From assembly GCF_001186365.1 (NCBI RefSeq), contig NZ_LDTZ01000019.1:186001-250000 (forward strand): a stretch of DNA of 64,000 nt. Direction: 5' to 3'. Below, one piece after another: positions 1 to 64,000 of this stretch. This stretch comes from Gordonia jacobaea. Its GTDB lineage: Bacteria > Actinomycetota > Actinomycetes > Mycobacteriales > Mycobacteriaceae. The notes under the pieces were generated by a model, which searched no databases, was not told the DNA's origin, and worked only from the letters and a program-made list of their open reading frames with translations. Both the position numbers and the translations under genes were made by a program. Each line of letters opens with the position of its first letter. Position 1 is the first letter of the stretch.

Positions 1-123
1 GATGATTTTGGTTAGCGGTGCCCAGCGCCTACCGTAGAGGGGATAAGCGTCGACGCTCCGCCGCACTCCAGCGACATACCTGGCGCGTCGAGAAACCCCT
101 GAGCACGAGGTAGACGACACTCT

Positions 124-1515
124 ATGACTGATCAGAGCCGCCCGCTGCGGGTTGCCATCGTCGGAGCCGGCCCCGCCGGCATCTACGCCGCCGATGCCTT
201 GATGAAGTCCGACACCGCCAAGGATCGCGGCGTCAGCATCGATCTGTACGAGCGCATGCCCGCGCCGTTCGGCCTGATTCGCTACGGCGTCGCGCCCGAC
301 CACCCGCGCATCAAGGGCATCATCACCGCGCTGCACAAGGTCCTCGACAAGCCGCAGGTCCGTCTGCTCGGCAACATCGACTACGGCACCGACATCACGC
401 TTGACGAGCTCAAGTCGCACTACGACGCCGTGGTCTTCTCGACCGGCGCCACCGACGACCGCGCACTCGACATCCCCGGCATCGACCTCGACCGCAGCTA
501 CGGCGCGGCACAGTTCGTCGCCTGGTACGACGGACATCCCGACTTCCCGCGCGAGTGGCCGCTCGAGCAGGAGAAGGTCGCGGTCATCGGCGTCGGCAAC
601 GTCGCACTCGACGTCGCGCGCGTGCTGGCCAAGACCGGCGACGAACTGCTCCCCACCGAGATCCCCGCCAACGTCTACGAGGGCCTCAAGTCCAACAAGG
701 CCGTCGAGGTCCACGTGTTCGGACGCCGCGGCCCCGCACAGGCGAAGTTCACGCCGCTCGAGCTCAAGGAGCTCGACCACTCGCCCAACATCGAGGTCGT
801 CGTGAGCCCCGAGGACATCGACTACGACGAGGGCTCGGCCGTCGCCCGTCGCGGTTCCAAGATCACCGACCAGGTCGCGACGATCATCGAGAACTACGCG
901 ATGCGTGAGCCCAAGGAAGGCGCGATCCACAAGCTCTTCCTGCACTTCTTCGAGAGTCCGATCGAGATCCTCGGCGAGAACGGCGAGGTCGTCGGACTGC
1001 GCACCGAGCGCACCCAGCTCGACGGCACCGGCAACGTCAAGCCGACCGGCAAGCACACCGACTGGGACGTCACCGCGGTGTACCGCGCCGTCGGCTACCT
1101 CTCGGACAACCTGCCCCACATCCCGTTCGACTCGCAGGCGGGCGTCATTCCCAACGAGGCAGGCCGCATCTTCGATGACGGCTCCCACCTCACCGGCCTC
1201 TACGCAACCGGGTGGATCAAGCGTGGCCCGGTCGGCCTCATCGGTCACACCAAGGGCGACGCCAACGAGACCGTCGAGTGCATCATCGAAGACATGGGTA
1301 ACGGCGCACTGCTCGACCCCGCCAACCCGTCGGAAGACGCGATCATCGAGCTGCTGGAGTCCAAGAACATCCCGTTCACCACGTGGGACGGCTGGTACCG
1401 CCTCGACGAGCACGAGCGCGCCCTCGGCGCCGCTGAGGGCCGCGAGCGCGTGAAGGTCGTCGAGCGCGAGGACATGATCGCCGCATCGGAACCGCACAAG
1501 GTTCAGAAGGCCTGA
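124..1515 (+). CDS. fprA: Ferredoxin/NADPH-ferredoxin reductase FprA
   Basis: FAD- and NADP-binding oxidoreductase of the adrenodoxin-reductase type. It passes electrons between NADPH and ferredoxins in the cytosol. The 463 residues match the usual length of mycobacterial FprA (about 456). The FAD-binding GAGPAG lies near residue 14, the NADP-binding GVGNVALD near residue 160, and a second nucleotide contact FGRRGP near residue 200. The C-terminal ATGWIKRGPVG is typical of the family. The ATG start follows a purine-rich stretch. The gene stands alone and ends at a strong terminator. Identification is by family resemblance to Rv3106; confidence is high. Confidence 0.95.
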   Translation: MTDQSRPLRVAIVGAGPAGIYAADALMKSDTAKDRGVSIDLYERMPAPFGLIRYGVAPDHPRIKGIITALHKVLDKPQVRLLGNIDYGTDITLDELKSHYDAVVFSTGATDDRALDIPGIDLDRSYGAAQFVAWYDGHPDFPREWPLEQEKVAVIGVGNVALDVARVLAKTGDELLPTEIPANVYEGLKSNKAVEVHVFGRRGPAQAKFTPLELKELDHSPNIEVVVSPEDIDYDEGSAVARRGSKITDQVATIIENYAMREPKEGAIHKLFLHFFESPIEILGENGEVVGLRTERTQLDGTGNVKPTGKHTDWDVTAVYRAVGYLSDNLPHIPFDSQAGVIPNEAGRIFDDGSHLTGLYATGWIKRGPVGLIGHTKGDANETVECIIEDMGNGALLDPANPSEDAIIELLESKNIPFTTWDGWYRLDEHERALGAAEGRERVKVVEREDMIAASEPHKVQKA

Positions 1516-1526
1516 CAGACAGCAAT

Positions 1527-1561
1527 AAAGAACGCGACCGGATTTCCGGTCGGCGTTCTTT
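1527..1561 (+). terminator. Rho-independent terminator after fprA
   Basis: A 15-bp stem (AAAGAACGCGACCGG pairing with CCGGTC-GCGTTCTTT, with one bulged G) ends in a T run just after the fprA stop. It may also serve the convergent secreted-protein gene on the other strand, because the outer arms are A- and T-rich on both strands. Confidence 0.8.
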
Positions 1562-1598
1562 GTGTGAGAGGGACCGATCGCCGGGCGATCGGGGTGTA

Positions 1599-2147
1599 TC
1601 AGTTCTGAGCGGCCGTGACTGCGGCGGCCGGAGGAGCCTGGTTACCCGCGTTGTTGTTCGACGGCGCAACCTTCTGCGTGTTCGGGGCGGTTCCGTTCTC
1701 GCCCTTCTGCTGGTCGATGTTCCACCAGAAGCCCGCGTTGTTGAGAATGTTCTCGGTCTGGGCTCCGATGGTGTACCCGGAGATCGACGACGGGAAGCAG
1801 CTACGCCAGGTGGTCTCCGATGCCATGTAGAACTGGTTCGGCTTCAGAACACCCGCGGGCTGACCCTTGATCGCGGTCTTCTTCGTCGGGCCACCGAACT
1901 CGGTGACGTTCACGTTCGTCATGGTCGATCCGCCGACGTTCTTCACGCCCATCCAGCGGTGCATGCGCCAGCCCGGTAGGTTGTCCCAGGTGGGTCCCCA
2001 GCCCTTGAAGTAGCAATTGACTCCGCCGAAGAGCGCGAGATCGCCGGGATCGGCGGCGTGGGCGGGTGTAGCGGCAGCAACAGAGCCGGCGGCGATACCG
2101 CTGGCGGCGGCAAGCGCGGCGATGGTGCGCTTCACAGACTTCTTCAT
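1599..2147 (-). CDS. Small secreted protein of unknown function
   Basis: I do not recognise a domain. The ATG at 2147 is preceded by GGAAGG and gives a 182-residue protein. It has a clear Sec signal peptide: a KKSVKR basic end, an Ala-rich core, and a likely cleavage after AHA near residue 32. The mature part has two Cys (GGVNCYF and WRSCFPS), which probably form one disulfide, and many Trp and aromatic residues. The C-terminus is an Asn/Pro/Ala-rich low-complexity tail. The function is unknown; export to the cell envelope or medium is inferred. It is transcribed toward the fprA terminator. Confidence 0.75.
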   Translation of the reverse strand: MKKSVKRTIAALAAASGIAAGSVAAATPAHAADPGDLALFGGVNCYFKGWGPTWDNLPGWRMHRWMGVKNVGGSTMTNVNVTEFGGPTKKTAIKGQPAGVLKPNQFYMASETTWRSCFPSSISGYTIGAQTENILNNAGFWWNIDQQKGENGTAPNTQKVAPSNNNAGNQAPPAAAVTAAQN

Positions 2148-2392
2148 GTCGTATGACCTTCCTGATTCACGTGTTTCGTCGTGCGTGTACCGACCTGCGA
2201 GCTGTCGACGCACCGGGATGCGACTGTGGACGTTCACCCCGACGGTTCGTCCCGTCTGAACATGCTTATCGGAAACTCACAGGAACTTGTTACCGGCGCT
2301 GAACATCTTGCCCGTTCAGCAATCACTCTGTGACATCGCTCCAGGGCTTCACTGTGCGACTCCGACCTGGACCGAATAACGGACATCGCGAC

Positions 2393-2411
2393 TCAGGTAA
2401 GGTTGCCCTTC
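2393..2411 (+). promoter_or_regulatory. Candidate IdeR/DtxR iron box
   Basis: The 19 bases TCAGGTAAGGTTGCCCTTC agree with the DtxR/IdeR consensus (TTAGGTTAGGCTAACCTAA) at about 12 positions. They abut the GTG start of the siderophore permease. Iron-repressed leaderless siderophore-uptake genes often have the box in this place. The match is imperfect, so this is only a candidate. The rest of 2148-2392 shows nothing else I can support. Confidence 0.35.
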
Positions 2412-3446
2412 GTGCGTCGAATATCCGGTTTGTTGGTGATCGTTGCGGTCCTCGCCGCGGCGGTCGTCGCGTCGGTGATCATCGGCACACGCAACGTCCC
2501 ACCTGCGCAAACCTGGGATGCGTTCACCTCAGGTGTCAGCCAGATCTGGAACTCGATCATCCACCTGCGCGCACCATCGGTCAGCAAGCCCGACGACGTC
2601 GCGGGCATCGTCTGGGATCTGCGAATCCCGCGAACCGTGCTCGGACTGCTCTGCGGTCTGGCGATCGGCGCAGCGGGTGCGATCACGCAGGGACACACCC
2701 GCAACCCCATCGCCGATCCCGGCATGCTCGGCGTCAACGCGGGCGCCGCGTGCGCTGTGGTGTGCGGGGTCTACGTACTCGGGATCTCCTCGCCGATGGC
2801 GTTCATGGGATTCGGCCTGCTCGGCGCCATCGTCGCGTCGTGCGCGGTCTTCGGCGTCTCGGCACTCACCGGTACCGGCCCGGTCACGCTGATCCTCGCG
2901 GGAACCGGACTCTCGGCGATGCTCACGGCGATCACGTCGGCCGTGGTTCTCTCCGATACGGCTTCGCTCGACGCCTGGCGGTTCTGGAGTGTCGGCTCGA
3001 CGTCCGGGCGCGGCATCGACATCTTCTGGGCGGCGCTGCCGTTCATCGTCGCCGGACTGGTCCTCGCGCTGGCGAGCGGGTTCTTTCTCAACATCCTGAG
3101 TCTCGGCGACGAGATGACGACGGCGCTCGGCTCACGCGTGCTGGTGATCCGTGCTGTCGGTATCGCTGCGATCACCCTGCTCGTCGGGGCGGCGACCGCA
3201 GCCTGTGGCCCCATCGTGTTCCTCGGACTGGTCGTACCGCATATCGCCCGCGCGTTCACCGGACCCGACTACCGCTGGATCATCCCCTACTCGGCACTCA
3301 TCGGCGCGACACTCATGCTGGTCTGCGACGTCATCGGACGAGTCATCGCCCGCCCCGGCGAGGTCCAGGTCGGCGTCGTCCTCGCGATGGTCGGGGCGCC
3401 GTTCCTGATTGCCATGGTCCGCCGACAGAAGCTGACAAACGTATGA
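2412..3446 (+). CDS. Iron-siderophore ABC transporter permease (FecCD family), first subunit
   Basis: A 344-residue membrane permease of the FecCD/BtuC family, expected to form a heterodimer with the next gene's product and import ferric-siderophore across the cytoplasmic membrane. It has about nine or ten hydrophobic segments. Family signatures are the N-terminal RIPRTVLGLLCG, GAITQGHTRNPIADPGMLGVNAG near residues 90-115, and the C-terminal GPIVFLGLVVPHIAR loop that contacts the ATPase. I chose the GTG at 2412 because the candidate iron box lies directly upstream; a TTG at 2403 is also in frame. It overlaps the next gene by ATGA. No substrate-binding protein gene is adjacent. Confidence 0.9.
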   Translation: MRRISGLLVIVAVLAAAVVASVIIGTRNVPPAQTWDAFTSGVSQIWNSIIHLRAPSVSKPDDVAGIVWDLRIPRTVLGLLCGLAIGAAGAITQGHTRNPIADPGMLGVNAGAACAVVCGVYVLGISSPMAFMGFGLLGAIVASCAVFGVSALTGTGPVTLILAGTGLSAMLTAITSAVVLSDTASLDAWRFWSVGSTSGRGIDIFWAALPFIVAGLVLALASGFFLNILSLGDEMTTALGSRVLVIRAVGIAAITLLVGAATAACGPIVFLGLVVPHIARAFTGPDYRWIIPYSALIGATLMLVCDVIGRVIARPGEVQVGVVLAMVGAPFLIAMVRRQKLTNV

Positions 3447-4549
3447 CGACCGAGACCAAGCCCGAGACCACGGCCGCACCGACTCTCGAACGCCGACACC
3501 TCGTCGTCCGCATCGGTCCGTCGTCGTGGGTGGTGCGTCCCCGCATGGTCGCGGTGACACTCACCGGACTCGCACTGATGCTGCTGCTGTTCCTGTTGAG
3601 TGTCGGTGTCAGCGACTATCCACTGACACCGCTCGACGTCGCGCGCATTCTCCTCGGTGGCGGCACCCGCATCGAGAACGTCGTCGTGCTCTCGGATTCA
3701 CTTCCCCGCGCACTGGTCTCGGTGTTGGTCGGTTTCGCGTTGGGTACGGCAGGCGCACTGAGCCAGTTGATTGCGCGCAATCCCCTTGCCACGCCAGACA
3801 TTCTGGGCATCACGGCCGGGTCGAGTGCTGCCGCTGTCGCCGCCATCGCCTTCGCAAACAGTTGGGGCGCATGGCTCGCCGGCGTCGGTGTCCCCGCCGC
3901 TGCGCTCATCGGCGGTCTCGTGACAGCGATCGTCATGTACGTGCTCGCCTGGCCCGGACGTAAGGCCAACCACGGCATCAACCCGCTCCGACTCGTGCTG
4001 ATCGGCGTCGGCGTGACCTGGTTGCTGCAGGCCCTGACGTCCTTCCTCCTCACCCGCGCCGACATCAAAGACGTTGCCCGCGCACAGGTCTGGCTCGTCG
4101 GGTCGGTGTCCCAATCGACCTGGTCGAGCGTATGGCCCGTCGCGATCGCAGTCGTACTCGGCATCGTCGTGATCACGATGATGTCCCGCCAGATCGACGC
4201 GCTGTCGCTCGGCCAGGACATGGCGCGTGGGCTCGGAGTGCGCACCACCGCGGTGTCGACCACGGTGCTGCTCGTCGCGGTCGGATTGACCGCGATGGCA
4301 GTATCGGCGGCCGGCCCCATCGCGTTCATCGCCCTGCTCGCACCGCAGATCGGGATGCGGTTGGCCAGGACACCGGTCCCGACGCCGCTGCTGGCGGGTG
4401 TGATCGGAGCGATCCTCGTCCTCGCCGGTGATCTGTTGTGCCGCACGATACTTCCCAATGGACTTCCGGTCGGCATCGTCACCGCAGCAGTGGGCGGACC
4501 GTTCCTCATCTATCTCATGATCTCGATGTCACGGAAGGCGACAGTATGA
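3443..4549 (+). CDS. Iron-siderophore ABC transporter permease (FecCD family), second subunit
   Basis: A 368-residue FecCD-family permease, the partner of the preceding gene product. Hydrophobic segments begin after an approximately 30-residue polar N-terminus. Recognisable blocks are DSLPRALVSVLVGFALG, SQLIARNPLATPDILGI and the late AAGPIAFIALLAPQIGMRLAR coupling loop. Its ATG overlaps the upstream stop (ATGA), and its own stop overlaps the ATPase start in the same way, so the three genes form a translationally coupled operon. The C-terminus retains the GGPFLIYL block typical of FepG-like subunits. Substrate specificity cannot be read from the sequence. Confidence 0.9.
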   Translation: MTTETKPETTAAPTLERRHLVVRIGPSSWVVRPRMVAVTLTGLALMLLLFLLSVGVSDYPLTPLDVARILLGGGTRIENVVVLSDSLPRALVSVLVGFALGTAGALSQLIARNPLATPDILGITAGSSAAAVAAIAFANSWGAWLAGVGVPAAALIGGLVTAIVMYVLAWPGRKANHGINPLRLVLIGVGVTWLLQALTSFLLTRADIKDVARAQVWLVGSVSQSTWSSVWPVAIAVVLGIVVITMMSRQIDALSLGQDMARGLGVRTTAVSTTVLLVAVGLTAMAVSAAGPIAFIALLAPQIGMRLARTPVPTPLLAGVIGAILVLAGDLLCRTILPNGLPVGIVTAAVGGPFLIYLMISMSRKATV

Positions 4550-5373
4550 GCAGACTCGTCGGCCAAGGACTCAGCGTCGGCTACGACGACCGCGTCGTCA
4601 TCGAGGGTCTCGACGTCGAGATCCCCGACGCCGCGGTCACGACGATCATCGGCCCCAACGGATGTGGCAAGTCGACGCTGCTGCGTGCCATGTCGCGTCT
4701 GCTGCACCCGCGCGAAGGCGTCGTGCTTCTCGACGGTTCCGACATCAACCACACCAAGCCGAAAGAGGTCGCACGCAAGCTCGGGATACTCCCCCAGAAT
4801 CCCGTCGCGCCAGAGGGACTCACCGTCGCCGACCTCGTCGGCCGTGGCCGGTTCCCCCACCAGAAGTGGTACCAGCAGGCATCTCCCGACGACGAGGCCG
4901 CAGTGGCGTCGGCGTTGGAAATGACGGGGACGACGGACCTGGCCGATCGGCACATCGACGCGTTGTCCGGCGGTCAGCGCCAGCGCGTGTGGATCGCGAT
5001 GACGCTCGCGCAGGGCACCGACCTTCTCCTGCTCGACGAGCCGACAACCTACCTCGACCTCGCGCACTCCGTCGAGGTACTCGACCTCGTGTACTCGCTG
5101 CGCACCGAACACGACAAAACCGTCGTCATGGTGCTACACGATCTGAATCTCGCTGCCCGCTACAGCGATTCGCTGTTCGTGATGACCGCCGGAAAGATCG
5201 TTGCGCAGGGCACTCCCAATGAGGTCATCACCGAAGAACTCCTCGACGACGCGTTCGGACTTAACGCGCGGGTCATCACCGACCCCGTGTACGGCGATCC
5301 GCTGATCATTCCGATCGGAACCCGCAGTGCGCGAACCGAAGTCGGCTCGTCCGCAGGCGACCGTTCGAGCTGA
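4546..5373 (+). CDS. Iron-siderophore ABC transporter ATP-binding protein (FepC-like)
   Basis: A 275-residue cytoplasmic ATPase that powers the two upstream permeases. Walker A is GPNGCGKST near residue 35, the Q-loop is in GILPQNPV, the ABC signature is LSGGQRQR near residue 142, Walker B is LLLLDEPTT, and the H-loop His is in VLHDLN. This order and length are those of FepC/FhuC-type proteins. The start overlaps the permease stop. The operon ends here; the next gene, purT, is convergent, and only about 20 bases separate the stops. Confidence 0.92.
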   Translation: MSRLVGQGLSVGYDDRVVIEGLDVEIPDAAVTTIIGPNGCGKSTLLRAMSRLLHPREGVVLLDGSDINHTKPKEVARKLGILPQNPVAPEGLTVADLVGRGRFPHQKWYQQASPDDEAAVASALEMTGTTDLADRHIDALSGGQRQRVWIAMTLAQGTDLLLLDEPTTYLDLAHSVEVLDLVYSLRTEHDKTVVMVLHDLNLAARYSDSLFVMTAGKIVAQGTPNEVITEELLDDAFGLNARVITDPVYGDPLIIPIGTRSARTEVGSSAGDRSS

Positions 5374-5393
5374 CCTCCAGCTGAAGGTTCGGG

Positions 5394-7040
5394 CTAGCTC
5401 GACGACCGACCGGGCGTCACCGGGCGACCATTCGGCGCAGCAGGGTGAGGCGCGGGTTGGCGCACCGGGCGAGGTGCTGGCTGCTGCGGTCGCTGTCCGG
5501 CCACCGGCGGACGCTGCGCCCCCGCCGCGGGACGCTGCTCCGGCGCTGGCGGACGTTGTTCTGCCGCAGGACGTTGCTGTGCAGCCGGTGGGCGTTGCCC
5601 TGCTGCCTGCGGGCGCTGCTGCGCAGCCGGCGGGCGTTGCGCGGCCGGCTGAGGACGTTGCCCCACAGGCGGTTTCGGCGGCACGGGCGGACCGGGAGCA
5701 CGAAGCGGCACGACGACGCCGCGTCGAGCAGGCCTGCCGGGAACGGGCGTGACGATCGACGCGGCACGAACGGCGCGTTCACGCGCGGTGGTGACGTCGT
5801 CCGCGGTTGCGGTGACCACGCCCATCCTGCGACGGCGGAAACTCTCGGGCTTGCCGAAAAGTCGAATGTCGGTCTCGGGCAAGGCAAGTGCCTGCGCGAC
5901 GTACTCGAAACCGATTCCCTTCTCGTCGAGCTGCCCGTAGATGACGGCCGACGCACCCGGCGAAGCGAGCGTCACGTCGACCGGCAGGCCCAGAATCGCC
6001 CTGGCGTGCATCTCGAACTCCGAGAGACGCTGCGTCGCCATGGTCACGAGTCCGGTGTCGTGCGGGCGCGGTGAGACCTCGGAGAAGTACACGTCGTCGC
6101 CCTTGACGAACAGTTCGACGCCGAAAATGCCACGGCCACCCAGGTTTCCGTCGCCCATCGCTGTCGCGATGCGTGCGGCGATCGAGGTCGCGGCGCCCAG
6201 CGCGAAGGCACTCATCTCGTGGGGTTGCCAGCTCTCGACGTAGTCGCCGTTGACCTGCCGATGCCCGATCGGCGCGCAGAAGTGCGTCACCAGCCGGCCG
6301 GTCGCCGGGTCGATTGCTCGCACCGTGAGCAGGGTGATCTCGTAGTCGAACTCGATGAAGCCCTCGACGATGACACGCTCGCCGACAACCCGTCCGCCGG
6401 TCGTCGCGGTCTCCCATGCCTTGTCGACGTCCTCCGGACCGCGCACCACGGTCTGGCCTTTGCCAGACGACGACATCACCGGCTTCACCACGCACGGATA
6501 CCCGACCTGTTCGGCGGCGACAGTCAGCTCGTCGTGCGAGCCCGCGAACAGGTACGGCGACGTCGGCAGGCCGAGCTCCTCGTCGGCGAGGCGTCGAATT
6601 CCCTCGCGGTTCATCGTCGCCATCACCGCGGAAGCGGTGGGGATGACCTCCGCGAGGCCGCGACGCTCGATGGTCGCCAAGGCGTCGGTGGCGATGGCCT
6701 CGATCTCGGGAACGACATACGCGGGCGAGTACTTCTCGACGAGGCCGATCAGCGCATCGCCGTCGGTCATGTCGATCACCTCGGCGTGATGCGCGACCTG
6801 CTGCCCGGGCGCACCCGCGTAACGGTCGACAGCGATTACCTCGACGCCCAATCGCTGGAAGGCGATGATCAGCTCTTTGCCGAGTTCTCCGGCGCCGAGC
6901 ACCATCACCCTGGTGGCGTTCGGCGACAGTGGCGTGCCGATGATGTCGGGCGGCCCCACGGTCGGCTGCGCGGGCGACACATCAGGTGTCGCCGCGCCGG
7001 TGGCGTGGTCGTCCGCGCTACTCCCGTTGATCGAGGTCAT
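5394..7040 (-). CDS. purT: Formate-dependent phosphoribosylglycinamide formyltransferase PurT with C-terminal extension
   Basis: An ATP-grasp enzyme that makes N-formyl-GAR from GAR, formate and ATP, the folate-independent third step of purine synthesis. Residues about 30-430 are a normal Pur[14 protein letters not shown] at the start, [21 protein letters not shown] for ATP binding, and [12 protein letters not shown]. After about residue 440 comes an unusual tail of roughly 110 residues built from repeated [10 protein letters not shown]-like Pro/Gln/Ala units, so the protein is 548 residues instead of about 400. The start at 7040 gives a sensible N-terminus with an AGGA upstream. Function of the body is certain; the tail's role is unknown. 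Confidence 0.93.
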
Positions 7041-7152
7041 AGGAGCAATCCTACGTGCCGGATTTGCGCCGACGCGCCCCATCTCCCCGGTACTCATTCA
7101 CTCGAACTCATCCCCGCGCACCCGACCGCCGCCTCAACCCATCAGACCGTGG

Positions 7153-7506
7153 TCAACCCATGACCTCGTGGATGTAGCACCAGCGCCAGACCTCGCCCGG
7201 CTCGGCCGAACGCATGACGGGATGGCCGACGTCGTGGAAGTGGGCTGTCGCGTGCTTGCGCGGACTCGAATCACAGCAGCCGACGTGGCCGCACTCGAGG
7301 CAGATACGCAAATGCGCCCAGTGCTGCTCACCGAGTTGCATGCAGTCCTCGCACACACTGATGTCGCCGCGGGACGGACCCGGGTCGGCCGCCGGGTCGA
7401 CCCCGATCTCCGCGAGTTCTGGACATCTGGCCTCGACACCACCGGATTCACCACGGGGGTCACCGGCGCGGGTACGGGATCGACCGAACAAACGCATACC
7501 CTCCAT
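7153..7506 (-). CDS. UBP-type zinc finger domain protein
   Basis: About 117 residues. The second half is a ZnF-UBP domain: CEDCMQLG, then RICLECGHVGCCDSSPRKHATAHF, then a final WRWCYIHE. The ordered Cys and His residues should bind zinc as in the ubiquitin-specific-protease finger, a family seen in many actinobacteria as a stand-alone small protein. The bacterial role is unknown. The N-terminal 45 residues are basic and Pro/Gly-rich with no clear fold. Start choice (ATG at 7506) is uncertain; an ATG six bases downstream in frame and a TTG upstream are alternatives. Confidence 0.75.
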   Translation of the reverse strand: MEGMRLFGRSRTRAGDPRGESGGVEARCPELAEIGVDPAADPGPSRGDISVCEDCMQLGEQHWAHLRICLECGHVGCCDSSPRKHATAHFHDVGHPVMRSAEPGEVWRWCYIHEVMG

Positions 7507-7574
7507 TATCCCCAACGGCCCGCTATCCCCGATGGCGTCGCGTCAAACTCGCCAACTAGGGCTAGGTTTGCGCA

Positions 7575-9164
7575 GTGAGCGCTTCTCTTCTGCTCGTCGG
7601 AGTGCTGTCGGTGGTGATCGCAGCGCTGTCACGGCACTACAACCTGTCGGCGCCCCTGGTTCTGGTTCTCGCCGGGCTGGCGATCGGGTGGATACCCGGC
7701 CTCTCCGCGGCCGAACTCGACCCCGAGTTCGTGCTGTTCGTCATTCTGCCGCCACTGCTCTACTCCGCGGCGCAAGACAGCTCGTACCAGGAGATCCGCG
7801 CGAATCGTCGTGCCATCGGCATGCTTGCCATCGGTCTTCCGCTCGCCACCGCGGTAGTCGTCGGCCTAGTGGCTTACGCGTCGGTGCCGCACCTGCCGCT
7901 GGCCGCCGCGCTGGTCCTCGGTGCCATCGTCGCGCCGCCCGATGCGGTGTCTGCCCAGGCGATCGGGCGCAGGGTCGGGCTTCCGCGTCGGATCATGACC
8001 CTGCTCGGCGGCGAGAGCCTGCTCAACGACGCGACCGCGCTCACCGCACTCCGGGTGGCGCTCGCAGCCGCGGTCGGTGCGACGACGTCGGTGTGGGACG
8101 GCATCGAGACGTTCCTGCTCGCGGCGATCGGAGGTGTCGTCATCGGCCTGCTGATCGGCTACCTGGTGTTCCGCGTCCGCGACTGGCTGACCGACCCGAC
8201 GATCGAGACGGCCATCGGGCTCATGGTGCCGTTCGCGACCTACTTCGTCGCCGAGGAACTGCACACCTCCGGCGTGATCGCCGTCGTCGTCGCGGGACTG
8301 TTCATCGGGCAGCGGTCGGTCCGTGTCGGCTACGCGACACGACTTCAGGACGAAGCCGTGCGCAAATCGATCGACGCACTTCTCGAAGCGTTCGTCTTCT
8401 TGCTGATCGGCCTGCAGTTGCCCGATCTCATCCGAGGCCTCGCCGGACAATCCTGGCTCCACATCGCATTCGACGCCGCGATGGTCCTGATCGCCACGAT
8501 CCTGGTGCGATTCGCGTGGGTGTATCTGTTCACCTACGCCTCCCGCTTGCTGCCGGGAGTTCGACGACGAGAACCTCCACCCAAACCGTCGTGGTTGTTC
8601 GTCGTCGGGTGGTCGGGCATGCGCGGCGTCGTCTCGCTTGCCGCGGCGTTCTCCATCCCCCTGACTACCGAGTCGGGCGAACCGTTCCCCGCCCGCGCGG
8701 AGATCCTGTTCCTGACCTTCGTGGTGGTCGTCGGCACCCTGCTGATCCAGGGTGTCAGCCTGCCGTGGGTGATCCGCCGACTCGGCGTCTACGACGACGA
8801 CGCCGCCTCCGACCGGCTCGCATACGCGGCAGCCCAGGATCGGGCATCACGCGAGGCCGAGGCCTACCTCGACACGATGGCAGCAGACATCGGCGAACAC
8901 GACCCGCGACATCTCCAGGTGGCGATGCTTCGCAAATGGATTACCACTCAACGCAATACGGCCTGGGAGGAGCTCGGGCGCGGCCCAGAGGACATCGGCG
9001 AGAGTCCGACGGCAGCCGGAAACCGCATGCGCAGCAAGATGCTTGCGATCCAACGAAGAGTCTTCATCGACGAGCGCGACGCCGGGCACATCGACGACGA
9101 GGTGCTGCGTACCGCGCTGCGTCGCCTCGACTTCGCCGAGGGCGTCAACGACCGCGAGGCGTAA
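7575..9164 (+). CDS. Na+/H+ antiporter, CPA1/NhaP family
   Basis: A 529-residue membrane antiporter exchanging Na+ (or K+) for protons. About twelve hydrophobic segments fill residues 1-400. Functional motifs are ILPPLLYSAA, GAIVAPPDAVSA near residue 120, and GESLLNDATAL, which has the ion-binding Asp of the CPA1 family. After the last helix come about 130 cytosolic residues rich in charged amino acids, which may be regulatory. The GTG start directly precedes the first helix. It is divergent from the zinc-finger gene and convergent with the cyclase gene, with only three bases between stops. Confidence 0.9.
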   Translation: MSASLLLVGVLSVVIAALSRHYNLSAPLVLVLAGLAIGWIPGLSAAELDPEFVLFVILPPLLYSAAQDSSYQEIRANRRAIGMLAIGLPLATAVVVGLVAYASVPHLPLAAALVLGAIVAPPDAVSAQAIGRRVGLPRRIMTLLGGESLLNDATALTALRVALAAAVGATTSVWDGIETFLLAAIGGVVIGLLIGYLVFRVRDWLTDPTIETAIGLMVPFATYFVAEELHTSGVIAVVVAGLFIGQRSVRVGYATRLQDEAVRKSIDALLEAFVFLLIGLQLPDLIRGLAGQSWLHIAFDAAMVLIATILVRFAWVYLFTYASRLLPGVRRREPPPKPSWLFVVGWSGMRGVVSLAAAFSIPLTTESGEPFPARAEILFLTFVVVVGTLLIQGVSLPWVIRRLGVYDDDAASDRLAYAAAQDRASREAEAYLDTMAADIGEHDPRHLQVAMLRKWITTQRNTAWEELGRGPEDIGESPTAAGNRMRSKMLAIQRRVFIDERDAGHIDDEVLRTALRRLDFAEGVNDREA

Positions 9165-9167
9165 CGG

Positions 9168-10715
9168 TCAGTCGTCGACCACCGCGGCGTAGACGCGCGT
9201 CTCCTCGGTACGCCCACGCAGCGAGGTCGTCTCCTGTTCCTCCCAGTGGGCGGCTTCCCGCGCGTTCGCGACGTCGACGGTTCGTCCGGACGCCAGCGGT
9301 CGACGGGGATCGCGCTTGGCGAGTTCGGACAACCGCGCGCTCTCGTTGACCGGGTCGCCGATGATCGTGTACTCGAACCGTTCGATCGCCCCGACGTTGC
9401 CTGCGACCGCGGGCCCGAAGCCGACCCCGATCCCCGCGGACAGTTCTGGCACCCGACGCTCGAGTTCCCGAGCGATCTCGCGGGCTGTGCACAGCGCGGC
9501 ACCCGCGGCGTCGTCGAGGTCGATCGGTGCACCGAAGATGGCGAGCACGGCGTCGCCCTCGAACTTGTTGACCAGTCCGCGCTGTTGCTCGACGGCCCGC
9601 ACGATCACCGCGAAGAAGCGGTTCAGGATCTCCACGACCTCTGTCGGAGATCGTTCGGCGGCCAGCGTCGTCGAACCGATCACGTCGACGAACAGTGCCG
9701 CGACCGTGCGTTCGGTTCCGCCGAGTGCGGGGTCGGAGCTCAACGCCGCTTCGGCAACCTCACGACCGACGTGGCGGCCGAACAGATCTCGCATCCGCTC
9801 GCGCTCACGCAGGCCACTGACCATCGAGTTGAAGCCCACCTGCAGGTCGCCGAGTTCGGTGCCGTCGTAGACGACGAGGTCGACGTCGACATTGCCCGCC
9901 TGCACCTTGTTCATCCCGTTGCGGACACTCCGCAGCGGACCGGTGACACTCGTCGTGGTCAGCCACGTCAGGAGTAGCCCGGTACCGAGTGAGATCACCG
10001 CGAGCACGAACACACCGACGAAGAGGTCGAGCTTGCTGGTGTCCTGGCGGAACGCCCCGAAGGACACCAGAAGCAGGATGCCGACGATCGGCGTTGCCGA
10101 CCCGACGATCCACGCGACCACCGCGCGAGACAGCACGCCGGAACGCTTGCGACGTCGGTAACCCGCACTGATCAGATCCGCGGACACCGGCCGGAGCGCG
10201 AGCTCGATCAACAGGTACGTGACACCGACGACCACGGCACCCGACAACCCGATGACGAAGAACATCTTCGGGATGAGCATCGGACTCTGGATCCCGTACA
10301 TGATGGTGAACATCACGACCGCTCCGAGCCAGAGCGCGGCCTGCAGTCGCAGCAGCCTGCCCGCGACGCGCCTCGTCCGGCGTGCGTCGGCCGCGGTCGG
10401 CGGCTGTCGTCGAATCGCCCAGCGCAGGTCGCGGGTGATGGTGTAGGTACCCCAGCCGATTCCGATGACGAAGGCGAGCGCCACGTAGATCGGCACCGCG
10501 ATGTAGTTGATCCACCACATCTCCGGCGCGAACGTCGACGGTTCGGGGATGCCGACGGACGACAGCGAGATGGTGACGACAGCACCGACGAAATTGGAGA
10601 GGACGATCGACCCGGTGAGGATCGTCTGGATACGAACGCGCCGTTTGGTTGGACCGTCACTCGCCGACCCGAGCAGGACCGAGCCGTAGTCGCGTTCCCC
10701 CCTGCCGCGGATCAT
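9168..10715 (-). CDS. Membrane class III adenylate cyclase (6TM-HAMP-CHD type)
   Basis: A 515-residue protein of the mycobacterial Rv1318c/Rv3645 group. Six hydrophobic segments span roughly residues 30-250, a HAMP-like linker follows near 255-305 (TTSVTGPLRSVRNGM), and a cyclase homology domain runs from about 330 to the end. Catalytic features are the metal-binding Asp in LFVDVIGST, the substrate-selecting Lys in NKFEGDAV, the second metal Asp in the same block, and the transition-state pair in DPVNESARL. All appear intact, so cAMP production is expected. The signal sensed by the membrane part is unknown. Confidence 0.9.
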   Translation of the reverse strand: MIRGRGERDYGSVLLGSASDGPTKRRVRIQTILTGSIVLSNFVGAVVTISLSSVGIPEPSTFAPEMWWINYIAVPIYVALAFVIGIGWGTYTITRDLRWAIRRQPPTAADARRTRRVAGRLLRLQAALWLGAVVMFTIMYGIQSPMLIPKMFFVIGLSGAVVVGVTYLLIELALRPVSADLISAGYRRRKRSGVLSRAVVAWIVGSATPIVGILLLVSFGAFRQDTSKLDLFVGVFVLAVISLGTGLLLTWLTTTSVTGPLRSVRNGMNKVQAGNVDVDLVVYDGTELGDLQVGFNSMVSGLRERERMRDLFGRHVGREVAEAALSSDPALGGTERTVAALFVDVIGSTTLAAERSPTEVVEILNRFFAVIVRAVEQQRGLVNKFEGDAVLAIFGAPIDLDDAAGAALCTAREIARELERRVPELSAGIGVGFGPAVAGNVGAIERFEYTIIGDPVNESARLSELAKRDPRRPLASGRTVDVANAREAAHWEEQETTSLRGRTEETRVYAAVVDD

Positions 10716-10741
10716 CCACCTACTGTGTCACAGGCAGCGAG

Positions 10742-12085
10742 TCAGCTGATCCGGATCATCTTCTTGTTGACGAACTCGTCGATGCCGAAACGTCCGAGCT
10801 CTCGACCGAAGCCCGAACGCTTCACGCCGCCGAACGGCAACTCCGCACCTTCGGCGCCGACGGCGTTGACGAAGACCATTCCGGCCTCGATCTTGTCGGC
10901 GACGCGTAGCGCCTGGTCGGCGTCGGTGGTGAAGACATACGACCCCAGACCGAAGGGCGTGTCATTGGCAAGTTCGACGGCGGCGTCTTCACCCGACACC
11001 TTGTAGACGGTCGCGATCGGGCCGAACAGCTCCTGCTTGGCGACGATCGAGTCGGGGTCGACGCCGGTCAGCACGCCGGGCGGGAAGTAGGCGCCCTTGC
11101 GTTCGCCTGACGACTCGAGGCTCGCGCCGGTGGCCAGCACTGAATTCACCTGCTCCTCAAGGCGCTCGGCAGCAGCAACCGATGAGAGCGGCCCCAGTCC
11201 CTCTCCGGCGGCCTTGACCTTCTCGGTGAACTTGACGATGAAATCGTCGTAGACACTCTCGTCGACGATGAAGCGCTTCGCGGCGTTGCACGCCTGACCG
11301 GTGTTCTCGAATCGTCCGTCGACCGCTGCCGACACCGTTGCGTCGAGGTCGTCGGTCGACAGCAGGATGAACGGGTCCGACCCGCCGAGTTCGAGGACGA
11401 CCTTCTTCAGGTTCCGGCCGGCAACCTCCGCGACGGCGGCGCCCGCGCGCTCCGATCCGGTCAGCGAGACACCCTGCACGCGCGGGTCGGCGATCGCCTC
11501 GGCGATCTGCTCGTTGGTGGCGTAGACGTTCACGTACGCGCCGACCGGGTACCCGGCGTCGAGGAAGATCTGCTGCAGGGCGGCAGCGGATTCGGGGCAT
11601 TGCGGGGCGTGCTTGAGCACAATTGTGTTGCCCAGCACCAGGTTTGGACCGGCGAATCGCGCGACCTGATAGTAGGGGTAGTTCCACGGCATGATGCCGA
11701 GCAGCACGCCGACTGCGCTGCGTCGGATGAACGCCGACCCCTCACCCTCGAGCAGCGCGATCGGCTCGTCTGCGAGGAACTTCTCGGCATTGTCGGCGTA
11801 GTACTCGTAGATCGCGGCGCTGAACTCGACCTCGCCGACGGACTGGTCGTACGGCTTGCCCATCTCGCGGACGATGATCTTGGCGAGCTCGTCTTTGCGC
11901 TCGGTGTGCAGTTCGCCGACGCGACGGATCAGCGCAGCCCGCTCGGCGACCGTCGAGTTCTTCGACCACGTCGCGAACGCATCCGACGCCGCGGTGATCG
12001 CCGCTTCGACCTGCTCATCGGTGGCGGTCGGATACTCCTTGACGACGTCGCCGGTCGCGGGGTCGACGACTTGGTACAAGCTCAT
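10742..12085 (-). CDS. NAD(P)-dependent succinate-semialdehyde dehydrogenase family protein
   Basis: A 447-residue aldehyde dehydrogenase, similar to Rv0234c (GabD1), converting a semialdehyde such as succinate semialdehyde to the acid. Visible motifs are IMPWNYPYYQ, the cofactor-loop GSERAG, the general-base Glu in VLELGGSDPF near residue 230, and the catalytic Cys in NTGQACNAAKR near 265. GAGGAGAA precedes the ATG at 12085 and fixes the start. It is encoded alone. A 17-bp palindrome lies about 110 bases upstream. A second, less similar ALDH is encoded at about 29.7 kb. The exact substrate is not certain. Confidence 0.88.
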   Translation of the reverse strand: MSLYQVVDPATGDVVKEYPTATDEQVEAAITAASDAFATWSKNSTVAERAALIRRVGELHTERKDELAKIIVREMGKPYDQSVGEVEFSAAIYEYYADNAEKFLADEPIALLEGEGSAFIRRSAVGVLLGIMPWNYPYYQVARFAGPNLVLGNTIVLKHAPQCPESAAALQQIFLDAGYPVGAYVNVYATNEQIAEAIADPRVQGVSLTGSERAGAAVAEVAGRNLKKVVLELGGSDPFILLSTDDLDATVSAAVDGRFENTGQACNAAKRFIVDESVYDDFIVKFTEKVKAAGEGLGPLSSVAAAERLEEQVNSVLATGASLESSGERKGAYFPPGVLTGVDPDSIVAKQELFGPIATVYKVSGEDAAVELANDTPFGLGSYVFTTDADQALRVADKIEAGMVFVNAVGAEGAELPFGGVKRSGFGRELGRFGIDEFVNKKMIRIS

Positions 12086-12192
12086 TGCGATTCTCCTCGT
12101 CTGCACGCACGGCCGCTCGGCCGACTTCACCTACGAATGTAGTAGTCGACGAGGCCGCGCGCTGAGTGAATCGACAATTTTACGACCCGATT

Positions 12193-12209
12193 GTTGCGGA
12201 ATCCGCAAC
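12193..12209. promoter_or_regulatory. 17-bp perfect palindrome upstream of the semialdehyde dehydrogenase
   Basis: GTTGCGGAATCCGCAAC is a perfect inverted repeat around a central A. It lies about 110 bases upstream of the dehydrogenase start in the interval between that gene and purA. It looks like the operator of a dimeric regulator. I cannot name the regulator. Confidence 0.5.
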
Positions 12210-12317
12210 TCATGCCAGCGCTATGTCACGGTTTTCGGTGACAACCGGCCACTTCTTGACGGATTCCGTACAGTCCTGTCGCTGGGGTGTGAATCTCCCG
12301 GTGAGGAGTCCGATCTC

Positions 12318-13616
<1,299 letters not shown>

Positions 13617-13729
13617 TTAGTCGCGCGCATGCGGAACGCGCCGTAACGGACCTACCCTACTTGCTGACCGGGCAGAACCCTTGGGCGACGCCCCGACATC
13701 GACGTTGCGGCCCGACTACGCTCGTCGGC

Positions 13730-14386
13730 GTGTCCCATGCAGTTATCTCGTCGTCGACGGTGATCGTCGACGACGCCCGGCAGACTCCACCGCCCCGCAA
13801 GGCGGTACGACGAGTCGTCGAGAGCGCGCTTTCCGACGCCCCGAGCCGGTTGATCGTCGAGCCCGGCGACTGCGCGCACCCCGACGTCCTGCTCGCCGAG
13901 GTGGTCGCGATCCTGATGATCACCGAACGACTCGACGTCGAGGTCGCGTACACGCCGAGTGTCGCCACCCCGGCGACTCGCCGCTACGGTCTACCGCACG
14001 GACAAGCGGCCGTCGACCTCGCACGTGACGGCGACGCTCACGACCTGCCGCTGATCCGCGACGACGCCGCCACCGTCCTCGTCGGCTTCGCACGACACCT
14101 CGGCGCCGAGGGCGCAAAGTTGCACGGCGAGAGCTATGTCGACGACGCCCGCCTGTTCACCGGTTCGGTACGCGGTGTGCGGATCGAACCGACCCGCGAG
14201 GCACCAGGCGTACGCGCCCGCGTCGAACGCACACTCCGGCCGGGCAGCTGGCACGTCGGGCGCGCGGCACAGACCGGCGGGAGCAACCTCGTCGTCGAGC
14301 GTGAAGGCGTCCTGACCGAGCGGACGGTCAAACGCTCGACGTTCTACCGCCACCACATCGACTGGAAGCTGGTCTGCCACTCATGA
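13730..14386 (+). CDS. Conserved hypothetical protein (Rv0358-like)
   Basis: A 218-residue soluble protein of unknown function, matching Rv0358 by position (divergent from purA, followed by an M50 protease) and by length. There is no signal peptide or membrane segment. The middle is Asp/Ala/Arg rich, and the C-terminus has a conserved-looking TVKRSTFYRHHIDWKLVCHS. The GTG at 13730 is chosen because it gives the length of the mycobacterial protein. Its stop overlaps the next start as ATGA, so the two proteins are probably made together. Confidence 0.8.
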   Translation: MSHAVISSSTVIVDDARQTPPPRKAVRRVVESALSDAPSRLIVEPGDCAHPDVLLAEVVAILMITERLDVEVAYTPSVATPATRRYGLPHGQAAVDLARDGDAHDLPLIRDDAATVLVGFARHLGAEGAKLHGESYVDDARLFTGSVRGVRIEPTREAPGVRARVERTLRPGSWHVGRAAQTGGSNLVVEREGVLTERTVKRSTFYRHHIDWKLVCHS

Positions 14387-15246
14387 CGGGCAATGCGTGG
14401 GCGAGCGGTCGGTCGGGGCATCCGACGCGCGGCGAGATTGCCCGCGCGATACGGCCGGGATGGCTGTTCTTCGCGTTCATCGCCGTCGCGGCCGTCGGCG
14501 GCTGGATGTGCGCGGTCTCGGCACCCGGTCGCAACGCGATGTCGATCGGCGGAACCCTGCTGCTCGTACTCGCCGGCTGGGTCATCTCACTGTGTCTGCA
14601 CGAATTCGGCCACGCCGTCACCGCGTTCCGGTTCGGCGATCGCAATGCCGAACTGCGCGGCTACCTCACGCTCAACCCGATGCGCTATACGCATCCGGGG
14701 TTGTCACTCGGCCTGCCGCTGCTGATCATTCTGCTGGGCGGTATCGGATTCCCCGGCGGCGCTGTATATCTCGACGAACGCGGCATGACCAATCGCCAGA
14801 AGACGCTGGTCTCACTCGCCGGGCCCGCGATGAACATCATGCTCGCGGCGATCCTGTTGCTCGTCATCCGCATCGCGGCACCCGACGCCTACATCCCCCT
14901 CCACTCGGGTCTGATGTCGGGGATGATTCTCGCCGTCGACGGCATCAATCTGTGGGCGGCACTGGCGATGCTCGCCTTCTTGCAGATCACCGCGGCCGTG
15001 CTCAACCTGATCCCGATGCCGGGTTTCGACGGCTACAACGCCATCGAGCCGTACCTGTCGCAGCAGACACGCGCGAACGCCGCCAAGATCGCGCCCTACG
15101 GGTTCCTGATCGTGTTCGCGCTACTGTTCATTCCTCAACTGAACGCCGCCTTCTTCGACCTCATCCGCTGGCTGTTCGAATTGTCGGGCGTGCCATCGAA
15201 TCTCGCGAACCAGGGCTGGAACGTCTTCATGTTCTGGCGGACGTGA
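14383..15246 (+). CDS. Site-2 protease family (M50) membrane zinc metalloprotease
   Basis: A 287-residue intramembrane protease, like Rv0359. The zinc-binding HEFGH lies near residue 70 in the second hydrophobic segment. The third zinc ligand is in NLIPMPGFDGYN near residue 210. There are five or six hydrophobic segments and no PDZ domain. Proteases of this type cut membrane-bound regulators or small peptides inside the bilayer; the substrate here is unknown. It is translationally coupled to the upstream Rv0358-like gene (ATGA overlap). Confidence 0.9.
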   Translation: MTGNAWASGRSGHPTRGEIARAIRPGWLFFAFIAVAAVGGWMCAVSAPGRNAMSIGGTLLLVLAGWVISLCLHEFGHAVTAFRFGDRNAELRGYLTLNPMRYTHPGLSLGLPLLIILLGGIGFPGGAVYLDERGMTNRQKTLVSLAGPAMNIMLAAILLLVIRIAAPDAYIPLHSGLMSGMILAVDGINLWAALAMLAFLQITAAVLNLIPMPGFDGYNAIEPYLSQQTRANAAKIAPYGFLIVFALLFIPQLNAAFFDLIRWLFELSGVPSNLANQGWNVFMFWRT

Positions 15247-15271
15247 TGTACCAGCGGGGCCGTATCGCAAC

Positions 15272-16090
15272 TCACGCCCTGCGCGTGACGAAGTAGTCGT
15301 CGAGCGTGACCATGTTGAGTCGACGCTCGCGAATGATCTCCACCAGCGTCGGATACACGTGGGTCACCGGCGGATGATTGGCATGGCCGATGATCACGGT
15401 CTGCGGATGGAAGTACTGCCGCGCGCACTGCACCAGATAGCGCTCGGTGATCAATCCCGAGTCCGAGAGCGACCCGAACCACAGCACGGGAGTCGTGTAT
15501 CCGAGTTCTGCGGCCACGGCGTCGACCGTGTCGTTGTGGTAGCCGTACGGCGGACGAAAGAACGGAGTGCCGTCGACGCCGAACGTGTTGCGTAGGAACC
15601 GCTTACACCGCGACAGCTCGTCCGCGACACCCTCGGTCGAGAGTGATGTCAGATCGGCGTGGGTCCACGTGTGATTGCCGAGCTGGATCTGACCGGATTC
15701 GACGAGCGGCCGTAGCTCGGCCTTGTGGTCTGTCCAGGAATCAAAGCCGCCGGTGACGAAGAAGGTGAACCGCGCGCCCGTGTCCCGCGCGAATCGGATG
15801 TACGCACCGACCACCTCGGAGCTCGCGCCGTCGTCGACGGTCAGCGCGAGATGCCTTCCCGTACCCGGCAATCCGGTCAGTGTGCCCGCGGGAACCGGAA
15901 CCCTTCGTGCAACGTCGGGTGGTGGTACCTGCGGAACCGGCGTCTGCGCAACCGATTTCGGAGTCGGCGACATCGGATTGGTCGACGGCAAGGCCGTCGG
16001 CGCCGACGCGTCGACGCGCGCTGTCGCACATCCCCCGAGCGCAGTGACCAACCCTGCAGCCAAGACGGTCATGAACCCCCTACGTCTCAC
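15272..16090 (-). CDS. Lipoprotein polysaccharide deacetylase (NodB domain)
   Basis: A 272-residue exported carbohydrate deacetylase. A signal peptide ends in the lipobox LGGC (Cys about residue 21), so it should be a lipoprotein on the outer face of the membrane. A Pro/Thr-rich spacer runs to about residue 75, then the NodB domain. Metal and catalytic residues are visible: Asp-Asp in LTVDDGAS, His-x3-His in HTWTH, RPPYGYHN, and a late IGHANH. Likely substrates are N-acetyl groups of peptidoglycan or other envelope glycans. The start is GTG at 16090. Confidence 0.88.
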   Translation of the reverse strand: MRRRGFMTVLAAGLVTALGGCATARVDASAPTALPSTNPMSPTPKSVAQTPVPQVPPPDVARRVPVPAGTLTGLPGTGRHLALTVDDGASSEVVGAYIRFARDTGARFTFFVTGGFDSWTDHKAELRPLVESGQIQLGNHTWTHADLTSLSTEGVADELSRCKRFLRNTFGVDGTPFFRPPYGYHNDTVDAVAAELGYTTPVLWFGSLSDSGLITERYLVQCARQYFHPQTVIIGHANHPPVTHVYPTLVEIIRERRLNMVTLDDYFVTRRA

Positions 16091-16147
16091 GGCTGTGAAG
16101 ATAGCCCACCAAGGTGGCGTGAGGGCAACGAGATCGAGTGTGTCGCG

Positions 16148-17065
16148 TTACCAGCCCATATCGTCGCGACAGCGCTTGCCCGCTTGGTCCGGATCGACCT
16201 GAATCGTCGCGTGGGTGAGGCCGTGGCGGGCCAGCACGGCGCGCGCCTGCGGGAGCACCTCGTCGTTGGGACAGTTGCTCGCCAGATGCACTGTCGCGAC
16301 GTCCATTCCGGTGGTCAGCGACCAGACGTGCAAATCGTGGACGTCGATGACCTCGGGGATCGCTGCGAGCTCGTGCTCGAGGGCGTCGACGTCGACGTGA
16401 TCGGGCGCCTGCTGGTTGAGAATGCGCAGGGCATCGCGGGCCAGACGCACCGCTCGGGGTACCACCCAGATCGCGATCAGGACCGCGACGACGATGTCGG
16501 CGTAACCCCAACCCGTCGTCATCGTCACGATGCCCGCGACCAGCACGCCGACACTGCCGACGGCGTCGGCCAGCACCTCCATGTATGCCCCGCGCACGGC
16601 GATCGACTCCTTGGAGTCCGCACGTAGCAGCAGCATCATCGCGACATTGACAGCCAGGCCGATCAGCGCCACCACGACGAGCGTCAGCCCGGGCACTTCC
16701 GGGTCGGAGCCGATGCGTCGGATCGCCTCGTACAGGACGAAGACCGCGACACCGATCAGCAGGACCGCATTGGCAACAGCGGTGAAGACCTCAGCGCGAT
16801 GCCACCCGAAACTCCGCTCGGCGGTCGTCGATCCGTGGCGTGCGAGCAAAAGTGCGACGAGACCCATCAGGAGCGCGACGACGTCGGTCAACATGTGCCC
16901 GGCGTCGGCGATCAATGCCAGCGAGTTGACGGCGATTCCGACGCCGAGCTCGACGAAGAAATACGTCCCGATCATCGCCACGGCGACGACCATCGGCCAG
17001 ATGCGCCGATTCGACGTCGCGGCCCCGGTGCCGTGCGAGTGCGTGTGTGTATGCGAGTGACCCAT
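16148..17065 (-). CDS. Cation diffusion facilitator family metal efflux protein (CzcD-like)
   Basis: A 305-residue zinc/cadmium/cobalt efflux antiporter. The His-rich N-terminus (MGHSHTHTHSHG) is followed by six membrane segments. Metal-site residues are visible in ADAGHMLTD (segment II) and AYMEVLADAVGSVG (segment V), the HxxxD/ExxxD pattern expected for CzcD-type proteins. A cytosolic C-terminal domain with VHDLHVWSL follows. The ATG at 17065 gives the classical N-terminus; a longer in-frame start at 17095 would fall inside the upstream palindrome. That palindrome suggests metal-responsive control. Confidence 0.92.
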   Translation of the reverse strand: MGHSHTHTHSHGTGAATSNRRIWPMVVAVAMIGTYFFVELGVGIAVNSLALIADAGHMLTDVVALLMGLVALLLARHGSTTAERSFGWHRAEVFTAVANAVLLIGVAVFVLYEAIRRIGSDPEVPGLTLVVVALIGLAVNVAMMLLLRADSKESIAVRGAYMEVLADAVGSVGVLVAGIVTMTTGWGYADIVVAVLIAIWVVPRAVRLARDALRILNQQAPDHVDVDALEHELAAIPEVIDVHDLHVWSLTTGMDVATVHLASNCPNDEVLPQARAVLARHGLTHATIQVDPDQAGKRCRDDMGW

Positions 17066-17075
17066 GGTCTCGTCA

Positions 17076-17099
17076 ATATATGCATCTTTTCGCATATAT
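17076..17099. promoter_or_regulatory. ATATATGC-N8-GCATATAT operator before the cation-efflux gene
   Basis: A perfect 8-8-8 inverted repeat lies 11 bases upstream of the chosen start. AT-rich repeats of this form are typical of ArsR/SmtB-family metal sensors, which repress efflux genes until Zn, Cd or Co binds. No ArsR gene lies nearby. That it is an operator is inferred from position and symmetry. Confidence 0.6.
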
Positions 17100-17200
17100 G
17101 ACAAGGGTTAGGGTCGCCTAAATCTCTACATCGAGGCCGATTCAGTTGAAACGAGATCACTGCTCTTGTTTTTCAAGCCGCATGGGCGCAGACTCGAATC

Positions 17201-17617
17201 ATGAACAAGAGCACCGCTCTCGAAACTGCTGGGCGGCACGCCACCGAGCCCAGTCAACTGTCTGGCCTGCGTGATTACACCTGGGGTGCGCTGGTATTCG
17301 CTGTCGAGGTCATGCTCTGGACAGCCGCGGTGGCGGTCGGCTATCACTGGGGCGCGGCATTCGCGGGTCCCGCCGCAGGCGTACTGCTCGGTGTGGTCGC
17401 GCTCGCGGTGATCGGCGGTGTGTGGGGGCGTTGGATGTCGCCCAAAGCGCGACGCCGCCTCGCTCTGGTCCCGCGTATCGCGCTCGGTATTTGTCTCATC
17501 GTCCTCGCGGCAGCCGCGTCGAGCGCACTGATCGGTGTCGCCGGCGCAATCGGTTGCGCCGCGGTGGCGGTGCCGACCTTCGCGATGGGACAACGCGCGA
17601 TCGACGGCAAAGCCTGA
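17201..17617 (+). CDS. YrdB/DUF2568 family small membrane protein
   Basis: A 138-residue protein with four hydrophobic segments. The pattern WGALVFAVEVMLW, then GRWMSPKARRRL in the central loop, then a final MGQRA matches the YrdB (DUF2568) family of unknown function. The ATG at 17201 follows a GC-poor leader. It is convergent with the FUSC gene, three bases between stops. A transport or envelope role is possible, but there is no direct evidence. Confidence 0.75.
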   Translation: MNKSTALETAGRHATEPSQLSGLRDYTWGALVFAVEVMLWTAAVAVGYHWGAAFAGPAAGVLLGVVALAVIGGVWGRWMSPKARRRLALVPRIALGICLIVLAAAASSALIGVAGAIGCAAVAVPTFAMGQRAIDGKA

Positions 17618-17619
17618 GT

Positions 17620-18735
17620 TCAGCGCAGCGTCGCCTGTGCGGAGGAGCGTCGAAGTCCGCACACCATCAGCAGGTCGATCAGCAGCGAACGTATCTCCGC
17701 CAGCAGCGCGGTCTCACTCATGCCACTCTCGGCGACCAGTTCGGCGCGAGCCTTACGCGCGATCGTGCGCAGTACCCGCGCGGCGTCGGCAGGGTCGGGC
17801 GATTCGCCGGGGTCTGCCAGCATCATTCGACGCAGCGTCTCGAAGGCGTCGCCGAGGTCGTCGATGATCTCGATCAGTTCGGGGCGGAGCTTCTCGCCGC
17901 GCTGCGTCATCCCGAGCGCGCGACGAGCGACGATCCGGAAGTTTCGTACCCCGTTGTCGATGGGGTCGGCCGTCGCGGCGATTCTCTGCAGTCGTATTCG
18001 TTGCCGCCAATGCAGCGGCGAGATGGTGCTGATCTCTTTGCCGCCACGCATGTCCGAGCGCATGGTGTTGATCGCGGCCTGGGTTCCGCGCGCACTCTCG
18101 AGCGCCGAGAACACCACGTCGGCATCTCCGACCCGCAGCCCTGCCGCGAGAGTCTTCGCGGCGTCGCGCATCGTCGCCAGAATCCCGGCGGCATCACGCC
18201 GCCCACGCGACGCCGGGTTCGCAGGGAGAAGCGCACCCACGGCGATGCCGACGAGTCCGCCGATCAACGCGTCGAAAGCGCGGTAGTACCCACCGGCCTC
18301 GCCGGGCGGCAGAAGCGTTGCGACGAGGACCGCAGACGACGCCGCCTGCATCGGGATCAGCGGACCGTCGTCGAGAAACACGGCTGTCGCCATCGCGAGT
18401 GCGACGACGACCATGATCTGCCAGGTCCCCGAGCCGATCCGAGAGATGAGCAGATCACCGATGAGAATGCCGATGGAGACGCCGACGACGAGTTCGACGG
18501 CGCGGCGCCAACGCTGACCGAGCGACAGCCCCAGCGAGATGACGGCCGCGATCGGCGCGAAGAACGGGCGTGAGTGATGGAGCAGGTCGAGCGCGATCCA
18601 CCACGCCAGACCTGCCGCGATCGAGCACTGCAGGATCGGCTGCAGCGAGAGATATAGCCGCCGAATGCGGGTACGCAGGGGGCGCGGCAGCGCGTTGACC
18701 CTGGCGCTGACCCGCGAACGCAGCGTTGCGATCAC
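17620..18735 (-). CDS. FUSC family membrane protein (aromatic-acid exporter type)
   Basis: A 371-residue FUSC-family protein. Paired hydrophobic segments are visible from about residue 25 to 190 (including FFAPIAAVISLGLSLGQRWRR and ELVVGVSIGILIGDLL), followed by a long helical cytosolic region. Relatives export aromatic acids or other organic anions. The GTG start at 18735 overlaps the upstream DUF3151 stop as GTGA, so it is translationally coupled to that gene. The substrate is unknown. In M. tuberculosis Rv0360c has no such neighbour that I recall, so this may be a lineage-specific addition. Confidence 0.82.
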   Translation of the reverse strand: MIATLRSRVSARVNALPRPLRTRIRRLYLSLQPILQCSIAAGLAWWIALDLLHHSRPFFAPIAAVISLGLSLGQRWRRAVELVVGVSIGILIGDLLISRIGSGTWQIMVVVALAMATAVFLDDGPLIPMQAASSAVLVATLLPPGEAGGYYRAFDALIGGLVGIAVGALLPANPASRGRRDAAGILATMRDAAKTLAAGLRVGDADVVFSALESARGTQAAINTMRSDMRGGKEISTISPLHWRQRIRLQRIAATADPIDNGVRNFRIVARRALGMTQRGEKLRPELIEIIDDLGDAFETLRRMMLADPGESPDPADAARVLRTIARKARAELVAESGMSETALLAEIRSLLIDLLMVCGLRRSSAQATLR

Positions 18736-19199
18736 ACCAGGCCGAGTTGTTCTGCCGCGGTCGGGTCGCTTTCGTTCAGGAGGTCGAGGCAGCGCAGGTA
18801 CTCGTCGCGCTCGCCGATGACTCGAGCAGCTCTGGCCAGCGCACCGACACAGCGCAGGAAGCCCTGATTGCCCTCGTGCGCCCACGGGACGGGTCCGAAT
18901 CCCTTCCACCCGTTGCGGCGCAGCTGGTCGAGCCCGCGGTGGTACCCGGTGCGGGCGTAGGCGTATGCGGCGATCACGTCGTCGACGTTTGGTGTCTGCT
19001 CACCCGCGGGTTCGCCGTCAGCTCCGACGCCGCCCGCTGTCAATGCCGCTTCTGCCAGATATGCCCAGGCGATCGACGCTGTGGGATGTTCCGCAGCTAC
19101 CGCAGCCGGCGAAGCACCGTTGAGCAGGTCCGATTCGGCCTCGTCGTCTCCCGGGAGGAGCGTCGGTTGGGGGCCCATCAAGTCTCCGAAGGAAGTCAC
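18732..19199 (-). CDS. DUF3151 family protein (Rv0360c-like)
   Basis: A 155-residue cytosolic protein of unknown function, conserved in Mycobacteriales. It matches Rv0360c closely by eye: an N-terminal MTSFGDL, LLPGDDEAE, HPTASIAWAYLAE, and the hallmark ARTGYHRGLDQLRRNGWKGFG. I chose the GTG at 19199 because it begins this conserved N-terminus and has AGAGGA immediately upstream. It is divergent from the Rv0361-like gene, as in M. tuberculosis. The 260 bases between them hold the divergent promoters, with no element I can name. Confidence 0.88.
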   Translation of the reverse strand: MTSFGDLMGPQPTLLPGDDEAESDLLNGASPAAVAAEHPTASIAWAYLAEAALTAGGVGADGEPAGEQTPNVDDVIAAYAYARTGYHRGLDQLRRNGWKGFGPVPWAHEGNQGFLRCVGALARAARVIGERDEYLRCLDLLNESDPTAAEQLGLV

Positions 19200-19459
19200 T
19201 CCTCTATTCAAGCATCGAGCCGCGACACGGTGTCCGCTCCGGTCAACACACACCGACCGGTCGGCGGCGTGGCGCGCCGCGCGACGCCCTCCGCGGCATC
19301 TGTGCGCCGGTAGTAGTCTTCGCTGATGCCCATCCCCTGCCCGGGTGCCCGCGACAACGGCGATTCGCTAGGGTGAATGGCGCACTTGGTCGCTGAACGG
19401 CCCCGATGCCGCGGTGCGCCGCAGAATCCACTTGCTCGAGGAAGGAATGGTGATCGACG

Positions 19460-21889
19460 ATGCCTCAATCCGGTGATCGGAAATCGGCTGTCACCAAGGC
19501 CTTCTCGGTGATACGCAAGAAGGCCGCCGAACGCCTGGAGGGGGCGTCGAGCCGGACCTACTCGTCGCCGACCAAGAACTCGGCCGCGGCTGCGCCCACC
19601 GCCCGACCATCGACGCCCAGCGAGACTGCGGGCACTAAGCAGTCGGCGGACAAGGAAAAACCGGCGGGCGCCGAGGCGACAACTGGCACGGATACACAAT
19701 CGGGGGAATCGGGAACATCTGTGGACAAGTCTCAGGTCGATGAAGCGGGCGCCGGCGGCGCGCAGGGGACAGATTCACGGCCGAGCGGCCCGAAGCCCCG
19801 TGGAGGTCGAGGCATCGACTCCGCGACCAAAGTGATCTCGCGAGATCAGCTTCCCGACCCCAGCACGCTTGACGACCTCGACGACATCGACCCCCTCGCG
19901 GGCGGCACCGAGGCCGACGACGCCGACTCCGCAGCAACTGCCACAGAGAGTTCAGAGGCGAAGAGTTCGGACAGCGAGAGCTCGGACGACAAGCGCCCAG
20001 TAGTGAAGGTCGCCGGGACGGCCTCGCCGAGCGCCACCGACACCACGGTGATCAATCGCGACGACCTGCCGGACACCAGCGACATGCCCGACCTCGACGA
20101 CGTCGACATCACAGGCACCGACTCTCCGGAAGAGTCCAACGCTGAAGAGACCGCTGGCAGCGAGGACACCGACAGCGCCGAGACAATCGACAGCGCAGAG
20201 AAGCCAGACGGCGCAGAAGAAACCGACAGCGCAGAAGAGGCCGATCAGGGCAACGCGGGGAAGATCGCGGCCGCGGGCGCGGTCGCAGCGGGAGTCGCAG
20301 GCGCGGCCGCTGTAGAGGCGCACGACACCGACGACGCCGAGACCGACGAGACCGACACAGACGAGAAGGCAGTCGAAGAGAGCGACACCGACGAGAAGGT
20401 AGTCGACGAGACAGCCGACGACGCCGCCGAGTTCCCTGCGGCTGACGAGTCGTCTGCCGCCGAAATCGAAGACGCCGACGACACCGCGGACGCCGTCGCT
20501 GCCGACCGCGCCGAGGCGGAGTCCGAAGCGAAGCTCGACGACGCCGATCCCGAAACCGTCGACGCCACCGATGCCGAGCACGAGAAGGAAGACGCCGAAG
20601 CTCGCCTCGAAGCCTTCGAAGCGACCACGGACGCGGGTGACCTGAGCGTCGAAGAAGCCGCAACCGACGGAGACATCGGCGACTTCGAGCCCATCGACGA
20701 GATCGACCAGGCCGACGAGCCAGGCGACGAAACACCAACGGCCGCAGCGGCTTCGGCGGCTGCTGCCACCTCCGCGGCCGCTGCCACTTCCGCGGCCGCC
20801 GTCTCATCCGAGTCCGACGACACCGCCGACACCGAGGCCGGCACCGAGACTGGCGTCGACGACGAGACAGTTGCCGAAGACGAGACCGAGCACGGCGACG
20901 CACCCGCCGAGGTTGACGACGTCGACGACGCATCGGCTGAGGCCGAGCCCGAAACCGACGCCGAACAAGCCGACGCCGAACAAGCCGACACCGACGGGGC
21001 GGCCGACGCGGAAACCGCAGAAGATGACAGCACTTCTGTCGATGAAGAGCTCACCGACGAAGAGCCCGTCGAGGAAGAGCTCACCGACGAGGAACCCACA
21101 GGCGAAGAGCTCACCGACGAGCAGCCCGCTGACGACGAAGACACCATCGACGGCGAGGCGGAGACCGTCGCGCTGAAGGCACAGAAGCCCGACGCCCCGA
21201 CAGACAGCACCACCAGCGACAGCGCCACCACCGACAAGGTGAACATCGGCAAGGGCGCCGCGGTTGTCGGTGGCGCGGCTGCCGCGGGAGCCGCCGCAGT
21301 CGGAGCGGGCGCAGCAGCAGGGTCCACAGCGAAGACCGCACAAACGTCGGCGGCTCGTCCCTCGACGTCTTCCGGTTGGTCGACCACCCCGCACCAGCCC
21401 CAGGTGATTCCGCCTGCCGGAACGTCGACGCCGACTCCTGCGAAGAGCAAGGGAGGCTCCAGTCGTCGTGTGCTGCTGACAGTCGGAGCGCTCGTCGTCC
21501 TGGCGCTGATCGTCGTGGGAGTTGTGTGGGGCGTTATCGCATCGCGCGCCAAGCCTGCAGCCGACCAGGCTGCCGACACAGCGTCGAAGTTCTCCACCGC
21601 CCTCTACAACGGCGACCTCTCGACCCTGCGGTCAGTGACGTGCGGCCAGGAGAATCAGTTCTATACCAACATCTCCGACGCAGATTTCCAGAAGATCTAC
21701 TCGGCGCAGAAGGCGCGCAACGAGTTGGTCCGCACCGGAGACATCAAGGCGTCGAAGGTGACCGACGACGGGGCCAAGGCGGTCGTCGAGGTGACTGCCT
21801 ACCAAACCAGCAAGCCCAACGAGCCTCAGACCGTCACCATCAATCTCCAGAAGGACGGCAGCGACTGGAAGGTCTGCACGCCGCGGTGA
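19460..21889 (+). CDS. Rv0361-like membrane protein with greatly expanded acidic region
   Basis: An 809-residue protein by position and C-terminus equivalent to Rv0361 (about 275 residues). Residues 1-120 are Ser/Thr/Ala rich. About 120-590 is a highly acidic, repetitive stretch of Asp, Glu, Ala and Thr, with tandem EELTDEEP units near 530-555. Two Ala/Gly/Val hydrophobic patches occur near residues 270 and 600. A certain membrane helix (VLLTVGALVVLALIVVGVVWG) lies near 675-695. The last 115 residues form a folded extracytoplasmic domain with two Cys (VTCGQENQ and WKVCTPR), resembling DUF4878/lumazine-binding-like modules. The N-terminal acidic part should be cytosolic. Function unknown. Confidence 0.85.
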   Translation: MPQSGDRKSAVTKAFSVIRKKAAERLEGASSRTYSSPTKNSAAAAPTARPSTPSETAGTKQSADKEKPAGAEATTGTDTQSGESGTSVDKSQVDEAGAGGAQGTDSRPSGPKPRGGRGIDSATKVISRDQLPDPSTLDDLDDIDPLAGGTEADDADSAATATESSEAKSSDSESSDDKRPVVKVAGTASPSATDTTVINRDDLPDTSDMPDLDDVDITGTDSPEESNAEETAGSEDTDSAETIDSAEKPDGAEETDSAEEADQGNAGKIAAAGAVAAGVAGAAAVEAHDTDDAETDETDTDEKAVEESDTDEKVVDETADDAAEFPAADESSAAEIEDADDTADAVAADRAEAESEAKLDDADPETVDATDAEHEKEDAEARLEAFEATTDAGDLSVEEAATDGDIGDFEPIDEIDQADEPGDETPTAAAASAAAATSAAAATSAAAVSSESDDTADTEAGTETGVDDETVAEDETEHGDAPAEVDDVDDASAEAEPETDAEQADAEQADTDGAADAETAEDDSTSVDEELTDEEPVEEELTDEEPTGEELTDEQPADDEDTIDGEAETVALKAQKPDAPTDSTTSDSATTDKVNIGKGAAVVGGAAAAGAAAVGAGAAAGSTAKTAQTSAARPSTSSGWSTTPHQPQVIPPAGTSTPTPAKSKGGSSRRVLLTVGALVVLALIVVGVVWGVIASRAKPAADQAADTASKFSTALYNGDLSTLRSVTCGQENQFYTNISDADFQKIYSAQKARNELVRTGDIKASKVTDDGAKAVVEVTAYQTSKPNEPQTVTINLQKDGSDWKVCTPR

Positions 21890-22224
21890 CCGGTCGCAGG
21901 GCGCCAGGTCCCGTACGCGACGACATACCCGGCACAGGGTGGGTGCCGGGTGGCCACGCGCCGGTCCACCGTCCGACGACCCAGCCGTTACGGGTTACGC
22001 CTCGACCAGCGCGACGCTCCTACGTCCCGTCCGCCGACGCGCCGGGCGCCATACCGTCCGTCCATCCGGCTCACCACGACGCTCCTGCGCGGCGCCCCGA
22101 TCCTCGGAGCGTTCATTCTCAGCGGGTCAGGGTGCAGCGTCGAGCCGACCCCTCGGTGATCTGCGCGGCCATCGCCATGGCCGTGTTGGCACTGACCGTC
22201 GCCGTCGGATTGATCTGGTCCTGA
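21886..22224 (+). CDS. Candidate small tail-anchored membrane protein
   Basis: A 112-codon frame starting at a GTG that overlaps the stop of the Rv0361-like gene (GTGA). The N-terminal 88 residues are Pro/Arg/His rich; the C-terminus is a single hydrophobic helix (VICAAIAMAVLALTVAVGLIW), placing the rest in the cytosol. The reading frame ends just before a strong hairpin, which fits a real operon end. Codon third positions are GC-rich. I know no family, and overlapping shadow frames are possible, so confidence is moderate. Confidence 0.5.
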   Translation: MTGRRAPGPVRDDIPGTGWVPGGHAPVHRPTTQPLRVTPRPARRSYVPSADAPGAIPSVHPAHHDAPARRPDPRSVHSQRVRVQRRADPSVICAAIAMAVLALTVAVGLIWS

Positions 22225-22248
22225 CCGCACTCAGCGCGTAGGCCCGTT

Positions 22249-22297
22249 GTTGCGGTTGCCCAGAGGCTCGGAAACCGCGCTTCTGGGCAACCGCAAC
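22249..22297 (+). terminator. Strong hairpin after the Rv0361-like operon
   Basis: A perfect 16-bp inverted repeat (GTTGCGGTTGCCCAGA and its complement) encloses a 17-base loop, about 25 bases after the small membrane-protein stop. It lacks a clear T run, which is common in actinobacterial terminators. Confidence 0.6.
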
Positions 22298-22336
22298 TCG
22301 CGGCCGATCGCATCCTCTTCCGCCACCCCGACACAA

Positions 22337-22379
22337 ACAACGCGCGCCCCCTCCCGAACCGAGAGAGGGCGCGCGTTGT
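22337..22379 (-). terminator. Terminator of fba
   Basis: The arms ACAACGCGCGCCC and GGGCGCGCGTTGT form a perfect 13-bp stem around a 17-base loop, 12 bases beyond the fba stop. It should end transcription from the fba side and back up the hairpin at 22249 for the opposite strand. Confidence 0.75.
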
Positions 22380-22391
22380 GTGAGAGAAAAG

Positions 22392-23426
22392 TCAGGCGCT
22401 GATCGACTTGCCGTTCGACTTCAGGTCGTCGCACGCCTCGACGACGCGCTCGGACATGCTGGTCTCGGCCTTCTTCGACCAGACGCGCGGGTCGTAGGCC
22501 TTCTTGTTGCCGACCTCGCCGTCGACCTTCAGCACGCCGTCGTAGTTGCTGAACATGTGCCCGGCGATCGGTCGCGTGTAGGCGTACTGGGTGTCGGTGT
22601 CGACGTTCATCTTGACGACGCCGTAGGTGAGCGCTTCCTCGATCTCGCTCTTGAGCGAGCCCGATCCGCCGTGGAACACGAAGTCGAACGGCTTGGAGCC
22701 CTCGGGCAGGCCGAGCTTCTTGCTGGCGACGTCCTGGCCCAGCTTGAGCACATCGGGACGCAGCTTCACGTTGCCAGGCTTGTAGACGCCGTGGACGTTA
22801 CCGAAGGTGGCCGCGAGCAGGTACTTGCCCTTCTCACCCGCGCCGAGCGCGTCGACGGTCTTCTCGAAGTCCTCAGCAGAGGTGTAGAGCTTGTCGTTGA
22901 TCTCCGCCTCGACACCGTCTTCTTCACCACCGACGACGCCGATCTCGACCTCGAGGATGATCTTCGCCGCAGCGGCCTTGGCGAGCAGTTCCTGCGCGAT
23001 CTCGAGGTTCTCGTCGATCGGCACAGCGCTGCCGTCCCACATATGCGACTGGAACAGCGGATTCTTGCCGGCGTCGACGCGCTCCTGGGAGATCGCGAGC
23101 AGCGGACGCACGTAGGTGTCGAGCTTGTCCTTGGGACAGTGGTCGGTGTGCAGCGCGATCGTCACGTCGTACTTGGCGGCAACCACGTGCGCGAACTCGG
23201 CGAGCGCAACCGCGCCCGTCACCATGTCCTTGACGCCGAGGCCCGAGCCGAACTCGGCCCCACCGGTGGAGAACTGGATGATGCCGTCGCTCCCGGCATC
23301 GGCGAAGCCCTTGATGGCCGCATTGATCGTCGACGACGAGGTGCAGTTGATCGCGGGAAATGCGTAGCCACCCTCCTTCGCCTTCGCGTACATCTCGGCG
23401 TACTGCTCTGGGGTTGCAATGGGCAT
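22392..23426 (-). CDS. fba: Class II fructose-bisphosphate aldolase
   Basis: A zinc-dependent aldolase that cleaves fructose-1,6-bisphosphate to dihydroxyacetone phosphate and glyceraldehyde-3-phosphate. The 344 residues match Rv0363c in length. Metal-site residues are in IALHTDHCPKDK near residue 95; the phosphate-binding glycine stretch is in FVFHGGSGS near 250; NVDTDTQYA follows. GGAGG precedes the ATG at 23426. It is monocistronic with its own terminator. The position between the Rv0361-like gene and the DedA genes follows M. tuberculosis, but mgtE (Rv0362) is absent here. Confidence 0.97.
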   Translation of the reverse strand: MPIATPEQYAEMYAKAKEGGYAFPAINCTSSSTINAAIKGFADAGSDGIIQFSTGGAEFGSGLGVKDMVTGAVALAEFAHVVAAKYDVTIALHTDHCPKDKLDTYVRPLLAISQERVDAGKNPLFQSHMWDGSAVPIDENLEIAQELLAKAAAAKIILEVEIGVVGGEEDGVEAEINDKLYTSAEDFEKTVDALGAGEKGKYLLAATFGNVHGVYKPGNVKLRPDVLKLGQDVASKKLGLPEGSKPFDFVFHGGSGSLKSEIEEALTYGVVKMNVDTDTQYAYTRPIAGHMFSNYDGVLKVDGEVGNKKAYDPRVWSKKAETSMSERVVEACDDLKSNGKSISA

Positions 23427-23603
23427 GTCACGTCCTCCAACCGGGTGGGATCTCACACTTCGAGCTCTGTTGAGTCCCCCTCAGTATGGCAAGTGCCACT
23501 CCAGCGCGTGCAGGACGCTCTCACCTGCGTCTAAACCTCCGCGTCGACGCCTGCGCCCGCGCGCGAATAGGACGCTTTGTCCGTTTCCGCTACCCTCGGA
23601 GCC

Positions 23604-24332
23604 GTGACCGCCTCTGTTCTCGACGCCACAGCCCCCGTTCTCGCAGCAACGACGACCGACCTCGCCCTCCTCCCCGGCTTCCTCGACCCCGTCAACCTGC
23701 TGAACTCCTTCGGCACCTGGATTCTCGCCGGACTGCTGTTGGTGGTCTTCATCGAGTCAGGACTGCTCTTCCCGCTACTCCCAGGCGACTCACTGCTCTT
23801 CACCGCGGGCCTGATCGTGGCTGCGAAGTCGGCCGACATCGAGCCGTTCGCCCCACTGTGGGTGTTGCTGGTGACCATTCCGATCGCGGCGTTCCTCGGC
23901 GACCAGGTCGGGTACCTCATCGGCAACAGACTCGGGTACTCCCTGTTCAAGCCGGACGCCCGCATCTTGAAGCAGTCCTACATCGTCGAGGCCCACGAGT
24001 TCTTCGAGAAGCACGGCCCCATCACGATCTTCCTGGCGCGCTTCGTGCCGATCGTGCGCACCTATGCACCGCTGGTCGCCGGAGCTGCAAAGATGCGCTA
24101 CTCGACGTTCCTCGCCTACAACGCGATCGGCGCAGTCGTCTGGGGTGCAGGCGTCACGCTCCTGGGCTACTTCCTCGGCCAGATCGCATTCATTCGCGAC
24201 AACGTCGACGTGATCTTCCTGCTGATCGTCTTCATCTCGGTGCTCCCGATCATCTCCGAGGTGGTCAAGCGCTGGCGGCGCTCCCGCCAACCCGTCGTCG
24301 AAGAGAAGGTCGACGCCGCGGAGCGCGCATAG
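23604..24332 (+). CDS. DedA family membrane protein (first of tandem pair)
   Basis: A 242-residue DedA/SNARE-associated family protein, probably a lipid scramblase or flippase of the cytoplasmic membrane and equivalent to Rv0364. Motifs: FIESGLLFPLLPGDSLLF near residue 50, DQVGYLIGNRLG, FFEKHGPITIFLARFVPIVRTYAPLVAGAA near 130-160 with the conserved Arg and Pro residues, and GAVVWGAG. The GTG at 23604 is preferred over a TTG nine codons upstream. A second copy follows directly. Confidence 0.9.
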   Translation: MTASVLDATAPVLAATTTDLALLPGFLDPVNLLNSFGTWILAGLLLVVFIESGLLFPLLPGDSLLFTAGLIVAAKSADIEPFAPLWVLLVTIPIAAFLGDQVGYLIGNRLGYSLFKPDARILKQSYIVEAHEFFEKHGPITIFLARFVPIVRTYAPLVAGAAKMRYSTFLAYNAIGAVVWGAGVTLLGYFLGQIAFIRDNVDVIFLLIVFISVLPIISEVVKRWRRSRQPVVEEKVDAAERA

Positions 24333-24500
24333 GACACCGCCCCGGCATAAGACACCGCCGCGTAGCGGACATAGTGGACGCCGCGGTGTAGCGCTCCTTC
24401 GATGGGGCTGCGCCACATTCGGCACTGCACGCCGGGCACGGCCGCTTCTGACAGCCACTCATTAGCTCTCGGACAGCTTCGCCAAGTAGCCTGGTGACCC

Positions 24501-25238
24501 GTGATCGACACCGCACTTGCCCATACGACCACCGTGGTCGCTCTCCCCGGCATTCTCGACCCCATCAACGTGCTGAGCTGGTTCGGCGCCTGGGCGTTCT
24601 GGGGGCTGCTCCTGGTCGTCTTCATCGAGTCGGGTGTGCTGTTCCCGGTCCTCCCCGGTGACTCGCTGCTGTTCGTCGCGGGCATGGTGGTCGCGGCAGG
24701 CGGTAAGGACGGCATCGACCAGTTCGCGTCGCTATGGCAGCTGTTGGTCTTCGTGCCGATCGCCGCGATCCTCGGCGGTCAGGTGGGTTATTGGATCGGC
24801 CGATTCATCGGGACCGAGATGTTCAAACCCGATGCCCGGTTCCTCAAGGAGCGCTATCTGATCGAGGCGCAGGAGTTCTTCGACAAGCACGGCCCGATCA
24901 CCATTTTCCTGGCCCGCTTCGTGCCCATCGTGCGCACCATCGCTCCGATCGTCGCAGGCGCCGCACGCATGAAGTGGTCGGTGTTCGCGCTCTACAACGT
25001 GATCGGCGCCATCGTCTGGGGTGCCGGCATCGTTCTGCTCGGCTACTGGCTCGGCCGGTTCGAGGTGGTGCAGAAGCTCATCGAGCCGATCTTCATCCTG
25101 ATCGTCATCCTGTCGATCGCCCCTATGCTCATCGAGTGGTATCGCCGACGACGCGCCGCGAAGAAGGTCGCGACCGACGCTGTCGCGACCTCGGAGGCGA
25201 CGGCGACGGCCGATCCGCACTCCTCCGACAACGTCTGA
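24501..25238 (+). CDS. DedA family membrane protein (second of tandem pair)
   Basis: A 245-residue paralogue of the preceding protein, identical over long stretches (FIESGVLFPVLPGDSLLF, FFDKHGPITIFLARFVPIVRT, NVIGAIVWGAG). The pair looks like a tandem duplication that has diverged at the termini. All DedA signature residues are kept, so both copies are probably functional. The 168-base gap between the genes contains several GACACCGCC-like repeats but no clear terminator, so a separate promoter is possible. The GTG start at 24501 gives the same N-terminal layout as the first copy. Confidence 0.9.
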   Translation: MIDTALAHTTTVVALPGILDPINVLSWFGAWAFWGLLLVVFIESGVLFPVLPGDSLLFVAGMVVAAGGKDGIDQFASLWQLLVFVPIAAILGGQVGYWIGRFIGTEMFKPDARFLKERYLIEAQEFFDKHGPITIFLARFVPIVRTIAPIVAGAARMKWSVFALYNVIGAIVWGAGIVLLGYWLGRFEVVQKLIEPIFILIVILSIAPMLIEWYRRRRAAKKVATDAVATSEATATADPHSSDNV

Positions 25239-25247
25239 CGCCTGGCG

Positions 25248-25955
25248 TCACCACGCGTCGTCGAGGTCGGCGTGTTGCCGAATCCACGCGTGCATGGCGA
25301 TTCCCGCGGCCACCCCGGCGTTGATGCTCCGTGTTGATCCGAACTGCGCGATCGACACCGTCAGGTCCGCCTGCGCTTGGGCGTCGTCACTGACGCCTGG
25401 CCCCTCCTGACCGAAGAGCAGTACGCATTCGCGTGGGAGATCAGCAGTTTCCAGCGGTACCGACCCCGGAGTGTTGTCGACGGCGACCACGGCGAGACCG
25501 TTATCGCGCGCCCACGTCATCAGCTCCGACACCGAATCGTGGTGCAGCAGATGCTGATAGCGATCGGTCACCATTGCTCCGCGTCGATTCCAGCGGCGTC
25601 GTCCGACGATGTGCACCGCCAACGCGGCAAACGCATTCGCGGTCCGCACCACGGTCCCGATGTTGGCGTCGTGCGCGAAGTTCTCGATGGCCACATGAAA
25701 CGGGTGTCGACGCGCGTCGATGTCATCGACGATCGCCTCGCGGCGCCAATACCGGTATGCATCAACGACATTCCGGGTATCACCCTCGGCGAGCAGTTCC
25801 GGGTCGTAGCGCGGATCGTCGGGGATTCGACCATCCCGTTCGACGTCCCACGGCCCCACTCCGACGGCGGGCCGTGCCTGCCATTCGGTGGGCCCGGGTA
25901 CGTCCGAACCCTCGGGCGAGTCAGATCCCTCAGGCGACATGCCGCCGGTCGACAT
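25248..25955 (-). CDS. TrmH/SpoU family RNA 2'-O-methyltransferase (Rv0380c-like)
   Basis: A 235-residue SPOUT methyltransferase acting on tRNA or rRNA. Family motif 1 is in ENFAHDANIGTVVRTANAFA near residue 95 (Asn and Arg present), motif 2 in CVLLFGQEGPGVS near 180, and motif 3 in GSTRSINAGVAAGIAMHAW near 205-225, which together form the knotted SAM site. The N-terminal 50 residues are an unstructured Ser/Gly/Pro stretch. The ATG at 25955 has TGAGG upstream and lies four bases after the pyrE stop, so the two genes are co-transcribed. The RNA target is not known. Confidence 0.9.
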   Translation of the reverse strand: MSTGGMSPEGSDSPEGSDVPGPTEWQARPAVGVGPWDVERDGRIPDDPRYDPELLAEGDTRNVVDAYRYWRREAIVDDIDARRHPFHVAIENFAHDANIGTVVRTANAFAALAVHIVGRRRWNRRGAMVTDRYQHLLHHDSVSELMTWARDNGLAVVAVDNTPGSVPLETADLPRECVLLFGQEGPGVSDDAQAQADLTVSIAQFGSTRSINAGVAAGIAMHAWIRQHADLDDAW

Positions 25956-25959
25956 CGCC

Positions 25960-26538
25960 TCAGGCAAGCCCGATGTCGGCGAGACCGAGGAGAGATCGGT
26001 ACGGCACACCGAGTTTCGTGATCACGTCGTCGGCGCCGGTTGCGCGGTCGACGACGGTCGCAACACCCACCACAACGGCTCCGGCCTCGCGCGCAGCCGC
26101 CACAGCGGTTGCCGGCGAATTGCCCGTGGTGCTGGTGTCCTCGACGATCAGCACCGCTTTGTCTGCGATGTCCGGGCCCTCTACCTGACGCTGCATTCCG
26201 TGCGCCTTGGCCGCCTTGCGCACCACGAATGCGTCGATGGGGCGTCCGGGCGCGTGCATGATCGCGGTCGCAACCGGGTCGGCACCCAACGTCAGTCCGC
26301 CGACCGACTGGTATCCCCAGTCGGCGGTGAGTTGACGCATGAGCTTGCCGATCAGCGGCGACGCCTCGTGATGCAGCGTGGCGCGTCGCAGGTCGACGTA
26401 GTAGTCGGCTTCACGTCCTGACGACAACGTCACCTTGCCGTGCACCACAGACAGTTCGGCGACGAGTCGCGCGAGCGCCGCGCGGGCGTCGCCGTCGACC
26501 TCGGGGGTCGCGGATGCGGAGGGCGTTGAGGAGGTCAC
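25960..26538 (-). CDS. pyrE: Orotate phosphoribosyltransferase PyrE
   Basis: Joins orotate to PRPP to give orotidine monophosphate in pyrimidine synthesis. The 192 residues include the substrate motif VTLSSGREADYYVDLR near residue 35, GLTLGADPVA, the flexible-loop RKAAKAHG, and the PRPP-binding VLIVEDTSTTGNS near 130. The start is GTG at 26538. Gene order with the TrmH-family gene and the Rv0383c-like gene is that of M. tuberculosis Rv0380c-Rv0383c. Confidence 0.96.
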   Translation of the reverse strand: MTSSTPSASATPEVDGDARAALARLVAELSVVHGKVTLSSGREADYYVDLRRATLHHEASPLIGKLMRQLTADWGYQSVGGLTLGADPVATAIMHAPGRPIDAFVVRKAAKAHGMQRQVEGPDIADKAVLIVEDTSTTGNSPATAVAAAREAGAVVVGVATVVDRATGADDVITKLGVPYRSLLGLADIGLA

Positions 26539-26619
26539 AGTCGGCTCACTCTTCCTGCTCGTGCGTCGCGGTCGGGATATCTCGATGGCTGATTGTGTCT
26601 CGAAAGCTGCGTGAAACGC

Positions 26620-27567
26620 TCAGTCACGACGATGATGCCGATTGGAGCGCTCACCCGTCTCGGGCGGCTGCGCACTGCGTGATCGCCGCACCGGCATCGG
26701 GGTCATGCCGCGGCCGGTCGACGGCGTCGACGCACGCCTGGCTCCGGTCTCACTCTGCGGTTGCTCGGCCTGTGGTGGCTGGCCCTGTGGTTGCTGGTTC
26801 TGGGGTGGCGGTTGGCGGCGTGTCGCGGGAGCTGCTGCCTCCTGCGCCTGAATGCGCGCCCGACGTTCCTTGTCGCGCATCGACTCGGTCTTCTCGTCGG
26901 CGAACTCTTCGCGCGTCGGCCCGTGCGGATCGCGCGGGTCCGGCGGATCCTGGGGGTCCTGCACCGGCGGGAGTACACGCAGCAGGTCAGCGAAGCGTCG
27001 AACCACTTCGAGTCCCGTGTCGAGCTTGGTCGCGTCATCGGTCAACGGCATCGAACCGAGCGCCCAATTACCTTCGTCCCACAGCACCTCGACGTACGAC
27101 GGCGCGTTGTTGGCCAGCGCGACCATCCTCCGGTCACACACCCGTCGTGCGACGTCGAGGTCGTTGGAGAACATGACACGCGGTCCCATCGCACCGAGCA
27201 GTTCGACGTCGTCCTCGGCGGGCGCGAGCACGTCCTCGTGGCGAAGGTCGACGATCACGTTCGACGGCGCATTGCGGCGTACCGCGATGACGGTTGCGGT
27301 ATCAGCGAGGTCGAAGACGACAGCCTCGGCACCGCCATAAACTCCGTATGCGACATCTTGAACCCCGACGCCGTCGGGAACATTCATCGTCGCGCGGTGG
27401 AACACCTTGCGCAGCTTGGTATCTGAGGCACGGTAGGAGAAGTCGTGGGCATCACCCCACACGGCACGCCGGTGGCGGGTGCCGCTGGAACGCTTGCGGT
27501 CGAGCCACAGCAGGGCCGCCGCACCGGCCAGCGCCACGGCTGCGATCACGAAATAGACGATGGTCAT
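26620..27567 (-). CDS. Conserved membrane-anchored protein (Rv0383c-like)
   Basis: A 315-residue protein of unknown function, equivalent by position to Rv0383c. An N-terminal hydrophobic helix (TIVYFVIAAVALAGAAALLWL) acts as an uncleaved anchor. A folded region of about 190 residues follows, with PSYVEVLWDEGNWALGSMPL. The last 100 residues are Pro/Gln/Arg-rich low complexity with a run of basic residues. A TAGGCT lies nine bases before the ATG, so the mRNA may be leaderless. The conserved neighbour clpB is displaced here by 28 kb of other genes. Confidence 0.8.
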   Translation of the reverse strand: MTIVYFVIAAVALAGAAALLWLDRKRSSGTRHRRAVWGDAHDFSYRASDTKLRKVFHRATMNVPDGVGVQDVAYGVYGGAEAVVFDLADTATVIAVRRNAPSNVIVDLRHEDVLAPAEDDVELLGAMGPRVMFSNDLDVARRVCDRRMVALANNAPSYVEVLWDEGNWALGSMPLTDDATKLDTGLEVVRRFADLLRVLPPVQDPQDPPDPRDPHGPTREEFADEKTESMRDKERRARIQAQEAAAPATRRQPPPQNQQPQGQPPQAEQPQSETGARRASTPSTGRGMTPMPVRRSRSAQPPETGERSNRHHRRD

Positions 27568-27595
27568 CGCGCTACAGCCTACTTCAGGGGCACGC

Positions 27596-27813
27596 CGCTG
27601 ATCGAGAATGCCTCGCTGCTGATCGAGCGCGCCCCACCCAACCGCTGATCGAGCCCACCCCCGCTGATCGAGCTTGTCGAGATCACCGACCGAGCCCACC
27701 AACAGAGGCGCACCGTGGTTTCGACACGGCAGCTCGCTACGCTCGCGGCCTGCTCAACCAGCAGAAGACCCCCGCTGATCGAGCGCCCCCCGCTGATCGA
27801 GCTTGTCGAGATC
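27596..27813. repeat. Cluster of palindromic CTGATCGAG...CTCGAGATC repeats
   Basis: The interval holds two full copies (27662-27684 and 27791-27813) of a 23-bp unit of the form CGCTGATCGAGC-TTGTCGAGATC, plus truncated CTGATCGAG copies near 27597, 27616, 27644 and 27780. Between them lies a longer palindromic block, GTGGTTTCGACACGG...CTCGCTACGCTCGCGG...CTCAACCAGC. The unit is an imperfect inverted repeat around CGAGCTTGTCGAG. The last copy contains the stop codon of the hydroxyacid dehydrogenase gene. A G-for-A variant of the same unit is found in kdpA. Confidence 0.85.
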
Positions 27814-28825
27814 ACCTCCCCGACGCCACGTACCCCCGCCGCTTGTCGACGACGTTCCGCAGAGCCGTCGACAACTCCTCGCCGCCGGCCTGGCGCCCAG
27901 CCTCGACGTACCGCCGCAAATTGTCGAGCACCTGATCGGCGAGCTCGTCGCGCCACCCCACGACGTCGCCGCTCATATGCGCCGAGATCGCGACGTTGTC
28001 GAAGTCCCACAGGGGGCTGTCGTCGGGCAGCGGTTCGGTGACGAACACATCGAGCGACGCCGCGCCGATCCCGCCGCTGCGCAGCGCGTCGGCCAACGCC
28101 GCCTCGTCGACGAGCCTGCCCCTGCCGACGTTGACAAGGTGCGCGTCGGAACGCATCGCCGAGAGCACCGACGCGTCGATCATGCCCTCGGTCTGCGCGG
28201 TGAGCGGCGCCACGACGACCACGTTGTCGAATTCGCCGACGTACGTGCTCAATTCGTCGGTTGCGCGCACCTCGCCGAAGTCGGGATCGTCGTGACGTGC
28301 CGTGCGCCCGGCGCCGGTCACGCGCATCCCGACGGCGCGCAGCAGCCGCGCGATCGCCCGTCCGATCCCACCGGTCCCGATGACCAACACCGACGACCCA
28401 GCGGTCCGTGTCGTCTCGCGCCACACCCAGTCGTGCGACGACTGCAGGCGCGCCGATTCGTGTAAGCGCTTGTCCCGCGCCAGGATCGACGCCAGCACGA
28501 ACTCCGCGATCGGTTGGTCGAAGACGCCGTGTGCGTTGGTCACCACGATGTCGGAGTCGGCGAGCTCGTCGAACAGCAACGAATCGACGCCCGCGGCGCA
28601 GACGTGCACCCAGCGCAGCGATTGTGTTGCGCCGCCCCAGTTGTCGCGCAGAGCGCGAGAGAAGAAGTCCCACACGACGAGAACATCGGCACCCGGCAGC
28701 ACCTGCGGCAATGTCTCGACGGTGCACTGCCGCACGTCGGCCAGCGCCTCGAGTTCGGCGAGGTTGTAGGGACCCGGCGCGTCGTCGGCGCCGAGGAGGA
28801 CGAGTTGCGGCTTGGTGGACGTCAC
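27812..28825 (-). CDS. D-2-hydroxyacid dehydrogenase (NAD-dependent)
   Basis: A 337-residue member of the D-isomer-specific 2-hydroxyacid dehydrogenase family, which interconverts 2-keto and D-2-hydroxy acids. NAD binds at VLIGTGGIGRAIA (near residue 165). The catalytic Arg is in NVGRGRLVDEAAL, the Glu in DVFVTEPLPDDS, and the His in NVAISAHMSGD near residue 300. The GTG at 28825 gives a normal N-terminus. It is divergent from the broken aminotransferase gene and shares with it a promoter region carrying ATTGTTGACAAT, which ties it to the catabolic cluster. Its stop lies in a repeat unit. Substrate unknown. Confidence 0.88.
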   Translation of the reverse strand: MTSTKPQLVLLGADDAPGPYNLAELEALADVRQCTVETLPQVLPGADVLVVWDFFSRALRDNWGGATQSLRWVHVCAAGVDSLLFDELADSDIVVTNAHGVFDQPIAEFVLASILARDKRLHESARLQSSHDWVWRETTRTAGSSVLVIGTGGIGRAIARLLRAVGMRVTGAGRTARHDDPDFGEVRATDELSTYVGEFDNVVVVAPLTAQTEGMIDASVLSAMRSDAHLVNVGRGRLVDEAALADALRSGGIGAASLDVFVTEPLPDDSPLWDFDNVAISAHMSGDVVGWRDELADQVLDNLRRYVEAGRQAGGEELSTALRNVVDKRRGYVASGR

Positions 28826-28875
28826 ACCCGCCACCGTATCCGTGTACGCACCCACCGGAAACAGCACCCTGTCTA

Positions 28876-28887
28876 ATTGTTGACAAT
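28876..28887. promoter_or_regulatory. ATTGTTGACAAT operator, copy 1
   Basis: A 12-bp inverted repeat (ATTGT-TG-ACAAT) in the 89-base divergent promoter between the hydroxyacid dehydrogenase and the aminotransferase remnant. Its form matches operators of FCD-type GntR regulators (TNGT...ACNA). Identical and near-identical copies precede two other operons of the region. A further palindrome, GTACACCGTGTAC, lies at 28900-28912 just before the ATG. Confidence 0.6.
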
Positions 28888-28914
28888 CCGACGATCTGAG
28901 TACACCGTGTACCC

Positions 28915-29390
28915 ATGACCCTCGCCGCAACGCCTCAGACCGCGTCGCTGTCGCCGATCCTCAAGCAGGCGACGCCCGTCGTCGTCGATCACGCGCTCGG
29001 CTCGTGGATTCACGGAACCGACGGAAACAGCTACCTCGATTTCACCACCGGCATCGGGGTCACCAGCACCGGCCACTGCCACCCGAGGGTCGTCGCCGCA
29101 GCTCAGGAGCAGTGCACCAAGATCATCCACGCGCAGTACACGACGGTGATGCATCAGCCGCTGCTCGAACTCACCGAGAAGCTCGGCGCAGTCCTCCCAC
29201 TCGGACTCGATTCCGTCTTCTATGCGAACTCCGGGTCGGAGGCCGCCGAGGCAGCGGTGCGCCTGGCCCGCATGGCAACCGCGAACCCCAACATCATCGT
29301 GTTCCAGGGCGGATTTCACGGGCGAACCGTCGCGGCCGCGAGTCTCACCACCGCGGGCACCCGATTCTCCGCGGGCTTCTCACCCCTCTG
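28915..29390 (+). pseudogene. N-terminal fragment of a class III aminotransferase
   Basis: The first 158 codons are a clear class III (4-aminobutyrate/ornithine type) PLP aminotransferase N-terminus: DFTTGIGVTSTGHCHPRVV, FYANSGSEAAEAAVRLAR and GGFHGRTVAAASLTTAGTRF. The homology stops after AGFSPL. The PLP-binding Lys and the whole C-terminal two-thirds are missing. The frame runs on as Arg-rich nonsense and then into the downstream dehydrogenase, giving a misleading 752-codon frame. The fragment is followed without a gap by part of an unrelated gene in another frame, so an internal deletion is the best explanation. No activity is expected. Confidence 0.8.
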
Positions 29391-29728
29391 CGCACGCCTC
29401 GACGGCCGCACTGGCGTCGCTCGGCGTCGAGGTCACCACGGCCGACGGATGCTGCGGCGTCGCAGGCAACTTCGGCTTCGAGAAGGGCCACTACGAGGTC
29501 AGCGTCGCGGTGGCCGAGAACGCCCTGGCGCCCGCGCTCCGTGCCGCGCCGGAAACTCCGGTCATCACCGACGGGTTCAGTTGCGCGATGAGCGTCGACC
29601 ACCTGACGGCCACCGACCCCCTCATCAACGCCCACGGGCAGCACCTCGCCGAACTGCTCGCACAGGCGCTGCCCCTTGCACAAGAACTACCCCGCGCACA
29701 GCCATCACCAGAGGAAGGACTCCGATGA
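29391..29728 (+). pseudogene. C-terminal fragment of an FAD/Fe-S oxidoreductase (CCG domain)
   Basis: In the frame one base ahead of the aminotransferase fragment, the sequence becomes the end of an FAD-binding and (Fe-S)-binding oxidoreductase: LGVEVTTADGCCGVAGNFGFEKGHYEV, then VITDGFSCAMSVDHL, then HGQHLAELLAQAL. The Cys-Cys-Gly block and final Cys are those of the CCG module found at the C-terminus of D-lactate/glycolate oxidase-like proteins. The flavin part is gone. Its stop overlaps the ATG of the next gene (ATGA), so the join of oxidoreductase end and dehydrogenase start is probably the ancestral operon layout. The breakpoint lies at about 29385-29405. Confidence 0.75.
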
Positions 29729-31173
29729 CACTTCTCGTCGACACAACCTGGGCACCCGCATCCTCGAAACGTCGCTTCGATGTCGAGAACCCGGCGACGG
29801 GCGAGGTCATCACGTCGGTCCCGGACGGCAACGCCGACGACGCGCTCGAAGCCCTCCGTCGTGCCGCCGCCGCCCAATCCGACTGGGCGGCAACCAGTCC
29901 CCGCTCGCGTAGCGAGATCCTCTACCGCGCATACGAACTCATCACCGCGCGGGCCGACGAGTTCGCGACCCTGATGACCACCGAGATGGGCAAACCGTAC
30001 CCCGAAGCGCGTGGCGAGGTTGCCTACGGCGCAGAGTTCTTCCGCTGGTTCGCCGAGGAAGCCGTACGCATCGGCGGCGACCACTTCCTCACCCCGGACG
30101 GCAACAACCGAGTCGTCGTCCGGCATCGCCCCGTCGGCCCGTGCATCCTGATCACGCCGTGGAACTTCCCATTGGCGATGGGAACACGCAAGATCGGCCC
30201 GGCGATCGCCGCGGGCTGCACGATGGTCTTCAAGCCCGCAGAGCTGACACCGTTGACCTCGCTACTCCTCGCCGACGTGCTCCGCGAGGCAGGTCTGCCC
30301 GATGGCGTCCTGAACGTGGTCACCACAAGCGATCCCGGTGACGTCGTCGGTGCGTGGATGTCGTCGGGCCTCGCCCGCAAGGTCAGCTTCACCGGCTCCA
30401 CCGCGGTGGGAAAGCTGTTGCTGCGCCAGGCCGCCGACACGGTGATGCGCACCTCTATGGAGCTCGGCGGCAACGCACCCTTCATCGTCTGCGACGACGC
30501 CGATCTCGACACCGCGCTCGACGCCGTGATGGTCGCGAAGATGCGAAACATGGGACAGGCATGCACTGCGGCCAATCGCATCTTCGTGCATCGTGACGTC
30601 ATGGACGAGTTCGCACGCGGTCTCACGCAACGCATGTCAACACTCACCGTCGGAAACGGAATGTCCGAGGGCACCCAGGTCGGCCCCCTCGTCGAACGCA
30701 AAGCCGTCGACAAGGTCGAAGAGCTCGTCGACGACGCCGTTCGACGCGGAGCATCGCTTCAGTGCGGCGGCACCCGTCCCGACGGCCCCGGCCACTTCTA
30801 CCCGCCGACGGTCCTCACCGACGTTCACCCCGAGTCCGCTCTCATGAGCACCGAGATCTTCGGGCCGGTCGCCGCTCTGATCCCGTTCGACGGCTCCGGA
30901 ATCGAGGCCGACGACACCGTCGTCGCAGCCGCGAACAGTACGCCCGCGGGCCTGGTCGGATACGTCTGCAGTCGCGACGCCGAGCGTCTCGACGCCATCT
31001 CGTCGAGCCTCGCGGTGGGTATGGTCGGGGTCAACACGGGTCTGGTCTCCAACCCCGCGGCCCCGTTCGGGGGGATCAAGGAGTCGGGCCTCGGCCGCGA
31101 GGGCGGACGTCTCGGCATCGAGGAGTTCCTCGACGTCACCTACACGTCCACCCCGATCCGACGGAGGCGATAG
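29725..31173 (+). CDS. NAD(P)-dependent semialdehyde dehydrogenase (GabD/DoeC-like)
   Basis: A 482-residue aldehyde dehydrogenase of the succinate-semialdehyde group. Motifs: LITPWNFPLAMGTRK near residue 140, GSTAVGKLLL, the general base Glu in MELGGNAPFIV near 250, and the catalytic Cys in MGQACTAANR near 285. GAGGAAGGA precedes the ATG. It leads an operon with the M24 hydrolase (adjacent stop and start) and the aminotransferase, so the natural substrate is probably the semialdehyde made by that transaminase, such as aspartate semialdehyde, rather than succinate semialdehyde from GABA. That assignment is inferred. Confidence 0.88.
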   Translation: MTLLVDTTWAPASSKRRFDVENPATGEVITSVPDGNADDALEALRRAAAAQSDWAATSPRSRSEILYRAYELITARADEFATLMTTEMGKPYPEARGEVAYGAEFFRWFAEEAVRIGGDHFLTPDGNNRVVVRHRPVGPCILITPWNFPLAMGTRKIGPAIAAGCTMVFKPAELTPLTSLLLADVLREAGLPDGVLNVVTTSDPGDVVGAWMSSGLARKVSFTGSTAVGKLLLRQAADTVMRTSMELGGNAPFIVCDDADLDTALDAVMVAKMRNMGQACTAANRIFVHRDVMDEFARGLTQRMSTLTVGNGMSEGTQVGPLVERKAVDKVEELVDDAVRRGASLQCGGTRPDGPGHFYPPTVLTDVHPESALMSTEIFGPVAALIPFDGSGIEADDTVVAAANSTPAGLVGYVCSRDAERLDAISSSLAVGMVGVNTGLVSNPAAPFGGIKESGLGREGGRLGIEEFLDVTYTSTPIRRRR

Positions 31174-32367
31174 GTGTATCTCGGCGCCCAACTCTTCACC
31201 GACAGCGAGTACCGACAGCGGTTGACCCGCGTGCGCGAACTGATGGATCTGCAAGGACTTTCGGCGATCATCGTCACCGACCCCGCGAACATCTTCTACC
31301 TCATCGGGTACAACGCGTGGTCGTTCTACACCCCGCAGATGCTGTTCGTCCCCATCGACGGCGAGATGCTGTTCTTCGCTCGCGAGATGGACGCACATGG
31401 CGCCCACCGCACCACCTGGCTACCCGACGAGCAGATCGTCGGCTATCCCGAGAGCTACGTGCACCGCCCGCACGTGCACCCGTTCGACTGGGTCGCGTGG
31501 GCGCTGCGGCAACGTCATCAGGTCGCACCGGCGTCGAAGGGCGGCTCCGTCGGACTCGAGATGGACTCACACTTCTTCTCTCCCAAGGCTTACCGCGCGC
31601 TACACAACGCCATCCCCGAGTGGAAGCTCGTCGACAACTTCGAACTCGTCAACTGGGTACGTTCGGTGAAATCCGACGCCGAGGTGCAGCTCATGCGACA
31701 GGCCGGCATGGTGTGTTCAGAGGCGATGCGCGCCGCCATCGAGACCATCGATGTCGGTGTACGGCAATGTGATGCGGCAGCAGCGATCTCACAGGCACAG
31801 ATCACCGGCACCGACCAGTTCGGCGGCGACTATCCCGCGATCGTGCCGATGATGCCGACCGGTGCCGCCGCCGACACTCCCCATTTGACTTGGCACCAGG
31901 GCACTTTCACGCCTGACGAGGCCGTCGTCGTCGAATTGTCCGGTGCGCACAACCGGTATCACTGTCCCCTCGCCCGCACCGTGGCGCTGAGCGCACCGTC
32001 GAAGGATCTCGACTATGTCGCGGGCGCGACGGCAGAGGGCCTCAACAACGTCCTCGACGCGATCAAACCCGGTGTCGCCACGCGTGAGCTCGCATCGACC
32101 TGGAACTGGACCCTCGCCAAGTACGGTCTCGAAAAGCCCTCTCGCCTCGGCTATTCCATCGGGATCGGTTACCCACCGGATTGGGGTGAGCGCACCATCA
32201 GCATCCGCACCGAGGACGAAACCATCCTCGAAACCAACATGACCTTCCACATCGTCTGCGGAATGTGGATGGACGACTACGGTTTCGAGCTCTCCGAGTC
32301 GGTACGAGTCAGCCCGACGGGCGTCGAAACCTTCACCGCGTTCCCACGGGAACTGATCAGGAAATGA
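31174..32367 (+). CDS. M24 family hydrolase, ectoine hydrolase (DoeA/EutD)-like
   Basis: A 397-residue pita-bread-fold protein, close in length to DoeA (about 399). The N-terminal domain has TDPANIFYLIGYNAWSFYTPQ, very like the DoeA/EutD GYDAWSFY block. The C-terminal catalytic domain lacks the usual five metal ligands: the first Asp pair is replaced (VVVELSGAHNRYHCPLARTV), as in creatinase and EutD, which open a ring or amidine without metal. The GTG start lies next to the upstream stop, with GGAGG before it. Ectoine hydrolase is the favoured function; creatinase-like or another metal-free M24 activity is the alternative. Confidence 0.75.
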   Translation: MYLGAQLFTDSEYRQRLTRVRELMDLQGLSAIIVTDPANIFYLIGYNAWSFYTPQMLFVPIDGEMLFFAREMDAHGAHRTTWLPDEQIVGYPESYVHRPHVHPFDWVAWALRQRHQVAPASKGGSVGLEMDSHFFSPKAYRALHNAIPEWKLVDNFELVNWVRSVKSDAEVQLMRQAGMVCSEAMRAAIETIDVGVRQCDAAAAISQAQITGTDQFGGDYPAIVPMMPTGAAADTPHLTWHQGTFTPDEAVVVELSGAHNRYHCPLARTVALSAPSKDLDYVAGATAEGLNNVLDAIKPGVATRELASTWNWTLAKYGLEKPSRLGYSIGIGYPPDWGERTISIRTEDETILETNMTFHIVCGMWMDDYGFELSESVRVSPTGVETFTAFPRELIRK

Positions 32368-32377
32368 GGTGTCAGCA

Positions 32378-33595
32378 GTGACCACCATGAACTACACGCT
32401 CCCCCTTGCCGGACGCGCGAAGGATCTCGTCGGCTCGATGATCGATTCATCGACATCCCTGCTGGCCTCTCAGACGCACGACATCGTGCGCTTCGCGATG
32501 GGCTCGCCAGCGGATGAGGCCGTCCCCGCCGCGGAGTTCCGGCAGATCGCCGGTGAGATCCTCGACAACTCGTCGTTCACCTACGGCGCCACCGAGGGCG
32601 AACCACGGCTGCTGCAGCTCCTCGTCGACTACCTCGCGACCACACCCGACCCGTCGAGCCTCGATCGCCTCGTCATCACCACCGGCGGCATGCAGGGCCT
32701 CGACCTCGCGTCCAAACTGTTCGTCGACCCCGGCGACCTCGTCGTCGTCGAATCACCCACGTACACCAACGGCAGTGCCACCGCGCTGTCGTACGGCGCG
32801 CAGCTTCTCGAAGTGCCCGTCGACGACGACGGCATGCAGGTCGACACCCTCGAAGACCTCGTCTCCCGCACCCGACGCACCCCCAAGGCGATCTACACGA
32901 TCCCGACGTTCCAGAACCCGTCGGGCGTCACCCTCTCCGAGGAGCGTCGACGCGAGCTGTTGCGGCTGGCGCACGAGTGGGGCGCCGTCATCATCGACGA
33001 CGACCCGTACGGCCTGCTGCGCTTCTCCGGCGACGACGTCCCGACGTTCCAGACCCTGTCGCCGCACGATCCGCTGATCTTCTCGGTGCGGACGTTCTCC
33101 AAGATCCTCGCGCCGGGCTGGCGGGTCGGATGGGTCGACGCCGATCCGTCGCTGCGCCAACTGCTCATCAACGGCAAACAGGCGATGGACACCTGCACCA
33201 ACGTGCCCAACCAGCACATCGTCGCCGAGTACATCGCGCGCGGCGGACTCGAGGATCACCTCGCCGGCCTGCGGGTTCTCTACCGCGAACGCAGGGACGC
33301 GATGCTCGATTCGGTCGAGCGCCATTTCGGTGACCGCGTGTCGACGACGCACCCCGAAGGCGGATTCTTCCTCTGGCTGACCCTGCGCGGCGAGTTCGCC
33401 GAGATCGACACCCGCGAACTGTTCGAGACTGCTCTCGCCGACGGCGTCGCGTTCATCCCCGGCCCCGCGCTGTCGCCGACCGGCCGGTTCCGTAACGCCC
33501 TGCGTCTGTGCTTCGCATCGAGCACGCCCGAGCGCATCGACGAGGGAATTCGACGTCTCGCCGGAAGCTGCGAGAGGATGACACAGAACAGATGA
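32378..33595 (+). CDS. PLP-dependent aminotransferase (fold type I, MocR/2-aminoadipate-like)
   Basis: A 405-residue class I/II aminotransferase related to LysN and to the C-terminal half of MocR regulators, but without a DNA-binding domain. The PLP lysine is in VRTFSKILAPGWRVG near residue 240; TIPTFQNPSGVTLS, DDDPYGLLRF and the substrate-carboxylate Arg near the C-terminus (RNALRLCFA) are present. The GTG at 32378 has GAGG at good spacing; another GTG lies nine bases upstream. It probably supplies the semialdehyde for the upstream dehydrogenase. In the known ectoine pathway this step uses a class III enzyme, which here survives only as a fragment. Confidence 0.88.
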   Translation: MTTMNYTLPLAGRAKDLVGSMIDSSTSLLASQTHDIVRFAMGSPADEAVPAAEFRQIAGEILDNSSFTYGATEGEPRLLQLLVDYLATTPDPSSLDRLVITTGGMQGLDLASKLFVDPGDLVVVESPTYTNGSATALSYGAQLLEVPVDDDGMQVDTLEDLVSRTRRTPKAIYTIPTFQNPSGVTLSEERRRELLRLAHEWGAVIIDDDPYGLLRFSGDDVPTFQTLSPHDPLIFSVRTFSKILAPGWRVGWVDADPSLRQLLINGKQAMDTCTNVPNQHIVAEYIARGGLEDHLAGLRVLYRERRDAMLDSVERHFGDRVSTTHPEGGFFLWLTLRGEFAEIDTRELFETALADGVAFIPGPALSPTGRFRNALRLCFASSTPERIDEGIRRLAGSCERMTQNR

Positions 33596-33634
33596 GGTCG
33601 GTATAGCCAGCCGACAATCACGAAGGGGATTCCA

Positions 33635-34825
33635 GTGACGGTGAGCGAGTCCGACGCGGTGGTGGCCCGGATCCGTCCGGACGAGATCGTCGCGCTCACC
33701 AGAGCTCTGGTCGACGCCCCGAGTGAGAACCCGGGCGGCACCGAGGCCCTGGCCGTCGCCATTCTCGAAAATGCCTGCCGCGATGCCGGTTTCACCGTCA
33801 CCACCCATGAGGTGACGCCCGGCCGACCCAACCTCATCGCGACGCTACCCGGCGGCGACGGGCCAGGACTGATGTTCCTCGGCCACTCCGACGTCGTCCC
33901 GGCCGGACCTGGCTGGACCGGTGATCCCTACCGCACCCGGTTGTCCGAAGGCGTGCTGACCGGGCGCGGCACCGTCGACATGAAGGGCGGATTGGCCTCG
34001 GTCGTCGAGGCGATGTCGGCGCTGGCGCCGCTGGCCGCGCAGGGCCGACTCTCCGGTCCGGTGCAGTTGGTCTGCACCGTCGACGAGGAGGAACACGGAG
34101 CGGGCGTCCGCGACCTGGTGGCCCGCGCCGACACCTCCCGCAACTTCGTCGGATGCGTCGTCGCCGAACCCACCGATCTGGTCGTCGTCCGCGGGTGTCG
34201 CGGGGCGTCGTATCTGGAAATCGACATCCGGGGCAAGGCCGCCCACTCCGGTCGCCCCGACGACGGCCGCAGCGCAATCTACGCGGCGGCGTCGATCATC
34301 GACATCATCCGGGCCGACCACGAGGCGATGACCGCGAGCGCCGCAGGTCTTCTCGGCTCGGGTACCTGGAACGTCGGGACGATGAGCGGCGGGCAAGGCA
34401 TTTCCGTTGTCGCCCCGATGGCGGCACTCGGAGTCGACCGCAGACTGATGCCAGACGAGAGTGCGGAGGCCATCGCCGAATGGCTGCGCGGCCGCATCGC
34501 CGCCGCAGGCATCGAGTCCGACGGCATCGAGGTCGACGTCGCGGTCACCATGGAGATGCCGGGCTTCGAGACGCCTGCCGACCACACACTGGTCACCGCA
34601 ACCGTCGACGCGCTGAACTCACTCGACGCCCAGACGTCCGTCGGCGGCTGGACCGCGGCGTGCGACGGCGGTTTCGTCAGTCGCGACCTCGGCATCCCGG
34701 CGATCGTCTGCGGTCCGGGCAACATCAACACCCAGGCCCATCAGCCGGACGAATCCGTCGCGGTCGACGATCTGGTCACTGCCGCACGGGCTTACGCGTT
34801 GGTGGCGCTGGAACTGCTCGGCTGA
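33635..34825 (+). CDS. M20 family metallopeptidase (ArgE/DapE-like deacylase)
   Basis: A 396-residue M20 hydrolase that removes acyl groups from N-acyl amino acids. All metal and catalytic positions look intact: FLGHSDVVPAG (His), GRGTVDMKGG (bridging Asp), TVDEEEHG (catalytic Glu pair), VVAEPTD (Glu), and QAHQPDESV (last His). A dimerisation domain lies between about residues 180 and 295. The start is GTG at 33635 with AAGGGGA upstream. It follows the aminotransferase by about 40 bases. In an ectoine-type pathway it could take the place of DoeB, which belongs to another family. It overlaps the convergent TetR gene by 50 bases. Confidence 0.88.
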   Translation: MTVSESDAVVARIRPDEIVALTRALVDAPSENPGGTEALAVAILENACRDAGFTVTTHEVTPGRPNLIATLPGGDGPGLMFLGHSDVVPAGPGWTGDPYRTRLSEGVLTGRGTVDMKGGLASVVEAMSALAPLAAQGRLSGPVQLVCTVDEEEHGAGVRDLVARADTSRNFVGCVVAEPTDLVVVRGCRGASYLEIDIRGKAAHSGRPDDGRSAIYAAASIIDIIRADHEAMTASAAGLLGSGTWNVGTMSGGQGISVVAPMAALGVDRRLMPDESAEAIAEWLRGRIAAAGIESDGIEVDVAVTMEMPGFETPADHTLVTATVDALNSLDAQTSVGGWTAACDGGFVSRDLGIPAIVCGPGNINTQAHQPDESVAVDDLVTAARAYALVALELLG

Positions 34826-35399
34826 CGCCGACCGCCCCGAGCACAGCGCGCACCGTCGAACGCACCCGCGCGTCGACCTCAGCCGGAGAGCTTTCGGGGA
34901 ACTTTCCGCCGAGGTACAAGAACGCCAGCCCGTGCACCAGCGCCCACATCGCGGTCGCAACCTCTTCCGGCTCTGCCGTCGAAACCGTAGCGGCGACAAC
35001 GGTATTCAGATACCCATGGATCGCCTCGACGGCCTCGACCCGATCCGGGCTCGTCGGGTCGCACCGCTCGGCGAACATCGCGCGGAACAACCCCGACCGC
35101 TCCAACGCGAACCGCACGTAGGCGACGGCGATGTCGGCTACATCGTCGACGCTCGACGGCGACTCGCTCGCCGCTCTCAGCCGCGCAGTCAGCTCGCGAT
35201 AGCCCACCGCAGCAACGCTCGAGACCAATGCCTCACGGTCGGCGAAGTGCCGGTAGGGCGCCGCGGGTGAGACGCCCGCGCGCCGTGCGACAGCGCGCAA
35301 CGACAACTCGGCAGAGCGGTCCTCGTTGAGCAACTCGATCGCCGACTGCACCAGCGCTGCGGCGAGATCACCGTGGTGATACGACTCGGGCCTCGACAT
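34776..35399 (-). CDS. TetR family transcriptional regulator
   Basis: A 207-residue repressor-type regulator. The N-terminal helix-turn-helix is clear: LSLRAVARRAGVSPAAPYRHFADREALV (residues about 30-57). A ligand-binding domain follows, ending in MWALVHGLAFLYLGGKFP. The start at 35399 gives MSRPESYHHGDL, a common TetR N-terminus. It is convergent with the M20 gene, overlapping its end by 50 bases, and divergent in spacing from no other gene, so its targets cannot be read from layout. Ligand unknown. Confidence 0.88.
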   Translation of the reverse strand: MSRPESYHHGDLAAALVQSAIELLNEDRSAELSLRAVARRAGVSPAAPYRHFADREALVSSVAAVGYRELTARLRAASESPSSVDDVADIAVAYVRFALERSGLFRAMFAERCDPTSPDRVEAVEAIHGYLNTVVAATVSTAEPEEVATAMWALVHGLAFLYLGGKFPESSPAEVDARVRSTVRAVLGAVGVSRAVPAPPTRKPVRQ

Positions 35400-35497
35400 A
35401 TGCCAGATTCTATCGCTGGTCGAGCCGCCGCAGACCGTCAGCACTGCACGCCGGAGCCGGGATCAGCGCGTGACGACCGAGCCGGTGTCCGCGCGTG

Positions 35498-36892
35498 TCA
35501 GCGCGAAGTCACCGCCGTGGAGCTCTCCGGAACCGTGATGTCCTCGGTCCGCTCGGGAATCTCGGTGCCGCGCAACGACGCTCCAGCCGTCTCCTTCAAG
35601 AAGATCAGCGCCACCATGCCGATCGCACACGCGCCCATCATGTAGACGGCGGGAAACAGGTTCCAGCCCGTGTCATTGACCACCGCTTCGTTGACGAGCG
35701 GTGCGGTACCGCCGAACGCGGCGGTCGCCACGTTGTAGGAGATCGCGAAGCCCGCGTAGCGCACCTGAGTGGGGAACATCGCCGGGAACGTCGCGGAGAT
35801 GGTCGAGAGCTGGGGCACATAGAACAGTCCCAGGATCACGAATCCCACTATTGCCCAAGCGAATCCCTTACCCATCAACCAGTAGAGCGGTATCGCGAAT
35901 ACGAAGAGTCCGATGAGCGAGAACCACCACATCGGTTTACGCCCGGTCTTGTCCGACGCCGCTCCGAAGAACGGGATCACCACCATCATCGCGAGCTGCC
36001 CGATGAGCACCACCGTCGAACCCGACGACTCCGACAGCCCGATCGTCTCCTTCAGGTACGTCGGCTGATACGCCAGCAGCGTGTAATTCGCGACGTTGAG
36101 TGCGATCACCATGCCGAACATGATCAGGATCGGCTTCCAGTAGTTGCTCAGCAGATCCTTGAAACGGGTGTAGGCGCTTCCGGTGATCTCGTCGCGCTTG
36201 TCCAGCTCCTGGAACACCGGGGTGTCTTCCAGCTGCGAGCGCAGATACAGACCGATCAACCCGAGCGGCAGCGCAATCAGGAACGGAATTCGCCAGCCCC
36301 ACGTCTGCATCTGCTCGTCGGAGAGCAACAGCTCGAGGAACAGAACGATCGCGGTGCCCGCGCTGAACCCGGCGAGTGTGCCGAACTCCAGCAGCGATCC
36401 GTACTTGCCGCGCTTGTTGTCCGGCGCATACTCGGCCATGAACGTCGCAGCACCGCCGTATTCGCCGCCGGTCGAGAAGCCCTGAATCACGCGCAGCGCT
36501 ATCAACAGAATCGGCGCCCAGATCCCGGCGACGGCGTGTGTCGGAAGGACACCGATCAGCGCAGTGGCACCGGCGATCAACAGAATCGTCATGGCCAGCA
36601 CGGACTTTCGTCCGATCCGGTCACCGATGGGACCCCAGATCATGCCGCCCAACGGGCGTAGGACGAATGAGATCGCGAACCCGAGCATGGTGCCTATCGA
36701 GCCGAGCGACCCCGGGAAGAATGCTTGCGTGAGGTAAGTAGCGGTCGCGGCGTAGACGCCGTAGTCGTACCACTCTGTTGCGTTGCCGATCGCCGACGCG
36801 CCAATTGCTTTGCGGAGTAGAGCTTTTCCTTCTCGCGACTCGGGGTCGGGTGCGAGATCCTCATAGGTTGCCGAGGAGTTTGCCGTAGCCAT
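35498..36892 (-). CDS. MFS transporter, metabolite:H+ symporter (MHS/ProP-like) family
   Basis: A 464-residue major facilitator with twelve hydrophobic segments. The MHS-type opening IGNATEWYDYGVYA, the loop motif GDRIGRKSVL near residue 105, and FSTGGEYGGAATFMAEY near 150 are visible, as in ProP and the dicarboxylate/betaine symporters. AGGAAGG precedes the ATG at 36892. It follows the GntR gene by 80 bases on the same strand, so it is likely the uptake system for the compound this cluster degrades. ProP-like proteins carry proline, betaine and ectoine; substrate here is inferred only. Confidence 0.9.
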   Translation of the reverse strand: MATANSSATYEDLAPDPESREGKALLRKAIGASAIGNATEWYDYGVYAATATYLTQAFFPGSLGSIGTMLGFAISFVLRPLGGMIWGPIGDRIGRKSVLAMTILLIAGATALIGVLPTHAVAGIWAPILLIALRVIQGFSTGGEYGGAATFMAEYAPDNKRGKYGSLLEFGTLAGFSAGTAIVLFLELLLSDEQMQTWGWRIPFLIALPLGLIGLYLRSQLEDTPVFQELDKRDEITGSAYTRFKDLLSNYWKPILIMFGMVIALNVANYTLLAYQPTYLKETIGLSESSGSTVVLIGQLAMMVVIPFFGAASDKTGRKPMWWFSLIGLFVFAIPLYWLMGKGFAWAIVGFVILGLFYVPQLSTISATFPAMFPTQVRYAGFAISYNVATAAFGGTAPLVNEAVVNDTGWNLFPAVYMMGACAIGMVALIFLKETAGASLRGTEIPERTEDITVPESSTAVTSR

Positions 36893-36972
36893 CTGTGCCT
36901 TCCTGGGTGGACTCGGGGCCAGTGTGTCTTCGCGCTGACTCACATCGGTGGGCGGTGATCAGTACATGTCGT

Positions 36973-37659
36973 CTAGAGCAGTCGGCGGAGACCGTCTCTC
37001 ATGTGTTCGATCATCAGCTCGTCGGCCGCCTTCGCATCTCCAGCCGCGATGGCGTCCACCAATGCCTGGTGTTCGTCGGTACGTTCCTTTCCCGAGGAAT
37101 ACGTTCCCCGCATCGCGCGTAGACACATCTTCGTTTCCACGAGGATCGTGCTGTGCAAGCGCGACAATCGTTGACTCCGCGCGTACTCCACCAAAGTCTG
37201 ATGGAACCGCATATCCGCTTCGGCCATGTCTTCGCCGTTCGGATCGTCGATATGACGACGCATCAACGCAACCACGTCGGTGAGAGCTTGCACCGCCGCA
37301 GGGTCGCCGTGTTCGATCACCTGCTCTATTGCCGCACGTTCAACGGCCGTCCGGGCGATGTACATGTCCCGGATGTCGTCGTCATCCATCGAGACGACGA
37401 ACAAGCCTCGGTTGCGGTGACTCACCAGCAACCCTTCTGCAGTCAGGCGTTGCATCGCCTCTCGCAGCGGCCCCCGACTCACTCCCAGGTCTGCTGCGAG
37501 ACCTGCTTCGGTCAATTGTGAACCGGACGGAAAGTTACCGTTCGCAATCGCATCGTGCAACTTTCTGGCGATGATCGCAGGTGTCGACTCCTGCTCGATC
37601 GGTTCGAGAACCCTACGGCGACCTTCCGATCGAGTTCGCTCCATTGTCATCGTGACCAT
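36973..37659 (-). CDS. GntR family regulator, FCD subfamily
   Basis: A 228-residue regulator. The winged helix has LTEAGLAADLGVSRGPLREAMQRLTAEGLL (residues about 48-77) and is followed by an FCD helical domain. Metal-ligand-like residues occur in MRFHQTLVEYA and in the late HQALVDAIAAGD and IEHMRDGL. It follows the DUF3830 gene by 15 bases, in the amidase operon. FCD regulators bind TNGT...ACNA palindromes, and ATTGTTGACAAT precedes this operon and two others nearby, so this protein is the best candidate for the shared regulator. Starts at 37650 or 37644 are alternatives; 37650 has better ribosome-binding spacing. Confidence 0.9.
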   Translation of the reverse strand: MVTMTMERTRSEGRRRVLEPIEQESTPAIIARKLHDAIANGNFPSGSQLTEAGLAADLGVSRGPLREAMQRLTAEGLLVSHRNRGLFVVSMDDDDIRDMYIARTAVERAAIEQVIEHGDPAAVQALTDVVALMRRHIDDPNGEDMAEADMRFHQTLVEYARSQRLSRLHSTILVETKMCLRAMRGTYSSGKERTDEHQALVDAIAAGDAKAADELMIEHMRDGLRRLL

Positions 37660-37674
37660 CCTCTTCTTCGTACT

Positions 37675-38172
37675 CTATGCACGCGCAAATGTCAGGGTTT
37701 CGCCGCGAGCGCCGCCCATCCAGATGTCGTTGCATGCTGCGGCGAACTCGACGAGACCATCGGTGATGGTGGCGAACACATTTCCGGGAACCCATCCGAC
37801 ATCCCCGTTGACCAGCAAGTTGTTTCGACCATAGAAGACTGCAAGGTCGATGAGCAGTGAGTGTTCCGACGGCGCGGCGTCGGATTCGTAACCGTAAGCG
37901 GGATTGTCCAATACACCGTCGAAGGTGAAATAGCAAAGGTCGCCCGGTATCGGTGTGACCGTCGTGTTCTCCGGTCCCGGTTCATGCGCCGCGAACGCGG
38001 GTGCCAACGTATAGATCTCGTTGCGCGCAAACTTGCCGTGAAAGACCTGACCCCCCAACGGCAAAGCGTCCCACACCGCGGCGGCGGTGCGCGGCGCCTC
38101 GGCGTCGAGCAGTCTCGCCCTTGCGCTGACATCGCGCGATGTGAGGCTGACGATGATGAAGCGATCGGTCAC
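37675..38172 (-). CDS. DUF3830 family protein (cyclophilin-like fold)
   Basis: A 165-residue protein of the DUF3830 family, whose members adopt a cyclophilin-like fold and are encoded in small-molecule catabolic clusters. Recognisable parts are APRTAAAVWDALPLGGQVFHGKFARNEIY near residues 25-55, PGDLCYFTF, and VPGNVFATITDGLVEF. The GTG start overlaps the amidase stop as GTGA, so the two products are made together, which suggests the amidase and this protein act on the same compound. Biochemical function is unknown. Confidence 0.82.
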   Translation of the reverse strand: MTDRFIIVSLTSRDVSARARLLDAEAPRTAAAVWDALPLGGQVFHGKFARNEIYTLAPAFAAHEPGPENTTVTPIPGDLCYFTFDGVLDNPAYGYESDAAPSEHSLLIDLAVFYGRNNLLVNGDVGWVPGNVFATITDGLVEFAAACNDIWMGGARGETLTFARA

Positions 38173-39626
38173 GAGCCGTCTCGACTTTCGTTGAGGTGAG
38201 CAGACTTTCGTCGAAAGTCTGCATCTGCGAGCGTGCCGACGTTCGCGACCGACTCGTATGCCGCGGCCACACGCAGCACTGTCGCGTCGTCGTGGCGTGC
38301 TCCCACGATCTGAATGCCAGTGGGCAGCAACGGGTCCTGCGCAAAGCCGCTCGGCACCGTGATCGCAGGTTGACCGGTGAGATTGAACGGATAGCTGTAC
38401 GGCGTCCACGACGTCCAGTCCTGCGACGACGAACCTGCAGGCACGTCGACGCCCGCCTCGAATGCGACCGACGGCATCGACGGTGTCACCAGAACGTCGT
38501 ACTCCTCGTGCAGTGCACCCATCTGTGTGCCCATTGCCATTCGCAGCGCAGTGGCATCCACATAGTCGGCCGCACTGAAGTCGCGGTGACGTTCCAGTGC
38601 CGCAAGCAGTTTCGGGTCGACGCGATCCCGGAGGGCAGGGTCCAGAGCCCCGACCACCGCGGCCGCTCCCGCGAACCACGCCGTGTGGTACGCCCAGACC
38701 GGATCGTCCCACCCGATGTCGACCTCGTCGACCGTGGCTCCGAGGTCGCGTAGAACGCCGACCGCAGCCTCGGTATTCGACTGCACCGCAGCATCATTGA
38801 CGCCATAGCCGAGATCGGGACTGTAAGCGACGCGGATGCCGTCCAAACCCCGCGCGCCTGCGATGATCTCCGGGGCGACAGGTTGCGGCGTCGGCCCCGC
38901 CGACCAGTCGCGCGAGTCGAAACCACTGATGACGTCAAGCAACAACGCGCAGTCGACGACGCTGCGCGTCATCGGTCCGACATGTGCCACCGGCGCGAAC
39001 GGACTCGGCGGATACATCGGCACCCGGCCGAGCGTCGGCTTGAGCCCGACGACTCCGCAGAACGCAGCCGGAATACGAATCGAGCCGCCACCGTCGGTGC
39101 CGACCGACAGTGGCCCGAGTCCCGCCGCGAGGGCAGCGGCGCTACCTCCGCTCGAACCTCCCGACGTCCGATCGGTCGACCACGGATTGCGCGTGATGCC
39201 GGTCCGGGGACTGTCGGTCACGCCTTTCCAGCCGAACTCAGGCGTCGTGACCTTGCCGAGCGGCACGGCTCCCGCCTCGCGCAGTCGTGCCACCGCTGGA
39301 GCGTCGACGTCGGATCGTTGTATGTCAGGGCTCAGCGTCAACGAGCCGCGCAGCGTCGGCCACCCCTCGGTGACCAGGAGATCCTTGATCGACACCGGCA
39401 CGCCGTCGAGCGGACCGATGGGAGTCGACGCGGCGTAGCGAGCCGCCGATTGGCGTGCGGCAGCCATCGTCGTGTCCGGGTCAACGACACAGAAGGCATT
39501 GATCTCGGCGTTCACCTGCGGGATGGTGTCCAGTAGCTCGGCAGCGACGTCGACAGGGCTCAGCAACCCACTGCGGTAGGCGTCACCGAGCTCCGACGCC
39601 GACATCGTGCGCACTGAGTCCTGCAT
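38169..39626 (-). CDS. Amidase (amidase signature family)
   Basis: A 485-residue amidase signature hydrolase. The catalytic triad is visible: Lys in GVPVSIKDLLVT near residue 83, the cis-Ser in GGSSGGSAAALAAGL near 155, and the nucleophilic Ser in GTDGGGSIRIPAAFCG near 180. The active-site region is complete. GGAGG lies five bases before the ATG at 39626. It heads an operon running amidase, DUF3830, GntR and transporter. It faces a racemase-like gene across a 73-base divergent promoter with an ATTGTTGACAAT operator. The amide substrate is unknown. Confidence 0.9.
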   Translation of the reverse strand: MQDSVRTMSASELGDAYRSGLLSPVDVAAELLDTIPQVNAEINAFCVVDPDTTMAAARQSAARYAASTPIGPLDGVPVSIKDLLVTEGWPTLRGSLTLSPDIQRSDVDAPAVARLREAGAVPLGKVTTPEFGWKGVTDSPRTGITRNPWSTDRTSGGSSGGSAAALAAGLGPLSVGTDGGGSIRIPAAFCGVVGLKPTLGRVPMYPPSPFAPVAHVGPMTRSVVDCALLLDVISGFDSRDWSAGPTPQPVAPEIIAGARGLDGIRVAYSPDLGYGVNDAAVQSNTEAAVGVLRDLGATVDEVDIGWDDPVWAYHTAWFAGAAAVVGALDPALRDRVDPKLLAALERHRDFSAADYVDATALRMAMGTQMGALHEEYDVLVTPSMPSVAFEAGVDVPAGSSSQDWTSWTPYSYPFNLTGQPAITVPSGFAQDPLLPTGIQIVGARHDDATVLRVAAAYESVANVGTLADADFRRKSAHLNESRDGS

Positions 39627-39668
39627 GGTCACCTCCGGTTCCGATACGGTGAGAACAACAATTGTTTG

Positions 39669-39680
39669 ATTGTTGACAAT
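39669..39680. promoter_or_regulatory. ATTGTTGACAAT operator, copy 2
   Basis: Identical to the copy at 28876 and placed in the divergent promoter between the amidase operon and the racemase-like gene. A neighbouring half-related block, AACAATTGTT (39655-39665), forms another small palindrome, so two dimers could bind side by side. Confidence 0.65.
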
Positions 39681-39699
39681 CTAGTCGGGAGGTCAACCC

Positions 39700-40509
39700 G
39701 TGACAACCGCTATCACCGCGGTCCTCTACCCGGGACACGCGGCCGAGGACGACTACCAGCTCATCGAGGACGCACTCAGCCCGTCGATTCGCCTGCCCGT
39801 GGTGATCACCGAGATCGACTCCGACGACCACACCGTCGGCGCCATGCGCGCTGTCGGCGAGTCCGACCGACTACTCGACGGCGCACAGCGCGCACGCACA
39901 CACGACCCCGCAGCGTTGATGTGGGCGTGCACCTCGGGCAGCTTCCTCTACGGGTGGGAGGGCGCACAACGGCAGGCCGCGCAGTTGTCCGAGGTTGCGG
40001 GACTACCCGCATCGTCGACGTCGCTCGCGTTTGCCGAGGCGTGCAGAGCGCTCGGGATCGACGCGGTCGCGGTCGCGGCGAGCTATCCGGGCGACGTCGC
40101 CGCGGGATTCACGACGTTCCTCGCCGGCGCGGATATCGAGGTGGTCGGCATGCGCGCCAACGACATTCTGACCGCGACCGACGCCGGGTTCATCGACGGC
40201 GACACCCTGTTCGACATGGTCGTCACCGCCGATCAGCCTGCGGCGCAGGCCATCCTGATTCCCGACACCGCACTACACACGGCAACCTGGATCAACGACC
40301 TCGAGGCGCAGGTCGGCAAACCGGTCCTCACCGCGAACCAGGTGACTGCCTGGGAGGGTGCGCGGCTCGCGGGCGCAACCCCGCACTCCGACAAGCTGGG
40401 CGCGTTGTTCAGTCAGACGCCGCTTGTTCAGGCTCCGCGCCTCCAGACCCAGCCTGCTCAGGTGCCGAGTGTCCCCGTACGAAGCGATACCCCATCCCGG
40501 CCTCGGTGA
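39700..40509 (+). CDS. Asp/Glu racemase superfamily protein (maleate isomerase/EutA-like), one catalytic Cys lost
   Basis: A 269-residue protein like maleate cis-trans isomerase, arylmalonate decarboxylase and the ectoine-utilisation protein EutA. The first catalytic Cys is present (WACTSGSFLYG, near residue 75). The second, usually in a SCTNL-type motif, is replaced (ILIPDTALHTATW near 190), although the following GKPVLTANQVTAWEG is fully conserved. GGGAGG precedes the GTG start. The last 30 residues are Gln/Pro rich and overlap the convergent kdpE by 101 bases. A lyase or decarboxylase-like reaction with one Cys, or loss of activity, is possible. Confidence 0.78.
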   Translation: MTTAITAVLYPGHAAEDDYQLIEDALSPSIRLPVVITEIDSDDHTVGAMRAVGESDRLLDGAQRARTHDPAALMWACTSGSFLYGWEGAQRQAAQLSEVAGLPASSTSLAFAEACRALGIDAVAVAASYPGDVAAGFTTFLAGADIEVVGMRANDILTATDAGFIDGDTLFDMVVTADQPAAQAILIPDTALHTATWINDLEAQVGKPVLTANQVTAWEGARLAGATPHSDKLGALFSQTPLVQAPRLQTQPAQVPSVPVRSDTPSRPR

Positions 40510-41164
40510 GCAGATGCACCGGATGCGCCGGGTCGTCTTCGAGTTTGCGGCGCAGACTGGCCAGGTACACGCGCAGATAGTTGGTCTGGTTGAGGTACTT
40601 GGGACCCCACACGGTACTCAGGATGTCCTTCTGCCCCACCAGTTTTCCCTCGTTGCGCACCAGTAGTTCCAGAATCCCCCACTCGGTCGGCGTCAGGTGG
40701 ACCTGCTCACCGTGACGCGACACCTGCTTAGCGCTGAGGTCGACCACGAAGTCTCCCGCGTCGACAACCGGCACCTCCGACGCATCCGGCGCAGCGACTC
40801 CACGACGCACCGCTGCACGCAGCCTCGCCAAGAACTCGTCCATCCCAAAGGGTTTCGTGACGTAGTCGTCGGCACCCGCATCGAGCGCAGCCACCTTGTC
40901 GACCGATTCGCCGCGCGCCGACAACACGATGACCGGCACGTTGGTCCACCCGCGCAATCCCTCCAGAACCGTGAAGCCGTCGATGTCGGGAAGCCCGAGG
41001 TCGAGGACAACCACCTGCGGGTTGACCTTGGCTGCCGCGGTGAGCGCCGCGGTTCCCGTCGACGCCGTCGTGACAGCGAAACCACGGGCGCTCAGATTGA
41101 TTCGCAAGGCCCGCAACAACTGTGGTTCGTCGTCGACAACGAGGACTCGGATTCCGTCGGTCAT
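40409..41164 (-). CDS. kdpE: KdpE response regulator
   Basis: A 251-residue OmpR-family response regulator that activates the kdp operon under potassium limitation. In the receiver domain the acidic pocket is VVDDEP, the phosphorylated Asp is in VVLDLGLPDIDG near residue 53, and the Lys is in VTKPFGMDEF. The winged-helix domain has LTPTEWGILELLVRNEGKL, typical of KdpE. The ATG overlaps the kdpD stop (ATGA). About 20 extra residues rich in Glu, Ala and Gly end the protein, where the gene overlaps the convergent racemase-like gene. Confidence 0.93.
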   Translation of the reverse strand: MTDGIRVLVVDDEPQLLRALRINLSARGFAVTTASTGTAALTAAAKVNPQVVVLDLGLPDIDGFTVLEGLRGWTNVPVIVLSARGESVDKVAALDAGADDYVTKPFGMDEFLARLRAAVRRGVAAPDASEVPVVDAGDFVVDLSAKQVSRHGEQVHLTPTEWGILELLVRNEGKLVGQKDILSTVWGPKYLNQTNYLRVYLASLRRKLEDDPAHPVHLLTEAGMGYRFVRGHSAPEQAGSGGAEPEQAASD

Positions 41165-43689
41165 GACTCGTCGTCCTCCGCCGGAAGTGAGACGACCATC
41201 GTGGTGCCGCCGCCCGGTGTCTCCTCGACACCGAGCGTGCCACCGATCGCGGCGGTAAACCCCTGCGCGACAGACAGACCCAGCCCGACGCCGCCGTCGG
41301 CACCGTTGCGGTCGCCACCCTGAACGAAGGCGTCGAAGATCTGCCCGCGTCTGTCGGCGGGAATCCCGGAGCCGTGGTCGATCACACGAATGACGGTACG
41401 CGGCACACCGTCGTCGTCGGTCTCGGACTCTGCCGTGACCTCGACACCGGCGCCACCTCCCCCACCGTGGCGCACCGCGTTGTCGATCAGGTTGGCCAGG
41501 ACGCGTTCGAGCAGTCCACCGTCGGTGTATGCCCACATAGCGTGGAAGGTGAAGGCGATCTCCGGGATGGGCCCACCGACCCAGCTCACCGCGGTCGCTG
41601 CACGGTGCACCACCTCGACGAGGTAGGTGCGCGCGAGTCTTGGCCGCACGGCACCTGCCGCGAGCCTCGACGAGTCGAGCAGATTTCCGACAAGCGCCGA
41701 CAGGTGGTCGACCGACTCGTCGATTGTCTCGAGGAGTTCTGAGGTGTCCTCCGGGCTGAATGTCACGTCGCCCGCACGCAGGCTCGAGACCGCGGCTTTC
41801 GCGCCGGCCAACGGTGTGCGCAGATCGTGGCTCACCGCGGACAGCAGTGCGCGACGCATCTCGTCGGTCTGGGCGAGTGCACGTGCCTCGGACGCCTCGC
41901 GTTCGAGTCGACGACGCTGCACCGCGCCGGCGGCCTGGATCGCCACCGAGGTGAGTACCCGTCGATCCCGACCGCCGAGTTTCGGCCCGCGCAACAGCAA
42001 TTCGTATTCACCGCCGGGGACCGGGCAGACCGTGTCGGCGTCTTCGGCGCGCTGCGGCGGGTCGTCGCCGACAGCGGCGTCGACGACGCGTCGACCATCT
42101 TCTTTGTGCACCACCGATACCGCGGTCTGGTCGTAGGTCTCACGCACGCGCTGCAGCAGTGCCGAGACGTCAGCTCCACCGAGCACGGCGTCGGAGAACA
42201 ACGCCAACAACTCGGCGTCACGGCTTGCCAGGCTGGCTTGCCGACGCCTGTTCGCAGCCGAATCGACCAGTGCGGCAACCGCTATCGCGATCACCAGCAT
42301 GACAAGGATGGTGATGAGATTGTCCGGCTCGTTGATGGTGAACGTGAACCGTGGGTTGGTGAAGAAGTAGTTGAGCAGCAGGCCGGCCACCACCGCCGAC
42401 AATGCCGCAGGCCCGATGCCGCCCAGCAGCGAGACCGCGAGCACCGTCACGAAGAACAACGCCGACTCGCTGGCGAACCCCAACCAACGGTCCAGGACGG
42501 CGAGTATGACCGTCATGATCACCGGTACCACGACCGCCGCGACCCAGCTCAACGGACGATGGAAGCGCGTGTCGCGAATGTCGAGTCGATTTCGACGACG
42601 CGTCTCGTCGTGGGTGACCATGTGGACGTCGATCTTCCCGCTGTGCGCAACGACATTCGCACCGACGCCCTCGTCGAAGAGTCGTTGCCAGCGCGGACGG
42701 CGCGACGTACCCAGCACCAACTGGGTCGCGTTGACGCCACGTGCGAAGTCGAGGAGCGTCGACGGAATGTCGTCGCCCACAACGGTGTGGATTCGCGTGC
42801 CGAATCCCTCGGCCAACTCGTGCAGCCGGGACAGCTCGGCAGCGGGTGTCCCGACTAGTCCGTCTCCGCGGACCACATGCACCACAACCAGTTCCGCACT
42901 CGACCGTGACGCGATGCGACTCGCTCGACGCATCAGGGTCGCGGATTCGGGTCCACCGGTGATCGCGACCACTACGCGCTCGCGTGCTTCCCACGTGTCG
43001 GTGATCGCGTGCGCCGCGCGGTAGTCGGCGAGATTGTCGTCGACGCGGTCGGCGAGCCACAGTAGTGCCAATTCGCGCAGTGCCGTCAGGTTTCCCTGGC
43101 GGAAGTAGTTCGAGAGCGCCCCGTCGATGCGTCCGGCCGGGTACACCTTGCCCGCACTGAGTCGTTGACGTAGCGCCTGCGGGGCGATGTCGACCAACTC
43201 GATCTCGTCAGCGGCACGCACGACAGCGTCGGGAACGGTCTCGCGCTGGATGACACCGGTAATCTGGGCGACGACGTCGTTCAGACTCTCCAGATGCTGC
43301 ACGTTGACCGTTGTCAGCACGTCGATGCCCGCGTCGCGCAACTCCTCGATGTCTTGCCAGCGCTTGGCATTTCGCGATCCGGGAGCATTCGTGTGCGCCA
43401 GTTCGTCGACGAGTGCGACGCGTGGGGCACGCGCCAGCACGGCGTCGATATCCATCTCGTCGAGGACGGCCCCGCGATACACCTCCTCGCGACGCGGAAT
43501 CTCCTCGAGACCATCGGTGAGAGCCGCGGTTGCCGAGCGCCCGTGCGACTCGACAACCGCGATCACCACATCAACACCCTCGTCGGCGAGACCTCGTGCA
43601 TGCGAAAGCATTTCGTAGGTCTTGCCGACTCCGGGCGCACACCCGAGGAAGACTTCGAGTCGACCTCGGGTGTCAGCACCTGAACCCAT
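41161..43689 (-). CDS. kdpD: KdpD osmosensitive K+ channel sensor histidine kinase
   Basis: An 842-residue sensor kinase. The KdpD domain opens with a Walker-like GCAPGVGKTYEML near residue 17 and has ELAHTNAPGSRNAKRW. A universal-stress-type domain lies at about 215-360, four closely spaced membrane helices at about 395-480, then a GAF-like part. The phosphorylated His is in SAVSHDLRTPLAG near 610. The ATP domain has DNAVRHGGGG, DHGSGIP and GVGLGLSVA. It senses K+ limitation and phosphorylates KdpE. The stop overlaps the kdpE start. Confidence 0.95.
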   Translation of the reverse strand: MGSGADTRGRLEVFLGCAPGVGKTYEMLSHARGLADEGVDVVIAVVESHGRSATAALTDGLEEIPRREEVYRGAVLDEMDIDAVLARAPRVALVDELAHTNAPGSRNAKRWQDIEELRDAGIDVLTTVNVQHLESLNDVVAQITGVIQRETVPDAVVRAADEIELVDIAPQALRQRLSAGKVYPAGRIDGALSNYFRQGNLTALRELALLWLADRVDDNLADYRAAHAITDTWEARERVVVAITGGPESATLMRRASRIASRSSAELVVVHVVRGDGLVGTPAAELSRLHELAEGFGTRIHTVVGDDIPSTLLDFARGVNATQLVLGTSRRPRWQRLFDEGVGANVVAHSGKIDVHMVTHDETRRRNRLDIRDTRFHRPLSWVAAVVVPVIMTVILAVLDRWLGFASESALFFVTVLAVSLLGGIGPAALSAVVAGLLLNYFFTNPRFTFTINEPDNLITILVMLVIAIAVAALVDSAANRRRQASLASRDAELLALFSDAVLGGADVSALLQRVRETYDQTAVSVVHKEDGRRVVDAAVGDDPPQRAEDADTVCPVPGGEYELLLRGPKLGGRDRRVLTSVAIQAAGAVQRRRLEREASEARALAQTDEMRRALLSAVSHDLRTPLAGAKAAVSSLRAGDVTFSPEDTSELLETIDESVDHLSALVGNLLDSSRLAAGAVRPRLARTYLVEVVHRAATAVSWVGGPIPEIAFTFHAMWAYTDGGLLERVLANLIDNAVRHGGGGGAGVEVTAESETDDDGVPRTVIRVIDHGSGIPADRRGQIFDAFVQGGDRNGADGGVGLGLSVAQGFTAAIGGTLGVEETPGGGTTMVVSLPAEDDES

Positions 43690-43719
43690 GGGACCGAGTC
43701 TAATCAGCGCGACCGGCGA

Positions 43720-44343
43720 TCACTTGCACACCGTGTGACCCAGCGCGAGGTTCACCTCGAGCACATTGACGCGCTGCTGCCCCAGGAATCCGAACTGCCG
43801 TCCTGACGTGTGAGCCTCGACGATCTCTCGGACCGCAGCCTGCGACTTCCCGCTGTTGCGTGCGATCCGTGGAATCTGGATCGCCGCGTACTCCGGGCTG
43901 ATCTGCGGGTCGAGACCCGAGCCGGAGCCGGTCACGGCGTCCGCGGGCACTGCCGACGGCGCGACGCCCTCACGCTCGCCGATCAACGCGCGGCGCGCGG
44001 TGATATTGTGCGCGAGCGTCTCGCTGTTGGGGCCCTGATTGCTCGCGGCCGAGGCCGACGGATCGCCGGTGGCCATCGGATCGTCGGCCGAGCCGAGCAC
44101 CCGTGCGTGCAGATAGCTGTCGGGAGTCCCAGCAGGTGCCTTCGGATCGACCCCGATCAGCGACGACCCGGCGTTACAGCCCTTGGCGTCGGTCACCTGC
44201 GACCCCTCTGCTGAGTTCGACCCGATGCGCGATGCCGCCCAGACAACCGTCGGATAGGCGACGCCGAGGATCACTGTCAGCGCCACGAGCATCGCGAACG
44301 CGACGGCACACTGCCGGAGGAATCCGGACGTGATGGTGTTCAT
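43720..44343 (-). CDS. kdpC: KdpC, K+-transporting ATPase subunit C
   Basis: A 207-residue subunit with one N-terminal membrane helix (AVAFAMLVALTVILGVAYPTVVW) and an extracytoplasmic domain with the usual GSSLIGVD, ISPEYAAIQIPRIAR and LGQQRVNVLEVN blocks. It stabilises the KdpB-KdpA complex. It starts seven bases after kdpB stops. The signature residues are intact. Confidence 0.94.
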   Translation of the reverse strand: MNTITSGFLRQCAVAFAMLVALTVILGVAYPTVVWAASRIGSNSAEGSQVTDAKGCNAGSSLIGVDPKAPAGTPDSYLHARVLGSADDPMATGDPSASAASNQGPNSETLAHNITARRALIGEREGVAPSAVPADAVTGSGSGLDPQISPEYAAIQIPRIARNSGKSQAAVREIVEAHTSGRQFGFLGQQRVNVLEVNLALGHTVCK

Positions 44344-44350
44344 GCTGCGA

Positions 44351-46489
44351 TTACCCCATTCCCGGGAGGAAGCGGACGACGAGATCGATGAGCCAGATCC
44401 CCACGAAGGGGGTGATCACACCGCCGACGCCGTAGACGAGTAGGTTGCGCCCCAACAACTTCGACGCCGAGCTGGGTCGGTACCGCACACCACGCAGTGA
44501 GAGCGGGATCAACGCGACGATGATGAGCGCGTTGAACACCACCGCCGACACGATCGCCGACTGTGCCGAGTGCAGCCGCATGATGTTGAGCGTGTCGAGC
44601 TGCGGATAGATGCTCACGAACATCGCAGGCAGGATCGCGAAGTACTTCGCGAGGTCGTTGGCCAGCGAGAACGTGGTCAGTGCGCCGCGAGTGATCAACA
44701 GTTGCTTGCCGATGGCCACGATGTCGATGAGCTTGGTCGGGTCGGAGTCGAGGTCGACCATGTTGCCGGCTTCCTTCGCCGCCGACGTTCCCGAGTTCAT
44801 CGCCACACCGACGTCGGCCTGCGCGAGCGCGGGGGCGTCGTTGGTGCCGTCACCGGTCATCGCGACCAGTCGTCCACCTGACTGCTCGGCACGGATCAGT
44901 GCCAGCTTGTCCTCCGGTGTCGCCTCGGCGACGAAGTGGTCGACGCCAGCTTCGGCGGCGATCGCCTTCGCGGTGAGCGGGTTGTCGCCGGTAACCATGA
45001 CGGTGCGGATACCCATCTCACGCAGCTGCGCAAAGCGTTCTGTCATACCGGGTTTCACGACGTCCGACAGCTGGATCACACCCAGCACACGCGGCGTCTC
45101 GTCGTTGACGGCGACGACCAGCGGCGTACCTCCGCCGTTCGAGATCTCGGCGACTCGTTCGGTCACCTCGACCGGCATGTCGCCACCGAGCTTCATCACC
45201 CACCGCGCGACCGCGTCGGCGGCACCCTTGCGGTACTCGACGACGGGTCCGGGACCGGTGCGTACATCGATACCGCTCATACGCGTCTCCGCGGTGAAGG
45301 GCACGACCTCGAACTCAGGGTGCTCGTGACCACGCGTCGCGGCAAGTGCTTCCGCGTCGGCGGGCACCACATCATGCTCGTCCAAACACAATTCGACGAT
45401 GCTGCGCCCCTCGGGAGTGTCGTCGGCGAGACTGCAGCGGTAGGACACCTCGGCGAGCTCGGCCGTCGAGGTACCCGGGCCGGGGAAGATCTCGGTGGCC
45501 CGGCGATTACCGAAGGTGATGGTGCCGGTCTTGTCGAGCAGCAGGGTGTCGATGTCGCCCGCGGCTTCCACCGCGCGGCCCGACATGGCGAGCACGTTGC
45601 GCTGCACGAGCCGGTCCATTCCCGCGATACCGATCGAGCTGAGCAGCGCACCGATCGTCGTCGGGATCAGGCAGACGAGCAGCGCGATCAGCTTGATCGC
45701 ATCGGGGCTCTGGCCCGCGTACTGCTGCATCGGCCCGACCGCGACCACCGCGAGCAGGAAGATCAACGTCAGGCTCGCGAGCAGGATGTCGAGTGCGATC
45801 TCGTTGGGCGTCTTCTTGCGCGACGCACCCTCGACGAGCGCGATCATCCGATCGACGAAGCTCTCTCCGGGCGCGGCGGTGATCTTGACGACGATCCGGT
45901 CGCTGAGAACCACCGTGCCGCCCGTCACCGCGCAGCGGTCGCCGCCGGACTCACGCACCACCGGAGCGGACTCGCCGGTGATGGCCGACTCGTCGACCGT
46001 GGCGATGCCGTCGACGACGTCGCCGTCGCCCGCGATCACCTCACCGGCCTCGACGACGATGAGGTCGCCGACCCGCAGTGCCGTTCCCGAGACCTGAGAG
46101 ATCGAACCGCTCTCGTCGAGTCGACGAGCCAAGCTGTCGCGCTTCACCTTTCGCAGTGAATCGGCCTGTGCCCTACCTCGGCCCTCAGCGACAGCCTCGG
46201 CCAGATTCGCGAAGAGCACGGTGAACCACAGCCACGCCGCGATCAGCCAGGCGAACCACGATGGCCGCCAGATCGCGAGCACGGTGGTCACGATCGAACC
46301 GATGTACACGACGAACATGACCGGATTGCGCGCCTGGTCGCGCGGGTTGAGTTTCCGCAGTGCCTGCGGAACCGACGTGATGAGCTGACGAGGATCGAAC
46401 GAGCCGCGCGAGACCAGTTGTGTCTCCTCACGCTGTTCGACCGTCGCCTCCTCGGGTGTCACATCGGATTCGATGGTGTTGACGCTCAC
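44351..46489 (-). CDS. kdpB: KdpB, K+-transporting P-type ATPase subunit B
   Basis: A 712-residue P-type ATPase that drives K+ uptake through KdpA. The phosphorylated Asp is in [14 protein letters not shown] near residue 320. The phosphatase loop is TGESAPV near 165, nucleotide contacts are in [12 protein letters not shown], and [22 protein letters not shown] lies near 550. Seven membrane helices are present. Its start overlaps the kdpA stop (46486-46489). Length and motifs are normal. Confidence 0.96.
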
Positions 46490-48435
46490 AGAAGTGCCTC
46501 CGCGATGGGTCCCAGCGCCATGGCCGGGAAGAAGGTGAGACCGGCGACGAGAAGGATCGTGCCGAGTAGCAATACGCCGAACAGAACTCCGTGCGTGGGG
46601 AGATTGGCCTCGGCCCGGACGGCCTCCTGCCGCTCGAGGACGGCAACCACCCCGCCGCTACCGCTGGTCGAGCTTGTCGAGACCTCCGCAGCGCTGGTCG
46701 AGCTGCCTTCGCTGGTCGAGCTTGTCGAGACCACCCCACCGCCGATCGAGCTCCCACCGCTGGTCGAGCCCTGCCCGCTGGTCGAGCTTGTCGAGACCAC
46801 CTCGCCGGCCGGGCTCCCACCGCTGGCCGAGCTCCCGCCGCTGGCCGAGCTCCCGCCGCTGGTCGAGCTTGTCGAGACCACCCCGCGCGGGCGTTGGCGG
46901 CTGAGCAGCCCCGCGAGCGCGAGCACGAACACGATCGGCAAGAACCGGCCGAGTAGCATCGCCATTCCGAGCGACGTCTGGAACCAGTCACTGGTGACCG
47001 TCAGCCCACCGAACGCGCTGCCGTTGTTGTTCGCTGCCGACGCATACGCGTAGATCACCTCGGAGAACCCGTGGATCGATCCCGGAGTCCCCGGGTCGCC
47101 GCTGTTGCCCTGGGCGTCGAGCGTCGAACCCATCGCAACGCTGACACCGACGCCGACCAGCACCAGAGCGGGCATGACCAACACGTACAGCGCCGCCATG
47201 GTGATCTCGTTCTGGCCGATCTTCTTTCCGAGGAACTCCGGCGAGCGTCCGACGAGGAGACCGCCGACGAACACCGTGACCACAGCCATCATCAGGATTC
47301 CGTACAGACCGGTGCCGACGCCGCCGGGCGCGACCTCGCCGAGAAGCATGTTCCAGATCACCGCTCCACCACCGCCGGCAGACAGGCTGTCGTGGGCGGC
47401 ATTGACTGCGCCCGTAGATGTTCCGGTTGTCGAGACCGCGAACAACGCACTTCCGGGAATACCGAAACGCTGTTCCTTGCCCTCCATCATCGCGCCGGCA
47501 GCCTGAGCGGCGAGACCGTTGGTGTGCGATTCGAAACTCCACACGATCGCGAGCATCACGCCCCAGATCGCCGCCATCACGCCGAGCAGCGTGAGGCCCT
47601 GGCGTCGATCGCGCACCAGCGTGCCATAGGTACGTGTCAGGCAGATCGGAATGATCAGGATCGCAAGGATTTCCACGACGTTGCTGAACGGCGTCGGATT
47701 CTCGAACGGATGCGCCGAGTTCGCCGACAGCGTGCCGCCGCCGTTGGTTCCGAGTTCCTTGATCGCCTCCTGAGAAGCGAACGGCCCCACCATGCTTCGG
47801 GAAGGATCACCCGACATCGTCGTGAAGCCGAAGCCGCTGTGCCACGACTGCACCACACCCTGAGTCAGCAGCACGATCGCGACGATCACGCTGAGCGGCA
47901 GGAGAATACGGACGCACGTACGCGTGAGGTCGACCCAGAAGTTGCCGATCAGTCCGTCGCCGCGTCGGTTCACCAATCCCCTGATGAGCGCGACGGCCAC
48001 AGCCATACCGACGGCGGCAGACACGAAGTTCTGCACAGCGAGTCCGAGCATCTGGGAAAGGTTGCTCATAACCACTTCTGGCGAATACGACTGCCAGTTG
48101 GTGTTGGTGACAAACGAGATCGCGGTGTTGAACGCCGTCGCGGGATTGACACCTGCCTTGCCGTCCGACCAGGGCAGCACGCCCTGTAGCCGCTGCAGCA
48201 GATAGAGAAAGAGAAACGAGATCAGCGAAAAGGCCAGTACCGCAAGCACGTAGCCGACCCACGTCTGTTCGCGTCGGGCGTCGACGCGAGCCAACGAGTA
48301 GATCGCGCGCTCGGGCAGCAGATCGCGAGTGCTGCGGTACACGCGGGCCATGTAGTCGCCCAGCGGCACGTAGACGACTGCGAGAACCAGGACGACGAAC
48401 GCCACCTGGAGCGCCCCCGCAAGGGATGAATTCAC
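46486..48435 (-). CDS. kdpA: KdpA, K+-transporting subunit A, with in-frame repeat-derived insertion
   Basis: A 649-residue K+ channel-like subunit. The family is about 557 long. Residues 1-517 and 611-649 are ordinary Kdp[17 protein letters not shown] holds selectivity-filter residues, and the last helix has [15 protein letters not shown]. Between them, just before the last helix, is an insertion of about 75-90 residues made of V-S-T-S-S-T-S, Gly and Ser units. It is the translation of four copies of a genomic palindromic repeat. The insert stays in frame, avoids stops and sits in a loop, so the pump may still work. The start is GTG at 48435, two bases after kdpF. Confidence 0.93.
46662..46879. 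repeat. Palindromic repeat cluster inside kdpA
   Basis: Four full copies of a 23-bp unit containing CTGGTCGAGCTTGTCGAGAC, at 46662-46684, 46711-46733, 46776-46798 and 46857-46879. Truncated copies ending in GAGCTCC or GAGCTGCC lie between them. All are in the same orientation and lie wholly in the kdpA reading frame. The unit differs from that at 27.66 and 27.79 kb mainly by G for A in both arms (CTGGTC...GAGACC instead of CTGATC...GAGATC), a paired change that keeps the stem. Confidence 0.9.
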
Positions 48436-48437
48436 GT

Positions 48438-48536
48438 TCAGAACCTTTCCGGCTTGATCAGCGCGATCATGAGGTAGATCGCTGTCGCCGCCGACAGGAC
48501 CAGCAGAACCACGTTCAACACTCCGTCTGCAGTCAT
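48438..48536 (-). CDS. kdpF: KdpF, small K+-transporting ATPase subunit
   Basis: A 32-residue single-helix peptide (GVLNVVLLVLSAATAIYLMIAL, then KPERF). The ending KPERF is the hallmark of KdpF, which stabilises the KdpABC complex in the membrane. It precedes kdpA by two bases, and its ATG overlaps the stop of a still smaller upstream frame. Confidence 0.88.
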   Translation of the reverse strand: MTADGVLNVVLLVLSAATAIYLMIALIKPERF

Positions 48537-48625
48537 CGGCCGATCCTCGCGTCGACGCCCCGGACCACCAGGACGCATATCGCGAAGCCGATCAACGCGG
48601 CGAGTACATAAAGCACATCGGCCAC
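48533..48625 (-). CDS. Candidate 30-residue membrane peptide upstream of kdpF
   Basis: A GTG at 48625 with AAGGAG about eight bases upstream opens a 30-codon frame: an Ala/Leu/Val-rich helix (ADVLYVLAALIGFAICVLVV) followed by RGVDARIGR. Its stop overlaps the kdpF ATG (ATGA). The ribosome-binding site, coupling and hydrophobic content all argue for a real gene. It resembles KdpF in size and topology but lacks KPERF, so it could be a second accessory subunit or a leader peptide. Confidence 0.6.
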   Translation of the reverse strand: MADVLYVLAALIGFAICVLVVRGVDARIGR

Positions 48626-48793
48626 TTGTCACACTCCTTGGCTGGGCATGCCGAACGTCGAGCTGGCGAACGGCGCACCACAGCTTCTGTCTAATTCGTC
48701 TGTGTTGGAAGACCTCTTAACGCGTTCCATACGCGGCGCCGGGGTTTGTTGACGCAACCTTCGCGCCGAGCGACTCAGCCGTGCAGCGGGCCT

Positions 48794-48821
48794 CGTCAAA
48801 GGCCCGTCAAAGGCGCGTCAA
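48794..48821 (-). promoter_or_regulatory. Candidate KdpE box: three 11-bp direct repeats
   Basis: CGTCAA occurs at 48794, 48805 and 48816, an exact 11-base period (TTGACG on the kdp strand, each followed by a similar GGCC/CGCC spacer). OmpR-family regulators such as KdpE bind tandem repeats of this spacing. The site is about 170 bases upstream of the first kdp frame. The rest of 48626-48894 shows nothing else I can name. Confidence 0.55.
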
Positions 48822-48894
48822 GATCTGCGCTCACGGCGTCGAGAAGTCGTGAGGAATACGCTCTCCCGCGTGTGTAGGAGTTAGAACCGATCAC

Positions 48895-49392
48895 ATGAAC
48901 GAGTCAGGATCGTCGCGCTGGGGATACGTCCAGGTCGGCTACGCGCGCCATTGGGTCTGCCATCGCATCGTCGTGTATCCGCCGGGTGCCAGCGCGGACG
49001 ACGCGCGCTGGCTGCGCGTGTGGCGGGCACTACCCTTCGTCGCGATCGCGACGGTGTTGACCGCAGCGTTGATCGCGTCGTGGATGGGTCGCTCCGGGCT
49101 TGCCGGAATGCTGAGTGGAATGGTTGTCGCGTTCGCGACGGTTGTGGTCGTGGGGCAGCGGACCCACCTGGTGCGCACGCAGACACGCACAATGGAGGCG
49201 TGGACGGGTTACGGAACCGACGCCACTGCCCGAGCTACCCAGCGGAGTATCTGCGAACTCGCCGCTGCCCTGCGCGACGCCGATGGCCGTCTCGCTTCAG
49301 GTGCGATCAGCCCCGTCGAACACGAAATGGTATGGGCCCGTTGCTATCACGAGATTCCCGCTGCCCGGCGGCGTCGACTCAGCGCGGTGTGA
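48895..49392 (+). CDS. Hypothetical membrane protein (actinobacterial DUF6611-like)
   Basis: A 165-residue protein with two adjacent hydrophobic segments (LPFVAIATVLTAALIASWM and GMLSGMVVAFATVVVVG) at about residues 45-85, a polar N-terminus with several Trp and Tyr, and a helical C-terminus. It resembles a family of unnamed mycobacterial and Gordonia proteins; I am not certain of the DUF number. Divergent from the kdp operon, it may share regulation. Its end overlaps the convergent oxidase gene by 14 bases. TAGGAG lies upstream of the ATG. Function unknown. Confidence 0.65.
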   Translation: MNESGSSRWGYVQVGYARHWVCHRIVVYPPGASADDARWLRVWRALPFVAIATVLTAALIASWMGRSGLAGMLSGMVVAFATVVVVGQRTHLVRTQTRTMEAWTGYGTDATARATQRSICELAAALRDADGRLASGAISPVEHEMVWARCYHEIPAARRRRLSAV

Positions 49393-49768
49393 TCGCGATG
49401 CCGATCGTCCCATCCTTGCCACGACGGATCAGGCTTGCCTTGACGAGACCCCAGCCGACGATGCCGTACTTCTTCGAGATGGCGCTGCGCGCGCGATCGG
49501 TACCGGCGGCGTCGAGGATCGTCGCGGTTCCGTCCACCGGTTGACCCTGGAGCTTCTTTCCGCGGGCATCACACGCCTGGACGACGACGTGCGAGTCGCG
49601 TCGAATCCGCTTGACCTTCCACGAGTCGGTCTCTGTCCACATCAGCAGCGACTCGCCGTCGTAGGCCGCCCACAGAGGCGACGACACCGGCGTCCCGTCT
49701 TTGCGAAAAGTGGTCAGCTGCACGTACTTTGCATCGGTCGCAGCGTCGAAGGGCTTATCGGTGGCCAT
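49379..49768 (-). CDS. PPOX-class flavin/F420-dependent oxidoreductase family protein
   Basis: A 129-residue split-barrel protein of the pyridoxamine-phosphate-oxidase-like class, common in Mycobacteriales as F420H2-dependent reductases. Visible features: LTTFRKDGTPVSSPLWAAYDGESLLMWTE at the cofactor side, KVKRIRRDSHVVVQACD, and the late KYGIVGWGLVKASLIRRG. Whether it binds FMN, F420 or heme cannot be told. The ATG at 49768 gives the usual N-terminus. Confidence 0.82.
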   Translation of the reverse strand: MATDKPFDAATDAKYVQLTTFRKDGTPVSSPLWAAYDGESLLMWTETDSWKVKRIRRDSHVVVQACDARGKKLQGQPVDGTATILDAAGTDRARSAISKKYGIVGWGLVKASLIRRGKDGTIGIAITPR

Positions 49769-49806
49769 ACCCAACCCTACTTCGCTCAACCCGATATCGG
49801 AGTCGC

Positions 49807-50577
49807 TCACGCGGCGCGTGCGAACAGCGACTGGTCGGCAGCAGGTACCGCGTAGGAGTGAGTGATCCCTGGCGACAGCACGCCGGCGTCGACGAGCGTC
49901 GCCCACGCGGTCACCTGGTTGGCCGAGAGCACCGGCTTGCCGAGTTCGGCTTCGAGTGCGCCGAGGACGTCGTAGGTCCAGAGGTTGGTGCAGGACACGA
50001 AGATCGCGTCGGCGTCCGGATGGTCGGCGCCACGGATCAGATCGGCCGTGACCGAATACGGAATGGTCCAGATGTCGTGGTCACGACCGAGTCCGGCCTG
50101 CGCCACCACGCTGCGTCCGGCCTGCGCGAGAAAGTCGCACAGCAACCCGGTGAGCGCATTCGTATAGGGCGTCGCCACGGCTATCCGACTGATTCCCAAC
50201 GCATCCAACGCGCGTAACAGCGCTTCCGACGTCGTGACCGCACGCTGCGCACCGGCACCCAACATGCAGTTGGAGAGTTCGACCGCCCCGGAGATGCCGT
50301 AGACAAAGCTGCCCGACGCACACGCGTACGCGTATGCACTGGGCCGAACGGCCGATATCGCGCGCACCGCCGCCGCGATCTCGGCGTGGTTGTTCAGGTC
50401 CTTGCACATGTCGACGTCGACCGGAGCGTCGATGAATCCGGTTCGGGTGAAATACAGCGAGACGCCGTCGGGCATCCAGCGCCACAGCTCGCGGTCGAGA
50501 GCCATATCGAACGGGCAGACGATCCCGATGCCAACCTGCTCGCCGGGGCCATCACCCCACCCGAATTCGTACTCCAT
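49807..50577 (-). CDS. Maleate isomerase/Asp-Glu racemase family protein (EutA-like), both Cys present
   Basis: A 256-residue member of the same family as the protein at 39.7 kb, sharing YACASGSFVYG and GKPVLSANQVTAWA. Both catalytic cysteines are in place (YACASG near residue 80 and FVSCTNLWTYD near 195), as in maleate cis-trans isomerase. No clear ribosome-binding site is seen; an in-frame ATG at 50595 is an alternative start. A one-mismatch copy of ATTGTTGACAAT lies 25 bases upstream, linking it to the catabolic cluster 10 kb away across the kdp operon. Confidence 0.82.
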   Translation of the reverse strand: MEYEFGWGDGPGEQVGIGIVCPFDMALDRELWRWMPDGVSLYFTRTGFIDAPVDVDMCKDLNNHAEIAAAVRAISAVRPSAYAYACASGSFVYGISGAVELSNCMLGAGAQRAVTTSEALLRALDALGISRIAVATPYTNALTGLLCDFLAQAGRSVVAQAGLGRDHDIWTIPYSVTADLIRGADHPDADAIFVSCTNLWTYDVLGALEAELGKPVLSANQVTAWATLVDAGVLSPGITHSYAVPAADQSLFARAA

Positions 50578-50601
50578 GCAGGCATGATGACACATTGTCG
50601 G

Positions 50602-50613
50602 ATTGTTGACAGT
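50602..50613. promoter_or_regulatory. ATTGTTGACAGT operator, copy 3
   Basis: It differs from copies 1 and 2 at one base (ACAGT instead of ACAAT). It is preceded by the same GG/GA context and lies just upstream of the maleate-isomerase-like gene. This recurrence is unlikely to be chance in DNA of about 65% GC, because the motif is two-thirds A/T. Confidence 0.55.
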
Positions 50614-50740
50614 TTGAGCGCACAAGTTTCCCGACCTGCTGCTGAGCCGTGTGGGTAGCCGGCGGAAACATCGAATCGCAGGAGTCAATCCTCGCCCGCT
50701 TCGCCGCCCGACAACGTCCCGGTCGACGTGCACCCAGACG

Positions 50741-51187
50741 TTATGTCCTGTCCGGGATGCTGCGCTGCGCACTCGCTGGCACAAAGTAGCGGCCTGCAAG
50801 CGCGCCGACGCCCATCAATCCGTATGCGACGAACAACGACGTGACGAACACATCGAACTGTCTATCTGAAAGTCTGGGATACCCTCCGTCCCAAATCATC
50901 ATGATTATCCCGTCCCCTGTTACTCCCACAAGCACCAAACCAAGCGCGATACGTTGCGACATTTCAGGGATATACGCAGAAGTTTTTCCTAAGAGTGCGG
51001 GTATTGCAGTTGCACCGACTCCAGCCAGCGCAGCAAGCAGAGCGAACGCTATCAGGAAAATGGCCGCCGCAGCCCTGCTCTCCGGCACCACCGCTTCGCC
51101 AAACAGTATAAAGAATGTGTTAGCAGCCAACCAAATGACAAATCCGGCGACTACCGCGTAGATTGATACTGACTTGTCAGACTTCAT
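50741..51187 (-). CDS. Hypothetical four-helix membrane protein, lower GC
   Basis: A 148-residue protein with four predicted membrane segments (AVVAGFVIWLAANTFFILF, AAIFLIAFALLAALAGVG, IALGLVLVGVTGDGIIMMIW, VTSLFVAYGLMGVGALAG). I know no family. Base composition is clearly more AT-rich than the neighbours (for example TATTTATT and TTTTTCCTAAG-type stretches on the plus strand), suggesting recent acquisition. The start is ATG at 51187 or the GTG just before it. Confidence 0.6.
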   Translation of the reverse strand: MKSDKSVSIYAVVAGFVIWLAANTFFILFGEAVVPESRAAAAIFLIAFALLAALAGVGATAIPALLGKTSAYIPEMSQRIALGLVLVGVTGDGIIMMIWDGGYPRLSDRQFDVFVTSLFVAYGLMGVGALAGRYFVPASAQRSIPDRT

Positions 51188-51273
51188 CACGCCCTAATTT
51201 CTGTAGAGTCGGACCCCAGCTAGGCCATCACGGGAAACGTTGCCCAGCAACGTATGGAAGTCATCCCGTCCAT

Positions 51274-51576
51274 TTATTCAGAGATATCGGATAGTGAGAA
51301 ACAGTCGAAGGTTCCCTCATACTGCGCGCGGCCAGCTCTGTCGCGCATACCCCTCTTCGCTCTAGAGGCAAATTGATCCAGTAACCACGGAGCCATTCCT
51401 TCGATCCGATCGACCTGCAAGTAGTGGCTCGGGTCATTTAGCATGAGTCTCATCAAATAGGGATTTGATACCGTACGAGCAGTTGCCCTCGAGCCAGCGG
51501 TGTCCCACTCTTTCTCATATCGTCTTAGTCGCCTTGACCGCTCAAGCTCCTTCGTCTCAAATGTGCGCCGCGTCAT
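51274..51576 (-). CDS. Hypothetical protein, lower GC
   Basis: A 100-residue, highly charged soluble protein: KELERSRRLRRYEKEWD, then SNPYLMRLMLNDPSHYLQVDRIEGMAPWLLDQF. The codon third positions are less GC-biased than in the surrounding genes. No family is recognised. It could be a small accessory gene delivered with the membrane protein downstream on the same strand. Confidence 0.45.
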   Translation of the reverse strand: MTRRTFETKELERSRRLRRYEKEWDTAGSRATARTVSNPYLMRLMLNDPSHYLQVDRIEGMAPWLLDQFASRAKRGMRDRAGRAQYEGTFDCFSLSDISE

Positions 51577-51614
51577 ACGTTAACCGTTGCGACTACGTTG
51601 GGTTGCGGAACTAA

Positions 51615-51722
51615 CGGATATGGCTGGATTGGGTCGCAACACCCCGGGCTGACCACACCGACCTCTCCATCACCTGGACCAGCACCCGCACAGGCGAAAC
51701 CATCACCACCTACCCACGGTGA
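51615..51722 (+). pseudogene. Possible C-terminal remnant of a 13E12-type (DUF222/HNH) endonuclease
   Basis: The frame ending at the TGA at 51720-51722 reads ADHTDLSITWTSTRTGETITTYPR, which resembles the tail of 13E12-repeat HNH endonucleases (a Trp-Thr-Ser block followed by a Gly, then TYTTxP). Only about 35 codons remain open, and a stop lies at 51612. No HNH motif is present. This is a weak call, based on a short tail only. Confidence 0.35.
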
Positions 51723-51761
51723 CCACCTGGCCGGGGTGACATCGTCTTGTCGCATGAGCCC

Positions 51762-51903
51762 GATCCGTATGACAGTTCGGCCGGATTCCGGGGTCGACGT
51801 CCTACGGATCGCTGGGCGGTCGAGCAGCACCCCGACCCGGCGCAGCGCCGCAGATCCGTATGACAATCTGGGCGGATTTCCTGGGTCAACGTCATACAGA
51901 TCG
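51762..51903. repeat. Two 51-bp imperfect direct repeats, each a stem-loop
   Basis: Copy 1 at 51762-51812 and copy 2 at 51853-51903 share GATCCGTATGACA, a CGGATT core, GGGTC-ACGTC and a closing TAC-GATCGC. The ends of each copy are inverted (GATCCGTATGAC against GTCATACGGATC), so each can fold. The 381 bases from 51577 to 51957 otherwise carry only the endonuclease-like tail. Confidence 0.7.
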
Positions 51904-51957
51904 CCAGCCCCAGACACCGTCTCGGGGGCTACAGCCGAGGGTCGTGCCCGTCCATGG

Positions 51958-52263
51958 TCAGGCCGCGGACTTGCGCGGGCGGCCGGGAGGACGCTTGCGC
52001 GCGATCACCGCACCACGCTCGAAGATCTCGCCGCCCCAGACACCCCAGGGCTCGGCACGATCAAGCGCAGCCTGCAGGCACTGCGCCCGCAGCGGGCAAT
52101 CGGCGCACATCGCCTTGGCGCGCTCGAGGTCACGAGGGTCGTCGGCGAACCACAGGTCGGCGTCGGCTTCCTGACACGGAAGGGCCGATGCGCTCGGTGC
52201 CGCACTGACACAGTGCAGGCCGCCGCAGGTCCGCAGCACGCCGGGAGTGGTCAGTGACGGCAC
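51958..52263 (-). CDS. whiB7: WhiB7 redox-sensitive transcription factor
   Basis: An Fe-S regulator of intrinsic antibiotic resistance in mycobacteria and relatives. Four cluster Cys are present (LPCQEADADLW, then AMCADCPLRAQC), followed by the WhiB turn EPWGVWGGEIF, nearly identical to WhiB7 of M. tuberculosis, and a C-terminal AT-hook PPGRPRK that sets WhiB7 apart from other WhiB proteins. I chose the GTG at 52263 because MPSLTTPGVL aligns with the mycobacterial N-terminus. ATGs at 52278 and 52320 are in frame; a TTGACT...TAGCCT promoter would start mRNA near 52320. Confidence 0.88.
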   Translation of the reverse strand: MPSLTTPGVLRTCGGLHCVSAAPSASALPCQEADADLWFADDPRDLERAKAMCADCPLRAQCLQAALDRAEPWGVWGGEIFERGAVIARKRPPGRPRKSAA

Positions 52264-52361
52264 CTGGGCGCGACGCATGGCGCGTGGGTGGTGCGATGAA
52301 CATCTGGCATCGGCGGTCATGCTGACGAGGCTAAAAGTTCAACCTCACTCGAAGTCAAGGG

Positions 52362-52961
52362 TCACTGCAACGCCAGATAGTCCTCGATGGCCGCGGCAAC
52401 TGTCGGTCGGGTCACGCAGTCGTAGGCGTGGTCGTTGACCATCCCCGACGCCTGCATCAGCGCGAACATCGTGGTCGGACCGACAAACTTCCACCCGCGC
52501 TTCTTGAGGTCTTTCGAGAGCCTCGTCGAATCCTCCGACAACGTCATCGAACCCGGAATATGTTCTGCCGCAGGCGCGTACCGCCAGAAGAAGGATTCCA
52601 ACGACCCCTCGGCATCGATGAGTTCGCTAGCCCGACGCGCATTGTTGATCGACGCTTCGATCTTGCCTCGATGACGAATGATCCCGGCGTCGCCGAGAAG
52701 ACGTTCGACGTCACGCTCGGTGAAGCGCGCGACTTTCTCGACGTCGAAACCCGCGAATGCGGCTCGGAAGTTCTCGCGCTTGGTGAGGATCGTTCGCCAG
52801 CTCAGGCCGGATTGGAAGCCCTCGAGGCAGACCCGCTCGAACAGCGCGGTGTCGCCGGTGAGCGGAAATCCCCACTCCGTGTCGTGATAGGTCGTCTCGG
52901 GCTCGACAGCTGCCCAGGTGCAGCGCGACAAGCCGTCGTCGCCAACGATCACGTCCACCAT
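52362..52961 (-). CDS. tag: DNA-3-methyladenine glycosylase I (Tag)
   Basis: A 199-residue base-excision repair enzyme that removes 3-methyladenine. Family features: an N-terminal RCTWA with a zinc-ligand Cys, YHDTEWGFPL with a His zinc ligand and the DTEWG motif, FQSGLSWRTILTKRENFR, GDAGIIRHRGKIEASINNAR, and the late GPTTMFALMQASGMVNDHAYDC with the last zinc His and Cys. The zinc ligands are all present. It is divergent from the dihydroxyacetone kinase gene. Confidence 0.94.
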   Translation of the reverse strand: MVDVIVGDDGLSRCTWAAVEPETTYHDTEWGFPLTGDTALFERVCLEGFQSGLSWRTILTKRENFRAAFAGFDVEKVARFTERDVERLLGDAGIIRHRGKIEASINNARRASELIDAEGSLESFFWRYAPAAEHIPGSMTLSEDSTRLSKDLKKRGWKFVGPTTMFALMQASGMVNDHAYDCVTRPTVAAAIEDYLALQ

Positions 52962-53053
52962 GTGTCCTGCCTCCCAGTCCGCCGCCGCCGAGCGTATCGC
53001 GGGACTCCGACACTATCGGCACCTCCATCCGCTTTACCGATACGGTGGATTGC

Positions 53054-54679
53054 GTGAGCGACTACATCCTGAATTCACCGGGCACCTTCATCACCGACTC
53101 GCTCCGCGGTTTTGTTGCCGCTCACCCTGACATCGTCTGGCAGTCCGACCCCGGTTTCCTCCACCTGCGCGAGCGCGACGGCGAAAGCAACGTCGCCCTC
53201 GTCTCCGGCGGCGGGTCAGGCCACGAACCCATGCACTCCGGAATGATCGGCACCGGCATGCTCGACGCCGCGTGCCCCGGACTGGTCTTCACCTCGCCCA
53301 ATGCCCTGCAGATCGTCGGTGCCACACGGTGGGCGGACCGCGGCGCGGGCGTGCTGCACATCGTGAAGAACTACACCGGCGACGTCATGAACTTCCGCAT
53401 CGCGCGGCACCTGGTGCGCGATGACATCGAGACCGATCATGTGATCGTCGCCGACGACGTGGCATCCGACTCCGCAACCGGCCCCGGTCGTCGAGGAACC
53501 GGAGCGACCATCCTGGTCGAGAAGATCTGTGGAGCCGCAGCAGCTCGCGGCGACGATCTCGGCACCGTCGCCGACATCGGCCGGCGCGTAGCGGACAACG
53601 CCCGCAGCATCTCGGTGGCCTATCACGCGTGCACCATGCCGTCGAAGTCGGCGCCGACCTTCGAGCTCGACGCCGACGAGATGGAGTTCGGCGTGGGCAT
53701 CCACGGCGAAGCAGGCCGTGAACGCACCGCCCGCGTCGGTGCCCGTGAACTCGTCAATCGCATGGTCGACCCGCTGGTCGACGCACTCTCACTCACCCAC
53801 GGCGAGGAAGTGATCTGCCTGGTGAACGGCTTGGGCGCCGCCCACCCACTCGAACTCGACCTCGTGTTCGGAGAGGTCGTCGCAGATCTTGATCGTCGCG
53901 GGATCTCCATCGCCAGGCCGATGGTCGGAACATTCGTCACGGCCCTCGACATGCGTGGCGTCTCGATCACCCTGCTGCGAGCCGACGACGAGATCGTGTC
54001 GCTCTTCGACGCCCCGACCACCGCGCCGGGATGGGCGGCCAATCCGGCGCGTGGTACTGCCCCGCTGAGCGACACCACGTTCGCCGAACCGTCGGACTCC
54101 GCAGACGACGGAGCCGAGAACGAGTGGCTGACACGTTTCGTCCGACACGTCCAGGAGTCGATCGACGACCTGACCGAGCTCGACCAAAAGGCAGGTGACG
54201 GCGATTTCGGAACCAACATGGAAGCCGCGCTGTCGCACTTCAGCCTTCCGGTGCGCGGTACCGACAGCCAGGTATTGAACGCCATCAGCACGTCGTATCT
54301 CGTCCGGTCCGGCGGGACGTCCGGCGTCATCTTCGGCGTGCTATTCCGCGAGTTGGCCAACGCCTTCACCGAGACTGACGACGTCGAGGCCGCGATCCGC
54401 GAGGGTTCCTCGCATGCGCTCGCAGAGATCCAGGATCTCGGCGGCGCCCAGGTCGGTGACAACACGATGGTCGACGCTCTCAGCCCGGCCGTCGACGCGT
54501 TGGAGAATGGCGACTCTCTCGCCGACGTCGCCCAGAAGGCTGCTGATGGCGCCGAATCCACGCGTGACACAACCGCAACGAAGGGTCGAGCAAGCTACGT
54601 CGGCGAGAATGCGCGCGGCGTCGTCGACCCGGGTGCACTCGTCGTTTCCTGGCTCTATCAAGCTCTGACTGACGACTGA
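53054..54679 (+). CDS. ATP-dependent dihydroxyacetone kinase (DhaK-DhaL fusion)
   Basis: A 541-residue enzyme that phosphorylates dihydroxyacetone with ATP. The DhaK domain (1-330) has GGGSGHEP and the substrate-binding His in GVGIHGEAGRER near residue 215. The DhaL domain (about 350-541) has the Mg-ATP Asp residues in LDQKAGDGDFGTNM, then GGTSGVIFG, and GDNTMVDAL. The single-chain form is the ATP-using type, not the PTS type. A GTG at 53045 is an alternative start. It may feed dihydroxyacetone phosphate into glycolysis with fba. Confidence 0.92.
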   Translation: MSDYILNSPGTFITDSLRGFVAAHPDIVWQSDPGFLHLRERDGESNVALVSGGGSGHEPMHSGMIGTGMLDAACPGLVFTSPNALQIVGATRWADRGAGVLHIVKNYTGDVMNFRIARHLVRDDIETDHVIVADDVASDSATGPGRRGTGATILVEKICGAAAARGDDLGTVADIGRRVADNARSISVAYHACTMPSKSAPTFELDADEMEFGVGIHGEAGRERTARVGARELVNRMVDPLVDALSLTHGEEVICLVNGLGAAHPLELDLVFGEVVADLDRRGISIARPMVGTFVTALDMRGVSITLLRADDEIVSLFDAPTTAPGWAANPARGTAPLSDTTFAEPSDSADDGAENEWLTRFVRHVQESIDDLTELDQKAGDGDFGTNMEAALSHFSLPVRGTDSQVLNAISTSYLVRSGGTSGVIFGVLFRELANAFTETDDVEAAIREGSSHALAEIQDLGGAQVGDNTMVDALSPAVDALENGDSLADVAQKAADGAESTRDTTATKGRASYVGENARGVVDPGALVVSWLYQALTDD

Positions 54680-54866
54680 CGCGTTCATCCATGAAAATCG
54701 TTAACCTATAACGTCCCGTCGCGTTATTACTTCGTGACCGCGAGTGCCCTCGGTTTCGAGTTCGTCGCAATCCGCCGTTGCCCCTGACGGTCTTCGCCTC
54801 CGAAGACCTAGCGTTTAGCCCACGTCGAGAAGTCGGCGCTGCGCACTACGACAACAGGAGCTCGAC

Positions 54867-55436
54867 ATGAGTGATTCAACGGGACGCCTGTCTGCACTGC
54901 TCTCCCGCATCGCCGAGGGAGACGCGCACGCCTTCGCCGCCTTCTACGACGAAACCAGTCACCGTGTCTACGGCATGGTTCTGCGGATCGTGCGCGATCG
55001 CGGCCTCAGCGAGGAAACCACGCAGGAGGTCTTCCTCACGGTGTGGCGGTCGGCGCACACTTTCGACCCGGAGTCGGGTTCGCCGCTCGGGTGGCTGATG
55101 ACGCTCGCGCACCGACGAGCCGTCGACCGGGTTCGCTCGGAGACCGCGGCAAAGCGTCGACTTCACGTCTACAGCACAGCCGAACAGTCCACACGGATCG
55201 AACACGACGTCGTCAGCGAATCGGCTGAGCGTCGCGAAACCGTTCGCGAGGTGCGATCCCTGCTCTCACGGCTGACCGAACTGCAGCGCGAAGCCATCGA
55301 GCTCGCCTACTTCCGCGGTATGACCTACCGCGAGGTGGCCGACGAACTCGGCGTCGCGCTACCCACCGCGAAGTCACGCATCCGGCAGGCCCTCAAGCGT
55401 CTCGAGCCGCACATCGCGGCGGTTCCTGCCGCCTGA
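54867..55436 (+). CDS. sigK: ECF RNA polymerase sigma factor, SigK-like
   Basis: A 189-residue ECF sigma factor. Region 2 has FYDETSHRVYGMVLRIVRD, then SEETTQEVFLTVWRSA and WLMTLAHRRAVDRVRSE (residues about 25-90), very like mycobacterial SigK. Region 4 has LTELQREAIELAYFRGMTYREVADELGV with the helix-turn-helix near residues 140-175. The usual anti-sigma gene (rskA) is not next to it: the gene is followed by a terminator and the convergent clpB. GGAG precedes the ATG. The 187 bases upstream contain an AT-rich GTTAACCTATAACG that may be part of its promoter. Confidence 0.88.
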   Translation: MSDSTGRLSALLSRIAEGDAHAFAAFYDETSHRVYGMVLRIVRDRGLSEETTQEVFLTVWRSAHTFDPESGSPLGWLMTLAHRRAVDRVRSETAAKRRLHVYSTAEQSTRIEHDVVSESAERRETVREVRSLLSRLTELQREAIELAYFRGMTYREVADELGVALPTAKSRIRQALKRLEPHIAAVPAA

Positions 55437-55484
55437 GCACCTGCACGCGCACAGAGTCCCCAAACCGCAAGGCCCCCTCACAAA

Positions 55485-55522
55485 AGAAAGGTCCCGACCC
55501 AAGAATGGGTCGGGACCTTTCT
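55485..55522. terminator. Bidirectional terminator between sigK and clpB
   Basis: A perfect 16-bp stem (AGAAAGGTCCCGACCC and its complement) with a six-base loop and flanking A and T runs, placed between the convergent stops of sigK and clpB. Confidence 0.9.
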
Positions 55523-55585
55523 GGCCTGTCGGCGTGTCAGCCGTGTGGGCGTGTCAGTGCTGCTGGCGTGTCAATCCTGTGGCGG

Positions 55586-58138
55586 TCAGTCCAGAACCAA
55601 CCCGTCGCCGTCGGCGCTCACGTTGACCGGCACGACGTCGCCGTCGCGGACGTCACCGGCGAGCAACGCCTTGGCGAGCTTGTCGCCGATGGCCTGTTGC
55701 ACCAGGCGACGCAGCGGACGCGCACCGTAGAGCGGATCGAATCCCCGCTCGGCGAGCCATTCCTTGGCCTTGGGCGTGACCTGCAACTCGAGGCGACGCT
55801 GTGCGAGCCGCTTCTGCAGTTGGCCGAGTTGGATGTCGACGATCGACACCAGTTCCTCCGGGCTCAGCGCGTCGAAGATCACGACGTCGTCGAGTCGGTT
55901 GATGAACTCCGGCTTGAAGGCCGCGCGCACTGCCGCCATCACCTGGTCCTTGTCGCCGCCGGAACCGAGGTTCGACGTCAGGATGAGGATGGTGTTGCGG
56001 AAGTCCACGGTGCGGCCCTGACCGTCGGTCAGGCGTCCTTCGTCGAGAACCTGCAGCAGGATGTCGAAGACGTCGGGATGAGCCTTCTCGACCTCGTCGA
56101 AGAGGACCACCGTGTACGGACGACGCCGCACAGCCTCGGTCAACTGACCGCCCTGCTCGTAGCCGACGTAGCCGGGAGGTGCACCGACAAGCCTTGCGAC
56201 GGCGTGCTTTTCGCCGTACTCACTCATGTCGATGCGCACCATCGCGCGCTCGTCGTCGAACAAGAACTCCGCCAGCGCCTTGGCCAGCTCGGTCTTGCCG
56301 ACACCCGTCGGTCCGAGGAACAGGAACGATCCCAGCGGCCGGTTCGGATCGGCGACGCCTGCGCGTGCACGCCGCACGGCGTCGGAGACCGCGACGACAG
56401 CGTCTTTCTGACCGATGACGCGTTGTCCCAGTTCGTCTTCCATGCGCAGCAGCTTGGCGGTCTCACCCTCGAGCATCTTGCCCGCGGGGATGCCCGTCCA
56501 CGCCGACACGACCTGTGCGACGTCGTCGGGGCCGACCTCCTCCTGCAGCATCACGTCTTCGTCAGGGTCGGTGCCGGTCTTCTCGATCGCGGCCTCCAAC
56601 TCCTTCTCCAAGCCCGGAATCTTGCCGTAGCGCAGCTCGGCGGCGCGGCCGAGATCACCGTCACGCTCAGCGCGATCCGCTTCTCCGCGAAGGCGTTCCA
56701 GCTCTTCTTTGGTGTCGCGAACGGCGTCGATGGCGGTCTTCTCCGACTGCCAGCGCGCGGAGAGCTCGTTGAGCTTCTCCTTTTGATCGGCCAGTTCCTG
56801 ACGCAGCTTTTCCAGACGTTGCTTCGACGCTTCGTCGTGCTCCTTTTCGAGCGCGACCTCTTCGACCTCGAGGCGTCGGACTACACGCTCGACCTCGTCG
56901 ATCTCGACGGGGCGCGAGTCGATCTCCATTCGCAGGCGCGACGCCGCCTCGTCGACGAGGTCGATGGCCTTGTCGGGCAGGAAGCGCGAGGTGATGTAGC
57001 GATCGGAAAGTGTTGCGGCAGCGACCAATGCGGAGTCGGTGATGCGCACACCGTGGTGCACCTCGTACCGTTCCTTCAGGCCACGCAGGATACCGATTGC
57101 GTCTTCGACGCTCGGCTCGCCGACGTACACCTGCTGGAAACGACGTTCCAGTGCGGCGTCCTTCTCGATGTACTTGCGGTACTCCTCCAAGGTCGTGGCA
57201 CCGACGAGTCGCAGCTCACCACGAGCAAGCATCGGCTTGATCATGTTGCCCGCATCCATGGCGGAATCGCCTGTGGCACCGGCACCTACGATGGTGTGCA
57301 GCTCGTCGATGAAGGTGATGACCTGTCCGGCCGATCCCTTGATCTCGTCGAGCACGGCCTTCAACCGCTCCTCGAACTCGCCGCGGTACTTGGCGCCCGC
57401 GACCATCGATCCGAGGTCCAACGAGACAACGGTCTTGTTGCGCAACGACTCCGGCACGTCGCCTTCGACGATGCGCTGAGCGAGCCCCTCGACGATGGCG
57501 GTCTTGCCGACACCTGGCTCACCGATCAACACCGGGTTGTTCTTGGTACGACGACTGAGCACCTGCACCACACGACGGATCTCGGAGTCGCGCCCGATGA
57601 CCGGGTCGAGCTTGCCCTCACGGGCAGCCGCGGTCAGGTCGGTCGAGTACTTCTCCAGCGCCTGATAGGTGGATTCGGGGTCTTCGGATGTCACGCGCGC
57701 CGTGCCACGGACAGCGACGAACGCCTCCTGCAGCGCCTGCGGGGTTGCGCCGTTGTCATGCAACAGCTTGGCGACGTCGGAATCACCGGTCGCCAATCCG
57801 ACGACGAGGTGCTCGGTGGAGACATATTCGTCGTTCAGTTCGGTCGCGAGCTGCTGGGCGGCCGTGACCGCCGCGATCGACTCGCGGGAGAGTTGCGGCT
57901 GAGCGCTGGCACTCGACACCGTCGGCGCCCGATCGACCATCGCCTGCGCCTGTGCGCGAATAGTCGACGGATTCACTCCGACCGCCTTGAGCAGCGGCGA
58001 TGCGATCCCATCGGACTGGTCGAGCAAAGCCACCAGGATGTGGGCGGGACGTACGTCGGGGTTACCAGCAGCGGCCGCCGCCTGCACGGCAGCGCTCAAC
58101 GCCTGCTGTGTCTTGGTGGTCGGGGTGAAGCTGTCCAC
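55586..58138 (-). CDS. clpB: ClpB disaggregase chaperone
   Basis: An 850-residue AAA+ chaperone that resolubilises aggregated proteins with DnaK. N-terminal repeats are at 1-145. AAA module 1 has Walker A GEPGVGKT near residue 205. The coiled-coil middle domain is at about 410-520, rich in Glu, Arg and Leu. Module 2 has [16 protein letters not shown] near 605. The arginine finger region and [11 protein letters not shown] at the end are normal. The start at 58138 is the usual [16 protein letters not shown]-like element upstream indicates HspR control. The terminator at 55.5 kb ends the gene. Confidence 0.97.
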
Positions 58139-58222
58139 TTCGTGGTACCTCTTTCTCTACGTGTGCGTTCTTAAGTCTCTGTGGCTCAATTATGGCCACT
58201 CGAGTTGTTCAACGCGAGTAGA

Positions 58223-58243
58223 GTTGAGTCCATTCCGCTCAGG
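58223..58243 (-). promoter_or_regulatory. HAIR-like HspR operator upstream of clpB
   Basis: GTTGAGT-N7-GCTCAGG matches the HspR-binding HAIR consensus CTTGAGT-N7-ACTCAAG at 11 of 14 arm positions. It lies 85-105 bases upstream of the clpB start, where HspR-repressed heat-shock promoters carry this element. Related half-sites (CTTAAGT) occur at about 58171 and in the palindrome at 58257. Confidence 0.65.
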
Positions 58244-58256
58244 TTTGGTAGTTTTG

Positions 58257-58270
58257 TGACTTAAGTCACT
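58257..58270. promoter_or_regulatory. 14-bp perfect palindrome GTGACTTAAGTCAC
   Basis: A perfect inverted repeat 14 bases beyond the HAIR-like element. It contains two overlapping CTTAAGT half-sites that differ from the HAIR half CTTGAGT by one base. It could be a second HspR site or belong to the response-regulator promoter on the other side. Confidence 0.45.
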
Positions 58271-58304
58271 GTCGATGGCTCGCGGCGGCGCCCCCGGCCG
58301 ACAA

Positions 58305-58366
58305 ATGTGTGTCGAATCGAAGGATGTGGGTGCTGCAGCGCCCACATCTTTATGTAAGACACACAT
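58305..58366. repeat. Concentric inverted repeat before the response-regulator gene
   Basis: The outer arms ATGTGTGTC (58305-58313) and GACACACAT (58358-58366) and the inner arms GATGTGGG (58323-58330) and CCCACATC (58341-58348) share exactly the same centre, around CTGCAG. The whole 62-base block lies about 95 bases upstream of the response-regulator start. It could be a large operator or a hairpin in the leader RNA. Confidence 0.7.
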
Positions 58367-58458
58367 CTACCGCCCCCTCGGCCCACACGGGGCCACTCAG
58401 CGTCTCCACAGCGGCGATCGCGCACACTGTGTTCGAAGAAGAGGGCGGTGAATGTGGC

Positions 58459-59139
58459 GTGCGCATCCTTGTAGTCGACGACGACCGTAACGTCGCCGAG
58501 ACGGTCCGCAGGATGATGGTGGCCGAGGGCTGGGTGGTCGACGTCGTGCACGACGGTGCGCTCGGCCTGGAGAAGGCCGCCTCCGAGCGCTTCGATGTGA
58601 TCGTGCTCGACATCATGATGCCGGGCCTCAATGGATATGAGGTCGTGCGCTCGCTACGGCGTTCTCAGGTGTGGACACCGGTGTTGATGCTGACGGCCAA
58701 GGACGGCGAGTACGACCAGGCCGACGCCTTCGATTTCGGCGCCGACGACTATCTGACCAAGCCGTTCTCGTTCATCGTGTTGATCGCGCGCATGCGCGCA
58801 CTTGCCCGCCGTGGCGCACCCGAGCGACCAGCAGTGCTCACCGCAGGCACCCTGTCGCTCGACCCGGCAGCCCACGTCGCGTCCCGTGGCGAGACCGAAC
58901 TCACCCTGACGCCAAGGGAATTCAGCATGCTGGAGTTCCTGATGCGCCACAAAGGTGAGGTGGTCACCCGAGCAGAGATCCTCGACTCCGTCTGGGACGT
59001 GAACTATCGCGGCGACGAGAATGTCGTCGAGGTCTACGTAAGCTATCTCCGCAAGAGAATCGATACCCCGTTCGGGTGCAAGGCAATTCAGACTGTGCGC
59101 GGCGTCGGATATCGCCTGGCGGCCGACGGAGGCGGCTAG
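58459..59139 (+). CDS. OmpR-family response regulator
   Basis: A 226-residue DNA-binding regulator. The receiver domain has the acidic pair in ILVVDDDRN, the phosphorylated Asp in VIVLDIMMPGLNGYE near residue 52, and the Lys in LTKPFSFIVL. The winged helix has LTPREFSMLEFLMRHKGEVVTRAEIL and ends VRGVGYRLA. The GTG at 58459 begins the receiver domain directly; a longer open frame upstream runs through the inverted repeat and is not expected to be translated. It is convergent with its presumed kinase, 11 bases between stops. Confidence 0.88.
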   Translation: MRILVVDDDRNVAETVRRMMVAEGWVVDVVHDGALGLEKAASERFDVIVLDIMMPGLNGYEVVRSLRRSQVWTPVLMLTAKDGEYDQADAFDFGADDYLTKPFSFIVLIARMRALARRGAPERPAVLTAGTLSLDPAAHVASRGETELTLTPREFSMLEFLMRHKGEVVTRAEILDSVWDVNYRGDENVVEVYVSYLRKRIDTPFGCKAIQTVRGVGYRLAADGGG

Positions 59140-59150
59140 GCGCGTACGGG

Positions 59151-60554
59151 CTAGTCCAAGGCCTGCTCGACGCTCAGCCGAAAGCCGACGGCTGCTCCCC
59201 CACCATCGGCGTCGGTGATCACCACGGTCCCACCGTGGGCGCGGACGATCTCCGAGACAATAGCCAGTCCGAGACCCGAACCGCCCGATCCGCGCTGCCG
59301 CGAGGCGTCGAGGCGCACGAACCGCTCTGTGACACGGGCTTTGTCGTCGTCAGGGATACCGTCACCGTCGTCGGCAACCGTGATCGTGACTGTGTGATCC
59401 GCGACGTCTCTCGACATCGTCACCGACAGACGACTCGCGGCATGACGCGCAGCATTGTCGGCGATGTTGCGTAGCGCGCGTGCGAGCTTGTCTGCGTCGC
59501 CGCGAACCCGAGCGGCAACGATTCGAGCGTCGACGACGTGATCGGTCACCGCGTCGAGTCGGGTGACTTCTGCACTGACGATCTCGTCGAGATCGACGTC
59601 ATCGAGAAGTAGTGGCACTCCACTTTCATCGGCGCGGGCAAGAAGCAGGAGATCGGCAACCATCTGTTGAAGGCGCAGAGCATCGGGGAGCATCACGGAA
59701 TCGACCGTGTCCGGATCGATGGGCTGGCGTTTGACACTCGAAAGATCCAGCAGCCCAACAAGTGTGGTCAGTGGACTGTTCAGCTCATGCGACGCATCGT
59801 TGACGAACTGCAGTTGCTGCGTTCGTGACACCTCGATACGGGCGAGCATCTCATTCATGGTCACGGCCAGCGCAGACACCTCGTCGCCCGTAGCGGGTAC
59901 CGGGACCCGTTGGGTGAGGTCACCACCCGAGATCTCCTCGACGCGTGCGCGGATATCGTCGACGGGACGAAGTGCGCGCCCCACGAAAACGTAAGTGAGG
60001 AAGGCCATTCCGACAACGACGAATGGAAAGACGATGGAGCACAGTATCCCGAGCGCGACAACGGTGGCATTGATGGGCGCCTCTTCCGCGCCGACCTGGA
60101 TGGTGAAGACGCCTTCCGGCGTCTTGACCCCGTAGGCGCTCGCCTGGAATTCCTGCTCGGTGTCGGTGGCGTGCGCGCCGTGAATCGTCAACCGCTGCCC
60201 GGCGGCCAACGGAGGCGACATCGGTCGCGAGTAGACGGGTTTGTTGACCAACCTCAGAGCACCCGACTCGTCGGTGATCTGTACGACCGCAATGTTCTGA
60301 CCGCTCGCGAGCAGCGCCTGGTCGATACCCCCGACACCTTCAGCCGACAACGAGCTCGCTATCTGCTCTGCGCGCGCGAATGTGGCGGCATCAGCACTCC
60401 GCAGCAACACGTGATGTAGTGCTTCGACCATGATCACCGCGGCGATTGCCAACGCGCATGCGACGAGACCGGTCGCGAGAAGCGTGAGCCGCATGCGTAC
60501 GGGACGAGTCCAGGCGACAAGTCGGCCAAGAATCGTCCTTGCACGCTGATACAC
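59151..60554 (-). CDS. HAMP-domain sensor histidine kinase
   Basis: A 467-residue kinase. The first membrane helix is at about 20-45 and an extracytoplasmic sensor domain at 45-155. A second helix near 160-190 leads into a HAMP domain. The phosphorylated His is in NDASHELNSPLTTLVG near residue 255 (Asn where most kinases have Arg). The ATP domain has DNAARHA, DDGDGIPDDD and GSGGSGLGLAI. It is presumably the partner of the adjacent response regulator, although the two genes face each other and cannot share an mRNA. The start is GTG at 60554. Signal unknown. Confidence 0.88.
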   Translation of the reverse strand: MYQRARTILGRLVAWTRPVRMRLTLLATGLVACALAIAAVIMVEALHHVLLRSADAATFARAEQIASSLSAEGVGGIDQALLASGQNIAVVQITDESGALRLVNKPVYSRPMSPPLAAGQRLTIHGAHATDTEQEFQASAYGVKTPEGVFTIQVGAEEAPINATVVALGILCSIVFPFVVVGMAFLTYVFVGRALRPVDDIRARVEEISGGDLTQRVPVPATGDEVSALAVTMNEMLARIEVSRTQQLQFVNDASHELNSPLTTLVGLLDLSSVKRQPIDPDTVDSVMLPDALRLQQMVADLLLLARADESGVPLLLDDVDLDEIVSAEVTRLDAVTDHVVDARIVAARVRGDADKLARALRNIADNAARHAASRLSVTMSRDVADHTVTITVADDGDGIPDDDKARVTERFVRLDASRQRGSGGSGLGLAIVSEIVRAHGGTVVITDADGGGAAVGFRLSVEQALD

Positions 60555-60640
60555 CTTCCGAAGCCTAGTCGGCCGTATGTATCCATAGTGGCGCTACTCA
60601 GCGTCCCCTAAGCTTCTACCAGCAAGGATGCCCCACATGT

Positions 60641-61432
60641 GTGTCGGTCGTCCCGAGTCGGCAGACGGAGCCGCTCGTGAAAGCTGACCACACCGTCGTC
60701 CATCTCGGTCCAGCCCTGGCAGTCTCCATCGCAGTGCTCGCCGTGATCGCGATCGCCGTCAACCGATACAACGATCGCGCACTCGCCGCTGCGACCGCAC
60801 GGGCCGCGATCCGCGCAGTCTGCCAGTTAGCTGCTCTGGCAGCAGTATTGGCGCTAGTCATCCACGCCCTGTGGGCATCGGCAGTGTTCGTGGTCGTCAT
60901 GGCGATCACCGCCGCGGCGACCTCGGCAGGTCGCGTGTCAGCAGCACACCGTGCGAGCGTGCGGAAGACAATCCGGTGCCTCGTCCCGGTAGCAGCCAGC
61001 ACCATCCTGATCGTCGTGACACTGGTTGCTGTGGGCGTACTACCCGCCACTGGCATCGCGATCATCCCGACCGCCGGAATCATGTTCGGAGGTGCGATGA
61101 ATACGACGTCGATCGCCGGCAAACGTGCGCACGATGAACTCCGCACTCGGCGCGGCGAGGTCGAAGCCGCGCTGTCACTGGGCTTCTCGTCTCGCGATGC
61201 CCGACTGGAGATCATCAGACCCACCGCCGCAACAGCATTGATTCCCGGACTGGATCAGACCCGCTCCGTTGGCCTCGTCACCATCCCGGGCGCATTCGTC
61301 GGGATGGTTCTGGGTGGAGCCTCAACCACTGCGGCGGCGATCATGCAACTCTTCGTCCTGATCTCGTTGCTGGCCGTGAGTGCAGTGGCCGCGTTGGTCA
61401 CTGTCGAAATGGTTTCCCGAGATCTTGTCTGA
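60641..61432 (+). CDS. fetB: FetB/YbbM (UPF0014) family ABC transporter permease
   Basis: A 263-residue membrane protein of the UPF0014 family. Seven hydrophobic segments; signature stretches are AARAAIRAVCQLAALA near residue 50, TAGIMFGGAMNTTSIAGKR near 145, and GLDQTRSVGLVTIPGAFVGMVLGGAS near 200. E. coli FetB works with the ATPase FetA in iron export. No fetA is encoded beside it here, so its partner must lie elsewhere or it acts alone. A GTG at 60641 or internal starts near 60677 are possible. Confidence 0.82.
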   Translation: MSVVPSRQTEPLVKADHTVVHLGPALAVSIAVLAVIAIAVNRYNDRALAAATARAAIRAVCQLAALAAVLALVIHALWASAVFVVVMAITAAATSAGRVSAAHRASVRKTIRCLVPVAASTILIVVTLVAVGVLPATGIAIIPTAGIMFGGAMNTTSIAGKRAHDELRTRRGEVEAALSLGFSSRDARLEIIRPTAATALIPGLDQTRSVGLVTIPGAFVGMVLGGASTTAAAIMQLFVLISLLAVSAVAALVTVEMVSRDLV

Positions 61433-61466
61433 CAGAGGAGAAGTGGGGTGCCACCGGCCTCCCCGA

Positions 61467-62276
61467 TCAGTGGTGGGCAGAAAACCACTCCGCATACTCG
61501 GTGGCCCATACACCAGCCAGGTGTCCTGCCTGTCGCGCCGCGGACGCTCCATCGGACATGCCGTCACCGTCGACTGCCAAAATCACCGCGACGGCACTGA
61601 GAACCAACAGGATCGCCACGACGAGGACGCTGCGTCTTCGGGACGACCACTTCGCCACTGCCAATTCAACGATAGGGAGCACGAGTAGCGTTGCAGCGCA
61701 GGCGACAACAACAGCAGCGACCACATCTGACATCCACTGAACACCGAGATACAGGCGCGTTGCGCAGACGAACACAACCGCGACGACGGCGCACACCCAC
61801 AACGCAGTGCGAGCACCACCGCCCGCCGACCGTGCTACGAGGGACGCCGCGGCGACCACCAGTGCAGCAGTCCCAGCCACGTGGCCAGAGGGAAACGAAT
61901 AGGTGGTTTCCAATACGCCCACCTGGTCTGTGACCGGCGGACGCGGGCGCGCCACCAGCACTTTCAACGTCGCACACAGCGCCCCGGCGCTTGCGACTGT
62001 GGCAACCAACATGACGGCGCGCAGGACACTCGCATCGCGCACCAGCAGAATGATCGCCGCCAGAGCAGTCCAGACGGCAACCGCAAACGGGCTGAAAACC
62101 TGCATCGCGACGTCGACGACCGAGGTCCGGTGAGGCGTATGAAGTCTTGTCGTCGCCGACATAATCATTGTGTCAATGGGCAGTGGGCCGCCGCCAGATA
62201 TGCGCAGGGCAACACCCGCAACCACAAGGACAAGAACTAACGCCAATCCGCCCGACACGCGAATGTAGCTCGACAT
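61467..62276 (-). CDS. PAP2-superfamily phosphatase-like membrane protein with altered third motif
   Basis: A 269-residue integral membrane protein of the PAP2 (lipid phosphate phosphatase) family. Motif C1 is KVLVARPRPP near residue 105. C2 is the full PSGH in YSFPSGHVAG near 125. In C3 the expected SR-x5-H-x3-D reads TRLYLGVQWMSD, so the nucleophilic His is Gln. Six hydrophobic segments match the fold. Either the enzyme is inactive, another group replaces the His, or it binds rather than cleaves phospho-lipids. Confidence 0.8.
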   Translation of the reverse strand: MSSYIRVSGGLALVLVLVVAGVALRISGGGPLPIDTMIMSATTRLHTPHRTSVVDVAMQVFSPFAVAVWTALAAIILLVRDASVLRAVMLVATVASAGALCATLKVLVARPRPPVTDQVGVLETTYSFPSGHVAGTAALVVAAASLVARSAGGGARTALWVCAVVAVVFVCATRLYLGVQWMSDVVAAVVVACAATLLVLPIVELAVAKWSSRRRSVLVVAILLVLSAVAVILAVDGDGMSDGASAARQAGHLAGVWATEYAEWFSAHH

Positions 62277-62589
62277 GATGTCACTATTGATCAGCAGCCC
62301 TGTGGAGATGCTGAGTCACGCTGAGCGCAAGGGCTATTTAGTACACGGCTCATCTGCCGTCGCCGTTCGACGAAGCCGCGGGCCATCTCAACGGGCGCTG
62401 AGTTTCTTAACCGGTGCTGAGTCCGATTCGCAGCCGTGCCGCGGCCTCAATACTGTTGGCGGCGTCGGTGATTTGACGCGGACGTGGAGTCCTTCAATCA
62501 CCCTTCGTACAAGCGGCTTTCGCGACGACGCGCAAGCGCGTCTCCCTTCCGGAAACCCCCACTTCCGGAAACCTACGATAGGAATCTCT
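62277..62589. other. 313-base divergent intergenic region with paired TTCCGGAA sites
   Basis: It lies between the divergent PAP2-like gene and the DUF347 gene. It contains two direct copies of CTTCCGGAAAC (62546-62556 and 62562-62572), 16 bases apart, each with the palindrome TTCCGGAA, just upstream of the DUF347 start. Farther upstream are GCTGAGT repeats (near 62310, 62397 and 62416). I see no gene or recognisable riboswitch in it. Confidence 0.5.
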
Positions 62590-63450
62590 ATGTCGGAGTC
62601 CTCTCACGACGCTTCGGCGTCAGTGGCGCCTACCGAAGCGAAGTCGCCGAGCCGAATTCGTGTCGGCCTGAACGAGCAGCTGGCCATCAAGGTGCCCGCG
62701 ATCGGCGTCATGTTCTGGGTTGTCAAGATCGTGACAACCGGTATGGGAGAGGCGATGTCGGACTATCTGGCGACATTCGGTCTTGCGGTTCCGGTGGTCG
62801 TGGGCGTCGTCTGGATGGGTATGAGCTTGTGGCTGCAGCTCCGGTCGCGTGCCTACCACGCACCCACCTATTGGTTCGCGGTAGCGGGAGTGGCAGTGTT
62901 CGGCACGGTCGTTGCCGACGGGCTGCACGTCGTCGGACTGTCCACAACGGAAACAAGTCTTGGCTACGCGATCGCTCTCGGGCTGTGGATGACACTGTGG
63001 TACCGAACCGAACACACGCTCAACATCCATGAGATCACCACGCGACGAAGAGAGATCTTCTACTGGGGCACAGTCCTGTTGACCTTCGCGCTCGGGACGG
63101 CGTTGGGAGACTGGAGCGCATTCTTCCTCGGATTGGGATTCGCCGGCTCGATCGTGCTCTACGCATGTCTCATGGTGGTGCCAGGCGTGGGCTGGAAGTA
63201 CCTCCACCTCAACGCCGTCGCCGCATTCTGGACCGCGTACGTGCTCACCCGCCCGCTTGGTGCGTCGGTGGCTGATTGGCTCGGCAAGCCGCAGCCGATC
63301 GGACTGGGTTTCGGCGACGGTGTCGTCGCCATCGGATCGCTCGTCCTTGCGACCATCCTTGTCGCATTCCTTTGGCTCACCGGGTCCGACGACCCCAACA
63401 ATTCCGCACCTCGTGCCCGGACTCTCCAGCGCGCACTCAGGGTCTCCTAA
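62590..63450 (+). CDS. DUF347 (COG4705) family integral membrane protein
   Basis: A 286-residue membrane protein with about eight helices. The N-terminal KVPAIGVMFWVVKIVTTGMGEAMSDYLA matches the repeated DUF347 module (Lys-Val-Pro...Phe-Trp...Lys...Thr-Gly-Glu...Asp), and a second, weaker copy reads FYWGTVLLTFALGTALGDW. The family is uncharacterised. AGGAA lies before the ATG. A DtxR-family regulator gene begins 27 bases after the stop, so a metal-related role is plausible by association. Confidence 0.78.
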   Translation: MSESSHDASASVAPTEAKSPSRIRVGLNEQLAIKVPAIGVMFWVVKIVTTGMGEAMSDYLATFGLAVPVVVGVVWMGMSLWLQLRSRAYHAPTYWFAVAGVAVFGTVVADGLHVVGLSTTETSLGYAIALGLWMTLWYRTEHTLNIHEITTRRREIFYWGTVLLTFALGTALGDWSAFFLGLGFAGSIVLYACLMVVPGVGWKYLHLNAVAAFWTAYVLTRPLGASVADWLGKPQPIGLGFGDGVVAIGSLVLATILVAFLWLTGSDDPNNSAPRARTLQRALRVS

Positions 63451-63476
63451 GCTCATCACCGGCATCATGCTCGCTG

Positions 63477-64000
63477 ATGACAACACAGGTTACGGCGACC
63501 GTCGCAAACTACCTTCGTACCATCTTCGACCTTGAGGAAGATCGCGTGGAGGTTCGTCGCGCACGCATCGCCGAACGCACAGGAAACAGCAAAGCATCTG
63601 TCGCCCAAATGCTTCGGAGAATGAGAGATCAGGGGTTGCTCGACTTTACCGACGAGCGGCTCGTGGTTCCCACCAAGGCGGGGCGCGATCTCGGCGTCGC
63701 GTTGACCAGGCGGCACCGACTTGCCGAGAGGATGCTCGTCGACGTCGTCGGCCTACCTCGCTTACAGGCTCACCGAGTTGCGTCGGGCTGGGAGCTGTCC
63801 ATGGACAAAGCCACCGAAACTCAACTCATGCACCTGTTGCGGTACCCAACCACCGATGCCTGGGGAAATCCGATACCCGCTCTCTGGCAACTAGGCTTTC
63901 ACGATAGCCCGATCCTGCTACCCGGCCTCCCACTGTCCGAGGCCGTACGTGACACAGGCTCCGCCAGGCTATCGGTGCAAGCGTTCTCCGAGCATGTGCT
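63477..64000 (+). CDS. DtxR/MntR-family regulator, 3' end beyond the window
   Basis: The frame from the ATG at 63477 stays open to the window end (about 174 residues). It has a winged helix (ARIAERTGNSKASVAQMLRRMRDQGLL) and the dimerisation/metal part of DtxR proteins (RHRLAERMLVDVVGL, then GNPIPALW). The ancillary-site residues His, Glu and His are kept. In the primary site the expected Cys-x2-Glu-His reads Ser-x2-Glu-Leu (VASGWEL), so metal response may differ. It probably forms an operon with the DUF347 gene. Confidence 0.82.
   Translation, partial: MTTQVTATVANYLRTIFDLEEDRVEVRRARIAERTGNSKASVAQMLRRMRDQGLLDFTDERLVVPTKAGRDLGVALTRRHRLAERMLVDVVGLPRLQAHRVASGWELSMDKATETQLMHLLRYPTTDAWGNPIPALWQLGFHDSPILLPGLPLSEAVRDTGSARLSVQAFSEHV

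Follow-up and report, generated by a model that had tools for sequence, protein, structure and literature searches.

Sites at catabolic promoters

A window of 64,000 nucleotides from Gordonia jacobaea raises the question of whether catabolic genes that lie apart from each other are controlled together, by which protein, and for the breakdown of which compound. The sequence-only reading of this DNA had described a 12-nt palindrome with two identical copies and a third carrying one mismatch, which was borne out when the sequence was re-read. The exact ATTGTTGACAAT occurs at 28876-28887 (site 1) and at 39669-39680 (site 2), and positions 50602-50613 (site 3) read ATTGTTGACAGT, with one mismatch to the palindrome. 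We found that ATTGTNNACAAT at up to one mismatch occurs three times in the window versus 0.35 expected, a number reached in 0 of 100 shuffles. A genome scan, which the sequence-only reading had proposed as a check, detected exact ATTGTNNACAAT at two places in the whole 4.92-Mb Gordonia genome, both within the window, and at none for the reversed control. With one mismatch allowed, 19 places were found in the genome (16 of them outside the window) versus 5 for the reversed control, and thus the form with one mismatch lacks specificity on its own. The scanned frames of five stretches with one-mismatch sites (C12:49605-49626, C5:287701, C12:73938, C13:43069, and C5:308886) contained no regulon gene.

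In line with the claim that each copy lies at the promoter of a catabolic gene, profile matches flank all three sites. Site 1 is located between a gene for a D-2-hydroxyacid dehydrogenase (27812-28834, minus strand; PF02826; its start, near 28834, was placed by the onset of similarity to relatives) and a fragment of a class III aminotransferase gene (28915-29388, plus strand; PF00202, profile positions 8-153 of 403). Site 2 lies between the genes for an amidase (38169-39626, minus strand; PF01425; NF004815 at 640 bits, above the cut-off of 506) and an AMDase-family protein initially termed "racemase-like" (39700-40509, plus strand; PF17645), for which the tblastn query extended beyond the stop at 40509. 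Site 3 lies upstream of a gene for an AMDase/EutA-like protein, initially termed "maleate-isomerase-like" (49807-50577, minus strand; PF17645; TIGR02990 at 93 bits, cut-off 318). With start codons chosen by reading the sequence, site 1 lies 27 nt upstream of the aminotransferase ATG (28915), site 2 lies 19 nt upstream of the start of the AMDase-like gene (GTG, 39700) and, on its other side, 42 nt from that of the amidase gene (ATG, 39626), and site 3 lies 24 nt upstream of the eutA-like ATG (50577).

The window copies of the palindrome contain TTGACA, as would be expected if they were -35 promoter boxes; they might also have arisen by chance. However, a start codon follows each site after only 19-27 nt, and the central dinucleotide of the sites varies (TG, CA, CG, AG, and CT) while the arms stay constant, so that TTGACA is often lost. 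The palindrome is therefore a candidate operator and not a -35 box, a reading that the variable center refutes as far as sequence allows. Chance was rejected on the basis of the two exact genome matches, both in the window, and of the way in which the sites track a GntR gene (see below). This rarity and tracking also argue against a promoter box, and we consider it extremely improbable that either explanation accounts for the palindrome.

An FCD-type GntR protein as the candidate regulator

As had been pointed out from the sequence, a single GntR-FCD gene lies among the sites (36973-37659, minus strand), and it is the only GntR gene among the frames scanned in the site-bearing stretch. Its product matches PF00392 with 60 bits and PF07729 with 90 bits, both above cut-off, demonstrating the presence of an HTH plus an FCD domain. 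The HTH is nearly invariant among the compared proteins, and all 22 share the FCD pocket residues D149, H153, H197, and H219, in agreement with a metal site of the FadR/FCD type. Such metal-binding residues are common, although not universal, in the FadR/FCD subfamily. The spacing of the four residues, 4/44/22, is the same as that of the metal-site residues N144, H148, H192, and H214 listed for Ps5454 in the accessible text of PMC7674646.

FadR-subfamily sites, as summarized in the accessible text of PMC4494728, are TKGT/ACMA palindromes with a spacing of 2-3 nt, some of which have additional boxes at a distance of 7-12 nt from their center. With 2 nt between GT and AC, ATTGTNNACAAT fits this consensus, which upholds the earlier view that the form of the palindrome suits FCD GntR operators. 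We infer that the GntR protein uses the palindrome as its operator. A GntR dimer most likely binds ATTGTNNACAAT, and at the aminotransferase and eutA-like promoters it is closely followed by an apparent further half-site (GACAAT or similar). The bound protein would keep the operons repressed as long as no carboxylate metabolite from the pathway has entered its FCD metal site. The direction of regulation is not readable from sequence, and the GntR protein could instead be an activator. We regard this as unlikely, since the sites lie near start codons, a position that would suit repression, and since PrpR, by analogy, is presented as a repressor in the text available from PMC9765439.

Co-inheritance of sites and the GntR gene in Gordonia

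The comparison set consisted of 59 Gordonia genomes, 39 of which carry the FCD-GntR gene and 20 of which do not. We found 114 exact sites in the carriers, each of which has at least two, and 8 in the noncarriers. At least two sites were present in 39/39 carriers versus 1/20 noncarriers (Fisher p = 1.4e-14, a value that ignores kinship and thus overstates independence, because the genomes share ancestry). Sites were present in six of the 20 noncarriers, and one of these (G032) holds three; the one of the three that was checked has no regulon gene nearby.

The site is also conserved at orthologous promoters. With all mismatch levels kept and every locus retained however near a contig edge, the exact site was detected at the amidase promoter in 33/33 loci and at the aminotransferase promoter in 23/23 loci, which represent 22 genomes (G001 twice) of the 38 that have the gene. 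The eutA-like promoters carry it exactly in 23 of 27 cases, and the remaining four, with one mismatch, belong to the window's clade, window included. Manual reading of the carriers G000-G037 placed 64 of the 69 sites listed at regulon promoters or just upstream of the GntR gene, and in the four carriers that lack an amidase match, a site precedes the GntR match by 66-199 bp. All four regulon genes tested were found in carriers only, and thus no genome offers the contrast of regulon genes without the regulator.

The candidate catabolic regulon put forward by the sequence-only reading is supported by the genome scan, by co-occurrence with the GntR gene, and by the conserved orthologous promoters. 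The three sites very probably represent the operators of one regulon under the FCD-type GntR protein. The palindrome could also be read by another regulator, such as a different GntR or the TetR protein encoded in the same region (34776-35444), and FCD regulators elsewhere do use the same letters. However, sites drop sharply in genomes without the FCD-GntR gene, and the TetR gene was detected in only 2 of the 38 loci from relatives, although nearly all keep the site. TetR was rejected on this basis, and we consider control by any regulator other than the FCD-type GntR protein very unlikely.

The sequence-only reading had further suggested that the regulon would be split by unrelated genes. The interval from site 2 to site 3 indeed contains profile matches to KdpD, KdpB, a KdpE-like response regulator, KdpC, and KdpA; however, the split looks secondary, because the amidase and eutA sites are ~2 kb apart in G033, and because the eutA-like gene of G021 keeps an exact site ~73 kb from the GntR gene. 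The aminotransferase is present in all 39 carriers except the window genome, which has apparently lost ~3.5 kb of the first operon. The deletion cuts the gene at 29388/29389, which accounts for its description as a remnant, and the fragment shares one frame with the aldehyde dehydrogenase.

Sites beyond Gordonia

For relatives, the best 80 of 268 were taken, and loci L248 and L249 were left out of the analysis. The exact site was present in 50 of 57 non-Gordonia GntR loci. Of the seven others, five are short contigs no longer than 6.1 kb (L197, L199, L206, L207, and L211), a site with one mismatch is present in L198, and L151 (20.6 kb) contains no site. In total, 1.0 Mb of non-Gordonia loci contained 120 sites versus 0 for the reversed pattern, and the 16 whole genomes reached via these loci contained 63 sites (2-7 each) versus 3 for the control.

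Candidate substrates

Beyond the aminotransferase fragment, the plus strand carries genes for an aldehyde dehydrogenase of the succinate-semialdehyde type (29730-31173, start approximate; PF00171; TIGR01780 at 546 bits, below the cut-off of 646), an M24 hydrolase like ectoine hydrolase EutD/DoeA (31174-32367), a class I/II aminotransferase-fold protein (32369-33595; PF00155), and an ArgE/DapE-like M20 deacylase (33635-34825; PF01546; TIGR01910 at 198 bits, cut-off 218). The GntR gene is flanked on the minus strand by genes for a ProP-like MFS transporter (35498-36943; PF00083; NF007927 at 384 bits, cut-off 544) and a DUF3830 protein (37675-38175; PF12903). The shared core, comprising the amidase, the class III aminotransferase, the semialdehyde-type dehydrogenase, and hydroxyacid dehydrogenases, points to the breakdown of an amide- or amino acid–like compound.

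Part of the gene set resembles that for ectoine, and ectoine or a close relative is a possible substrate, although we would not bet on it. DoeA is by far the top PDB match of the M24 protein (348 bits; TIGR02993 at 413 bits, below the cut-off of 613), and an EutD-like match occurs in 30/39 carriers. Its lack in the other 9/39 weakens the ectoine reading, and EutE (TIGR02994) was found in 0/59 Gordonia genomes at E ≤ 0.001; the M20 deacylase might stand in for the EutE/DoeB deacetylase. A relative has enzymes of the right classes for DoeD and DoeC, with scores under all of the curated cut-offs shown; the window aminotransferase is truncated.

It is rather likely that the regulon is correct while its substrate is not ectoine. 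An amide or lactam would then be split by the amidase, transaminated, and oxidized as in GABA-type pathways, with the EutD/M20 module as an extra. Such a route would agree with the 9 carriers without an EutD-like match, with an aminotransferase in every carrier but the window genome, and with the missing EutE. Furthermore, the best models for the relative's full-length aminotransferase and aldehyde dehydrogenase are of the GABA/aspartate and succinate-semialdehyde types, below cut-off. The protein close to ectoine hydrolase in 30 carriers, with DoeA as its top PDB match, argues against it.

Whichever substrate applies, an uncharacterized regulator gains a precise candidate operator, a set of genes, and a few candidate substrates, and the palindrome serves as a DNA marker for finding more genes of the pathway.

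Comparison with known systems

The regulon appears to be new and of a known kind. Titles and abstract openings on FCD GntR proteins or TTGTNNACAA, ectoine, DUF3830, amidase, PrpR, and Gordonia, mostly outside subscription journals, do not describe it, and the one paper listed for the motif together with GntR deals with Pseudomonas PrpR. By operator and domain type, the system can be likened to that of PrpR (PA0797) in Pseudomonas aeruginosa. PrpR is likewise an FCD GntR and represses a catabolic operon; it binds upstream of prpR, and its predicted 12-nt consensus ATTGTCGACAAT fits ATTGTNNACAAT (PMC9765439). In contrast, PrpR controls the methylcitrate cycle, and the accessible text names one site, upstream of prpR. 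The same letters thus serve another FCD GntR in Pseudomonas, which counts against a regulator-specific reading of the palindrome.

Putative Gram-positive ectoine clusters reported in 2026 (PMC13188858) are similar in having eutD homologs, and the accessible text describes no eutE in the Bacillaceae examined, where the cluster includes an amidohydrolase and an aldehyde dehydrogenase. They differ in that PucR is named for Bacillota, while the window has an FCD GntR; the main text of that paper never mentions GntR, FCD, Gordonia, or Arthrobacter. For ectoine-type catabolism in Gram-positive bacteria, as yet put forward only tentatively in that paper, our analysis supplies a candidate regulator. 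The proteobacterial ectoine regulator EnuR, whose repression of eutD-containing genes ends when it binds a pathway metabolite, belongs like the window protein to the GntR superfamily but, according to the accessible text of PMC5924519, is of the MocR type with a PLP-binding aminotransferase domain. The GntR protein of this cluster has an FCD domain and no aminotransferase domain. We put forward, as a tentative and rather doubtful scenario, that an FCD-GntR with a sensor unlike that of EnuR commands an unrecognized actinobacterial ectoine-type pathway, in which the M20 deacylase would replace EutE. This pathway would have been grafted onto an older amidase-aminotransferase-dehydrogenase core, with one near-invariant 12-bp operator uniting scattered promoters across many genera of Actinomycetota.

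Distribution of the palindrome in the window and genome

The comparison strongly supports the proposal of the sequence-only reading that a shared palindrome marks one regulon, with its copies as predicted operators of the FCD GntR protein encoded among them. As that reading had described, ATTGTTGACAAT is present exactly at 28876-28887 (aminotransferase promoter) and 39669-39680 (amidase and AMDase-like promoters) and with one mismatch at 50602-50613 (EutA-like promoter). It had also proposed a genome scan. Across the whole 4.92-Mb Gordonia genome, ATTGTNNACAAT occurred exactly at two places, both inside the window, versus none for the reversed control, and not at the hundreds of random places that would have counted against the proposal; with up to one mismatch, we found 19 places versus 5. 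Adjoining the 39669 copy is a second palindrome-like stretch, ACAATTGT (39650-39668), much of which is common to close relatives. Elsewhere in this genome, two overlapping one-mismatch sites (G000:C12:49605-49626; L243:3606-3627), perhaps belonging to another regulator, are flanked by an FtsX-type permease gene and a Clp_N-domain frame, and a Rieske ring-hydroxylating oxygenase frame begins close to a one-mismatch site (G000:C5:287701-287712; L244:2202).

Family scans of the region identified a D-2-hydroxyacid dehydrogenase, an aldehyde dehydrogenase that shares a single frame with a class III aminotransferase fragment (28915-31173), an ectoine hydrolase EutD/DoeA-like M24 hydrolase, a class I aminotransferase-fold protein, an ArgE-like M20 deacylase, a TetR regulator, a ProP-like transporter, the FCD GntR regulator (36973-37659, minus strand), a DUF3830 protein, an amidase, an AMDase-family protein, a KdpE-like regulator, KdpD, KdpC, KdpB, and KdpA, and an AMDase/EutA-like protein. 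In the relative G008, the M20 gene match is split into two pieces ~1.3 kb apart (L064:5115-7642), perhaps by an insertion.

Conservation of the sites

The best match of the GntR protein in a named collection was that of Gordonia sputi (96%), and 39 of 59 Gordonia genomes carry an orthologue (E <= 1e-40). Exact sites numbered 114 in the carriers, with at least two in each, and 8 in the 20 noncarriers (14 genomes with none, 5 with one, and 1 with three). Among the matches listed for carriers G000-G037, 64 of 69 sites lay either immediately upstream of GntR or at promoters of the gene set; the other five were in G001, G004, G018, and G028 (two). The site was exact at 33 of 33 amidase promoters and at 23 of 23 class III aminotransferase promoters, the latter from 22 genomes. 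EutA-like promoters, counting the window, carried it exactly in 23 of 27 cases and with one mismatch in 4 (G000, G053, G001, and G027). Because these four genomes have the most similar GntR proteins, the imperfect third copy is an alteration peculiar to their clade.

At the thresholds set, matches to the EutA-like (27 of 59 genomes), EutD-like (30), amidase (35), and aminotransferase (38) proteins were found only in GntR carriers, the sole carrier without an aminotransferase match being the window genome. In the four carriers that lack an amidase match (G030, G031, G046, and G047), the GntR match still has a site 66-199 bp upstream. The kdp genes do interrupt the set, as had been noted; however, this does not argue against one regulon, since in G021 the EutA-like gene lies ~73 kb from the GntR gene yet has an exact site, and in G033 2 kb separates the amidase and eutA sites.

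From 268 relatives matching the profile of this GntR, we took the best 80, of which 57 were non-Gordonia, including Williamsia, Arthrobacter, Pseudarthrobacter, Kocuria, Dietzia, Mobilicoccus, Arsenicicoccus, Nonomuraea, Cryobacterium, and Tersicoccus. Of these 57 loci, 50 had one or more exact sites in the examined DNA, and the total was 120 sites in 1.0 Mb versus 0 for the reversed pattern. The exact site was absent from L151, L197, L198, L199, L206, L207, and L211; five of these are contigs no longer than 6.1 kb, GTTGTCAACAAT occurs in L198, and L151 (20.6 kb) showed no site at all. Sixteen hand-picked whole genomes reached through the non-Gordonia loci held 63 sites, 2 to 7 each, versus 3 for the control. 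The layout of L162, from a record titled Kitasatospora arboriphila, resembles that of L161 and L172 from Williamsia muralis, and the record may be mislabelled.

Predicted operator and regulator

Within Gordonia, the two central bases vary (TG, CA, CG, AG, and CT) and the arms are constant, which rules out a TTGACA promoter box as the conserved element. Two bases downstream, the aminotransferase and eutA-like promoters retain a further half-site, GACAAT or GACGAT; for FadR-subfamily regulators, PMC4494728 describes additional boxes at 7-12 nt from the centre. The sites end 19 to 27 nt upstream of start codons, a closeness that would suit repression. Among 22 aligned orthologues, the DNA-binding helix is nearly invariant, and D149, H153, H197, and H219 of the FCD domain are invariant, with the spacing of the Ni site in Ps5454 as described in PMC7674646. 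The effector is likely a small carboxylate.

The aminotransferase remnant

The aminotransferase fragment that had been recognized at the first site is explained by alignment to a stretch of G053 (L240). Window segments 28701-29388 and 29390-30263 match L240 940-1627 and 5126-5999, and because these stretches are set apart, ~3.5 kb is missing from the window at junction 29388/29389. The loss removes the greater part of two genes, that of the aminotransferase and one for a YdiJ-like FAD/FeS dehydrogenase present in relatives, so that the aminotransferase start is now joined to the tail of the YdiJ-like gene, followed by the aldehyde dehydrogenase. The resulting 752-residue frame is a by-product of this loss, which is either a true deletion or an assembly fault. 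This genome may accordingly carry a broken pathway.

Candidate substrate and comparison with known systems

The M24 protein scored 348 bits against ectoine hydrolase DoeA in the PDB (next family, 73) and 413 bits against TIGR02993, whose cut-off is 613. Together with the aminotransferase, semialdehyde-type dehydrogenase, ProP-like transporter, and ArgE-like deacylase, it resembles the ectoine-to-aspartate route as outlined in PMC5924519, and a 2026 paper (PMC13188858) tentatively reports ectoine clusters from both Bacillota and Actinomycetota. Against ectoine, eutE was found in 0 of 59 Gordonia genomes and the EutD-like match is missing in 9 of 39 carriers. Since 8 of these 9, which have more distant GntR proteins, show only some of the amidase, GntR, dehydrogenases, and aminotransferase at their loci, the shared core may instead serve an amide or GABA-like compound, and the EutD module may be an addition of some lineages. 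We consider ectoine, or a compound close to it, a candidate that is somewhat less likely than not.

PrpR of Pseudomonas aeruginosa, an FCD GntR repressor that binds upstream of prpR, has the predicted consensus ATTGTCGACAAT according to PMC9765439. The same letters can be used by different FCD regulators in different bacteria, but in the window's own genome, exact sites are confined to the window. The proposed regulon is a new one, and its regulator belongs to a known class.
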